This document shows, piece by piece, positions 1-64,000 of a DNA stretch of 64,000 nt. Location of the stretch: NCBI GenBank assembly GCA_946699065.1, contig CAMPDV010000019.1:1302001-1366000 (forward strand). The letters are read 5' to 3'. This DNA is from Loxodes magnus (lineage: Eukaryota > Ciliophora > Karyorelictea > Loxodida > Loxodidae). Within the stretch, counting starts at the first letter, position 1. Each line of letters begins with the position of its first letter. The position numbers were made by a program, and so were the translations under genes. The notes beneath the pieces were generated by a model. The model searched no databases. It was not told where the DNA came from and was given only the letters and a program-made list of their open reading frames with translations.

Positions 1-926
1 GGTACTGCATCTCTAATAAGAGAGGGATTAGAGTATTTCTTATATTTGACTCATACGATGTTATCAATAGTAGAGTCTCCAATCAAAACGAGTTATTATT
101 AATATTCGTTTTATTATTTTAAAGGTTACTAATTGTTAGTCCTATAATTTTCTGAAGGGATATCATAACTTTGCCTTTCTGCTCATTCCGATGATTAAGA
201 TGAAATTTAATTTTGAAATTTATTATTATTTTATAGATTTTTCTAATTCTCTGTTATGGAAGTACTTCAATTTGTATTTTAATTATTGCAATTTTCTTAT
301 TAAATTATATTTTCTCTTTCTTTCTAATTATTTTATTTATATGACTTTTACATTATTTTTTCCATTTTCACTTTAACATTATACTTCCATTTATTAAAAT
401 TAAAAGTATATTTAAGTATCTTTGCGACTTTTGTGACAAATTCTAAACAGTTTAACTTTTTGCTTCTAGCTTATTATTTTTATAGTTTTTCTTTTGTTAA
501 TATTTCAAATTTTTTGTCCCATACTAAGTCTTCTATTTAATAAAAATTTAAAAGAGATCATTTGCATACCTTATATTGTGATTATCAAACTTTTCCAAAT
601 CCTAAAAGTTCTTAAAATTGCTCGATACATTCATTCTTATCTTGATAAAATTGAAGTCGAATGATAGCTTGATTACTTTAAGGCAGACAGTGAATTAGCA
701 TGTAGTTTCAAATTATTCCATTTACATTCCACTAATTTTTGGCAATGAAACCAGCATGAACATAATTGTTTCCTATTGTAGTGACAATGGAAATTTAGGT
801 AGCCTTTGAAAGTTATATTTGACTTAACTATCCTGAATAGTGTTTGATATTTAAAGAATAGTGACTTATGGTTTGAATATCGGATGCACTCTTGATATCG
901 AAAGTTAATGTTTGAGAATATTTCAT
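1..926 (-). CDS. LRAT-like / SGNH fusion protein, 3' end cut by window edge
   Basis: Minus-strand reading frame starting at an ATG at 926 and open to the window edge when TAA/TAG are read as Gln and TGA as Trp. It matches the gene at 39138-40874 base for base in layout (position p corresponds to 40064-p). The N-terminal ~170 residues carry His57, His79 and an Asn-Cys pair at 159-160, the pattern of LRAT / NlpC-P60-like thiol enzymes; then follow a Gln/Asn-rich linker and the first ~25 residues of an SGNH domain with the Gly-Asp-Ser-Thr block I. The rest lies outside the window. The N-domain is nearly identical to the 39 kb copy, while the SGNH start has several substitutions. Domain family is inferred from motifs; substrate unknown. 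Confidence 0.7.
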
Positions 927-944
927 ATTTAATAAAGATGAAGT

Positions 945-1033
945 AGAGCATTTAAAGAAGATTATATTATAATAAATGACTAAAATAGACTTTAAATAAT
1001 TATATGCATTATAACATATTTCTATATATCTTA
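945..1033 (-). promoter_or_regulatory. Conserved upstream block of fusion genes
   Basis: An A+T-rich block of about 90 bp directly upstream of the start codon recurs before the other fusion genes (39031-39119, 12834-12932, 25386-25478). Shared words are ATATAGAAATATGTT, AAAGTCTATTT and TTTAAATGC, the last about 25-40 bp before the ATG. It could be a promoter or simply recent duplication; position and unequal decay of the flanks favour some function. Confidence 0.35.
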
Positions 1034-2183
1034 TTAAATTCTTATAAAGGTACTTGGTAAATAGACTTTATTAGATAAACATTAAAATATCTAAACTTTA
1101 TTTTCTTTAAGCATCCTTTATGATAATATTTATTATAATGTAAATTTAGAATGTAAAGTTAACTATTAAGACTAAGAGTTATAAAATAAATAGCTAAGCA
1201 TAATCTAATTCTTATTACTTATTAATAAGTTTAAAAACTACCTAGAGTAATTAGTTAAAATATCTTACAAGTGAAACTTTTTTAGAAAACTAAGTATTAT
1301 AGTTTAGATGTAAAGCTTATAAACTAATTAGATGTAAATAGTCCTAGATAATACAATATAGTATCCTTATTTATTTCTAACTTATATCACTTCTTTTATT
1401 TTATTCTTACAACAGAAAATTGCTTTAATGTTCATATTTTTATTAGCATGATATAGATAATTAGATTTATAGCTCTAAGAGCAAATTAATACTGTCTAGT
1501 TAAATTTTATTTATCGATAAATTTTAATTTTGTTTGTTTTACTCAATGAAGAATACAAAGCTTCTTTCTATAGCAAAAATGATCTATATAAGTTTTATAA
1601 AGAACTTATTACTTTTACACTTTTAATATTTTATTGGTATAGTTTCCAGTTAAAAAGATAGAAACCTTCTTGAATAGTTTAGGAGAAAGGATCTAAAATA
1701 CCTGGCTAATCTATTATTGCTAGTCTCATTATCTTTATCTATCGATTAATTAAAAAATGAAATAAATAGGCAGTTAGATTTGAATTGTCAAGAACAAGAA
1801 AATATACAAGAAGATGAGAAGAATTTAGTTTGTTTTGAATTTAAACGGAAAAGTATAAAAAGTTCTATTAGCTGTAAGGAAATTAATTTACTGTTCTCAT
1901 TCTATCAATACAGATAATAATAAAATTTGGTAAAAGATGCTTGTAATTCTGTTTCCTTGTAGTGTGGAATAATTTATGTTAGAATGTAATTAACAGAATA
2001 TTTTAACTCTATTCTTATTAGTTTAATATAACTAATGATGCAATATATCTTATTAGATTCAATAGTTTAGTATAATTTATTTACTAATCTAGTCTAATTT
2101 TATATTAAGCAAATTCTCTTATCAAAGTTAAATTTATAACATATTTTTCTATTAAGCTACACATCAATCAGTCATTATAAAAA
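1034..2183. other. Intergenic, start of a duplicated block
   Basis: Positions up to 1274 are the inverted counterpart of 38792-39030 in the palindrome spacer. From about 1950 the sequence runs parallel to 19190-19430, the shared upstream region of the two N-domain-only genes. Between these I see A+T-rich sequence only and no gene. Confidence 0.5.
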
Positions 2184-2834
2184 ATGCAAAAACCATATCC
2201 ATATTTCCAAATCCAGGGTTAAGAAGATATTAGAAACGGATCTGTTCTTTATTTAGAGGCTAAGGATTATTATGGAAATTGAAGATCAATTAGAGGAACT
2301 TCTGCCACCAAAATTGGATTAGCTGCAGCAATGGGGACAGACATAGGTCACTTCGGTTTAATTTTACAAAATTAATGGTTTGTGGATGATGAAGAATATT
2401 CTTATATGTTAGCTCACTGTGCATCCAAAGATAATAAAGCAGTTATTAGAGTTCATTTCTACAATCGTGAGGTTTAATGCCATAATGAACTTAAGCGATA
2501 TGTGACAAGCCCAGATATCTTCTAAACAGAGTATTAATCAAATTATTCTCCAATGTCAGTTTGCTCTGGAATTGCAAAAAGTATTTGTGGATAACCTTTC
2601 AATTGCCAGCCTTATAAGACCTTGTCTATGTAAGATGCATCTAAAAATTCTCATACAAATTGCATAAAATTTGTCTATAAAGCAACGAAACTGATTAACT
2701 ATAACGTTCCTTAGAATTGAATGACCGAAATGACAAATAAATTCTAAAGCATAATAGAAAGAAATAGCGGAAGTAAGGACTGGGATTGCACGGCGGATTT
2801 ATTATAGAAGCTTTATTTGGATGAGTCAAAATGA
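2184..2834 (+). CDS. N-domain-only (LRAT-like) protein, copy 1
   Basis: 216-codon frame from ATG 2184 to TGA 2832-2834. It has about a dozen in-frame TAA/TAG (Gln) codons and two in-frame TGA codons at likely Trp positions (residues 33 and 179), plus TGG Trp codons. Conserved residues are His56 in a Gly-His-Phe-Gly context, His78 in Ala-His-Cys and Asn159-Cys160 followed by Ile-Lys-Phe-Val; the spacing equals that of the fusion proteins, so it is the same fold without the SGNH part. A two-His plus Asn-Cys layout is typical of LRAT/PLAAT-like and permuted NlpC/P60 enzymes (acyl transfer or hydrolysis); this assignment is inference. The paralogue at 19433 has the same length and the same stop, and similarity ends at the TGA, which supports termination there. 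Confidence 0.75.
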
Positions 2835-4689
2835 ACTCTTGCATTTTAAATATCTTAATTTTCAAAAGTACTTAGTATTTAAAAGTGAAGAATTGATGCA
2901 AAGTCTTTTACAAAAGCTATGAAGATAAAAAGTTTTGATATCTTTCATGGTTGCTATATGCTATATTCTACACTCTTTAAAGTTTATAAAATTTTAAATA
3001 TCAAAGAATTTTATTCTTTAAAGTGCTAATAACTATTATTCTTCGAAGAAAGGCACATAAAATGCTAATTTTAATTGTATTTTCTTAAGGTGATAGTTAT
3101 TCAGCCCTTGTTTTAATGATTAGGCAGCAGAAGAGCTAAGGTTTCTAAAATACAGTTGTATAATGAATTTTATTAAAGCTATAAAATGTTTCTAATTGAA
3201 AGTATCTATAAGCAAAGAATAAGCTTCAACTACCATTTATATTTATCTTTTCATTTTTTCTTTCATTTTAAAATTTCTCTAAATACAGAGTCAATCTTTA
3301 GACGTTATTTCCATGAGGAAAATAAATATTTTTAATGAGTTTTGCATAAGCTTTCTGCTTAGAGGAAAGCATAAATTGAATATAATTGGAATGACTAGAT
3401 ATAATTATAGAGTTATTGTAACATTTTAAAACATATGCTTCTTTAAGTTCCTTGCATAAATACAAACTTAACATCTCTTTTGTTATCGTTGAAAGTTTAC
3501 TATTTACAATGTTACAGAATTGTGTATTTTTATTGGTCTAAACGAGCTTGCTACAAATAATGGTTTCTTGCTGATTATTACTTTTAAGTTAGTTTTCTAT
3601 TTCTGTATTTATTATTAGCAACATGTACACTTTAAGCGTCTAGATTTACTCATCTAAGTTCCATATTTCTCAAACAGCAATGATAGTAAAGTCTTTTAAT
3701 ATAGAATTATGCAAATAATAGAAAGAATCTTAAGTAAGAAGTATAAAAACAGATAAATTAAATTATTAGCTTAGACTCTTATGTTGCCTTAGAATCAAGA
3801 AACAAACTCCATTTGATATTTCCAATTTAATTAATCCATTTATATGAAAATGCATTATGCAGTAGTAACATCTAAATGTAGAATACCAATTACAACAGCT
3901 ACTCCTATGCACAAACATCTTAACTTTAAAACATTTTGCACTACTTTTATCCTAAAGTAAATGAATGTCTACTCCTTTGCTTCCAAAACTAAAAGCAACA
4001 AATAAATTACTAAATCGTTAAGAAATATTGCAACATAGGCTTTTAGATAATCTCATAAAAGAGTCTTGCTTTATTGATTTAATTGGCCATTAAACATATA
4101 GTAGTTTAAAAATAAGGCGCTTCTATTAAAAATTAATATCTCATAGAAAATCCCAACTCAAGCTTTTTATTAGTAAATGCATTTAGCACTATTTGCTTTA
4201 CTTAAAATACTTAAGTAAATGCATCTATATATAGTTTCTATTAACTGAAATATGAAATAAATAAAAATTAAATAGAATTTTAAAAAAGTATCTAAAGGAA
4301 CACTCTAATATTAACTGCATAAAGGATTATAAGCCAAATAGAAAATAATTAAAGTGTCTCAAACAACAATAGTGGAATATAGCAACCAGTATATTTAAGA
4401 GACTATTTCTATTTATAAACTCAGATCATTTACCTATAATTTTCAGTAGGAACTTAGTATGAACCTTAAACATTAGTTGTAGCATAATTTGTATCTGTGG
4501 CTAAAATTGTGATGAATTTGATTATATTTTCAATTGTAAATACTATGCAAATATTAGTTAAAATTTTGAAAATCATATAATATTTAAAAGAAAAAGATAA
4601 AAAGAGTTTAATTCTTAAAGACAAAATTATATATGCAAAACTTTGTCATCCAAAATAAATTAACACTCAATAATTTCCAGCATACATAA
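2835..4689. other. Intergenic
   Basis: Downstream sequence to about 3300 is shared with 20084-20620, and a ~90-bp piece (3190-3280) also resembles 54940-55030. The remaining 1.4 kb is A+T-rich sequence in which I recognise no gene or RNA. Confidence 0.4.
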
Positions 4690-4935
4690 GTTTATTTCCA
4701 AGTACTTTCCGATTCTAAAAACTTTTAAAGGTGCATATGCATTCATTCTCATCTTGATAAAATAGAATTTAGATGAATGCTTAATTATTGCTAAGTTATT
4801 GCTTTATATAATGAATGAGCATATAGTTATAAATTTCTTCATCTATGTTCCATTTAATTTTTGCAATGAGAATTGCTTATTCATTATCATTTCCAATAAC
4901 ACTAGCAATGCATATTTGCTGACTTCAGATTTAGA
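4690..4935 (-). pseudogene. Remnant of LRAT-like N-domain
   Basis: Minus-strand similarity to the middle of the N-domain of the fusion genes, closest to the degenerate version at 31040-31340. There is no start codon and no downstream linker or SGNH part. It abuts, in the opposite orientation, an SGNH fragment starting about 4947, so two pieces of related genes were joined head to head. Confidence 0.6.
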
Positions 4936-4946
4936 TATTCATCAGT

Positions 4947-5565
4947 TTAAGTATATTTTAGCCTATAGAGAATACGAAATGATATTCGAGAAATTCTAGG
5001 AAAAATGCATCTTTTATAAGAAAGACTGAGATAATTTAAGTAAAACTATCTCTAAATTTTAAACTAATGCTATAAGAAAACTCCTAACTTAATTGCAATG
5101 TTATAGTATCGACCGAGCTTTTATGACGATCAATACTATGGTGTATATAGAGCGATGGAGTAAATTCCTTTACCTGGAAATAGTATTGATAAAATAAACT
5201 ATTTGATAGAAAATGCTTACAGCTAGTTTTTCGAAGAGTTCAGAAGAAAGAAAGTAGCAATAATAGATTTACCGAATTCCTTTGATATTTTCGATCGAAA
5301 TTTGTATATTTCTCAAATAGAGCCTAGTCATAAAGGAGGATAAATAATAGCAAAACTAATTGAATAAATAGTTAAAAATGATGATTTTAGTAAGTCAAAA
5401 GTTTATAGTCTTTCCAATTTAGATGAGGATGTGTAAGTAAGAGAAAATGAGATAAATTTTAAGTGAAAAATAGAAAATGCTAATAAAAATTTTGTGAATA
5501 AAGGAATAAAGAAAAGTACTAATTAGTATGAGTAGATCGAAAATATACAGCAAATAAACGTATGA
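4947..5565 (+). pseudogene. 5'-truncated SGNH domain
   Basis: Plus-strand copy of the C-terminal two thirds of the SGNH domain, ending at TGA 5563-5565. Block I is absent. Block III is destroyed: the stretch at about 4960-4977 that should encode Gly-Gly-Asn-Asp is scrambled and shifts the frame by one before Ile-Arg-Glu-Ile resumes. Downstream the frame is clean and close to the intact copies. It is the only copy with Glu-Pro-Ser-His in block V (about 5320); the others have Tyr or Gln at the last position. Confidence 0.75.
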
Positions 5566-6367
5566 ATGTTTTAATTTTAAATGCTTTTTCTTATAAACAT
5601 TTAAAAAATTTTATTTTTTTGTTTCTTTTATTTGCTTTATTTGTTTACTAATAAATTATATTTTTTAAATTTAACTTTTTTGTTTCATTTTTAAAAGAAA
5701 TTAAATTAAAATCATATTGAAAGATAGCGATTTTCATACTTTATAGCAGCTATAAAGTAATATGTTGATAATCATTTTACTTAGTTAAATTATTCTTTCT
5801 GAATATGCTTTTTCTTTAACTTCCTATTAGTTTTCCTTGATGTTAAGAAAATATCTAGTTATTTTTAGTTTAAAGATAATTGATTATAGAAGGGAAGATA
5901 CTTTTATGTATGAATTTAAAAATTTTAACTAGCAAGAATAAAGTTTTCTTTACCAATTTGGCTCTTATAGCAGCTACTGTTTTACTAAGTTTGCTTATAA
6001 TGTTATAATAACAGGATTTAAGTCCTTCTTACTAACTCACATACCTAAGATATTTAGTTCATAGTTTTAAATCTTGAAACTTATTTAAAGCAGTTCTTTT
6101 CTATATCAAGTACTGTTATAGTTAATAGCTAGTTTTCAGAACAGACTTATAGTAAAATTATCTAAACCTGATTGGAGGAATAATGATGTTGATAGGAATA
6201 GTGAGATGCTATCACTATAAAGCTAATAGAATAAATAATTATAGAACTTAAAGTAAAATAATGCTAAAGCAACACTAAGTTTGTAAATGTAAGTATCAAG
6301 TTGAGTAGTTGCAATAAATGATATGAAAACATTTAATGTTAGCTTTAAAGTTTCCCAATAATAATAA
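5566..6367. other. 3' flank of SGNH copy
   Basis: A+T-rich sequence paralogous to the regions after the SGNH genes at 14674-15529 and 27229-28010; the block at 6170-6210 recurs near 15340 and 27790. No gene seen. Confidence 0.45.
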
Positions 6368-6382
6368 ATAAGCATTTTATAT
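6368..6382. repeat. Target-site duplication, left (element B)
   Basis: ATAAGCATTTTATAT occurs here and again at 7328-7342, exactly flanking element B. A close single version (one mismatch in the shared core) is present at about 15937 in a paralogous block without this element. Confidence 0.75.
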
Positions 6383-7327
6383 ATTTATATATATATTACT
6401 AAATTAAAAAGTTTAAATTGGAGTTTAGTGAACTTGGAGGACTTTCAACCTCGTGTTCACAGGACCAGTTTGATAACCTGGCTGGAACCAGCTCCCTTCA
6501 GAACTCTTTCTTCAGTCGCCTTGGATTGTGTGCCACTTTGATTTGTAGATTTGACTTCCTGACGGATAAAATTAGTTACAGAATTCTCGTCTAATCTTAT
6601 CCTAATATTAGTACTATTATTTTTCTTATTATTTTCTATTCCAGTACTATTATTTAATTAATTTCAATTTCTAACATTGTCTATATTTATGTCCAGTTTG
6701 TTTGCATACAAAATATCTTGGTTTATTCCTAATTCATTTCTTGTCTGGACTCTTTGGTAAATTAGTAGTTCCTTCTATGTCCATTTTATCTTGAATTGTC
6801 CTAATTTTTAATTCCTACTACTGTTGCTACTTGCTGTTCTCTTCAAGCACAGTTGTTCTCTGCTGCAGCAATCCCATTTCTCTGAAGAAAGTGTTTTGCT
6901 CTCGATCGTAGACTTCCCAGAAGCTTTCTCTCCATTAATTGAGTTCAGTAACTTGATTTTTTAGAGCTCTATTCTCTAATCGTAGCCTCTTTATCCTTCA
7001 GGTCAGAAAATGTGACTAAAATTTATGCCTGTTCTTCCTAGAACTGTGGCATCGCGAACTCTTGCACGGCTGCTGCTTCTTGCGTCTCCAGCACCTTTCT
7101 AGGTCTTTCCTCTTCAGTTGGTGTCATCGGGGTAGCCTTTTGGCGCTTTTGTCCCATCTTTTAGGTTGGCCTGGAAGTTCCTAGTTGAGTCTATTATTCT
7201 TGAAGGTTTTGAGAAGATTATTTCTAGGAAGAAGATGTGTGAGTTAAAGATGAGGGTTCTTACTTTCTCTCCCCTTTTTAGGAGGTGGTATAAAAGCCTC
7301 TCTTGAACCCTTCTACAATTTTTTCTT
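6383..7327 (-). mobile_element. Gag/ORF1-only retroelement, copy B
   Basis: 945-bp insertion, visibly richer in G+C than its surroundings and flanked by a 15-bp target-site duplication. On the minus strand it encodes a basic Gln-rich N-terminus resembling element A (Val-Glu-Gly-Phe-Lys start), a coiled-coil-like middle and a zinc knuckle at 6674-6715. The knuckle reads Tyr-X2-Cys-X4-His-X4-Cys, so its first Cys is lost (TAT for TGT). N-terminal and coiled-coil parts are in different frames, so the copy has an indel or an unrecognised frame change. No reverse transcriptase is present. Near its 3' end 6428-6460 can fold as a two-part stem (GTGAAC/GTTCAC around GAGG/CCTC). Most likely a non-autonomous, non-LTR-mobilised element. 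Confidence 0.7.
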
Positions 7328-7342
7328 ATAAGCATTTTATAT
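7328..7342. repeat. Target-site duplication, right (element B)
   Basis: Second copy of the 15-bp ATAAGCATTTTATAT repeat, immediately upstream of the 5' end of minus-strand element B. Confidence 0.75.
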
Positions 7343-8307
7343 TTAATCTAAATAACTATATGCTTTTTAAATAATACCAACTCACCCCTTATTTGAATTT
7401 TCCTAATCTAACAAATTATTTTTGCTGGTTAAGTGCAAGATAAATATAATAATAGCAGTTATTATTTATTAGCTTTGAATCCACATCTAGTCGGTTGTCC
7501 AAGATTGATTTGCAGGATATTACACACAAAATATGTCTTTGAATCCTTCTTTTCTTTAAAGATAAAAATTATATAAAATTAACTTTTTATCGCAACTTTA
7601 CTAACGAGATGCTAGACTATTTTGGTATTCTTTTAGTGTTTGCTAAATCAAGATTTGGAGATTTCTAATTTAGTTGAGTGAAAGTATATAGTTAGTTATG
7701 TTATATACACTAGAGAAAGTTTCTTTCTATTAATTGGATATATGGCTTGACTAAGCTGATCAAGCCACTAAAGAGTATTTCTTGAAATATATTAATTCAC
7801 ATTAATCAAAAGTAAAGTATAAACACAAAGTACTTTTGCAATGATAGTGCTCAAATTATTAAAGATATTGAATTATGTCAAAATTTTAATTTTATTGCTC
7901 TCAAAGAAATTACTTAGCACGCTAGTCAATATAGTTAAGAAATTAAAGATCAAACTTATGTATCTAAGAAACATCACAACAATAGATATTCGAAAGCAAT
8001 ACTAAATAGACATTTCAACTTATAATAGAAAACTATTATAATAGCTAAGTTCAATAAGTAAAAGCAGTTAGATTCATATCTAATTTAACTTTTTATTTTA
8101 AGTGCAAATACTTCCACATGATGAAGTAACAAAGAATTAGCAAAATCCAAAAAGTGAGATAAATAAAAGTATAAGGCAGTATTCATTTTCTCCAATAGTA
8201 AGCGAATTAACTAGAAATTTTAAGATAAGGACATTTTTATTTTTACAGTTGGAGCACAAAATATTACTTCAATATTTGTCCAACAAGAAGATTACACTAT
8301 AAAAGTT
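7343..8307. other. Diverged paralogue of 28.66-29.63 kb
   Basis: Clearly alignable by eye with 28660-29630 and, in part, 16190-16400, but with many substitutions and indels. It has no gene I recognise. The stretch at 7440-7480 corresponds to the uninterrupted site into which a ~390-bp element was inserted at 28256. Confidence 0.5.
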
Positions 8308-8827
8308 AAAAATTAATTGATTAAGTAAATCCTTTTAATAGCTAATAATTTAGATAATACTACAATGAGCATCATTTAAGTAACTGAAGATAATTATTCG
8401 GAATATTTGAAATAGTGAAATAATCTAAATTTTAAGAAAAGTAGAATGCAATAAAATTAAATATGTTAACCCAATTATATTAGCAGCTATTTGTATTGTA
8501 ACAATCTTAAAAAATTAAGAGATATATTAAAATTAATTGCTTAGCATAACTTACTTAATTGTAATAAGAGTCAATTTACCTTTTAATAGATTTCTTATAT
8601 CAAACTATAAAAACATTTAAAAATTGTTAGTCCTTCATCACTCTAGTAAGACTGATAAATAAATAATATTAACTCTTTAGAAAAATATATATAATTATAA
8701 GAATATATGCATATGCTCCCAAATATGAAACTGCTTTATGAAAGTCTTATTAGAAAATTATTAAGAATGAAGCACTTTTGATAATTAAAAACACTTTATA
8801 AGTTGAAATATTATAAAATCTTCTTCC

Positions 8828-9468
8828 TCAATCGAAATAAACATCTGCCAAATCTCCTGCTTCACTTTCTATCCACTCTTCTCTTCCTTGTTGTTGTTTT
8901 ATTAATTTTTAGTATTTCTATATCATTTGATTAAGCCATGTCTCAGGAATCTAGTAGTTAATTCTTTTTGTTGCCTTTTTAACAAATCTTATACAATTTG
9001 CATGCGAACTTTATGATGCTTCGGAGATAGACATTGTAAAAGGCTTGCAGTCGAATGGTTACCCACAAATAATTTTTGCAATTCCAGAACTAACTGACAA
9101 TGGAGAATAATTTATTTGATACTCAGTTTTGAATATTTCTGAGTCCGCTGCATATTTCCTAAGTTCAGCAAAGCATTAAAACTCATAATCGAAGAAGTGA
9201 ACTCTAATTACTGCTAAACCATCTTTAGATAAACAGTGAGCTAACATGTAAGAATAAGATTTATTATCTACAGCCCATTAATTCTACACAATCATACCGA
9301 TATGTCCGATTTTATTTCCTACTGCTGCAGAAATGCTAATATTGCTGGCTTTAGAGACTTTAATTATTTCCAAACTCCATCTAAATTCTTTATCTCTAAA
9401 GAATAAGTAGATTCATTTCTAAGATCGTCTGAACTCTTGATTTGAAAATATGGGTAATCAGTTTGCAT
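8828..9468 (-). pseudogene. N-domain-only (LRAT-like) gene with a frameshift
   Basis: Paralogue of the 2184 and 19433 genes on the minus strand, from ATG 9468 to TGA 8828-8830. Both His positions (in Gly-His-Ile-Gly and Ala-His-Cys) and the Asn-Cys motif are kept. A single base is missing near 9360 relative to the palindrome copies, which breaks the frame around residue 47. The palindrome copies have instead a different 1-bp deletion and a 19-bp deletion, so each version is broken independently. Whether any is still expressed cannot be told. Confidence 0.7.
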
Positions 9469-9737
9469 TGTTTTAGAATAATTTTTAGATATGTGCTTTT
9501 ATATAAAATAATGATATAAGTTAAGTTTGAATAGAATTTTCAATATAACAGAATTAAATTAGCCATCATAGCATTCTATTACAATGAATCTATTTAAAAA
9601 TGCTGGTTCTAATAAAGTATATTTGCCTTTAAATATAGTGAATCTATTAAAGTATATTCGTTCTATTAAGTATTCTGAAATCATCATTTATAACATAAAT
9701 TTATATAAAACCAACTTAACTTTCAACTTTAATAAAA

Positions 9738-9816
9738 ATGAAGCATTCTAACTTCTTATTCAATACTCCAGATAATACTGATAAACAACCTCTTTACTCT
9801 CTACAATATAAAGACT
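9738..9816 (+). pseudogene. 5' stub of the double-SGNH gene
   Basis: The first ~26 codons of the gene at 31040 (start codon and N-terminus nearly identical) are present here, then similarity stops abruptly after 9816. The body of the gene is missing from this paralogous block. Confidence 0.65.
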
Positions 9817-12800
9817 GAAATCATATTCATCCAAAAAGACAAAATAATAGCAGGTATTTGGTTGAAATTTCTGAGAAAGTAAGCTTTTAGCACTCTAGTT
9901 TATTATTTTATTCTATTATTACTGTCACATAATAGATTTAAATTATCAAATTACATTTATTGCCCTTATTAAGTGACTTCTCTAATCTTTCTTTAAGCAA
10001 TAAGACTCTTATTCATTAAATCATCAATAGAGCTTCATTTTCTACTGTTTTCTCAACTAGTATCGTTAAATGTTTTTTTCAGAAAAAAAAGTATAATAGA
10101 TACTGGATAAAGGCATAATCACAGTAACAAATGCAAAGATGATAGCATTTAATAGTGAAATAACAAATATTGAATCAAGTAAAAGAGTAAAAACATCATA
10201 TATTTTTGACAGTTCTAAGTTTGGAAGCTACTAATTGAATATTTAAGTTTCTTGAAAGTTTCAAAAGCGCATGATACATTTTTCGGACATCAATGGAATC
10301 TAATTAAATATTTTTTTAAAGGTATAAATAGTTTTAGCTGTCCTTAATTAAATATGATATTTCTTCCTACAAGTACAGCATTACTATAGTTAGTTATCTA
10401 TGGTCATTTAGGATTTGTTTTAGTTATTTCAAAGCCTTTCCTCGAATGAAGGAAATACCATATAATGAATAATTTTTCTGCTTTCTTATTCCATTCATTT
10501 GTTGAAATATTTGGTACTTGAAGTTTAGAAAAATGGCTTGAGCAATTCTTTGATATTTTCTAATAAAAGTATAATATATTATAAGGTAGATTTTCCATTT
10601 TAGCAAGGAAAACGGAGTACTATAGACTGTATTCGAATGAAGGCACTTGAAATGTAAAAATTGCAAAAGAAACAAAAAATCATAACAATAACTAGATCAA
10701 AATAACCTAAAGAGTAAATAAATGCCTTATATAAAATACTAAAAAATACTAAGATAATAATTATAGGATTAAATCCACTTTTTACATTATGATATAATTA
10801 TGGAAATATATTCACGAATAATGCTTTATAACAAAATAAATAATAGAACTTACAAGTAATGCTGCATTTATAATTGGGGATTCTTTTTATTTATCAAATA
10901 CAAATCTAACTATTACACTAAAGTTATTTTTCGCTACTAAAAGTCTAAAAGGAAATTTAAATAATAGAGTGAATAGAAAAAGATAATAAAGAGAGGTAAT
11001 TTAATTAAAATTCTAATATAGCACAAAGAGTTAAACTATCACAAAGATAATTAGAATTAATCATAAAATCTCTTTACTCAAACTTTAATAAATTTTATTT
11101 TCGATAGATTCAAAGTGATTGATATATTCTATTTCCTTAGATAAAAGAATCATAAGTCATTATTTAAAACTAATACTACTAAAAAGTAAAATGGATAAAA
11201 TGAATTTGCGTTTATTTTATTTATCTTCTTATTTTGTTATAGAAAACCCATTAGAATATATATCTGATATTTCTCAAGCTTTAATAATTTATTAGTTCCA
11301 TGTCTAATTTTAAGGTTAATATATCTAAGATTTATGCTAGAGCTTTAAAATGACTGGTAAAATAAATGAGTGCTAGTGATAGAGCTAGCAATAGAAAATT
11401 ATGATTATATTACTTTCAAATTTTGAGTAGATTACTTCGTCACTAATTTAGTTAGAAATTAAAAATTATAAGAAATAATTTATCTGTCTTTGGTATATTT
11501 CAAATCTAGTTTTTTTCATCATAACTATAAATAACTTTCTTGTGATTAACCAAGGTTCTTTTAGATAAATTTGAAGTAAATCTAACTTAATGTGATTGTT
11601 CAAGGGATTTACAATCCTTTGAGTATTGTAACAAATTCAATTTTAAGCTAAATATCAACATCTCCATACAAAATATTTTGCATGATAAGTTTTTTATTAA
11701 AATTCATAGAAAAATAGTAAAATTTAAAAGAGAAAACTCTCAAATTTAAAGGCATTTAGTCATGTATTTTATTTAAATATGTTATAGTTTTCACATCTTA
11801 TGCTGGAATATCTCTCATTAAGAACCAAGGGAAAATACTTCTTCATTATATCACCTCCCATTAATTAATTTTTAGTAATTTAATAAATCTAAAATAAAAT
11901 AGCTAGAAATCTTAATTCATTTCCTTTTATCTTTATTTATGAAATCTCAAATTAGTCACCTTCTTAAATATGCGAACTTGGCCATAAGATACTATAAGTG
12001 TATGAAATATGCCAGTTTCTTTTAAACATATATAGATAGATTCTAAGATATTGCTGCTATTGAAAGAAACTATCTTTGCATTCTTCATTGTTTGAAATAA
12101 TCAAAATGAAAATCTGTTGATAAATAGAATTTAACTAGTTAGTATGTATTTTGTCCCTAATGTGATAGATTTAACTAGCAATAAAATGTTATTAAAAGGG
12201 TATTAATTAAGCATCGAAGCATTTTTCTCTTTTAAGAAGTAACTCAAATTGAAGATAATTATTTTCTACAAAAAGTTTCTTTCGAAGTAGATAAAAATGC
12301 TATATTCTATTAATTAAGTCTTTTTACATTTTATTTAATTATAAGTTTTTCATCAAAGTTTAAATAGCTAAGAGGAAATAATCTAGTTTACTCTTAAAGC
12401 TTCATTTGTGAAATATTTTAAGTTTATACACTTCATTTTAATGAAATTTTAAAGCTATTAATAACCAGAATTAGATAATACTAAATAGTCTATTTATTTT
12501 ATAATTTCTATAAATGTAAATGATCAGTGATAATTCTTTAATTATCTTCATTGCTAAATTTACTTTATAATGAAACTTGATCATAAAAGAAAGGTTTAAA
12601 TAAAGTTTGGTTTACTTCATTTTTATATTGAATAATATCTAATAAAGTCTATTGGCTAAGCTTTTTCTCTATTATCTTATAAATTAAGGTATTAAGAAAA
12701 TGACTGATTTGTATTTAAGCAAAGCATAAGGTAAACTTATTAAGCTGATATCTTTTGAGTAAAATTAGTAATATAAGGGTTTTATAATGCTAATGAGTAA

Positions 12801-12833
12801 GTGCCATTTGCAAAAATGGAATTGAATATAATA
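9817..12833. other. Intergenic with one paralogous patch
   Basis: 10420-11100 is a diverged copy of 35270-36700 that lacks element A; the uninterrupted insertion site lies at about 10870-10900. 12400-12830 parallels 24950-25390 upstream of the next fusion gene. Elsewhere I see A+T-rich sequence and no convincing gene. Confidence 0.5.
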
Positions 12834-12932
12834 AGATATATAGAAATATGTTATAATGCATATCAGAATAATTCTGTTAAAGTCTATTTCAATCATTTAT
12901 TATATTACTATTTTCTTTAAATGCTTCCATCT
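12834..12932 (+). promoter_or_regulatory. Conserved upstream block
   Basis: Same block as at 39031-39119 (ATATAGAAATATGTT, AAAGTCTATTT, TTTAAATGC words), here ending 16 bp before the start codon of the 12949 gene. Confidence 0.35.
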
Positions 12933-12948
12933 TTTTATCTTAATAATT

Positions 12949-14673
12949 ATGACGCCCAATCCAGCAAAACGTTTCGATATAAAGAGTGCAGAAGACATTC
13001 AGAATATAAATGACTATTCTTTAAATGTTAAAGATCATTAAGGAACTTGAAGAAAAATATAAACTTCTTAGGTCAGCTAAATTTGCATTGTCACTGCATT
13101 AGGGAATAATTATGTACACGCTGGCTTTATTGCAAAAAATCAGTGGAATGTAGATGGAATAATTTATAACTACATGCTGATTCACTGCTTGCCTTAGAGT
13201 AGTTAGTTATGCTTTTCAATTCTCTTTTATTAAGATAAGAATGAATATATTAGTTATTTTTAAGAAGTTTTGGGAGTTGGATAAGCTTGGTAGTCATAGT
13301 ATAAGGTATGCAGATGCTCACTGAAAGTTTTATCTTAATTAGCAGAGTTTTTTAATGGCAATAGTTTCGAAATATTAACTGTTTAAAAACTTCAGAATAA
13401 AGAAGCTATTTAAAGTTAAACTTTAAACTGTTAATAATTTATCTTAAATGTTGCTAAGTTAATTGAATATCCTTTTAATAGTTAAGAATGAATGCAAGAT
13501 GTTTAAGTGAAGTGAACAAATTTAGTTTAAAATAGTAAGCAACAAAAAAATTAACAAGAAGGAGAAATCCAAAACAGATACTAAAATAATTTAGGTAAAA
13601 AATCTGTTTAAAGTACTTCTTTAACAAAAACGTAGCAAAATCTATAAAATTCTAATAGGTACTCTACTAACATTCCGTTTAGTTAGTCTACTTAAGTGCT
13701 AAACCATGACTAAAGCAATTCTTAACAGATTGAAAAGACTAATATTTTTTAATCTTAAAAAAAATAAACTAATTATAAATAATACCTTGCTTTGATTGGA
13801 GATTCAACTATTGATAACATTGTGTGGGTCAAATAAGCTGAGTATTCTATTCCCTAACTAGTTAGAAATGCATTACCTTAACTTTAAGTCATCAATTATG
13901 CAGCAAGCGGATTCACAAGCCAAGATACTATAAAAGGAAAAAATCCAAGTATTTCTAAAGTGTCTCGAAGAAATTAAGGGGATCCTTTTCCAAACTAATC
14001 CTTATTCTAACCACTGATTGAACTTTAAAAATTGCAAAATGTTAAGTATATTTTATTAAGCATAGGTGGAAGTGATATTCGAGAAATTCTAGGATAAATG
14101 CATCTTTTGCCTGAAAGACTGAGATAATTCAAGTAGAATTATACCTAAATTTTAAACTAATGCTATAAGAAAACTCCTTATCTAATTGTGATGTTATAGT
14201 ATCGTCCAAGCTTTTACGATGATTAACACTATAGTGTGTACAGTGCGATGGAATAAATTTCTTTAGTTGGAAATAGTATTGATAAAATAAACTATTTGAT
14301 AGAAAGTGCTTACAGTGAGTTTTTCGAAGAGTTCAGAAGAAAGAAAGTAGCAATAATAGATTTATCGAATTCCTTTGATATTTTCGATCGAGATTTGTAT
14401 ATCTAACAAATTGAACCGAGTTATAAAGGAGGTTAAGTAATAGCTAGGTTAGTTGAATATGTAGTGAAAAATCACGATTTTAGAAAATCGAGAATTTACA
14501 GTCTTTCCTATATAAATGAGGATATTTACGTAAAAGAAAATAAAGTTAGCTACAAGTGAAGAATAGAAAATTTTAACAAGAATTTTGCAATGATGGGGAA
14601 AAACCAAAAATAAATAGAGAAAAATACTAACCAGTCTGAGTAGATCGAAAATGTACAGCAAAGAAATGAGTGA
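12949..14673 (+). CDS. LRAT-like / SGNH fusion protein
   Basis: 574 aa from ATG 12949 to TGA 14671-14673, intact. Residues 1-170 form the N-domain with His57, His79 and Asn160-Cys161 followed by Gln-Gln-Phe-Ile. Residues ~190-278 are a Gln/Asn/Ser-rich linker. Residues ~280-530 form the SGNH-type domain: block I Gly-Asp-Ser-Thr-Ile-Asp (Ser285 region), a Gly in Ala-Ser-Gly-Phe (block II) and Gly-Gly-Ser-Asp in block III, where Asn is replaced by Ser. At block V the canonical Asp-X-X-His-Pro is replaced by Gln-Ile-Glu-Pro-Ser-Tyr, so the catalytic His is not where expected. TGA codons in frame encode Trp (e.g. in Gly-Thr-Trp-Arg near residue 34). Family assignments are motif-based; activity is doubtful. 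Confidence 0.8.
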
Positions 14674-15529
14674 CTGGCAATAAACTAAAAGAATTTTTCT
14701 GATTTATACTTAAAAATTAAATTTATTAAATTTCAAATTTTTGCTGTTTTTATTTTATAATTTGCTTATTATGAACTTTATATTTTCAGAATTTGCATTC
14801 TAAATTCCTAATTTTAAAAATAATAAATTTAAAAAGCATTGACTAATATTTCTTACTTTTAAACAGTTATAAAATATTGTGTTGATAATCTTTTATTCAG
14901 TTTTCAAATTTCTCTCTATTCATTTTATTTCTACTTCTCAATATTTCCTTCTATGACAAAAGTAAAAAATCTGTATATTTTTAGTGAAAAATATCGGATA
15001 TTGACAAAGAAGATATTGCCATGCATGAATTTTAATTTCTTTTCTAGAAAGAAAGAAAGAAAGTAAAAACTTTTTATCTTTAAGTTCTTTATAACAGCAA
15101 CTGCTTTCCTCAATATTACGTATTACGATTGAATCATATAAAACTTTATTAGCTCAAATAAACTCGAGTACTAAGATATTTAGTAGATATTTTGTCCGTG
15201 GTTTTAAATTTTGAGTCTTATTTAAAAGGATTCTATCTTTCAATCAAGTAATATTATATTTAATCTGGTATAAATAATTTTCAGAATATTCTTATTATAA
15301 GATATCTAAACTTGATTAAAGAAAGAAAAATGTGAGAGGAATAATGACAGTGATAGGAATTATTATATAGTATAACTATTAAAATAATAGAAAAATAATT
15401 ATAGAAATTAAAAGAAAAAAGTTTAAATAAGGCTAGAACAATATTAAGTTTATGTAAGCTGAAAAGACAGCTAAAATAAGGTCATGAAATAATTAAAGAT
15501 TAGCTGGAACTTTTCAATAAATAAATATG
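14674..15529. other. 3' flank of fusion gene
   Basis: A+T-rich sequence paralogous to 5566-6367 and 27229-28010. A short GAAA repeat lies at 15046-15062. No gene recognised. Confidence 0.45.
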
Positions 15530-15913
15530 ATTATAGAACGCGTAGTACCTCGTTAGCGAGTAATTCTTTCCATATTGATATTTAATATTAAAAAAAGTGT
15601 TCTCATACTTCCTGTTGTCATTCTTCTCGTCCAATGAGTCATGTCAGCTTCTCCAAATGTCAATCTGCTTATTAAAAATTATTCTTGAGGCATGAGCCAA
15701 ATGCTCCAATCTTCAAGAATAAGATCTAAATAAGAGTTAGCATAAAAGTAATTGCCAGGCCCGTCAGTCAAACATTCATACTGCTAGCAAGAACCATCGG
15801 GCAATTTAAGCTTGTCAACCCTTCCTTGTGGTGGCATCTAATGCGAGATTACTCACAATGCAGTATAAACTGCACCAGATTACCTATTAAATCTCCAAAC
15901 CGCGGCCGTTATC
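15530..15913 (-). mobile_element. Unclassified interspersed element C, copy 1
   Basis: 384-bp G+C-richer island, repeated at 28256-28653 (plus) and 49739-50136 (minus). Minus strand ends in GCGTTCTATAAT in all copies, preceded by a short stem-loop (CTCG/CGAG here). One frame reads through most of the element with protein-like, partly conserved sequence (Gly-Arg-Val-Asp-Lys-Leu; Glu-Asp-Trp-Ser-Ile-Trp-Leu), but I do not recognise it and there is no clear start. Its orientation and position relative to the neighbouring SGNH gene differ from copy 2, so it moved rather than being duplicated passively. Confidence 0.55.
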
Positions 15914-16734
15914 CATACTTTTATTAGTATTAATGAATAAGCATTTCATATTTATAGAAAGAAACTAAATAATAATGTGCTTTATTAAGATAATATCAAC
16001 TTATTTTTTATATTAAAAGTTACTTTATATCTCCATTTATGTCTATCCAAATACTTCAATATTAACATTATTAGCTTTCCATTTAGCATGTATATAACAC
16101 AAGAGCTAATGAAAATAGATTAACTTTTATAAAATATTACAAACTAGTTTTGATTGCTAAGGGCAAGGAATTATATAAAATAGTTGCATTTAATATTTAA
16201 TCTAACTTTATTCGCTTCTCCAAGATCAATTTACAGAATGTTACTCACAAAGCATATCTTGAATCATTATTTTAAAGATAAAATCATACAATTAAAACAT
16301 TTTAAAAGCTTTACTATGATAAGATTATGCTATATCTCTCTTTAGCATTTAGCTGAATCTAAATCTGTAAATTATTAATTATGTAAGTTATTTAGAATGG
16401 CAGGATATATTTCTTATGTTATATACATATTAAAATGAGGAAAATTGCATTCTTAAGAAAAAAATATAGTTATAGTGAGTCAATTGACTATCTATTTTAA
16501 CAATTATATTAGAAAGAAATAAAATTGAGAAGTATAGTAAAGCAATCATTTTAAGCTTTACCATCAAGAGAAAATACTTGCTACCAACATAAATATTCAA
16601 TCCACATCACTTAAATACCACCAAAAATAATCTTACTCATCAGTCAAGAGTTCTAACAAATTATAAATCCTGTGTAATTAACATATTCAAAAATAATAAG
16701 TTTAATGTTAGGAAAACTAAACAAATCATCAATA
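15914..16734. other. Intergenic, paralogous to 28.0-28.9 kb
   Basis: Holds the uninterrupted counterpart of the element C insertion site of copy 2 (about 16165-16200) and sequence resembling 7343-7650 and 28660-28850. The end (16680-16734) matches the linker region just before the SGNH domain at 26280-26340. Confidence 0.45.
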
Positions 16735-17605
16735 GTAACTAGTTTTATTAGAGACTCAACTATTGATAACATCGTTGGGTCAAATAGCTGGCTATTCTAT
16801 TCCCTCAATTATTAGAGATACATTACATTTACTCTAAGTTATCAATTACGCTGCAGATGGATTCACAAGTACAGATGTTATAAATGGAAATATTCCTAGC
16901 ATTTCTAAAATGCCCGAAAAAATTAAGGAAATTCTCTTTCTAACCATTGAAAGAGCTTCAAAAATGGTAAAATGTTAATTGTATACTACAAAGTATAGAT
17001 GTGAATGATATTCAAGAAAATAAAAGAAGAGAGTATCTTTTAAATTAAAGATTGACGTAGTTGAAGAATAACTATATCTAAATTTAAAACTAATGCTATA
17101 AGAAAACTACTAATTTGATTGTGATGCTATAGAATTTACCAAATTTTACAACAACTAATAATATGGTGGATATTAAACGATGGGTAAATTCCTTTAGGTG
17201 GGAATGACATTTATAAAATAAAAAATTTGATAGAAAAATTTTACAGTGAGCTTTTCGAAGAATTTAGAAAAAGGAAAGTTGCGATAGTAGATTTACCTAA
17301 TCCCTTTGATATTTTCAATCGAGATTTATATATTTAAGCAGATTGAACCAAGTTAAAAAGGAAGTTAAATAATAGCAAGGTTAATCGAATGCGTAGTGAA
17401 TTATAATGATTTTAGTAGATCATGAATCTACAGTCTTTCCAATATAGGTGAAGATATTCAAGTAAAAGAAAATGTAATAAATTTAAACTGAAGAATAGAA
17501 AATTTTAATAAAAATGTGATGGAGAACTAAAAGCAATAATAAACAGAGAAAAATTTAAATTCGGCAACATTGATTAAAGACGTACGAAAGATGCAAAGAA
17601 ATGGA
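16735..17605 (+). pseudogene. Decayed SGNH domain
   Basis: Recognisable from block I to the C-terminal tail but broken. The Gly of the Gly-Asp-Ser motif is Arg (AGA), a base is missing soon after (Ile-Val-Trp becomes a frameshift), the mid-domain has several deletions, and block III is degraded. Block V reads Glu-Pro-Ser-Gln-Lys-Gly-Ser. No N-domain precedes it; only the end of the linker is present. Confidence 0.75.
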
Positions 17606-18299
17606 TAGACCGGATATAAAGTTAAAGGATTTTATTGATGAAATGTTCTTAAAATTTAGTTTTTCAGCTTTAAAATATCTTATTATTTTTAATTATATAT
17701 GAAAGAGTTATAGATTAGTGTATATATGATATAAGAATTATTATTATTACTTACTAACATTTAGTATACCTTTATTATGCTCTCTAAAGATAATTTACAG
17801 AATAATCCTCACAAAATATATTCTTGAATCATATTAAAGCAAATCATGTACACTAAAACTTTTACCAAATTATAAACTTTACATTTTACAATTATACAGA
17901 TTATAATCGCTATCAGATATCCATTAATTCCTTTTTTCAGAAAAACCTTTGAAGAAAAGAAGTTGCATAAATGATAGAATGATAGATGAAATCTTAATGA
18001 TATCATAATAAGCCCTATTGCTTGAATCAAGGATTGAAAATAAGACAATTAAAATGAATATTAATTATAGTGTGATAGTTTAAGACTCTATTATGAGACA
18101 GTAACAAGAAAAACCAACTATAAACATTTCTCTAATTTAAAGTCTTAGTATCTATTCAGTTATAAATAAATCTCATAAAATTACAACAGTATGAGAATCA
18201 AAGCAAAATAATTTAACTAAAATAAATGTTAGCATAAGGATTTACTAAAAGTTTATACCATTAAACCAAATCAATCCAGCTCACCTTAATCTATTTCAG
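17606..18299. other. Intergenic
   Basis: A+T-rich. A patch at 17770-17830 resembles 16225-16265 and 28700-28745 (Tyr-rich flank of other blocks). No gene seen. Confidence 0.4.
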
Positions 18300-18520
18300 C
18301 ATACTAGTATGAGCAAATTAATCATATTTTCAAAAATTTTAATGAAAACAGCCTATACATAATTGTTTCCTATTTCAGTGGTTATGCAAATTATGCTGAC
18401 TTAAGAATTTTAGATTTTTCTTAATCTTACTTAATAATCTTTAATAGTTGAAGAAAAATAACTTATGCTTTGAATGTATTTTGCACTGTTGATGACGAAA
18501 CGCAACGCTTGGAGTTTGAT
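18300..18520 (-). pseudogene. Remnant of fusion-gene N-terminus
   Basis: Counterpart of 750-926 with many substitutions and gaps. The position of the start codon is GAT instead of CAT on the plus strand (18518-18520), so the ATG is lost. The upstream block is still recognisable to about 18610. The rest of the gene is missing. Confidence 0.6.
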
Positions 18521-19432
18521 ATTTAATGAAGATAGAAGTATTTAAAGAAAATGATGATATAATTAATGATAAAAATAGACTTTATCAGATTTATATGGAT
18601 TACATCATAATTCTATATATCTGTTTATATTAAATTCTTATAACTTTCATTTCTATTAAATACTTTTACTCATTTACATTATAATCCCTTTTATTTACAA
18701 ATTATAGATATATCAGTACAAATAAGCTTTTGCATTATGTTATTATTAGTCTGCAATTAAGAAACTAATAGAGGAAAAAATTAGCTAGTAGCATAGAGTT
18801 TAGGGTAAATAGATTTTATTAGATATTACTTAATATAAACAGTAAATAACCTAAACTCCTTTTAAGCCTTTTTATGATCAAACTTGTTATAAAGTAAATT
18901 TAGTATGTGAAATTCAATCAGAAGCATCACTGATTATTTAAGATTATAGAAGTTATAAAATAAATAAACTAGTAAATATCATCTAATTCAAGCTTTAAAA
19001 GTTGCCAAAATAAAGAATATTAAATTAAAGCATTTCACTACTTAAGCTTGAGTAAACTAACTTATTTTAACTTATTTCAACTGAAAAATTCTAAAAGTAT
19101 TAAACATTTCTATTACCTAACACTCTCAGTAAATTAATTTACTCTTTTCATTCTATCAATCTAATAATCAAGCTAAGTAAAAACTTTTAGCAATTATGTT
19201 CCCTTGGATTAAGCATGTTATAATGTAAAAAGATTTAGAACATAATTTTTTAGCATTAATGATTCTTATTAGTTTAATAGAACTAAATATAGCTTACAAA
19301 ACAGTATATCGTATATCATTTATTATGATTTATCCATCTAACTTTATTTTATATTAAGCAAATTCTCTTATCAAAGTTAAATTTATAACATATTTTTCTA
19401 TAAAGCTACGCATCAATCAGTCATTATAAAAA
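18521..19432. other. Intergenic, paralogous to 930-2180
   Basis: Shared upstream region between a minus-strand fusion gene remnant and the plus-strand N-domain-only gene, in the same order as at the window start but shorter. No other gene seen. Confidence 0.5.
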
Positions 19433-20083
19433 ATGGAAAAAGCATTCCCATATTTCCAAATCCAGGGTTAAGAAGATATTAGAAACGGATCTATTCTTTC
19501 TTTAGAGGCTAAGGATTATTATGGAAATTGAAGATCAATTAGAGGAACTTCTGCCACCAAAATTAGACTAGCTGCAGCAATGGGAACTTACATAGGTCAC
19601 TTCGGTTTAATTTTACAAAATTAATGGTTTGTAGATGATGAAGAATATTCTTATATGTTAGCTCACTGTGCATCAAAAGATAATAAAGCAGTTATTAGAG
19701 TTCACTTCTTCAATCGTGAGGTTTAATGCCATGATGAACTTAAGCGTTATGTGATAAGCTCAGATATTTTCTAAACAGAGTATTAATCAAATTATTCTTC
19801 AATGTCAGTTTGCTCTGGAATTGCAAAAAGTATTTGTGGATAACCTTTCAATTGCCAGCCTTATAAATCCATGTCTATGATAAAAGCATCATTAGAATCT
19901 CATACAAATTGCATAAAATTTGTCAAAAAAGCAACCGAAATGATTAACTATGATATTCCCTAGAAGTGAATGACCGAAATGACAAATAAATTCTAAAGCA
20001 TAATAGAAAAAAATAGTGGAAACAACGACTGGGACTACACGGCAGATTTATTATAGAAGCTTTATTTGAATGGTACAAAATGA
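19433..20083 (+). CDS. N-domain-only (LRAT-like) protein, copy 2
   Basis: 216 aa, ATG 19433 to TGA 20081-20083, colinear with the 2184 gene without any gap. Both His and the Asn-Cys motif are kept, as are the in-frame TGA (Trp) codons at the same two positions. Many differences between the copies are at third codon positions, which suggests that both have been under protein-level constraint for much of their divergence. After the TGA the two sequences quickly stop matching in the coding frame. Function inferred only from the motif layout. Confidence 0.75.
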
Positions 20084-20689
20084 ACTTTTAATAGTACTTC
20101 AATTTTTAAATGTCCAAATTATTAAAAATAATTTTATTTCAAAAAGCAAAAACTTTTAGCAACATTTTTTAAAAGTTTTAAAGATAAAAAATTAAGGTAT
20201 ATTTAATGGCTATTATATTCTATACTCTATACTCTTTATAACTTTTAAGCTTTATAAAATGTTACCTAATAAAAGAGTTTTATTTTTCATAGTGTTAATA
20301 ACTATTATTCTACAAAGAAAGTTATATAAAATGTATTTCTGATTTTCATCGTTTATTCTAAAGGTAATTGCTATTTAGATCTTTGCTTTATATATTCAGC
20401 ATTGAAAAGCAGAATAGCTAAGGTTTTTAATATATTTTAGAATGATTAATTTTATTAAAGCCAAGCATATATAAAGATTCTAATTGAAAGTATCTATAGA
20501 GCAAAGAAATAGCTTCAACTACCATTTAGTATTTATCTTTTAACTCTTCCTTACATTTAAAATTTTTTCTAAATACTGAATCAATCTTTATACTGACTTA
20601 TTGCTTTTATATGATTGGTTAAGTTTCAATCTTGAAATTAAGTTATAACTAATTAATTTTATTTTTCTTTAAAATTAGAAAACTTCGCA
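20084..20689. other. Intergenic
   Basis: The first ~540 bp parallel 2835-3300 and, at 20470-20560, also 54940-55030. No gene seen. Confidence 0.4.
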
Positions 20690-21550
20690 AGGAGTATGTA
20701 TTGCTGAATATGTTCAGTCAAAAACTGTTTAGTTTCCTTTATTAATTATTGCATATTTCATCTTGCTTTCGATAATAAATTTAAATCATCTACTCATTCC
20801 TCTACAAGGATAGTCTTTTGTCTAAATTCATATGATTATATTCTATTTAACCATTTTTATTTTCTAAATAAGAAATAAAATATCATAATACAATTGAGCT
20901 AATACTATCCATATAAACTCCATTGATATTAAAGTTACTTTTAAATTTTTCCATCTTTAAGAATTGGTGAATTTAAACCTCTGTATAAAGATTTAAAAGC
21001 AATTATGATTCACAATAGTAATTTATCTTTTCTAAGTTATTCAAATGGTAGTCTTCTTTCTATGGAATCCATATTTTATCGACATAAATCAAAGTTGCTA
21101 TTAACTTGATATTTCTTTTTGTTTGTTTGCGAAGACATCAATGATTTATTAGATCATCCAAATTTTCAATGTTATTTACTTATTTCCTAAATCCATCCAA
21201 CTTGAATTAATTAATTCCTTTAATTATAATGCTATAAAATCTTTTCATTAGAACTTGAGAATTGTATTAATAAGTGAAATTGGATATCTATTATTCAATA
21301 ATATTTACTTTCTTTTTTAAAAGTTGGAATTATGATTAAAGGTTACAGTTCATCAGTAATTCTTCCAATTCTATTTGCAAAGGAATGAAGAATCATGCCT
21401 AGAACTGGTCCTTCATATTCCAATAATTCTATTTTGATACTATCGGAACCAGACGCTTTATCATTTGGAATTTCTTTTATAATGTCTTAAATTTATTTTA
21501 GGTAAAAGATTCAAGATTTTAAAGATATGGAGTTAAAAGCCATTAATTTC
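20690..21550 (-). pseudogene. Non-LTR retrotransposon reverse transcriptase fragment
   Basis: Minus strand carries the ordered RT blocks of LINE-type elements. Near 21500-21380 is an Asn-Asp-Lys-Ala-Ser-Gly-Ser-Asp motif (usual form Lys-Ala-Pro-Gly-Pro-Asp) followed by Leu-Leu-Glu. Then comes Ile-Ile-Pro-Thr-Phe-Lys-Lys-Glu (usual Ile-Pro-Ile-Phe-Lys-Lys-Gly) near 21340. A degraded Asp-Ser-Ile-Glu-Arg-Arg-Leu block lies near 21060, and Trp-Val-Asp-Asp-Leu-Asn-Leu-Leu (the Tyr-Ala-Asp-Asp box) near 20790. Frameshifts separate some blocks. Endonuclease and both ends are not recognised. A possible source of the machinery that moved elements A and B, but this copy is dead. Confidence 0.7.
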
Positions 21551-22504
21551 TTAATTATATAAAATGGAACCTAAGAAACAATTACTTTAAATCAATCTCC
21601 TAACTAACTATAAGGTACCTTTATTCAGATTTTTCCATTATTGGCTGAGAACAAAAACCTATAGGATGAAATGCAGCAACTAATTTTGCAAATAAACAGC
21701 CAATATAATAAATTAACTAACTCTAAAATGGTAATGAAATAAATGAGCTTTAAAGCTTCAACATATCTGTTTAATTAATAAATTAAAAGAAAAAAAAGTA
21801 AAATATAAGAAATTAATCTGAACTAAGTAATCACTAACATTTTACGATTAAATCCATGCATGATCCAATAGAGACTGAGCAATCAAACTTAAATATAAAT
21901 CAAACATAAAAACTAGACAATTAATAATATAATAAAAAGAATAAAATTATATGCTGATACTGTTTAAGTCTAGAATACAATAAAAAACTGTAGGAATTAA
22001 AAAAATAGAAAAGAACCAATTTAAAAAGTTTTAAATATCTAACAAAGATTTATTGTACATCTGAAGTTGACTTATATAGGAAAAACAATTGATGGAAACT
22101 AATTACTTAATCTGATCCACTCTTTTTCTTTTTTAGTAGTTATCATGAATTAAACAAAACTTATTTGATATATTGATATTTTTAAGAGCCTTCTTTCAGA
22201 CCAGGGCATAAATTAAAATTCATTTTTATCCAGAAATTTAACATTAATGTATTTTTTCATGCATGCTATTCTAGTCAAAAAATTATTTTAAAGTGTAGAG
22301 ATATCTTCAGAAAATATATCATCAATAGTCTCTAGTCAATGCTAATGTTAACCATTTGACTGTTAATCTATCTTTTTTCGAGTTCTTAATAAAGTACAAA
22401 GTATCTATTTGAGACAATTGCTTAGATATTAATTCTTCTTTAAATAGATATTATAAAGTTTCGTAGCTATTGTGAATTAACAATGTAATTTTTATGTTAG
22501 TCAG
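21551..22504. other. Unassigned sequence
   Basis: A plus-strand stretch at about 21560-21900 reads as a polar, Gln/Asn/Lys-rich coiled-coil-like peptide with few TGA codons, but without a recognisable family or a clear start. With only TGA as stop, open frames are weak evidence in this DNA. No confident gene. Confidence 0.25.
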
Positions 22505-23310
22505 ATTTTTCTCTATGGCTTCTTATTACTTTTTTATAGATTCTTAAAGAGGTCTGAAAGATAGATTTCTAATATCTCAGGAAGTAGGTAGCTGATTCAT
22601 ATAAAAGCACATATATTTAGAGTGAATATAGGGAATAAGGCAAACTAATTTAGGAGCTTAATTATCTCTATAAGTTAATCTTCCTATTATGTAAACATCT
22701 TTTTCTTAGCAAGCTACTACCATAGCATTAAAGGCTTTATTGTTGTTTTAGTTGTTGCTTTAGGGGAGAAAAATATCCCAGATAAGAATAAGTCACGATT
22801 TATATGTTGCTTATCTAAATATCCCATAAATAAAAACTCTTTAGAAAATTTGAATTGCAAAGACTTTTAATCAGTTTCAGATACAGCAACCAACCTTTTT
22901 CCATAATAATACGCTTTTGCTAATTAGTCTTCATCTAATTTCTCTCTCTATAGATCGTCTCATTTAGCATAGAAACGTTTCATACCAACTTTTCCACTTG
23001 TAATTTCCTCGCTAAACTCCACTAGAGTACTATATTTACCAAGTAAAGGTAATTTTTCTTCCTCTACTTTCGAATAAATTTCGACAGATAGTTTTAATTA
23101 AGTACCAAAATCAATAGTTCCTTTAAATTTGTAAACAGGATTGTATATCTTTTTTTAAAGCTTTTATAGGATTAAAATTCAAACTCATTTCATTTTTAAC
23201 CTTCATCAGCTTCTCCTTTTTATTCATTAAGGAGAGCCTAGTTTGATTTTTTATTTTAGCTAAGTTTTCTGCCTTTGTCTTTAGCTTCCTCCTACATTAA
23301 TTCTTACACT
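22505..23310 (-). pseudogene. Truncated Ku80 pseudogene
   Basis: Minus-strand copy of the middle of the Ku80 gene at 55932-57989, matching roughly residues 165-430 (end of the VWA domain through the Ku core barrel). The N-terminal VWA start and the C-terminal third are absent. At least two single-base deletions break the frame: one near 23135 (before the Asn-Pro-Val stretch equivalent to His-Pro-Val at 219-221) and one near 22770 (in the segment equivalent to Ser-Gly-Val-Asp at 339-342). It lies next to a reverse transcriptase remnant. The functional gene has no introns, so retrocopy and DNA duplication cannot be separated on that ground. Confidence 0.85.
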
Positions 23311-25385
23311 GTTAAAATGGTTGAATTAATTAAAATAAGAGCTAAAAACCTCTTAAGCTTTTTTGGATTATATACAATTTAAGTCTCAAATGGTAAGTAA
23401 GATTGAGCGTGAAGAGCTATTTAGAGTAATTTAAGAGTAGATAAAGAGTTTAAAAAGTATTGCGAATACAGAAGAATCAGCTAGATAAACTTTTATAGAA
23501 ATCCAAAAAATGACAGAAGAAAATGATGCCTTGCAAAAAGTTTGAAGTATAACTAAAAGAAATGGCTAAAATGAATATAAACTTAACTTAGTTCTAATAG
23601 CTGCAAAATAAAAAGCAAAATGGAAGTCTTTTTCTTCAGCAAATTCTACAAAATTAAGTAAGCAATCAAAGAATTAGAATTAAGATTTACTTTCTTTCAG
23701 TCAAGTATATAATCAAATTTAAAATAAGATTAAGAACGTTAAAATTACTCTTCGTTAATATTAGTGATAAATCAAACGATTGTAGAGAAGTTATCATCTT
23801 TTAGGTGAGAGATATAATCATTTCCTTCTAATGTTTCTCTTATATTGGAAGAAAATATAAATCTAAACACTTGTTTCAGTCTTAATTTTATTACTATAAT
23901 GCATATAATCAAAACTATAATTATAGATATTTCTAAAAATTTGGAGAAGTATATAGCTTTAAAATGAAGTGATAAAAAAGCCTACATAGTTATAGTAAAT
24001 ATTCAATTTTGAATCTTTTTTTCCAACTAATATTGTAGCATAGTGGATTACTTCCAGGTTGCTATATAGTAATAGTATTATTAATAGACTAATTTAAAGC
24101 TTTTTATCTTTGATTCTTCATTTCATTACTAAAGTTATTTCTTCTTTTATCTTTAAATTTAAAGTTTTTAAGGGTTTGAGTTGACCAAAAAATAATCTGG
24201 CTATAAATGATTCCTTTATAATTAACTTAGTCAGTCTCCTATAATTCTGGAAAGAATATGATATAACTATTTTAAATTATTTTGCTAATTTAAATGAAGG
24301 CATTTAATATAGTTAAATATTAAATAACTTCAAACTAGCTTAAAAACCATAATCTAGCATCAAAATGTATGATTCTTTATATCAAATAGAAAATAATCTA
24401 TTTCTTAAAGCAAGCTTTGGCAATTAGTCTATGGTCTTTTTAAAGAAAATATTTAAACTTGAAGGCTCGAATAAATAGTTAGATTCTTATGAAAGAGAAG
24501 TAACTATTAAGTATAGAACTATCAACTGAGTGTAAATAAGATCTTGCTAGTTTAAAATCCTATTGTATAGACTAATTCTCAATTGCCACTGTTATATAAA
24601 GATTTTTTGTGCTATTCTCTTTATTATGGTGAATAATGAAATAAAAAGACATTATAGCTAGATTTAGTTAGGTAAATTTTCTTAATTTAATAGAGTTAAT
24701 TATCTATAGCTAGAAAAGATTTGCTCACTTAACATTAATAATTTTTCTTGCAAGAGTTAATAAAATAAATTGAAGGAAGGTTTTATAGCAGTCTCTTATT
24801 GAAACAGAAAGACATTCTGCATTTTATTAATTGTCCATAGCTTTTATATTTTATTCTGTTTTTAAGCTTTATTTCTAAATTTAAAATTAATTAAATTGGA
24901 GACCTTTGCTAGTGCAAAAGTTACACTAGTGATAAATGTAAACTAAATGGTTTTATTTGAAATAACTTTATTTGCCTACTAATAAATTATAAGGTTTATT
25001 AATTTTAATCTTCTATAAATTAAAATCTTCAGCAAGGCTACTTTAATTAAGCTTCTGATATAGATTTACTTTATAACAGAATCTGATCATAAAGGAAAAT
25101 GCTAAATGTATTTTGATTTTATTAATTTTTATATTAATAAATCTAATAACATCTATTTACTCTAATTATCATTATGCTCCTTAAGTGTCTATTAGCTAAG
25201 CTTTTCCTCTTTACTTTTCTATATTAATGCATTCAGAAAATCACTAATTATATTTAACTAAAACATAAAGTTAATATTTATTCACCTGATATATTTTTAC
25301 ATTAGATTTGGAAAAGTAACTGTAGATTGATAAGTTTAATGGGTAAAAGGCATTTATAAAATGGGAGTAATAAGAATTTAATATA
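23311..25385. other. Intergenic; possible decayed coiled-coil ORF
   Basis: An ATG at 23393 opens a short charged frame (Ile-Glu-Arg-Glu-Glu-Leu; Met-Thr-Glu-Glu-Asn-Asp) that looks like a coiled coil for ~55 codons before a likely frameshift; family unknown. A CTAGTG/CACTAG hairpin lies at 24910-24931. From about 24950 the sequence parallels 12400-12830. Nothing else recognised. Confidence 0.3.
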
Positions 25386-25478
25386 AAAGAAATATAGAAA
25401 TATGTTGTAATAAATGTATCAATAAATCTGTTAAAGTCTATTTCAATCAATAATTACAATATAATTTCCTTTAAATGC
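25386..25478 (+). promoter_or_regulatory. Conserved upstream block
   Basis: Third same-strand version of the block seen at 12834 and 39031, here ending about 25 bp before the ATG at 25504; the ATATAGAAATATGTT and TTTAAATGC words are kept. Confidence 0.35.
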
Positions 25479-25503
25479 GCTCTATCAATTTATCTTTATA
25501 AAA

Positions 25504-27228
25504 ATGAGTTACAGTCAAACCTTAAGCTTTTATATAAAGAGCGAAAGAGATATTAGGAATCTTAGTGACATTTCTTTAGAAATTAAAGACAATTAAGGAA
25601 GATGACACAAAATCTAAACCTCTTAATACAGTTAGATTTCCATTATCACTGTAATAGAAAATAATTATGTTCATGCGGGATTCATTGCGAAAAATAAATG
25701 GAACGTAGACAGAAAAATTTATAACTACATGCTGATTCACTGCTAACCCCAAAATAGTTAATTGTGCTTTCAAGTTAAATTTTATCAAGAATAGAACGAA
25801 TATGTTGAGTAATTTTAAAGAGTATTAGGAACTGGATAAGTTTGGTAATCTTAATATGAGACTTGCTCATGTTCATTAATTGTTTTATCGAAAATAGCTG
25901 AGCAAATTAGTGGCAACAATTTCGAAATACTAAAGATTGAAAATCTATTCAATTAAGAGGCTTTAAGTAGTAAAAACTTAAACTGTTTAAAATTCATCGT
26001 ATAAGTCTCAAATATAATCAACTATCCTTTTGATCTTTCAAAATGAATATAAAATATTTAAATGAAATAGTAGCAAACGCTTAAAAATAGTAATCTATAA
26101 AAAACTTATCTAGAAAGAGAAAACTAAAGCGATTATTACAATCGTTCGAATGAAAAATCCATTCAAAATTTTTAATTACAAGAGTCATTATGCAATAATC
26201 AATTTAACTCTAAGAAATAAACTAATAGCTTTCCGTATAATTAATCTGAATAAATACTAAACCATAATTATAATATCTAGCATATTCAAAAAAATAATAA
26301 ATTTTAATATTAGGAAAACTAAAATAATCATTAACAATAACTAGTTTTAATTGGAGACTCTACTATAGACAACATCGTATGGGTTAAGAAAGCTAAATGA
26401 TCTATACCCTCACTTATTAAAAATTCATTACCTTAACTTCAAATCATCAATTATGCTGCTGATGGTTTCACTAGTTAAGATGTTATAAATGGAAATAATC
26501 CTAAAATTTCTAAAAAGGTTCGAAGAAATTAAGGAGATCCCTTTCCTAACGAATCATTTTTCTAACCAATGATGGAACTTTTAAAATTGTAAAATGTTAA
26601 GTATATTCTACTAAGCATAGGTGGAAGTGATATTCGAGAAATTCTAGGAAGAATGGATTTTTTATAAGAAAGACTGAGATAATTTAAGTAAAACTATCTC
26701 TAAATTTTAATCTAATGCTATAAGAAAACTCCTTATCTAATTGTTATGTTATAGTATCGACCGAGCTTTTATGAAGATCAATACTATGGTGTATATAGAG
26801 CGATGGAGTAAATTCCTTTACCTGGAAATAGTATTGATAAAATAAACTATTTGATAGAAAATGCTTACAGCTAGTTTTTCGAAGAGTTCAGAAGAAAGAA
26901 AGTAGCGATAATAGATTTACCGAATTCCTTTGATATTTTCGATTCTGATTTATATATTTCTCAAATATAGCCTAGTTATAAAGGAGGATAAGTAATAACT
27001 AAGTTAGTATAATACGTAGTAAAGAACAATGATTTTAGTAAGTCAAAAGTTTACAGTCTTTCCAATATAAATGAAGATATTTGTGTAGAAGAAAATAAAG
27101 CTTCCTTTTATTGAAGAATCTAAAATTTTAATATAGATGAAACGAAGATTACTACTTAGGCTGAACTTTACGAGAGTATGAAGTAAAAAGTGGCAAATTC
27201 TAGCAATTAGATAAAAAGATAGTTCTGA
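25504..27228 (+). CDS. LRAT-like / SGNH fusion protein
   Basis: 574 aa, ATG 25504 to TGA 27226-27228, intact and colinear with the 12949 gene. The N-domain has His57, His79 and Asn160-Cys161; the linker is Gln/Asn-rich; the SGNH domain has block I Gly-Asp-Ser-Thr and block III Gly-Gly-Ser-Asp. Block V reads Ile-Gln-Pro-Ser-Tyr-Lys-Gly-Gly, with Gln (TAG) where most copies have Glu and where classical SGNH enzymes have His. The palindrome's left arm begins inside this gene at about 26335, just before block I; its mirror on the right is a gene with a different 5' half, so the arm boundary is a recombination point between SGNH sequences. Confidence 0.8.
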
Positions 27229-28255
27229 TAAACTTTTTTAGATTATGATTTAAATATTTTGAATTTTTTATTTTCTAGTTATTTTGCTGAAATAAAACTT
27301 TAATTTCTTGGTATAAGAAATTAAATTAAGAGAGAAGTAAAATGCAATTATTTTATTTAACTTTTAATATATATTTTTTTATAATTTTTAATTTTTATCT
27401 TTACTTTTAATCTTCTTTCGTTTTTTTTATTTGCTTTTATTTAAATCTTTAATCTGAGCGTCTTTTAAAAAATTATTTGATTACGACTGTGAAGATTCCG
27501 TCAGATTATAAATATGATTTACTTTGACTATAATATTAACAATGGCCCCTTTACCCTTTAGTTCTTTATAAATATTTTGTTTTCTTTTGTTATATTTATG
27601 ACTTCTATACTGAAAGTCATGCTTTTAAGTTTTATTTCTTTGGCAACAAACACGTCCTGGGTTATTTAATCCTTTTTTAATTTAAAAGCTGAATGAGCTA
27701 TTTCAAACCTACATCAAGTAATATTACTGTTTTTCTGTGAAGGTAGATTTGGAATAAATTAATCATAAATTTTATAATCTTAATAGGAGTAAAAATAAGA
27801 GAGGAATATCAATATTATTAGAGAGTATAAAGCATTATGAATATAAAACTAATAGGATTAATAATTAAAAGAACTTAAAAGAGAAAAATAAAAAAATATT
27901 TAATAAATAATAAGTTTGTAATTATTAAGGGATAAACTGAATATTTAAAATGCATGACTTTAAAGCATTGAAGGATCATAAAAAATGTTCATTTTTAATT
28001 TATGAATATTTATCTTTTTTATAAACTAAATAGACATATACTTTTTAAAATAATACTAACTTATTTTTTATTTATATGATATTTGGCATCTGCATTTATG
28101 TCTAACCAAATACTTCCAATAATAAATAATTTTAGCTTCCCATTAAGTTCATTTTTATTAACGTTGCTACTGTAAAAAGATTAATTTTTATAAATTTACA
28201 TTATTTTTGCTTGTTAAGTGCAAAGATTGATATAATGATCATTACAAAAAATTTA
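27229..28255. other. 3' flank of fusion gene
   Basis: Paralogous to 5566-6367 and 14674-15529 and mirrored at 50137-51166. No gene recognised. The element C insertion follows. Confidence 0.45.
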
Positions 28256-28653
28256 GATGTAAGCCACGGTCAAGAGAACCAGTAGATAATCTGGTGCAAT
28301 GTAAACTGCTTTTCGAGTAATCTCACACTAGAAGCCATCATAGGGAAGGGTGGACAAGCTCGGAAGAGACAAGTCTAACTTGACCGAGGGTTCTCGCTAG
28401 CAGTATAAAAGTTTGAATGACGGGCCTACTAATGATTTAATTAATAATTTTTATTTGGATCTTATCCAAGAAGACTGGAGTATTTGATTAAAGCCTCAAT
28501 AATAATTTTTAATAAGTAGATTCCCTATTTGGAGAAGCTGACGTGACACATTGGACGAATAGAATAAAATAAGAAATATGAAAACAGCTTTTTAATATTA
28601 AATATTAATATTGAAAGAACTGCGGGCCAAAGAGGTGCTTCGCGTTCTATAAT
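28256..28653 (+). mobile_element. Unclassified interspersed element C, copy 2
   Basis: 398 bp, starting GATGTAAGCC and ending GCGTTCTATAAT, with the 8-bp AAAATTTA on both sides (28248-28255, 28654-28661); in A+T-rich DNA that is only weak support for a target-site duplication. The paralogous sites at about 7440-7480 and 16165-16200 lack it. One extra base near 28516, compared with copies 1 and 3, breaks the protein-like frame. Confidence 0.55.
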
Positions 28654-30148
28654 AAAATTTATTTATTTACTAATATTTAATCCACATTTTTACCTTTTTT
28701 CCAAGATAATTTACAGAATGTTCCTCACATTTTCATATTCTTGAATCATAATTACTTTAAAGGTAAAAATTATATGCTATTAAATGTTTTGTTTAATTTT
28801 ACTTATAGAAAGTTAGATTATTTTGATATTCTCTTTAGTGTTTGTTAAATCAAGTTTTTGAGATTTCTAATTAAGCTGAATTATATAAAAACAACAAGAT
28901 CTAGTGCTTAGTTAATTTAATGATTATAAAGAGTCAAACTTTTTTTAATTAAATTAAAATGCAAATTTGTCTAGGTTGTTCGATCATTTATCTTCTGCTA
29001 ATTCGCATTAATAAATAGTTAAAGTATAAACACAAAATACTTTTACTCATGATAGTGTTCGTATAGTATAAGATTAATGAACTATGTCCAAAATACTAAA
29101 ATTGGTACTGTTTCTAAAAGGATCTATTTAATATTCTAGTCGACCTAATAAAAAATAAGATATTTTAACTTATGTAATTAAGAATGCCAGCAGCAAGTCC
29201 ATCAAATATTAGAAGCAATAATAAATAGTAACCTTTGCTGGAAATAAAAACTATTGAGAAGCTATACTCAAAGAGCAGAAGCAATTAGTTTCATTTTTAC
29301 ATCCAATTTAAATGGAAACTTTAAGTTGAAATACTTAAACACTATGAAGTAACTAAGAACTAAATAAAAATAAAAATAAAAATAGTGAGATAAATAAAAA
29401 TATAAGGTACTAAATTTTTCTCCAAATGTAAAAAATTAATAGAGATTTGAATAGAAGCAAGTTTGAAAATAAAATACAAGTTTATCAACTATAGCTTGAA
29501 AAACCATAGGAGATCAAACACACCTTTAAATCAAGAAGATTACTAAATGCTAACAATTTACAAGATAAGAATAAACAAATAATTTTAGGAAAGAAACGTT
29601 TACAAGCAGCATTTAAATCAAAATAGTTAAAAATTAATTGATTAAGTAAATCCTTTTAATAGCTAATAATTTAGATAATACTACAATGAGCATCATTTAA
29701 GTAACTGAAGATAATTATTCGGAATATTTGAAATAGTGAAATAATCTAAATTTTAAGAAAAGTAGAATGCAATAAAATTAAATATGTTAACCCAATTATA
29801 TTAGCAGCTATTTGTATTGTAACAATCTTAAAAAATTAAGAGATATATTAAAATTAATTGCTTAGCATAACTTACTTAATTGTAATAAGAGTCAATTTAC
29901 CTTTTAATAGATTTATTATATGAAACTATAAAAACATTTAAAAATTGTTAGTCCTTCATCACTCTAGTAAGACTGATAAATAAATAATATTAACTCTTTA
30001 GAAAAATAGATATATTTATAAGAATATATGCATATGCTCCCAAATATGAAACTGCTTTATGAAAGTCTTATTAGAAAATTATTAAGAATGAAGCACTTTT
30101 GATAATTAAAAACACTTTATAAGTTGAAATATTATAAAATGTTCTTCC
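28654..30148. other. Intergenic, paralogous to 7.47-8.82 kb
   Basis: Diverged from its paralogue up to about 29630, then almost identical to 8308 onwards. No gene recognised before the pseudogene at 30149. Confidence 0.5.
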
Positions 30149-30770
30149 TCAATCGAAATAAACATCTGCCAAATCTTCTGCTTCACTTTCTGTCCACTCT
30201 TCTCTTCCTTGTTGTTGTTTTATTAATTTTTAGTATTTCTATATCATTTGATTAAGCCATGTCTCAGGAATCTAGTAGTTAATTCTTTTTGTTGCCTTTT
30301 TAACAAATCTTATACAATTTACATGGAGATAGACATTGTAAAAGACTTGCAGTCGAATGGTTACCCACAAATAATTTTTGCAATTCCAGAACTAACTGAC
30401 AATGGAGAATAATTTATTTGATACTCAGTTTTGAATATTTCTGAGTCCGCTGCATATTTCCTAAGTTCAGCAAAGCATTAAAACTCATAATCGAAGAAGT
30501 GAACTCTAATTACTGCTAAACCATCTTTAGATAAACAGTGAGCTAACATGTAAGAATAAGATTTATTATCTACAGCCCATTAATTCTACACAATCATACC
30601 GATATGTCCGATTTTATTTCCTACTGCTCAGAAATGCTAATATTGCTGGCTTTAGAGACTTTGATTAATTTCCAAACTCCATCTAAATTCTTTATCTCTA
30701 AAGAATAAATAGATTCGTTTCTAAGATCGTCTGAACTCTTGATTTAAAAATATGGGTAATCAGTTTGCAT
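30149..30770 (-). pseudogene. N-domain-only gene, left-arm copy, broken
   Basis: ATG 30770 to TGA 30149-30151. It keeps the base that is missing in the 9360 copy, but lacks one base near 30627 and 19 bp near 30325 that remove residues just before the Asn-Cys motif. Both lesions are shared with the right-arm copy, so they predate the palindrome. Confidence 0.75.
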
Positions 30771-31039
30771 TGTTTTAGAATAATTTTTAGATATGTGCTT
30801 TTATATAAAATAATGATATAAGTTAAGTTTGAATAGAATTTTCAATATAACAGAATTAAATTAGCCATCATAGCATTCTATTACAATGAATCTATTTAAA
30901 AATGTTGGTTCTAATAAAGTATATTTGCCTTTAAATATAGTGAGTCTATTAAAGTATATTCATTCTATTAAGTATTCTGAAATCATCATTTATAACATAA
31001 ATTTATATAAAACCAACTTAACTTTCAACTTTAATAAAA

Positions 31040-33793
31040 ATGAGCCATTCTAACTTCTTATTCAATACTCCAGATAATACTGATAAACAACCTCTTTACT
31101 CTCTACAACCTAAAGACTTAAATCAAAATAAAAGATTAGTCAGAGCTATTAAACTATTTATCGAGAGTAATATTGGAAATGATATTGTTTACACTGGTCT
31201 GATTAAGAAAAATGAATGAAATATAGATGGAATAACTTATAACTATATGCTTGTTTACTATATCACCATCAATAAGAAAGTATACACTTAATTTCAATTT
31301 TATCAAGATGAGAAGGAATATATTAAGCATCTCTAGCAAATTTATGGATCTGGAAACTTATAGAAAGAAGAATTCATGCGAAGAAATAATCCAGAGTTCA
31401 ATTTATCTAGTAAGACAGATTTTACTAAAAGAAATAATAATGAAATTATAAAATTCTAAAAGAGATAAGAAATGAAAGAAAATAAAGAATAAAATTGCTA
31501 TACATTTGTAATATTTGTTACTTAGTTAGATAACTATCCATTTTCTCTTTTACAATAGAAAGAATAAATAATAAAGAAAATAAAAAAAGAAGATAAATAA
31601 AATAATACACCTTTACTATAAATAGAAAATAAAAAAACTAACTAAAACTACCAATTTAAATAATAAATTGAAATCACTTCAAAACTATAATAAAAAAATA
31701 ATAGTTTTATGATAAATAGCAAAACAAAAAAAACAAACAATTAATCTGAACAAATTATCGATTCTTTCTAATAGATTTCAAATGATAATCATAATACTAA
31801 CAATTAGTAATCTTTAAAATAATAAAACGAATATTAATAATAACTCGTTTTGATTGGAGACTCTACTATTGATAACATCGTATGAGTCAAATAAACTGAT
31901 TACTCTATTCCCTCTCTTATTAAAGATGCAGTACCTTTACTTCAAGTCGTCAATTATGCTGCTGATGGATTCACAAGTTAAGATGTTATAATTGGAAATA
32001 ATCCAGCTATTTCTAAAGTGGCTCGAAGAAATACAGGAGATCCCTTTCCTAATGAATCACTTTTCAAACCTATGATAGAACTTCAAAAATTGTAAAATGT
32101 TAAGTATATTCTACTAAGCATAGGTGGAAATGATATTCGAGAAATTCTAGGAAAAATGCATCTTTTATAAGAAAGACTGAGATAATTTAAGTAAAACTAT
32201 CTCTAAATTTTAAACTAATGCTATAAGAAAACTCCTAACTTAATTGTGATGTTATAGTATCGACCGAGCTTTTATGATGATCAATACTATGGTGTATATA
32301 GAGCGATGGAGTAAATTCCTTTACCTGGAAATAGTATTGATAAAATAAACTATTTGATAGAAAATGCTTACAGCTAGTTTTTCGAAGAGTTCAGAAGAAA
32401 GAAAGTATCAATAATAGATTTACCGAATTCCTTTGATATTTTCGATTCTGATTTGTATATTTCTCAAATAGAGCCTAGTTATAAAGGAGGGTAAATAATA
32501 ACTAAGTTAATATAATACGTAGTAAAGAACAATGATGATTTTAGTAAGTCAAAAGTTTACAGTCTTTCCAATTTAGATGAGAAAGTATAAGTAAGAGAAA
32601 ATAATTAGAATTTTGAGTGAAAAATAGAAAATTTCAACTAACAATAGAAAATATAACTTAAAGCTTCTTAAGCTTAATATGTTGACAGATTTTCAATTTA
32701 GTCTTCTTCATCTCCAGAGACTTAATAAAATCTATAAAACTCTAAGAAACATTAAAATATTACTCCTTTTGATAAATTAAAGTAAGTTTCCAATCCCATA
32801 TATCAGAACTCTTATGATAACCATAATACTAACAATTAGTAATCTTTAAAATAATAAAAAAATTATTAATAGAAATTCATTTTGATTGGAGACTCTACCA
32901 TTGATAACATCGTATGGGTTAAATAAGCTTAATTATCTATTTCCTCACTTATTAAAGATACAGTACCTTTACTTCAAGTCGTCAATTATGCTGCTGATGG
33001 ATTCACTAGTACAGATGTTATAAATGGAAATAATCCAGCTATTTCTAAAGTGGCTCGAAGAAATACAGGAGATCCCTTTCCTAACGAATCACTTTTCTAA
33101 CCATTGATAGAACTTCAAAAATTGTAAAATGTTAAGTATATTCTACTAAGCATAGGTGGAAATGATATTCGAGAAATTCTAGGAAAAATGCATCTTTTAT
33201 AAGAAAGACTGAGATAATTTAAGTAAAACTATCTCTAAATTTTAAACTAATGCTATAAGAAAACTCCTAACTTAATTGTGATGTTATAGTATCGACCGAG
33301 CTTTTATGACGATCAATACTATGGTGTATATAGAGCGATGGAGTAAATTCCTTTACCTGGAAATAGTATTGATAAAATAAACCATTGTATAGAAAATGCT
33401 TACAGCTAGTTTTTCGAAGAGTTCAGAAGAAAGAAAGTATCAATAATAGATTTACCGAATTCCTTTGATATTTTCGATTCTGATTTGTATATTTCTCAAA
33501 TAGAGCCTAGTTATAAAGGAGGGTAAATAATAACTAAGTTAATATAATACGTAGTAAAGAACAATGATGATTTTAGTAAGTCAAAAGTTTATAGTCTTTC
33601 CAATTTAGATGAAGATGTATAAGCAAGAGAAAATAATTAGAATTTTGAGTGAAAAATAGAAAACTTTAATGAAGACTTTACAAGGAATGGAATAAAACAA
33701 AAATAAATGGAATAAAGTTAAAGACATTCAAGCTAGAGCTATAATGAGAGACAAAAGGTAATCAAAACGTCAACTTATTTTTATAAACGATGA
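31040..33793 (+). CDS. Double-SGNH protein with degenerate N-domain
   Basis: One uninterrupted 917-codon frame, ATG 31040 to TGA 33791-33793, with dozens of TAA/TAG Gln codons. Residues 1-170 are a diverged N-domain in which both conserved His are Tyr (residues 51 and 73) while Asn-Cys (152-153) remains. SGNH domain 1 has Ser275 in Gly-Asp-Ser-Thr; SGNH domain 2 has Ser619. Both have Gly-Gly-Asn-Asp in block III and Glu-Pro-Ser-Tyr in block V. The linker before each SGNH domain repeats the words Asp-Asn-His-Asn-Thr-Asn-Asn-Gln-Gln, so the duplicated unit was linker plus SGNH. A perfect mirror gene lies in the right arm. Two SGNH domains in tandem with a dead thiol-type domain suggest binding or scaffolding rather than catalysis, but this is inference. 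Confidence 0.85.
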
Positions 33794-35606
33794 AAACATT
33801 TCTGATAAACTTTTAAAAATAAAAATTATATTTTTTAACATTTCTCAAAATCCATATTTTTGAATATATGCAAAGTTTTAAATTTTTTAATTTAATTTTC
33901 AGTTTTTTATTTTCAAGTACAAATCATTTAGTTTTTTTTGAGCTGCAAGATTCTTTTATTTTCTAAAGAGAGATATTGCAAATATTATACTATATTTAGC
34001 CTTAATTATATGAGTTTAAATATGTTCAACGAAAAAGCATGTAATATATCAGCAAATATCTTTCATCATATATTTGAGCATTCTGAGTAAAATTACCTTT
34101 GAAATAATTTTTAGCTTAGTTTTGAATTTAAATAAACTGAATCGGATATTGATTGTCGATTTAACAAAGAAATAACTTTTTAATTGATAAAAAAATATAT
34201 AGGATTTATCTTAATTTGCTTTCTTAATGTTTTTAGTCAGATGCATATTATAAAAACTTATGCTGCAATTTTATTATTAATAATTAGAATCAAAAATCTA
34301 AAATTTTACTTTTTTTCTCCTATCAAATGAAGGTTTATTTGCTTAAGATAGTTTCATAAGGTTTAAATATCATTCTTGCTTTAATTAATTTTTAGAAGAT
34401 ATTCCGTAAGTTTGGAGGATTATTATTTAATTTTACTTAATATCCTTCTTTTAGTCTTTTTGCTTTTTATTAAATAAAATTACTTAAAATTGTCCATACT
34501 ATTTATCCTTCTTATTATTTCTTTAAGATTACTTTTCTTTCCATGAATTTGCTTTTTTAAATACTGTTATTTACTTATTCTAAAAATGCCCAAATAATAA
34601 AGTGAAGCTCGAATGAATTGGTTTAAATATTATTAGTTTTAAGCCTTTTCTTTATAATGTTTTATTGCTAGTAATTGGATTTAAATTGTTAGCTTTAAAT
34701 AAAATTGTCTAAAGTAGTCTAGTGAGATAATTTATAACTGAATAGAGTTGCTAAAACTTTGAGATAGTGAAATACATAAAATTAGCTTTCTGCTTAGTAC
34801 TTTCTCATAAAAATAGTTAAAATATGGAGTTATCTTTTCGTCTCCCAAATAACTAAATTAAAAACTTAAGAAGAAAAGCGACAAAAGAAAATGAGAAAAA
34901 CAACAGCAACAAGAGTAATTTCTTCATCAGATAGAAAAATTATGTTCAACCGTAGGGTAGAGGAATCTAAGAAAGAAATTGATCAAAAGATCTAAAATAA
35001 ACGAAACCAATTGTAAAGATAAATCTAAAAGTATAAAGAATAATTTTCAATCAAGGAGAAAACTAATGACTTATATTTATGGACCAAAAAATGATTTAAA
35101 TGTTTTATTGTCAGCCATTCTAAAAAAGCTTAGTAACTGAATAGAATTTTTATAAGCAGATACAACCGATATTAGCCAAGAATAAAACATGATTATAGAA
35201 GCGATTTATTAATTTAATAGTTTATAAATGAAAAAAAGATAAAAAATATCATAAATTTACGAAATGCAATAGAAGGATTTTCCGTTTAGCAAAGGATTGG
35301 AAGAAAATAGAATATATTCAAATGAATGCATATGAAATGTAAAATAGTAAAAGAGACAGAAATTTAAAATAATAATAGGATAAAAATAATTAAAGAGTAA
35401 GTCATAGATAAAATGATTGAACTTATTGAAATAAACAGAATACTTACATAATCACTAAACAACGTTAAAAGTAATAATTATATGATTAAGTTCATATTTA
35501 CATATGATATATTGATGGAAACATATTCAAAATTAGTATTACATTTATTAACAGCATTAAATAAAGAAATAGTATAACTTTGTAAATAATGCTAATTTTA
35601 TAATTA
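33794..35606. other. Intergenic; possible small ORF
   Basis: A plus-strand frame at about 34800-35400 reads as a basic, Lys/Gln/Arg-rich helical peptide with only two TGA codons, but the paralogue at 10.4-10.8 kb does not keep the frame, so I do not call a gene. 35270-35390 is the patch shared with 10590-10730. Mirrored at 42795-44607. Confidence 0.3.
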
Positions 35607-35620
35607 ATTACTCTTTATAT
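35607..35620. repeat. Target-site duplication, left (element A)
   Basis: ATTACTCTTTATAT here and at 36544-36557 exactly bracket element A. The paralogous uninterrupted site at about 10878-10895 has a single diverged version. Confidence 0.85.
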
Positions 35621-36543
35621 AAATAGATAAAAATGGTTGAAGGTTTCAAGTCAGGCTTATATACCATCTCTTCCTAAGCCAAAAAGGAAGGGAAGAAGCA
35701 AGAAACAGAGTCTTAATAATCTTAACAATCTTCTCTATCACAACCTTAACCAACACTGAACTAACAACTTGGAATCTAACAAAACGAACGAAAGCCAAAG
35801 AATATACGAACAGAAACTCCAACCTCAAGCGAGAAACCGAGGAAACAGATGAAGTTTGTTCTCCACCAGGAGGTATCAGAATTCAACCCTTCTGGCCAGA
35901 TGAGCATGAAGTAACTCATCAAAATGGTACTGAACCTCCAGGATATGCTGATTGCAAAGCTTACCTAGCAGAAGGAATTGAGCCAAGACTTATGTCCTAG
36001 GAAAGAGATCTTAACGCCTTTTGGAATATCTCACAAAGTCAGACTAACGAATCCTAAAATTAGCTTTAGAAACAGACTGAACTGGATAACAGACTCGGAA
36101 AAGTAGAAGAAAAATTGTAAACTTTTAAGAAAGAGTAAAGCGAAACTGGAGCTATAAAAATGGAAATCGAAGCCTAGAAAGAGCAAACAAATCAAGGAAA
36201 ATAATTCAAAATAAAAAAGAAATGTTTCTGCTGTGGAGGCGTATGACATTTTTATCGGAAGTGTTAGAAATTCTAATAGAAATAAAGAAATTATTGGATA
36301 AAAGAACAACAAAAGAAGAAGCAAGAATGAAAAGAATGTATTGCAACCCGGATGGTTCAATATACAAGATTAAGATGGAACCAAGGCAAGTTAAAGGAGG
36401 GAAAGCCTGGAAAAATCCGAGTTCCCAATCTCGCTAAAATTGGGCGACCCGAACTTTTATATTTAACAGCAGGAAACATGAACTACTGTCTTCCTGACGG
36501 GGTTGGAAATCCCTAAAACGGAAAACTTAAAATTAATATTATT
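35621..36543 (+). mobile_element. Gag/ORF1-only retroelement, copy A (left arm)
   Basis: 923-bp element richer in G+C than its surroundings, flanked by 14-bp direct repeats, with a paralogous empty site near 10.88 kb. From ATG 35633 one frame encodes a basic, Gln/Ser-rich N-terminus of ~65 residues. From about 35830 a second frame (shifted by -1) continues with an acidic, coiled-coil-like region and a perfect zinc knuckle Cys-X2-Cys-X4-His-X4-Cys at 36223-36264, whose Trp is a TGA codon. This layout is that of retrotransposon gag/ORF1 proteins; no reverse transcriptase is present. The 3' end has three successive hairpins (36424-36444, 36470-36496, 36499-36513). The copy is non-autonomous. Confidence 0.78.
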
Positions 36544-36557
36544 ATTACTCTTTATAT
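36544..36557. repeat. Target-site duplication, right (element A)
   Basis: Second ATTACTCTTTATAT, directly after the 3' end of element A; the flank that follows aligns with 10890-11100. Confidence 0.85.
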
Positions 36558-37526
36558 TTATCAAATGATATCTCGTTGGTACAAAATAATTATTTTTGGT
36601 ATACTAAAAGTCAAAAAGAAATTTAAGTAAATAGAGTAAAAGAAAAAAGAGATTAATTTAAAGCATTTATAAGTAAAAAGGATATTTAATATAATAATTA
36701 AAATTCCATTTATAATCTAATTATTGCTTTAATATTTAATATATTAATATCATATCATCAACAAAATTAAACTACCATCATTTTTATCTTCTCATTATAC
36801 CTATTTGTCTTAGAGATATCTAGTTTCACGCGAGATCTTCAAGAGAAGCAGCTAAATTATTATCCTGCTTTTTAAAAGGTTTAATGTCTTTAAAAAATGG
36901 TATGTCAGTATTGTTCATATTGATCACTTTTTTTAGAAACTAATAAGCAGAATATTCTTTTAATATTTTTTAAGAGGATGTACAGAGGAAGCAGAAAAAT
37001 GGAAGCAAAGTTATCCTTAAATCTTCCGTTAACATATTTAGTAATCTTTGTTTGTAAAGTTTTGTATAATGAAAAAAAAGGAGCAATAAGAGTTGAGAAG
37101 CTTGCTATTTGTAAAAATTTGTATAATTTCATAGTTTAATAAATTGATAGCTTTAATTATTAATCTACTCTTTTCATATTTTATAAGATTTGTGACTTTG
37201 TAAACATTTTCATAGTATTTCGTTTATTATTGAATAGATTTTTAAATAAAAATTGAATAGTTACATGAAAGAGGTACATTAGTATATGTAATATTATAAA
37301 AAGATATAAATAAAGAATTAAAATTTTAAAGCTTAGAATAGAACAAAAAATTAGTCTCTCATAAATTTAAATACTAAATTAAGAATTACTATAAAGCAGA
37401 AGATTTAAAATCTAAGTAATGACACCAAAATTATATTAGGATTATTAAATTAAATAAAAATTATGAAAATTAAAAAATCTCATAATTAAATCTTAAAATG
37501 TTTAATAGAAAAATTTTCATTATTTA
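36558..37526. other. Intergenic
   Basis: A+T-rich. A 75-codon frame free of all three stop codons lies on the minus strand at 36905-37132 (mirrored at 41269-41496), without Gln-type TAA/TAG codons or any family resemblance; I do not call it a gene. Confidence 0.35.
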
Positions 37527-38795
37527 TCATAATAAATTGCAACATTTATCATTTTTGGCTTTTATTTTTTTTAATTCAGTCTAGTTAGTTTTTTTTTCTA
37601 TTTATTTTTGTTTTATTCCATTCCTCTTAAAGTCTTCATTAAAGTTTTCTATTTTTCACTTAAAATTTATCTCATTTTCTCTTGCTTACACATCTTCATC
37701 TAAATTGGAAAGACTGTAAACTTTTGACTTACTAAAATCATCATTTTTAACTATATATTCCACTAACTTAGTTATTATCTAGCCTCCTTTATAACTAGGC
37801 TCTATTTGAGAAATATATAAATCAGAATCGAAAATATCAAAGGAATTTGGTAAATCTATTATTGCTACTTTCTTTCTTCTGAACTCTTCGAAAAACTAGC
37901 TGTAAGCATTTTCTATCAAATTGTTTATTTTATCAATACTATTTCCAGGTAAAGAAATTTACTCCATCGCTCTATATACACCATAGTATTAGTCATCTTT
38001 AAAGCTCGGTCGATATTATAACATTGCAATTAGATAAGGAGTTTTCTTATAGCATTAGTTTAAAATTTAGAGATAGTTTTACTTAAATTATCTCAGTCTT
38101 TCTTATAGAAGATGCATTCTTCCTAGAATTTCTCGAATATCATTTCCACCTATGCTTAGTAGAATATACTTAACATTTTACAATTTTTGAAGTTCCATCA
38201 TAGGTTTGAAAAGTGATTCGTTAGGAAAGGGATCTCCTGTATTTCTTCGAGCCATTTTCGAAATAGCTGGATTATTTCCAATTATAACATCTTAACTAGT
38301 GAATCCATCAGCAGCATAATTGACGACTTGAAGTAAAGGTACTGCATCTTTAATAAGAGAGGGAATAGAGTAATCAGTTTATTTGACTCATACGATGTTA
38401 TCAATAGTAGAGTCTCCAATCAAAACGAGTTATTATTAATATTCGTTTTATTATTTTAAAAGTTACTAATTGTTAGTCCTATAATTTTCTGAAGGGATAT
38501 CATAACTTTGCCTTTCTGCTCATTCCGATGATTAAGATGAAATTTAATTTTGAAATTTATTATTATTTTATAGATTTTTCTAATTCTCTGTTATGGAAGT
38601 ACTTCAATTTGTATTTTAATTATTGCAATTTTCTTATTAAATTATATTTTCTCTTTCTTTCTAATTTGTTTATTTATATGACTTTTACATTATTTTTTCC
38701 ATTTTCACTTTAACATTATACTTCCATTTATTAAAATTAAAAGTATATTTAAGTATCTTTGCGACTTTTGTGACAAATTCTAAACAGTTTAACTT
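37527..38795 (-). pseudogene. 5'-truncated fusion gene at palindrome centre (left)
   Basis: Mirror of the 3' part of the 39138 gene: stop TGA at 37527-37529, full SGNH domain (Gly-Asp-Ser-Thr, Gly-Gly-Asn-Asp, Glu-Pro-Ser-Tyr) and linker. The coding sequence is cut at 38795, inside the N-domain just upstream of the Asn-Cys motif. Beyond the cut lies the upstream region of the oppositely oriented intact gene, so this copy has lost its start and promoter. Confidence 0.85.
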
Positions 38796-39605
38796 GTAAG
38801 ATATTTTAACTAATTACTCTAGGTAGTTTTTAAACTTATTAATAAGTAATAAGAATTAGATTATGCTTAGCTATTTATTTTATAACTCTTAGTCTTAATA
38901 GTTAACTTTACATTCTAAATTTACATTATAATAAATATTATCATAAAGGATGCTTAAAGAAAATAAAGTTTAGATATTTTAATGTTTATCTAATAAAGTC
39001 TATTTACCAAGTACCTTTATAAGAATTTAATAAGATATATAGAAATATGTTATAATGCATATAATTATTTAAAGTCTATTTTAGTCATTTATTATAATAT
39101 AATCTTCTTTAAATGCTCTACTTCATCTTTATTAAATATGAAATATTCTCAAACATTAACTTTCGATATCAAGAGTGCATCCGATATTCAAACCATAAGT
39201 CACTATTCTTTAAATATCAAACACTATTCAGGATAGTTAAGTCAAATATAACTTTCAAAGGCTACCTAAATTTCCATTGTCACTACAATAGGAAACAATT
39301 ATGTTCATGCTGGTTTCATTGCCAAAAATTAGTGGAATGTAAATGGAATAATTTGAAACTACATGCTAATTCACTGTCTGCCTTAAAGTAATCAAGCTAT
39401 CATTCGACTTCAATTTTATCAAGATAAGAATGAATGTATCGAGCAATTTTAAGAACTTTTAGGATTTGGAAAAGTTTGATAATCACAATATAAGGTATGC
39501 AAATGATCTCTTTTAAATTTTTATTAAATAGAAGACTTAGTATGGGACAAAAAATTTGAAATATTAACAAAAGAAAAACTATAAAAATAATAAGCTAGAA
39601 GCAAA
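38796..39605. repeat. Asymmetric spacer of the inverted repeat
   Basis: 810 bp present once in the palindrome but repeated, inverted, at 459-1268. It contains the upstream region and the first ~156 codons of the 39138 gene. At its left edge, the arm (continuing as ACTTTTTGC in the right-arm copy) and the spacer side (CACTTGTAAG in the window-start copy) overlap by the 4 bases ACTT at 38792-38795, the signature of microhomology joining. Confidence 0.85.
39031..39119 (+). promoter_or_regulatory. Conserved upstream block
   Basis: Block shared with 945-1033 (inverted), 12834-12932 and 25386-25478, ending 19 bp before the ATG at 39138. Contains ATATAGAAATATGTT, AAAGTCTATTTTAG and TTTAAATGC. Candidate promoter of the fusion genes. 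Confidence 0.35.
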
Positions 39606-40874
39606 AAGTTAAACTGTTTAGAATTTGTCACAAAAGTCGCAAAGATACTTAAATATACTTTTAATTTTAATAAATGGAAGTATAATGTTAAAGTGAAAAT
39701 GGAAAAAATAATGTAAAAGTCATATAAATAAAATAATTAGAAAGAAAGAGAAAATATAATTTAATAAGAAAATTGCAATAATTAAAATACAAATTGAAGT
39801 ACTTCCATAACAGAGAATTAGAAAAATCTATAAAATAATAATAAATTTCAAAATTAAATTTCATCTTAATCATCGGAATGAGCAGAAAGGCAAAGTTATG
39901 ATATCCCTTCAGAAAATTATAGGACTAACAATTAGTAACTTTTAAAATAATAAAACGAATATTAATAATAACTCGTTTTGATTGGAGACTCTACTATTGA
40001 TAACATCGTATGAGTCAAATAAACTGATTACTCTATTCCCTCTCTTATTAAAGATGCAGTACCTTTACTTCAAGTCGTCAATTATGCTGCTGATGGATTC
40101 ACTAGTTAAGATGTTATAATTGGAAATAATCCAGCTATTTCGAAAATGGCTCGAAGAAATACAGGAGATCCCTTTCCTAACGAATCACTTTTCAAACCTA
40201 TGATGGAACTTCAAAAATTGTAAAATGTTAAGTATATTCTACTAAGCATAGGTGGAAATGATATTCGAGAAATTCTAGGAAGAATGCATCTTCTATAAGA
40301 AAGACTGAGATAATTTAAGTAAAACTATCTCTAAATTTTAAACTAATGCTATAAGAAAACTCCTTATCTAATTGCAATGTTATAATATCGACCGAGCTTT
40401 AAAGATGACTAATACTATGGTGTATATAGAGCGATGGAGTAAATTTCTTTACCTGGAAATAGTATTGATAAAATAAACAATTTGATAGAAAATGCTTACA
40501 GCTAGTTTTTCGAAGAGTTCAGAAGAAAGAAAGTAGCAATAATAGATTTACCAAATTCCTTTGATATTTTCGATTCTGATTTATATATTTCTCAAATAGA
40601 GCCTAGTTATAAAGGAGGCTAGATAATAACTAAGTTAGTGGAATATATAGTTAAAAATGATGATTTTAGTAAGTCAAAAGTTTACAGTCTTTCCAATTTA
40701 GATGAAGATGTGTAAGCAAGAGAAAATGAGATAAATTTTAAGTGAAAAATAGAAAACTTTAATGAAGACTTTAAGAGGAATGGAATAAAACAAAAATAAA
40801 TAGAAAAAAAAACTAACTAGACTGAATTAAAAAAAATAAAAGCCAAAAATGATAAATGTTGCAATTTATTATGA
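39138..40874 (+). CDS. LRAT-like / SGNH fusion protein (palindrome centre)
   Basis: 578 aa, ATG 39138 to TGA 40872-40874, intact. N-domain: His57 (Val-His-Ala-Gly), His79 (Ile-His-Cys), Asn159-Cys160 followed by Leu-Glu-Phe-Val, which resembles the Asn-Cys-Glu-His-Phe-Val box of LRAT/PLAAT enzymes. Linker ~185-278 is Gln/Asn-rich. SGNH domain: Ser285 in Gly-Asp-Ser-Thr-Ile-Asp, Gly320, Gly373-Asn374-Asp375, and Glu488-Pro-Ser-Tyr-Lys-Gly-Gly where classical enzymes have Asp-X-X-His-Pro. TGA encodes Trp at about five places (e.g. residues 73, 114, 123). No signal peptide or membrane segment is obvious, so it is probably cytosolic. The start was chosen as the ATG in the conserved frame; an earlier ATG at 39113 is out of frame. 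Confidence 0.85.
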
Positions 40875-41843
40875 TAAATAATGAAAATTTTTCTATTAAA
40901 CATTTTAAGATTTAATTATGAGATTTTTTAATTTTCATAATTTTTATTTAATTTAATAATCCTAATATAATTTTGGTGTCATTACTTAGATTTTAAATCT
41001 TCTGCTTTATAGTAATTCTTAATTTAGTATTTAAATTTATGAGAGACTAATTTTTTGTTCTATTCTAAGCTTTAAAATTTTAATTCTTTATTTATATCTT
41101 TTTATAATATTACATATACTAATGTACCTCTTTCATGTAACTATTCAATTTTTATTTAAAAATCTATTCAATAATAAACGAAATACTATGAAAATGTTTA
41201 CAAAGTCACAAATCTTATAAAATATGAAAAGAGTAGATTAATAATTAAAGCTATCAATTTATTAAACTATGAAATTATACAAATTTTTACAAATAGCAAG
41301 CTTCTCAACTCTTATTGCTCCTTTTTTTTCATTATACAAAACTTTACAAACAAAGATTACTAAATATGTTAACGGAAGATTTAAGGATAACTTTGCTTCC
41401 ATTTTTCTGCTTCCTCTGTACATCCTCTTAAAAAATATTAAAAGAATATTCTGCTTATTAGTTTCTAAAAAAAGTGATCAATATGAACAATACTGACATA
41501 CCATTTTTTAAAGACATTAAACCTTTTAAAAAGCAGGATAATAATTTAGCTGCTTCTCTTGAAGATCTCGCGTGAAACTAGATATCTCTAAGACAAATAG
41601 GTATAATGAGAAGATAAAAATGATGGTAGTTTAATTTTGTTGATGATATGATATTAATATATTAAATATTAAAGCAATAATTAGATTATAAATGGAATTT
41701 TAATTATTATATTAAATATCCTTTTTACTTATAAATGCTTTAAATTAATCTCTTTTTTCTTTTACTCTATTTACTTAAATTTCTTTTTGACTTTTAGTAT
41801 ACCAAAAATAATTATTTTGTACCAACGAGATATCATTTGATAA
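40875..41843. other. Intergenic, mirror of 36558-37526
   Basis: Essentially identical to the left-arm counterpart in inverse orientation; no gene called. Confidence 0.35.
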
Positions 41844-42794
41844 ATATAAAGAGTAATAATAATATTAATTTTAAGTTTTCCGTTTTAGGGATTTCCAACC
41901 CCGTCAGGAAGACAGTAGTTCATGTTTCCTGCTGTTAAATATAAAAGTTCGGGTCGCCCAATTTTAGCGAGATTGGGAACTCGGATTTTTCCAGGCTTTC
42001 CCTCCTTTAACTTGCCTTGGTTCCATCTTAATCTTGTATATTGAACCATCCGGGTTGCAATACATTCTTTTCATTCTTGCTTCTTCTTTTGTTGTTCTTT
42101 TATCCAATAATTTCTTTATTTCTATTAGAATTTCTAACACTTCCGATAAAAATGTCATACGCCTCCACAGCAGAAACATTTCTTTTTTATTTTGAATTAT
42201 TTTCCTTGATTTGTTTGCTCTTTCTAGGCTTCGATTTCCATTTTTATAGCTCCAGTTTCGCTTTACTCTTTCTTAAAAGTTTACAATTTTTCTTCTACTT
42301 TTCCGAGTCTGTTATCCAGTTCAGTCTGTTTCTAAAGCTAATTTTAGGATTCATTAGTCTGACTTTGTGAGATATTCCAAAAGGCGTTAAGATCTCTTTC
42401 CTAGGACATAAGTCTTGGCTCAATTCCTTCTGCTAGGTAAGCTTTGCAATCAGCATATCCTGGAGGTTCAGTACCATTTTGATGAGTTACTTCATGCTCA
42501 TCTGGCCAGAAGGGTTGAATTCTGATACCTCCTGGTGGAGAACAAACTTCATCTGTTTCCTCGGTTTCTCGCTTGAGGTTGGAGTTTCTGTTCGTATATT
42601 CTTTGGCTTTCGTTCGTTTTGTTAGATTCCAAGTTGTTAGTTCAGTGTTGGTTAAGGTTGTGATAGAGAAGATTGTTAAGATTATTAAGACTCTGTTTCT
42701 TGCTTCTTCCCTTCCTTTTTGGCTTAGGAAGAGATGGTATATAAGCCTGACTTGAAACCTTCAACCATTTTTATCTATTTATATAAAGAGTAAT
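41844..42794 (-). mobile_element. Gag/ORF1-only retroelement, copy A (right arm) with its duplications
   Basis: Mirror of 35607-36557: element 41858-42780 with 14-bp repeats at 41844-41857 and 42781-42794. It differs from the left-arm copy by a substitution near 42350 and little else. Because the same insertion with the same target site is in both arms, the element inserted before the inverted duplication. Confidence 0.78.
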
Positions 42795-44607
42795 TAATTA
42801 TAAAATTAGCATTATTTACAAAGTTATACTATTTCTTTATTTAATGCTGTTAATAAATGTAATACTAATTTTGAATATGTTTCCATCAATATATCATATG
42901 TAAATATGAACTTAATCATATAATTATTACTTTTAACGTTGTTTAGTGATTATGTAAGTATTCTGTTTATTTCAATAAGTTCAATCATTTTATCTATGAC
43001 TTACTCTTTAATTATTTTTATCCTATTATTATTTTAAATTTCTGTCTCTTTTACTATTTTACATTTCATATGCATTCATTTGAATATATTCTATTTTCTT
43101 CCAATCCTTTGCTAAACGGAAAATCCTTCTATTGCATTTCGTAAATTTATGATATTTTTTATCTTTTTTTCATTTATAAACTATTAAATTAATAAATCGC
43201 TTCTATAATCATGTTTTATTCTTGGCTAATATCGGTTGTATCTGCTTATAAAAATTCTATTCAGTTACTAAGCTTTTTTAGAATGGCTGACAATAAAACA
43301 TTTAAATCATTTTTTGGTCCATAAATATAAGTCATTAGTTTTCTCCTTGATTGAAAATTATTCTTTATACTTTTAGATTTATCTTTACAATTGGTTTCGT
43401 TTATTTTAGATCTTTTGATCAATTTCTTTCTTAGATTCCTCTACCCTACGGTTGAACATAATTTTTCTATCTGATGAAGAAATTACTCTTGTTGCTGTTG
43501 TTTTTCTCATTTTCTTTTGTCGCTTTTCTTCTTAAGTTTTTAATTTAGTTATTTGGGAGACGAAAAGATAACTCCATATTTTAACTATTTTTATGAGAAA
43601 GTACTAAGCAGAAAGCTAATTTTATGTATTTCACTATCTCAAAGTTTTAGCAACTCTATTCAGTTATAAATTATCTCACTAGACTACTTTAGACAATTTT
43701 ATTTAAAGCTAACAATTTAAATCCAATTACTAGCAATAAAACATTATAAAGAAAAGGCTTAAAACTAATAATATTTAAACCAATTCATTCGAGCTTCACT
43801 TTATTATTTGGGCATTTTTAGAATAAGTAAATAACAGTATTTAAAAAAGCAAATTCATGGAAAGAAAAGTAATCTTAAAGAAATAATAAGAAGGATAAAT
43901 AGTATGGACAATTTTAAGTAATTTTATTTAATAAAAAGCAAAAAGACTAAAAGAAGGATATTAAGTAAAATTAAATAATAATCCTCCAAACTTACGGAAT
44001 ATCTTCTAAAAATTAATTAAAGCAAGAATGATATTTAAACCTTATGAAACTATCTTAAGCAAATAAACCTTCATTTGATAGGAGAAAAAAAGTAAAATTT
44101 TAGATTTTTGATTCTAATTATTAATAATAAAATTGCAGCATAAGTTTTTATAATATGCATCTGACTAAAAACATTAAGAAAGCAAATTAAGATAAATCCT
44201 ATATATTTTTTTATCAATTAAAAAGTTATTTCTTTGTTAAATCGACAATCAATATCCGATTCAGTTTATTTAAATTCAAAACTAAGCTAAAAATTATTTC
44301 AAAGGTAATTTTACTCAGAATGCTCAAATATATGATGAAAGATATTTGCTGATATATTACATGCTTTTTCGTTGAACATATTTAAACTCATATAATTAAG
44401 GCTAAATATAGTATAATATTTGCAATATCTCTCTTTAGAAAATAAAAGAATCTTGCAGCTCAAAAAAAACTAAATGATTTGTACTTGAAAATAAAAAACT
44501 GAAAATTAAATTAAAAAATTTAAAACTTTGCATATATTCAAAAATATGGATTTTGAGAAATGTTAAAAAATATAATTTTTATTTTTAAAAGTTTATCAGA
44601 AATGTTT
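42795..44607. other. Intergenic, mirror of 33794-35606
   Basis: Same content as the left arm; no gene called. Confidence 0.3.
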
Positions 44608-47361
44608 TCATCGTTTATAAAAATAAGTTGACGTTTTGATTACCTTTTGTCTCTCATTATAGCTCTAGCTTGAATGTCTTTAACTTTATTCCATTTATTT
44701 TTGTTTTATTCCATTCCTTGTAAAGTCTTCATTAAAGTTTTCTATTTTTCACTCAAAATTCTAATTATTTTCTCTTGCTTATACATCTTCATCTAAATTG
44801 GAAAGACTATAAACTTTTGACTTACTAAAATCATCATTGTTCTTTACTACGTATTATATTAACTTAGTTATTATTTACCCTCCTTTATAACTAGGCTCTA
44901 TTTGAGAAATATACAAATCAGAATCGAAAATATCAAAGGAATTCGGTAAATCTATTATTGATACTTTCTTTCTTCTGAACTCTTCGAAAAACTAGCTGTA
45001 AGCATTTTCTATACAATGGTTTATTTTATCAATACTATTTCCAGGTAAAGGAATTTACTCCATCGCTCTATATACACCATAGTATTGATCGTCATAAAAG
45101 CTCGGTCGATACTATAACATCACAATTAAGTTAGGAGTTTTCTTATAGCATTAGTTTAAAATTTAGAGATAGTTTTACTTAAATTATCTCAGTCTTTCTT
45201 ATAAAAGATGCATTTTTCCTAGAATTTCTCGAATATCATTTCCACCTATGCTTAGTAGAATATACTTAACATTTTACAATTTTTGAAGTTCTATCAATGG
45301 TTAGAAAAGTGATTCGTTAGGAAAGGGATCTCCTGTATTTCTTCGAGCCACTTTAGAAATAGCTGGATTATTTCCATTTATAACATCTGTACTAGTGAAT
45401 CCATCAGCAGCATAATTGACGACTTGAAGTAAAGGTACTGTATCTTTAATAAGTGAGGAAATAGATAATTAAGCTTATTTAACCCATACGATGTTATCAA
45501 TGGTAGAGTCTCCAATCAAAATGAATTTCTATTAATAATTTTTTTATTATTTTAAAGATTACTAATTGTTAGTATTATGGTTATCATAAGAGTTCTGATA
45601 TATGGGATTGGAAACTTACTTTAATTTATCAAAAGGAGTAATATTTTAATGTTTCTTAGAGTTTTATAGATTTTATTAAGTCTCTGGAGATGAAGAAGAC
45701 TAAATTGAAAATCTGTCAACATATTAAGCTTAAGAAGCTTTAAGTTATATTTTCTATTGTTAGTTGAAATTTTCTATTTTTCACTCAAAATTCTAATTAT
45801 TTTCTCTTACTTATACTTTCTCATCTAAATTGGAAAGACTGTAAACTTTTGACTTACTAAAATCATCATTGTTCTTTACTACGTATTATATTAACTTAGT
45901 TATTATTTACCCTCCTTTATAACTAGGCTCTATTTGAGAAATATACAAATCAGAATCGAAAATATCAAAGGAATTCGGTAAATCTATTATTGCTACTTTC
46001 TTTCTTCTGAACTCTTCGAAAAACTAGCTGTAAGCATTTTCTATCAAATTGTTTATTTTATCAATACTATTTCCAGGTAAAGAAATTTACTCCATCGCTC
46101 TATATACACCATAGTATTAGTCATCTTTAAAGCTCGGTCGATATTATAACATTGTAATTAGATAAGGAGTTTTCTTATAGCATTAGTTTAAAATTTAGAG
46201 ATAGTTTTACTTAAATTATCTCAGTCTTTCTTATAGAAGATGCATTCTTCCTAGAATTTCTCGAATATCATTTCCACCTATGCTTAGTAGAATATACTTA
46301 ACATTTTACAATTTTTGAAGTTCTATCATAGGTTTGAAAAGTGATTCATTAGGAAAGGGATCTCCTGTATTTCTTCGAGCCACTTTAGAAATAGCTGGAT
46401 TATTTCCAATTATAACATCTTAACTTGTGAATCCATCAGCAGCATAATTGACGACTTGAAGTAAAGGTACTGCATCTTTAATAAGAGAGGGAATAGAGTA
46501 ATCAGTTTATTTGACTCATACGATGTTATCAATAGTAGAGTCTCCAATCAAAACGAGTTATTATTAATATTCGTTTTATTATTTTAAAGATTACTAATTG
46601 TTAGTATTATGATTATCATTTGAAATCTATTAGAAAGAATCGATAATTTGTTCAGATTAATTGTTTGTTTTTTTTGTTTTGCTATTTATCATAAAACTAT
46701 TATTTTTTTATTATAGTTTTGAAGTGATTTCAATTTATTATTTAAATTGGTAGTTTTAGTTAGTTTTTTTATTTTCTATTTATAGTAAAGGTGTATTATT
46801 TTATTTATCTTCTTTTTTTATTTTCTTTATTATTTATTCTTTCTATTGTAAAAGAGAAAATGGATAGTTATCTAACTAAGTAACAAATATTACAAATGTA
46901 TAGCAATTTTATTCTTTATTTTCTTTCATTTCTTATCTCTTTTAGAATTTTATAATTTCATTATTATTTCTTTTAGTAAAATCTGTCTTACTAGATAAAT
47001 TGAACTCTGGATTATTTCTTCGCATGAATTCTTCTTTCTATAAGTTTCCAGATCCATAAATTTGCTAGAGATGCTTAATATATTCCTTCTCATCTTGATA
47101 AAATTGAAATTAAGTGTATACTTTCTTATTGATGGTGATATAGTAAACAAGCATATAGTTATAAGTTATTCCATCTATATTTCATTCATTTTTCTTAATC
47201 AGACCAGTGTAAACAATATCATTTCCAATATTACTCTCGATAAATAGTTTAATAGCTCTGACTAATCTTTTATTTTGATTTAAGTCTTTAGGTTGTAGAG
47301 AGTAAAGAGGTTGTTTATCAGTATTATCTGGAGTATTGAATAAGAAGTTAGAATGGCTCAT
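44608..47361 (-). CDS. Double-SGNH protein, right-arm copy
   Basis: 917-codon mirror of the 31040 gene (ATG 47361, TGA 44608-44610), same domain order, same Tyr replacements in the N-domain, intact frame. SGNH domain 1 carries a ~0.3-kb tract (about 45980-46320) identical or nearly so to the central gene and unlike its arm partner, changing several residues (for example Tyr to Lys next to Asp-Asp in the Ser-Phe-Lys/Tyr-Asp-Asp segment). The tract keeps length and frame, as expected for gene conversion. Confidence 0.85.
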
Positions 47362-47630
47362 TTTTATTAAAGTTGAAAGTTAAGTTGGTTTTATATAAAT
47401 TTATGTTATAAATGATGATTTCAGAATACTTAATAGAATGAATATACTTTAATAGACTCACTATATTTAAAGGCAAATATACTTTATTAGAACCAACATT
47501 TTTAAATAGATTCATTGTAATAGAATGCTATGATGGCTAATTTAATTCTGTTATATTGAAAATTCTATTCAAACTTAACTTATATCATTATTTTATATAA
47601 AAGCACATATCTAAAAATTATTCTAAAACA

Positions 47631-48252
47631 ATGCAAACTGATTACCCATATTTTTAAATCAAGAGTTCAGACGATCTTAGAAACGAATCTATTTATTCTT
47701 TAGAGATAAAGAATTTAGATGGAGTTTGGAAATTAATCAAAGTCTCTAAAGCCAGCAATATTAGCATTTCTGAGCAGTAGGAAATAAAATCGGACATATC
47801 GGTATGATTGTGTAGAATTAATGGGCTGTAGATAATAAATCTTATTCTTACATGTTAGCTCACTGTTTATCTAAAGATGGTTTAGCAGTAATTAGAGTTC
47901 ACTTCTTCGATTATGAGTTTTAATGCTTTGCTGAACTTAGGAAATATGCAGCGGACTCAGAAATATTCAAAACTGAGTATCAAATAAATTATTCTCCATT
48001 GTCAGTTAGTTCTGGAATTGCAAAAATTATTTGTGGGTAACCATTCGACTGCAAGTCTTTTACAATGTCTATCTCCATGTAAATTGTATAAGATTTGTTA
48101 AAAAGGCAACAAAAAGAATTAACTACTAGATTCCTGAGACATGGCTTAATCAAATGATATAGAAATACTAAAAATTAATAAAACAACAACAAGGAAGAGA
48201 AGAGTGGACAGAAAGTGAAGCAGAAGATTTGGCAGATGTTTATTTCGATTGA
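47631..48252 (+). pseudogene. N-domain-only gene, right-arm copy, broken
   Basis: Mirror of 30149-30770, with the same 1-bp and 19-bp deletions. At about 48478-48486 (just downstream) it shares bases with the 8600 copy rather than with its arm partner at 29912-29921, so the sequence history here is mosaic. Confidence 0.75.
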
Positions 48253-49738
48253 GGAAGAACATTTTATAATATTTCAACTTATAAAGTGTTTTTAATTATC
48301 AAAAGTGCTTCATTCTTAATAATTTTCTAATAAGACTTTCATAAAGCAGTTTCATATTTGGGAGCATATGCATATATTCTTATAAATATATCTATTTTTC
48401 TAAAGAGTTAATATTATTTATTTATCAGTCTTACTAGAGTGATGAAGGACTAACAATTTTTAAATGTTTTTATAGTTTGATATAAGAAATCTATTAAAAG
48501 GTAAATTGACTCTTAGTACAATTAAGTAAGTTATGCTAAGCAATTAATTTTAATATATCTCTTAATTTTTTAAGATTGTTACAATACAAATAGCTGCTAA
48601 TATGTTTCCTAATATAATTGGGTTAACATACTTAATTTTATTACATTCTACTTTTCTTAAAATTTAGATTATTTCACTATTTCAAATATTCCGAATAATT
48701 ATCTTCAGTTACTTAAATGATGCTCATTGTAGTATTATCTAAATTATTAGCTATTAAAAGGATTTACTTAATCAATTAATTTTTAACTATTTTAGATTTA
48801 AATGCTGCTTGTAAATGTTTCTTTCCTAAAATTATTTGTTTATTCTTATCTTGTAAATTGTTAGCATTTAGTAATCTTCTTTATTTAAAGGTGTGTTTGA
48901 TTTCCTATGGTTTTTATAAGCTATAGTTGATAAACTTGTATTTTATTTTCAAATTTGCTTCTATTCGAATCTCTATTAATTTTTTACATTTGGAGAGAAA
49001 TTTAGTACCTTATATTTTTATTTATCTCACTATTACATTTTTATTTAGTTCTTAGTTACTTCATAGCGTTTAAGTATTTCAACTTAAAGTTTCCATTTAA
49101 ATTGGATGTAAAAATGAAACTAATTGTTTCTGCTCTTTGAGTATAGCTTCTCAATAGTTTTTTATTTCCAGCAAAGGTTACTATTTATTATTGCTTCTAA
49201 TATTTGATGGACTTGCTGCTGGCATTCTTAATTACATAAGTTAAAATATCTTATTTTTTATTAGATCGACTAGAATATTAAATAGATCCTTTGAGAAACA
49301 GTACCAATTTTAGTATTTTGGACATAGTTCATTAATCTTATACTATACGAACACTATCCTGAGTAAAAGTATTTTGTGTTTATACTTTAACTATTTATTA
49401 ATGCGAATTAGCAGAAGATAAATGATCGAACAACCTAGACAAATTTGCATTTTAATTTAATAAAAAGAAATTTGACTCTTTATAATCATTAAATTAATTA
49501 AGCACTAGATCTTGTTGTTTTATATAATTCAGCTTAATTAGAAGTCTCAAAAACTTGATTTAGCAAACACTAAAGAGAATATCAGAATAATCTAACTTTC
49601 TATAAGTAAAATTAAACAAAACATTTAATAGCATATAATTTTTACCTTTAAAGTAAATATGATTCAAGAATATGAAAATGTGAGGAACATTCTGTAAATT
49701 ATCTTGGTGGATTAAGTATTAGTAAATAAATAAATTTT
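48253..49738. other. Intergenic, mirror of 28654-30148
   Basis: Same content as the left arm with more substitutions outward; no gene called. Confidence 0.4.
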
Positions 49739-50136
49739 ATTATAGAACGTGAAGCACCTCTTTGGTTCGCAGCTCTTTCAATATTAATATTTAATATTAA
49801 AAAAGCTGTTTTCATATTTCTTATTTTATTCTATTCGTCCAATGAGTCACGTTAGCTTCTCCAAAGGGAAATCTACTTATAAAAAATTATTATTGAGGCT
49901 TTAATCAAATACTCCAGTCTTCTTGAATAAGATCCAAATAAAAATTATTAATTAAATCATTAGTAGGCCCGTCATTCAAACTTTTATACTGCTAGCGAGA
50001 ACCCTCGGTCAAGTTAGACTTGTCTCTTCCGAGCTTATCAACCATTCCCTATGATGGCTTCTAGTGTGAGATTACTCGAAAAGCAGTTTACACTGCACCA
50101 GATTATCTACTGGTTCTCTTGACCGTGACTTACATC
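49739..50136 (-). mobile_element. Unclassified interspersed element C, copy 3
   Basis: Mirror of copy 2 (28256-28653), about 95% alike by eye. It lacks the extra base that breaks the frame of copy 2, so the protein-like frame (Arg-Phe-Pro-Phe-Gly-Glu-Ala; Thr-His-Trp-Thr) stays open here as in copy 1. Confidence 0.55.
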
Positions 50137-51166
50137 CAAATTTGTTGTAATGATCATTATATCAATCTTTGTACTTAACAAGGAAAAATAATGTAAATTT
50201 AGAAAATTAATCTTTTTACAGTAGCAACTTTAATAAAAATGAACTTAATGGGAAGCCAAAATTATTTATTATTGGAAGTATTTGGTTAGACATAAATGGA
50301 GATGCTAAATATCATATAAATAAAAAATAAGTTAGTATTATTTTGAAAAGTATATGTCTATTTAGTTTATAAAAAAGATAAATATTCATAAATTAAAAAT
50401 GAACATTTTTTATGATCCTTCAATGTTTTAAAGTCATGCATTTTAAATACTCAGTTTATCCCTTAATAATTACAAACTTAATATTTATTAAATATTTTTC
50501 TCTTTTAAGTTCTTTTAATTATTAATCCTATTAGTTTTATATTCATAATGCTTTATACTCTCTAATAATATTGATATTCCTCTCTTATTTTTACTCCTAT
50601 TAAGATTATAAAATTTATGATTAATTTAATCCAAATCTACCTTCACAGAAAAACAGTAATATTACATTATGCAGCTTTGAAATAACTCATTCAGCTTTTA
50701 AAATTAAAAAGGATTAAATAGCCCATACGTGTTTGTTGCCAAAGAAATAAAACTTAAAAGCATGACATTTCAGTATAGAAGTCATAATTATAACAAAAGA
50801 AAACAAAATATTTATAAAGAACTAAAGGGTAAAGAGGCCATTGTTCATATAATAGTCAAAGTAAATCATATTTATAATCTGACGGAATCTTCACAGTCGT
50901 AATCAAATAATTTTAAAAAGACGCTCAGATTAAAGATTTAAATAAAAGCGAAAAAAAAAACGAAAAAAGATTAAAAGTAAAGATAAAAATTAAAGATTCT
51001 GATAAAATATATATTAAAAGTCAAATAAAATAATTGCATTTTACTTCTCTCTTAATTTAATTTCTTATACCAAGAAATTAAAGTTTTATTTCAACAAAAT
51101 AACTAGAAAATAAAAAAATCAAAATTTTAAATTGTAATCTAAAAAAAGTTTATTTAAAAAAGTTTA
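50137..51166. other. Intergenic, mirror of 27229-28255
   Basis: Diverged mirror of the left-arm flank; no gene recognised. Confidence 0.4.
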
Positions 51167-53155
51167 TCAGAACTATCTTTTTATCTAATTTCTAGAATTT
51201 GCCACTTCTTACTTCATACTCTCGTAAAGTTCAGATTAAGTAGTAATCTTCGTTTCCTCTATATTAAAATTTTAGATACTTCAATAAAAGGAAGCTTTAT
51301 TTTCTTTTACACAAATTTACTCATTTATATTAGAAAGACTATAAACTTTTGACTTACTAAAATCATTGTTCTTTACTACGTATTATACTAACTTAGTTAT
51401 TATTTAGCCTCCTTTATAACTAGGCTATATTTGAGAAATATATAAATCAGAATCGAAAATATCAAAGGAATTCGATAAATCTATTATTGATACTTTCTTT
51501 CTTCTGAACTCTTCGAAAAACTAGCTGTAAGCATTTTCTATCAAATAGTTTATTTTATCAATACTATTTCCAGGTAAAGGAATTTACTCCATCGCTCTAT
51601 ATACACCATAGTATTGATCATCATAAAAGCTCGGTCGATATTATAACATAACAATTAGATAAGGAGTTTTCTTATAGCATTAGTTTAAAATTTAGAGATA
51701 GTTTTACTTAAATTATCTCAGTCTTTCTTATAAAAGATGCATTCTTCCTAGAATTTCTCGAATATCATTTCCACCTATGCTTAGTAGAATATACTTAACA
51801 TTTTACAATTTTTAAAGTTCCATCATTGGTTAGAAAAATGATTCGTCAGGAAAGGGATCTCCTTAATTTCTTCGAACCTTTTTAGAAATAGTAGGATTAT
51901 TTCCATTTATAACATCTGTACTAGTGAATCCATCAGCAGCATAATTGATGATTTGAAGTTAAGGTAATTAATTTTTAATAAGTTAGGGTATAGATCATTT
52001 AGCTTTCTTAACCCATACAATGTTATCAATAGTTGTGTCTCCAATCAAAACGAGTTATTATTAATAATTATTTTATTATTTTAAAGATTACTAATTGTTA
52101 GTATTATGGTTATCATAAGAGTTCTAATAGATGGGATTGGAAACTTACATTAATTTATTAAAAGGAGTAATATTTTAATGTTTCTTAGAGTTTTATAGAT
52201 TTTATTAAGTCTCTGGAGATGAAGAAGTTTAAATTGAAAATCTGTCAACATATTATGCTTAAGAAACTTTAAGTTATATTTTCTATTGTTAGTTGAAATT
52301 TTCAATTCTTCATTAAAAGGTAGCCTTATTTTCTTTTACACAAACATCTTCATTTATATTGGAAAGACTGTAAACTTTTGACTTACTAAAATCATTATTC
52401 TATACTACGTACTATACTAACTTAGTTATTACCTATCCTCCTTTATAGCTCGGTTCTATTTGAGAAATATACAAATCTCGATCGAAAATATCAAAGGAAT
52501 TAGGTAAATCGATTATTGCCACTTTCTTTCTTCTGAACTCTTCGAAAAACTCACTGTAAAAACTTTCTATCAAGTAGTTTATTTTATCAACACTATTTCC
52601 ACCTAAGGGAATTTATTCCATCACTCTATACACACCATAACATTAGTCATCATAGAAGCTTGGACGATACTATAACATCACAATCAGGTTAGGAGTTTTC
52701 TTATAGCATTAGTTTAAAATTTAGAGATAGTTTTGCTTAAATTACCTCAATCTTTAAGGTAGAAGATGCATTCTTCCTAGAATTTCTCGAATATCATTTC
52801 CACCTATGCTTAGTAGAATATACTTTACACTTTACAGCTTTTAAAGCTCCATTAAGGGTTAGAAAAAGGATTCGTCAGGAAAGGGTTCTCCTTAATTTCT
52901 TCGAGCCTTTTTAGAAATGCTAGGATTATTTCCATTTATAACATCTGTACTTGTGAATCCATCTGCAGCGTAATTGATAACTTAGAGTAAAGGTAATGAA
53001 TCTCTAATAAGTGAGGGAATAGATTAATCAGTTTATTTGACTCATACGATGTTATCAATAGTTGTGTCTCCAATCAAAACGAGTTATTATCGAAGATAAG
53101 TTTTTTAGATCAGGTACATGGCATTTTTAGGATTTAAAGTTTTAGAGGTTTCCAT
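51167..53155 (-). CDS. Double-SGNH protein without N-domain, Ser-to-Thr in block I
   Basis: 662 aa, ATG 53155 to TGA 51167-51169, one intact frame. A short unrelated N-terminus of ~20 residues leads straight into SGNH domain 1 (53090-52300), then a linker resembling that of the 31040 gene, then SGNH domain 2 (52060-51180). In both domains block I reads Gly-Asp-Thr-Thr-Ile-Asp: the nucleophile Ser codon TCT is ACA, a two-base change. Block III is Gly-Gly-Asn-Asp; block V is Glu-Pro-Ser-Tyr in domain 1 and Gln-Pro-Ser-Tyr in domain 2. The missing Ser and His imply no classical esterase activity. A downstream in-frame ATG at about 53119 is an alternative start. The palindrome ends inside this gene. 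Confidence 0.78.
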
Positions 53156-55931
53156 ATATTAAAGCTGATTCTCTATCGATTTTTAATTAAAATTATGTTA
53201 TAATGAATTGATTGGTTTTATCATATTTTAATTAATGATATCATAAATTAAATATTTAATCAGATTTTCTTTTTATTTAGTAATAGTTATCTTTTCTAAC
53301 ATTTTTTTTAATATTTTTGATAAATTTTTTCTTTTTATATAATTTATTCTAAAATAAAGAAAATAAGAAAAGGAATCTTTTATTTAGTATTTTTTAATTT
53401 CTAAGTCTTTAATTTTAATTGATTTGAAGAATATTAGAATAAAACTTAAAATTTATACTAAACATTAAGTTACTCCTAGAAGCTATTTTTTTATTGGATG
53501 TATCTATACGAAGAAGATTTAAACTAAATTTTATATTTATCAATTTATTTTATTATTTAGGTTTACTTAATCTATCAATATTTATTTAGAAAATTATCAT
53601 CTTATAAAAAGCTTTAAAAAGAGAAATAATAATAAAGATACAGTATTATAAAAAAGTATAAGCTGATTTGGTCTTCTTAAGTAAAAAGGACTGTTTATTT
53701 TTTAATTTTAGACTAGTGACTTTTTGACTAAGTTATTTTTTAATTGTTGATTCAAAGTTAACTATAATTATAGATTCAATAAAGCTACTATTTTTATTAA
53801 TAACCTTTTCTTATTTTATGAAACTATAGAGTTTTTTGTTATTTAAACCTTATAAAGATATTTATATTCCAGCTATAATAGAAGCGCTTCATTATTTTTT
53901 GTTTTTTTATGAAAGTTATGTTGATTTGTTGTTAGCAGAATTAAAATTGCCTAAAATATATTTAGCTACTGGAGGATATTTCTTTGATTGCTTCAAGTTA
54001 TAAAAAGTGTTAGGGGTATTTTTTTCCTTCTTTGATTGACTAAGACATAGTCTATGTATTTTAATATTATTTATTATTTATTCTTATATCATTTATATAT
54101 AACTAAGAAGCTCTTTTATTAAATTAAGCTTATAATAGTGAAATTTTCTTACATAAGCTGAGAAAAAGTTAAGCAAAGATAACTGGCTAATTTATTGTCG
54201 ATAGACTCTTGTCTTCAATAGTCAATTAGTTAAAAATAAGTAATGAAAGGAGCAAAAGTTAGTTTTCCAATTCTAAAATAAGTAATAAATACCTGGAGGT
54301 AGCTATTATGCTTATATTTCAATCTGATTAAATCTAAAAAGCTTAAAATAAAATATAACTCTATAATAAGCACTGTCACCAAATTTATCCATAATTATCA
54401 TAATAGCTTTACAAAATAATAATCAAGCTTCTATAAAGGATTTTTGCAACTCTCTTTATTTGAATTAAGAATATTAGATAATAATAGTGAAAGCTTATTA
54501 TTATTTCAGTTTGATTAAACAAATTTTACAAAAAGAAATTTTTTGATGGAAAGTACTGAAATTGAAAATAAAATTGAAGCTAATAAGATATGTGGAACTA
54601 GTAGCTCTTAGAATGAGATTTATAGTTATAGGTTTGTTCATTTTATCATAAAAAAGCCATAAGTAACAGAACTTGAATAATTTCAATAAAGCTTCATTGG
54701 GCAAAAAAGAAAATGTGGTTCATAACTGTTTGATGATTTAAGGTGTTTACTTACTAATAATTTGCAAAAGCAGTTGCATAAAATTTAACTTCTTTCTTTC
54801 ATCATATATTCTTAAGACAACTGCTATTTTTCCTAAAGCTTTTTTATTTAATAATTTATCATAGAGATACAGCAAAAAATTAAGAGTTTTAAAATAGCTT
54901 TGAAATAAAAACTTTTTTAATATTAAACCTTTAAGAGATATATAATCGAAAGCCCTTATAGAGTAAAGATAAGCTTCAGCAGCTATTTAGTATATACCTC
55001 TTGACTCTTCCTTTCGTAATACTTCTTTTCATTCTCTCTATTTATTTCGTACTGTAGCATTTGAATTAGCCAAGGAGACTAAATTATTTATTTTTTATTA
55101 TAAGCTCTTAAGTATCTATGATGTATCTTTATTTTTACCATTTACTATATTTTAAACAAGCAATTAAGCAAGCAAGCTATCTTAATTCTATTTTAAAGCT
55201 TTAAAATACTTCATAATCATAACTTCTTATATTTATTCTAAAATTAAACATTTAGCTAAGCAACCAATTTTCTTTTATTTTCACTATATAATCTTAATAA
55301 TTCTAGCTTAACAAACATTTAACGAAATCTAACACTAAGTATAACTTTATTATTTAGAGTCCATTGAAAGAGGAACTTAACTATTGCTAAGTAATATCAG
55401 CCTGCTTTTACACTTTTAAATAAGATTAGTTTAGATTAATCAGATGTTCCATAATTAGAGATCTTAAAGTGTGCGATTATTAAAATGTTTCAATATTCTC
55501 TTAGTTTAAGTCATTCCTTATTTAAAAAGTATCGCTATTTACTCTTTGTACCCTTAATTCTATTATCTATAGATGCAAATATTCCTGACAAATTCAAATG
55601 AATCTAACAGATTAAGATTTCTTAAATAATATATTTATTATATATTCTAAGTCTTTTTAACTAAAATGAATAATAGAAAGGAGATAGAGAAGAGCTTGCT
55701 TTATTCTAGACTTACTTAAAGTTAATTTTCATTTCTAAATCTAGATTTTTATATTAATATCATGTAACATAACTTATATATATAACTTTGATAGCACTCA
55801 ATAAGTAAGCCAGATGACTTATTATTTTTATAAATGAATTAAGAATTAAAATTTTAATTATATGCAAGAGAAATTATAAACTACAAGCAAAAGGTCAAAA
55901 ACAATGGAATTATAATAAATTCTAAATAAGT
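53156..55931. other. Intergenic
   Basis: 2.8 kb of A+T-rich sequence. Only 54940-55030 is recognisable, as a relative of the 3' flank of the N-domain-only genes (3190-3280, 20470-20560), suggesting a deleted gene copy. No other gene seen. Confidence 0.4.
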
Positions 55932-57989
55932 TCATTCAATATCATCCATTAGATCCTCAGCTTTTACCTACTAAACTGGCTTATCTTCTACTGCTAAGAA
56001 AGCCTATTTCTCCTTTTCTGAAATTCCTGACTTAGCACTTTCATTACTACTAATTAAACTAATGCCATTTTACACAATCATTTTCCAGAACTCAGAATGC
56101 TAGCCTACTGAGAATTGTTTTATTTTGTTTAACATGAAATCATTAAACCATGGAGCTTCATCTTCTTTAACACATCCTTTTCTTAAAGCTGCTAGTCATT
56201 CGAGTGCTTGAGGATAGAAATTTTGTAGAAAGCTTCCAGTTATTCTTTAAATAATCAAGTCACCGAACTACTAAACAGCATCAGAAACTCTATCAGTAGT
56301 TCTATCATTTAAAAGTTGATTAAAATCCTCAATAGCATTATCTATTCTGATATTCGTATTAAAAACAGGAGCTGGCTCAAACTCTTTTTCTACTAGCATT
56401 TCTTAAGGCTCTTCTTTTATTTCTGCCCAGAAAGTAGCCTTTTTCTTAGCAAGTTCATTGACTTAAAGAGGGAATACTTCTTAAAGTTCTTGAGTATTAA
56501 TCTTTTTAACTAATTTTTCATCTGGATTAAGATACTTTAAAATATTAGGATCAAACTCAGGAATTCCTTCATTATTCATGCCTTTATACTCTATACATTA
56601 GTAAAAGTATTATAGTACAGGATTAAAAGTAGCCTTCACTTATAGAAGTTCACCCTCTTCTGGATCTTCTTAATCTAAATCCATTGCATCTATCATCTTA
56701 TCTATGGCATCTTGCTACATTTTTGTAGATTCTTTAAGAGGTCTGAAAGGAAAATCTCTAATATCTTCACAAGTTGGTAGCTGATTCATATAGAAGCACA
56801 TATATTTAGAGTGAATATAGGGAATTAGACAAACTAGTTTAGGGGCTTAATTATCTCTCCAAGTAAATCTTCCTATTATGTAAACATCTTTCTCAAAGCA
56901 AGCCATTACCATTGCATTGAAAGCCTTTTTGCTACTTTCGTTGTTACTTTGAGCGAGAACAATATCAACTCCAGACATGAATAAATCATGTTTTATATGT
57001 TTTTTATCTAAAAATCCCAAAAATAAAAAACTCTTAGACGATTAGAATTACATAGACTTCAAATCAGTTTCAGATACAGGAACCAACTTTTTTCCATAAT
57101 AGTATGCTTTTGTTATCTCGTCTTCATCTAGTTATTCTCTTGACGGATCGTCTCTCTTAGCATGGAAACGATTCATACCAACTTTTCCACTCGTAACTTC
57201 CTCGCTAAACTCCACTAACGTGCTATATTTACCTAGAGATGGCAGTTTCTCTTCCTTAACTTTAGAATAAATTTCTACAGGTAAGTTTAACTAAGTACCA
57301 AATTCGATAAAGCTTTTAAATTTGGCAACAGGATGAATTAGTCTCTTTTTAAATCTTTTATATATTTACATAGCAAATTCACTTGAGTATAAACCTCCTT
57401 CAGTTCCTTCAATTAACTAATTAAAGAAAACGAAGTTAGCTTATTAAGTTTTACTTAGCTTATTGTTTTAATTTTTACCTTCCTCTTGCATAGAAATAGT
57501 AATAAGATTAAGCTTTATTTCTGCTACATTAATTCGATCAATTATTTCAGGCAGTTGTTCAGAATCGTGAATTTCACTTGCTCCATCGGATACAATGAAA
57601 ATTCTTTTTATATACTTCTTTTTACCACATTTTTTCTGAATCATATCAACTGCAACAACTAGTCCATCAATTATATCCCCTTGTTCAGCAGTAGGTCCAA
57701 AACTTTCTAGATCAGATACTATTTATTTGTCTAATTACTCCAAATCTTTAGCTACATATACATTTTCATATCCTCCTTGAGCCTCATTTAAAGCATTATC
57801 CGTTTCTTCAGTTCCTACTAGAACTAACCCAAATAAATTATCCTTCCTATAAAAAATAAGTGACTATTACACCAAAAGTTGGACAGCTTTTCTAGCAATA
57901 TCAAATCTAGAAGTTCCCGACTCGTTTATTTTGCTTTCCATAGTTTTACCAATATCCAGAACCACAACGACCGCTTGTTTCCCCGCCAT
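55932..57989 (-). CDS. KU80: Ku80 (XRCC5 orthologue), DNA end-binding subunit
   Basis: 685 aa, ATG 57989 to TGA 55932-55934, no introns. Residues ~5-170 form the VWA domain (hydrophobic strand then Leu-Asp-Ile-Gly at 11-14; Leu-Val-Leu-Val-Gly-Thr at 55-60). Residues ~215-450 are the Ku core barrel (Tyr-Tyr-Tyr-Gly-Lys-Lys-Leu-Val-Pro at 296-304; Leu-Gly-Phe-Leu at 324-327; Gln-Leu-Pro at 403-405). Residues ~550-650 match the helical Ku80 C-terminal domain (Phe-Trp-Lys-Met-Ile-Val-Gln-Asn-Gly-Ile at 634-643), and the acidic tail Glu-Asp-Leu-Met-Asp-Asp resembles the DNA-PKcs-binding tail. Trp598 is TGA; many Gln are TAA/TAG. Ku70/Ku80 threads onto DNA ends in non-homologous end joining, and in Paramecium a Ku80 acts with the domesticated transposase in programmed DNA elimination. 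Length is near that of human Ku80. A broken partial copy lies at 22505-23310. Confidence 0.95.
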
Positions 57990-58885
57990 TTATTAATAAT
58001 AAATCGTTATCCTTTAATTTCCTTTTAAAACTAATTTAAATATATTTAATTCAAATAAAATGCCCTAACGGATTTTATAATTCAATTCCTTATCCTTTCT
58101 TAAATCTTTTCAATTCTGGTATACTCTTTTCTATACTCTTGCTACTAAAAATAATAATGCTATGAGGATGTTTTTATGCTTATAATGAAACAATAAAAAG
58201 TAGCTACTAGGTTTACTTACTGTGAATATTGTTTATTTCCTTTATACATAAATGTTAATAGATCATTACAATATGCAACATAACCTCATACACAACTTAC
58301 AATCTTACCACTTTTCGAATTATTCTTCCTTTTACTTAACAGAGTTAACTATATTTACTATTTATATATTTAATAATCATCTTAGCTATCAATTTCCCGC
58401 GTTATATTTTACTTAATATTGAGGTAATTTATTTTATTAGTCATTTTGATAGTAGACTAAATAATAGATATGTGTTAAGAATTTTTAGTAAAATAAGTTT
58501 AAAAATTAAACATGTTTGCTTTATAGACCGTTCTTTCTATTGTATAAAGCACAGTATTTTTTAGGATATTTTATAGATATCTAAAGATAAAGTCTTGCTT
58601 TTGTATATATTTAAAATAAAGCACTATGTTTGATATTTTTGCTAATAGTATCAAGTGTACAATGTGGATCTAGTTTTCAATAGAGTGTTTTGTTTGATAA
58701 ATGTTCTACTTCTTAAAATACTTTTGTTTGAAAAATTAGTATGATCAACTATGCTTTTTCTATTATAAGTGCTTAGTTTATTATATTATTCGAAGTTGCT
58801 TTGATAGTTTAATAAATGCATTAGAAGGAGTTATAGAGTATGAAATTAAGATATATAATGAATTAAATAAGCTCATTTTTTTGAT
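57990..58885. other. Intergenic between KU80 and CDPK
   Basis: About 0.9 kb separating the start of KU80 from the end of the upstream kinase gene on the same strand; too long for an operon-like arrangement. A+T-rich, no gene seen. Confidence 0.5.
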
Positions 58886-60418
<1,533 letters not shown>

Positions 60419-63400
60419 CTTATCAATTAATTTAATTATTAAGCTTAATATGCTATATTATATAAATATGATAAGTACTATATCATACTCCATTCAAATA
60501 CCCCTACTTATATTTCAATACTATTCTTATAATAACTGATCAAGGAGGTTCTATAATAGCTAAAGAAGAAATTTTAATGGTGAAATTAGCAGAAGGAAAG
60601 GTTAGTAAAGAGCAGGTGAAAAGGTATGAAGTAAGTGTATATAAATAAATGAATAGTTGGGCATTTAATTTAGCTTCTTTTATATTTACTATGCACTTAC
60701 TTTGAAATACAGCAGTATAGATGCTTATGAAGTGCAATTCCAGGTATGGTAATTGAAAAATGGAAAAGTAAAGAAAGAAACTTATAATTTGCATATTTGC
60801 TGATATCTCTTTTACCTTACACTATGAACATTATACAATGGAGATTTATATTTCACTTTGATGTGATTAAGCTTACTTAAGATAATCACTTTACTTATTT
60901 TCATTTATAGTACCATAAGAAATATATTTATAGTATGTCCTTGCTAGACTTTTTAAAGCAGTTTTTCGTTGCTTACCTTATTTACCTTAAAATTAGTAGC
61001 ATCCCTCTCATTAAATTTGTAATTATATAGATTAAAGGTATAAGAAGTAGAAAGTTTAAAGTAGAAGGTATAAAGCTGTATGATATTATAGTAAGACATA
61101 CTTACTTAGCTATTATGTAGATAAACTGCTTTAGTTATCTTAAAAGCAATAAAACTAAATATTTAGATAGTAAAGCAAGAGTATTATATACTCTAATTTA
61201 AGTTAATCTATATAACTAATTAAGTAGCCTTTTCATGCTAATTAGATTAAGACTCTATTTAGAATATATTTTGAAGTAAAAATATCCTATTTGCTAAAAT
61301 ATGAGATCCAGATATGATTAGGTTAAGTAAGGAGTAAAGACAAGATATGAGGATTTTTGGGATTATTTTGCTTTGTGTTTGATATTGGTTTCATAAAATG
61401 CTTAAGAAATATCCTAAATTTAAATTTAAGGGTATGAGTACTATTAAGATAGGGATTAAATGGGGCTTTTAATACTATGAGTAGAGAATAGAATGATGGT
61501 GTAAGGTAATATGATACATGAAGGATTTCACCACAAATATAGCAAGGATCAAATTCAACTTCACAGATATATTTTTAAAGACTTTAATTTAAGTGAATAT
61601 CCAGTACAATTTCGATGAAAATTCAACTAGCCAGATATAAAAAAGAATTGGGCAAAGTATTATTAAATGTTTCTATAAGACTGAAAGAATAAAAATTATA
61701 ATGCTGTTCAAATAAATAAACTTAGTAAGTTTAAACAGCATACTGAACATTTAGAAAGAGTTAGCTTATAAATCATATAGAAAAGATAATTTTGATTCAA
61801 GACTCAAAGTGTCACTCTTATATACACTAGAAATATTGACTGACTTTAGTTTAAATAATGTAATAAATTGTTTACTTGCTAGATACATAATAAGTAATAG
61901 GAAAATAACAACCGTACTTCTAAACTTAAATGGTATAGGTGAATTAGATATTTAAATAAAAGACCAATAATTGCTCTAAAGAAAATTAGATGTCTAAGGT
62001 AATTTATTTTCCCATCATTTACTTACAGAATTAACTTAATTAAGAATCAAGCAAAATTTCAGTTAAATTCTGATAGTACTAACTTATAAGTTCTTATTTG
62101 CTAAATAAATTTTACCTAAAGAGGAATAATTAAAAAGTTTAGTCTCTTCTTAAAAAAGTCAATTATACTTGTTCAAGAGGCTTAAAAAGATATAAGTGTA
62201 ACATAATTGTTTGCCTTAAAATATGACTAAGGAAGTTAATGAAAGTACCCTTAATATAAAGAGTTTAAATCTAAAATCTATAAAATATCTTTTTACTCTT
62301 TTAGAATATCATACTATAATTAAGCTACTGATAGCTTATAGTCTATATATGCCTTTCGTTTTTAAATAAAATACTTGCATTAGAATAGTGATGAGTTAAG
62401 AAAGATAAAATGAGTAAAACCAGGTTTAAATATAAAAAGATAAGACACAAAAGTAAGATAAGCAAATGAGTAAAAGTAGCTTAAAAGAAAAGGAGCAAAA
62501 GCATTTAAATTAGATGCTTCTAATTTAAGACATAAAGATAATCAATCAAATTTATCAAATACTAATGCATTTATTTAAAAGGCTAGCTAATAAAATGCGA
62601 TGAGATTTTAAATACACGGAAAGATTTAATTCTCTCTTAGTTTTAAACTTAATGACTTGCTAACTTTAAATCATTTTATTTATAAAGATTTACACTAATA
62701 ATTAACTATATTTATGAGCTTCTTATAATGAATCAAATATAAAAAAGTCAGATATATATATTTAAACCTTTAAGTATTAAAAGATCTAATTATTAATGGT
62801 CATTCAAAAGAGCTAAGCAAGTATAGTAATGATTGAGAGATTTGATAACCCATATTACTTGATAAAAAATTAGAATGCAAAAAATAAAATAAACAGGCAG
62901 TATTTGCAATGGTCAAGATATTGCTGTATGTAAAGGATTTTCTATTTATATAATCAAATATTTAAACAATTGGTAGAGCATTATATAGTCAGAAATTAAG
63001 AAATGATTCTTTTATAATTCTTTAAAATTATGATATTATATATACTTCATGAAATGCCTTTAGAACATCGAAGATACATAATAAATCTGTTAGATCCTTT
63101 TATATCTAGGTTTGAAGATACTCTATATGTCATTAAAATGATTGAATGAATAAATAAGACAAAATTTCATTCCTTGAAAGGTAGTTAGGAATTTAAAAAG
63201 GAAAGAGTTAATTATAGAAATTAGATCTGAGGCTTGGTAGTATAGGTGCTAGTAAGAGATTTGTAGTATAAGGTGATTTTAAACTAAATAATTATTAAAA
63301 ATTGTAATAATTTAAAAAATGATGATAGCTAACAATAAGGATGATAGAAAGAAAGAAGTTCAAGATGGAACTAAGTAATTTTTAAAATACGCCTCGTTAT

Positions 63401-64000
63401 CCCTTGCTATGCTAATAGGGTTAAAGATCGCAGCCAGATATTACAAATCCTGAAGTAGTCAAACTCAAATAATAAATTAACTTTGATATTAACCTAATTT
63501 ATCGTTAAGTTTGCTCTCCTTTATAAATTTTCTTTTATAATAAATATCAAAGTCAATTAAAGTTAACCTTTTATACTAATAACTCTTAATCTTTTCCTTA
63601 ATAACTCAACTTAACTTCTCCTAAGCATTTAGTATAGTTTTGGAAGAGAACATAAACTTTCTTATCCTAAATATTTTCTTCTATACAAAGTAAAGCTCTG
63701 CCTTACTTTCCTTAAAGTAAATAAATGTTTATACTAAAATGCGATTATATATATCAATACTCATTTATAAATACATATCATCTATTTTTCATATGCACCT
63801 AATTTAATAACCAATTAATATGTTATATGCTCATTACTAGATTTATTTCTCCTTCTTTATTTCATAAAATTACTATAAGCTTAAAGCTTTTATTTTACTT
63901 CAAATGAACTATTTAAATCTCTTATTGGATTAGAAGTCTTAGATTTAGTTATTTAAATAGATGTAGTGCTGAGATAATAAGAGAGTGTAGGTATTATAGC
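60419..64000. other. Unassigned right end
   Basis: 3.6 kb of A+T-rich sequence without a recognisable gene. A plus-strand stretch at about 61770-62390 has a frame free of TGA with a Leu-rich, protein-like composition, but no family match and no clear start. A small G+C-richer island at 63389-63445 contains a hairpin (CCCT/AGGG stem at about 63401-63421) and could be a structured RNA or relic of an element. Confidence 0.3.

Follow-up and report, generated by a model that had tools for sequence, protein, structure and literature searches.

Palindromic duplications are described in several systems. In fold-back priming, found in yeast and mammalian cells, a short inverted repeat pre-exists, a resected DNA end folds back and its 3' end primes the copying of an arm (PMC7999016). 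In yeast ODIRA at SUL1, the template is switched at short interrupted inverted repeats and the product is then integrated by homologous recombination; these repeats are described as 2-14 bp long, with arms within about 100 bp of each other (PMC10766183). The Tetrahymena rDNA forms a palindrome of about 21 kb which requires short inverted repeats, reported to be identical, 42 bp long and 28 bp apart (PMC5182062). Segmental duplications and Y-chromosome palindromes are described as having gene-carrying inverted arms and as involving intrachromosomal recombination (PMC7999016).

Here we describe a palindrome from the ciliate Loxodes magnus. Self-blastn of the window, a 64,000-nucleotide stretch of one contig (C19), aligns positions 26287-38795 (left arm, forward strand) with 52108-39606 (right arm, 39606-52108, reverse strand) at 98.2% identity over 12541 columns with 17 gap openings. 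The inverted repeat is confirmed as real in the sequence as assembled; an earlier note had described it with 12.5-kb arms, placing the outer ends 48 and 42 bp away from ours, and its rule that paired positions sum to 78401 holds at the centre (38795+39606 = 78401).

The palindrome resembles fold-back priming in that a short inverted repeat is present in the unrearranged form, but here the repeat is imperfect, its parts are 810 bp apart and the product lies inside a chromosome. A strand switch at short interrupted inverted repeats is shared with ODIRA; however, 810 bp is well beyond the roughly 100 bp of the yeast cases, and ODIRA yields inverted triplications with an origin inside and short repeats marking either end, whereas here one short-repeat junction was found, at the centre, and the outer ends lie at a repeated SGNH-like gene. 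The Tetrahymena rDNA palindrome also combines a ciliate with short inverted repeats, but it is programmed and forms a separate chromosome, while the palindrome here lies, in this assembly, away from the ends of a contig of 1,596,109 bases. Gene-carrying inverted arms and gene conversion are found in Y-chromosome palindromes and segmental duplications as well; unlike these, the present palindrome is part of a ciliate cluster built from one gene family at a single locus, and its arms diverge in two tiers. The locus is not named among the best-ranked literature matches, which is no proof that it is absent from the literature.

The centre of the palindrome is an 810-bp spacer (38796-39605, forward strand, by self-blastn) which is present once in the palindrome and carries the first part of a gene, c'. 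Five other copies of the spacer are found on the contig, and in all five one common flank (60 bp and more shown) is found at the position of the palindrome's inverted arm. This flank carries a 19-bp imperfect inverted match to the arm, again in 5/5 copies. The partner of the match (39606-39623, reverse strand, within the coding frame of gene c') is identical in four of the other copies and diverged in the fifth, C19:1195031-1196354. In the palindrome the left arm runs up to 38795 and the spacer follows; copy comparison places this junction at 38778-38795 on the forward strand. The strand switch falls within the 19/18-bp imperfect inverted match, the inner ends of which are 810 bp apart, and the loop between them is retained once. 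In a chance test with 200,000 random anchored pairs from a single unrearranged copy (C19:1249000-1255000), three reached the score of this match. By comparison with c' and the other copies, the reading frame of gene c in the left arm is cut at the short repeat. Another copy of the spacer and inner arm end, in the flank form, lies at 1-1287 (reverse strand, self-blastn) and runs off the left window edge.

Because the strand switches inside a match that is rare by chance, we propose that the palindrome is a chromosomal inverted duplication which probably arose by fold-back at the short inverted repeat, within a single-locus SGNH-like cluster of roughly 190 kb. In the unrearranged form, as seen in the five other copies, the order is the flank with its 19-bp repeat, the 810-bp spacer with the start of gene c, the inverted partner repeat within gene c and then the remaining arm. 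Close to the spacer, a DNA end would fold back so that the two short repeats pair, and synthesis from the folded end would then copy the arm in the opposite direction. The spacer would be left as a single-copy loop and the old flank would disappear, while gene c in the newly made left arm would lack its first part. The simplest way for the product to rejoin the chromosome would be homologous exchange with further copies of the cluster, both near 29922 and, at the outer ends, within the SGNH repeat. The direction of change follows from parsimony. The flank form looks older, since its copies differ mutually by up to about 5% over 5 kb and the inner arms differ at only 19 positions. However, gene conversion in the cluster blurs these ages: over the 1324 bp of spacer and inner arm end, four of the five other copies show 98-100% identity and the fifth 86%. 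Against fold-back, the short match is imperfect and an 810-bp loop is long compared with the yeast and Tetrahymena cases described above. In the one other inverted pair whose coordinates were compared (C19:1292360-1297484 and 1301133-1306257), moreover, the inner ends lie about 190 bp beyond SGNH domains and not at this junction.

Divergence between the arms falls into two tiers and shows no gradient. From the centre outward the arms are near-equal for 8.9 kb and mostly 3-5% divergent thereafter, in agreement with the near-identity at the centre and divergence at the outer ends that had been described from the sequence. The inner part of the left arm (29923-38795, forward strand; mirror 39606-48478) differs from its mirror at 19 positions. 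A single 255-bp patch (32154-32408) accounts for 16 of these, and the others are 36048, 38667 and 38668. The outer part (26287-29922, forward strand; mirror about 48479-52108) is clearly diverged: 191 alignment columns differ across 26336-30021, gaps included, and the mismatch per 500-column window is 2.6 to 5.2% across 26561-29534 and 1.2% in 29535-30021. Copy comparison identifies the patch as a gene conversion in gene b' of the right arm (45993-46247, reverse strand), where 280 bases of a 281-bp stretch around it equal the gene c and c' copies and 265 equal its own mirror copy. That the inner 8.9 kb are nearly identical could also be due to gene conversion between the arms.

The palindrome sits in a repeat cluster of roughly 190 kb on one contig of the 705.73-Mb genome. 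Self-matches of 300 bp or more cover 95% of C19:1164001-1355500; in the regions on either side, of 32 and 40.5 kb, their coverage is 1% and 4%. A single 40-kb control on contig C43 is free of self-matches at lengths from 150 bp upward. Among repeat pairs of at least 2 kb in the cluster, 26 are inverted and 36 direct, overlapping pairs being counted apart. A third copy of the arm, in direct orientation, occupies C19:1238584-1251112. Most of its windows are 0-6% different, and the difference reaches 9-28% in about the outermost kilobase. Relative to the arm, about 1032 bp are missing in gene b and about 1029 bp are extra in gene c, each being one repeat unit. The duplicated locus appears to have been complex already, as the earlier note had held on the grounds, among others, that both arms share element A. 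This element is indeed present in both (29622-31125 and 47276-48795) and also at 8301-9823 by self-blastn. All 18 genome matches listed for element A, a lower bound, are on the same contig (1179855-1350791), as expected of a sequence that belongs to the local duplication.

A genome-wide transposable element was considered and rejected, the copies not being dispersed. Besides element A, the queries were the palindrome centre (90/90 listed matches on one contig) and the repeated gene (53/54 listed matches in the cluster), both counts being lower bounds; most of 33680-37630 lay outside the queries. The 850-bp unit was likewise rejected as a transposon or long terminal repeat: it is a protein-coding domain, confined to one contig but for one relative, with a third-position excess in two of three unit pairs and none in the pair with a decayed copy at 16719. 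Tlr elements of Tetrahymena were also considered and dropped.

The best-surviving alternative is an assembly or library artefact, in which a fold-back read or a wrong path joined non-neighbouring parts of the cluster; we consider this unlikely, but it deserves weight. The assembly used a 96% overlap identity threshold at about 20-30x coverage, and its authors suspect misassembly of low-complexity repeats in what they report (PMC11441545). At that threshold and coverage, copies 98% alike could be mis-joined. The inner arms are almost identical, and an in-tube fold-back at a short repeat would leave the same type of junction. However, the outer arms are mostly 3-5% different and are joined to different flanks, the inner arms share a private identity against the third copy, and one arm only carries a conversion patch with a known donor. 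An adapter-type fold-back is expected to have almost no spacer, whereas the palindrome has one of 810 bp. 6mA was called from PacBio subreads of sorted DNA, by the same account (PMC11441545), which would imply native, unamplified DNA and weakens the concern about amplification chimeras.

Somewhat less likely still is an old inverted pair made by ordinary recombination between inverted gene copies, after which gene conversion would have rewritten the centre, without any causal part for the short repeat. The many pairs in the cluster would supply the substrate, and at the 191 differing columns the third copy sides with one outer arm 94 times and with the other 93 times. Gene-sized homology, however, leaves unexplained a centre that lies outside the SGNH repeat and at a short repeat, and the low chance score of the short match also speaks against this explanation.

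The palindrome may alternatively be a somatic variant. A programmed macronuclear rearrangement of the Tetrahymena rDNA type is very improbable: the host is a ciliate and the 706-Mbp assembly is of macronuclear DNA, but the genome is reported to have no canonical germline-limited segments, equivalent germline and somatic genomes, no extensive DNA editing and a chromosomal, tandem rDNA (PMC11441545), the palindrome is 0.24 Mb or more from either end of the 1.6-Mb contig, and its diverged outer arms would be unlike a freshly made product. Three origins had been offered in the earlier note; a germline duplication fits best, and the macronuclear product is unlikely given the reported lack of extensive editing.

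Gene a (25504-27228, forward strand, code 27 model) straddles the outer end of the left arm and is assigned to the SGNH-like proteins by tblastn; by itself it matches no Pfam family at E 0.05. In gene b (31040-33793, forward strand, code 27 model) a UGA codon links two SGNH-like domains that share one frame, and the gene matches Lipase_GDSL_2 in two stretches with 40.9 bits (curated cut-off 32.9). By this profile match the repeated gene codes for a predicted SGNH/GDSL-like protein. Gene c (37527-38795, reverse strand, coordinates by mirror of c') has lost its first part at the centre, and gene c' (39138-40874, forward strand) is complete by model, with its ATG at 39138 by frame comparison. Gene b' (44608-47361, reverse strand) mirrors gene b, its ATG having been checked and its other coordinate taken by mirror. 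The gene a' region (51287-53158, reverse strand; tblastn and frame comparison) contains two SGNH-like domains in one frame and crosses the outer end of the right arm. The single-domain copies tested were under the curated cut-off or without a match; the relative on C43 has a profile match of 24.5 bits over a cut-off of 23.6. SGNH/GDSL hydrolases are recognised by a scheme of motifs with catalytic Ser, Gly, Asn and His. Most of the aligned copies have the GDS and GGND motifs, and the place expected for His reads E or Q. Of ten sequences eight were retained, two broken copies being left out. Against solved structures the domain profile gave two matches at E about 0.7, which are not meaningful.

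The genetic code is code 27 (UAR as Gln, UGA as Trp or stop), in keeping with the ciliate origin suggested earlier. UGA occurs at Trp positions of conserved protein motifs: at one motif position there are 22 UGA and 16 UGG among 38, and the match to the Ku80 C-terminal domain lengthens from positions 1-48 to 1-119 of 120. Part of the in-frame stops shown under code 6 are Trp codons. With UGA read as Trp, a Pfam scan of all six frames across 24.7-39.6 kb (E 0.01) gave a single match, the GDSL match in gene b, and none of 19 ORFs other than Ku80 matched Pfam at the curated cut-off. There are no standard-code ORFs of 150 aa or more, and no RNA family or tRNA matches within the window.

The cluster holds predicted two-domain genes in which each domain is followed by an in-frame UGA. 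An array at C19:1195360-1187162 has eight domains in 1032-bp units (344 codons) in a single frame, with an in-frame UGA after each domain. The linker codon is UGA in 42/42 copies, while both UGA and UGG are used at the family's remaining Trp positions, and for this reason the linker UGA may be kept as a dual stop/sense switch. We tentatively suggest that, in a code in which UGA acts as a stop only close to the end of the message, tandem duplication of the 3' part of a gene may turn the old stop into Trp and immediately lengthen the protein, and that duplication of the locus, fold-back included, might be an engine of protein growth. The synonymous share of codon changes was 15/37, 11/35 and 14/51 in three comparisons of the second domain of gene b, 17/54 in a fourth between other second domains, and 39/81 and 56/109 in first domains; by this lower share the second domains look less constrained than the first. 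The second domain at 1170061 of the contig gives 5/18 against that at 1266617 and 17/78 against that at 1224264; the domain pair at 1265-1267 kb is not in one frame by its coordinates. Linkers give 1/11, 4/14 and 6/15, and are without length-changing gaps in three comparisons.

The palindrome is a known kind of event at an unusual locus. Fold-back is a known accident that can help gene clusters to grow, and this is a sequence-level case of a likely fold-back duplication in a ciliate chromosome; because five nearby copies still have the unrearranged form, the scar is directly readable. At this one site, a single gene family has reached dozens of copies. Should the in-frame arrays be translated, an ambiguous stop codon would offer gene duplication a direct way to longer proteins.

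The large inverted repeat described in the earlier note is borne out by self-comparison of the window, in which a left arm at 26287-38795 (forward strand) and a right arm at 39606-52108 (reverse strand) are 98.2% identical over 12541 columns and enclose a spacer of 810 bp (38796-39605). The pairing of positions that sum to 78401 is confirmed at the centre of this palindrome, and the inverted repeat far exceeds chance expectation. The window comprises bases 1302001-1366000 of contig CAMPDV010000019.1 (C19, 1,596,109 bases), from an assembly of 705,730,643 bases in 7843 contigs; the genome paper gives the Loxodes magnus macronuclear assembly as 706 Mbp, with code table 27 (PMC11441545). A surrounding repeat cluster (C19:1164001-1355500) is 95% covered by self-matches of at least 300 bp and contains 26 inverted pairs of at least 2 kb; self-matches of at least 300 bp cover 1% and 4% of the two cluster flanks examined. 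No self-match of at least 150 bp occurs in one 40-kb stretch of another contig (C43), a small control. Window positions 1-22514 hold the greater part of a direct copy, 23 kb long and 98.3% identical, of C19:1194366-1217586.

The arms had also been described as near-identical close to the centre and diverged outward, and this holds. Between the inner arms (29923-38795) there are 19 differences, of which a single 255-bp patch holds 16, and outside 29922 the difference is 3-5% in most windows. By these counts the interior of the palindrome is younger than its outer parts. Two histories would give this pattern: a recent fold-back that copied 8.9 kb and later became joined to older diverged copies, or arm-to-arm conversion that renewed the inner arms. 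In a 281-bp stretch around the right-arm patch, 280 bases match neighbouring copies of gene c (genes a, b and c are the SGNH-like genes of the left arm; a', b' and c' are their right-arm counterparts) and 265 match its own mirror. At 191 differing outer columns a third, direct copy of the arm (C19:1238584-1251112) sides with the left arm in 94, the right in 93 and neither in four. Misassembly of the palindrome is possible, the assembler having joined reads at 96% identity with about 20-30x coverage (PMC11441545); however, the two outer flanks differ, the outer arms have diverged and the patch is present in one arm only, all of which argue against it.

The spacer is present in six copies on the contig, including that of the palindrome. 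To its left lies one common flank in the five other copies, the flank form, and the inverted arm in the palindrome. The flank contains a 19-bp word that aligns to 18 bp of the inverted arm at the cost of one gap and two mismatches; the strand switch coincides with the inner end of this word. Four of the five flank-form copies carry an identical partner word, and in the fifth the arm has diverged. An equally high score was found for 3 of 200,000 random position pairs drawn from one unrearranged copy, and the true chance of such a short match may be perhaps ten times greater because the junction has a few bases' slack. The partner word falls within the reading frame of gene c, which in the left copy is cut at this word; gene c' (39138-40874, forward strand) is complete, its first part being coded in the spacer.

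We favour, with moderate confidence, fold-back at this short repeat as the origin of the palindrome. The strand would have switched at the short inverted repeat, the 810-bp spacer being kept as a long loop. Known fold-back cases are similar in kind but the loop here is longer, the repeats lying closer together in the cases cited (PMC10766183, PMC7999016, PMC5182062). By the spacing rule for ODIRA (PMC10766183), the palindrome is not an ODIRA event.

The 850-1030-bp repeated unit encodes an SGNH/GDSL-like domain. Third-position excess marks two of three unit pairs as coding, and the third pair contains a decayed copy. Gene b matches an SGNH/GDSL-like profile with 40.9 bits (cut-off 32.9), the tested single-domain copies score under the profile cut-offs, and gene a has no profile match at E 0.05. 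A genome search with one domain gave at least 54 matches, at least 53 of them inside the cluster and one on C43 at 54% identity. This last, the single relative outside the cluster among the matches listed, lies at positions 1000-1989 of C43:487001-489800; its GDSL-like domain is followed by an in-frame UGA and then a ubiquilin-like UBA domain. A tandem array at C19:1268831-1288686 has four units with a period of 5847 bp and one SGNH-like domain in each. The longest listed run in the window free of UAA, UAG and UGA (119 codons, 35641-36000, mirrored at 42401-42760) has no Pfam match above cut-off.

On the left, the outer end of the palindrome falls shortly before the SGNH domain of gene a; on the right, it falls shortly before the second domain of a'. 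Domain number varies among copies of the arm genes; compared with the arm, gene b of the third copy is shorter by about 1032 bp and its gene c longer by about 1029 bp. Such differences would be the outcome expected from unequal exchange between repeats.

UGA is read as tryptophan here: one SGNH motif position has UGA in 22 of 38 copies and UGG in 16. The Ku80 gene that adjoins the cluster (56196-58109, reverse strand, extending below 56196) has a near-full Ku C-terminal domain when UGA is so read, the match growing from profile positions 1-48 of 120 to 1-119. A fragment at 22509-23297, about 80% identical to part of this gene and without codon-position bias, is a decayed copy.

All 42 copies (24 distinct sequences) use UGA as the linker codon between the SGNH domain and the segment that follows, and the other tryptophan codons of the family vary (UGA:UGG 22:16, 6:5 and 2:12). 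These linker sites lie at 32618-32620 in the window and at 41 others across C19:1168000-1356000. Downstream of the linker, constraint is weaker than in first domains. Read without introns, the second domain copy of gene b has no in-frame ATG before its GDS motif. Tandem domain copies share one frame across the linker, two in gene b and eight in an array outside the window (C19:1187162-1195360), the last seven units of which are 1032 bp each and about 99.9% identical. These in-frame arrays may encode long proteins, a putative reading.
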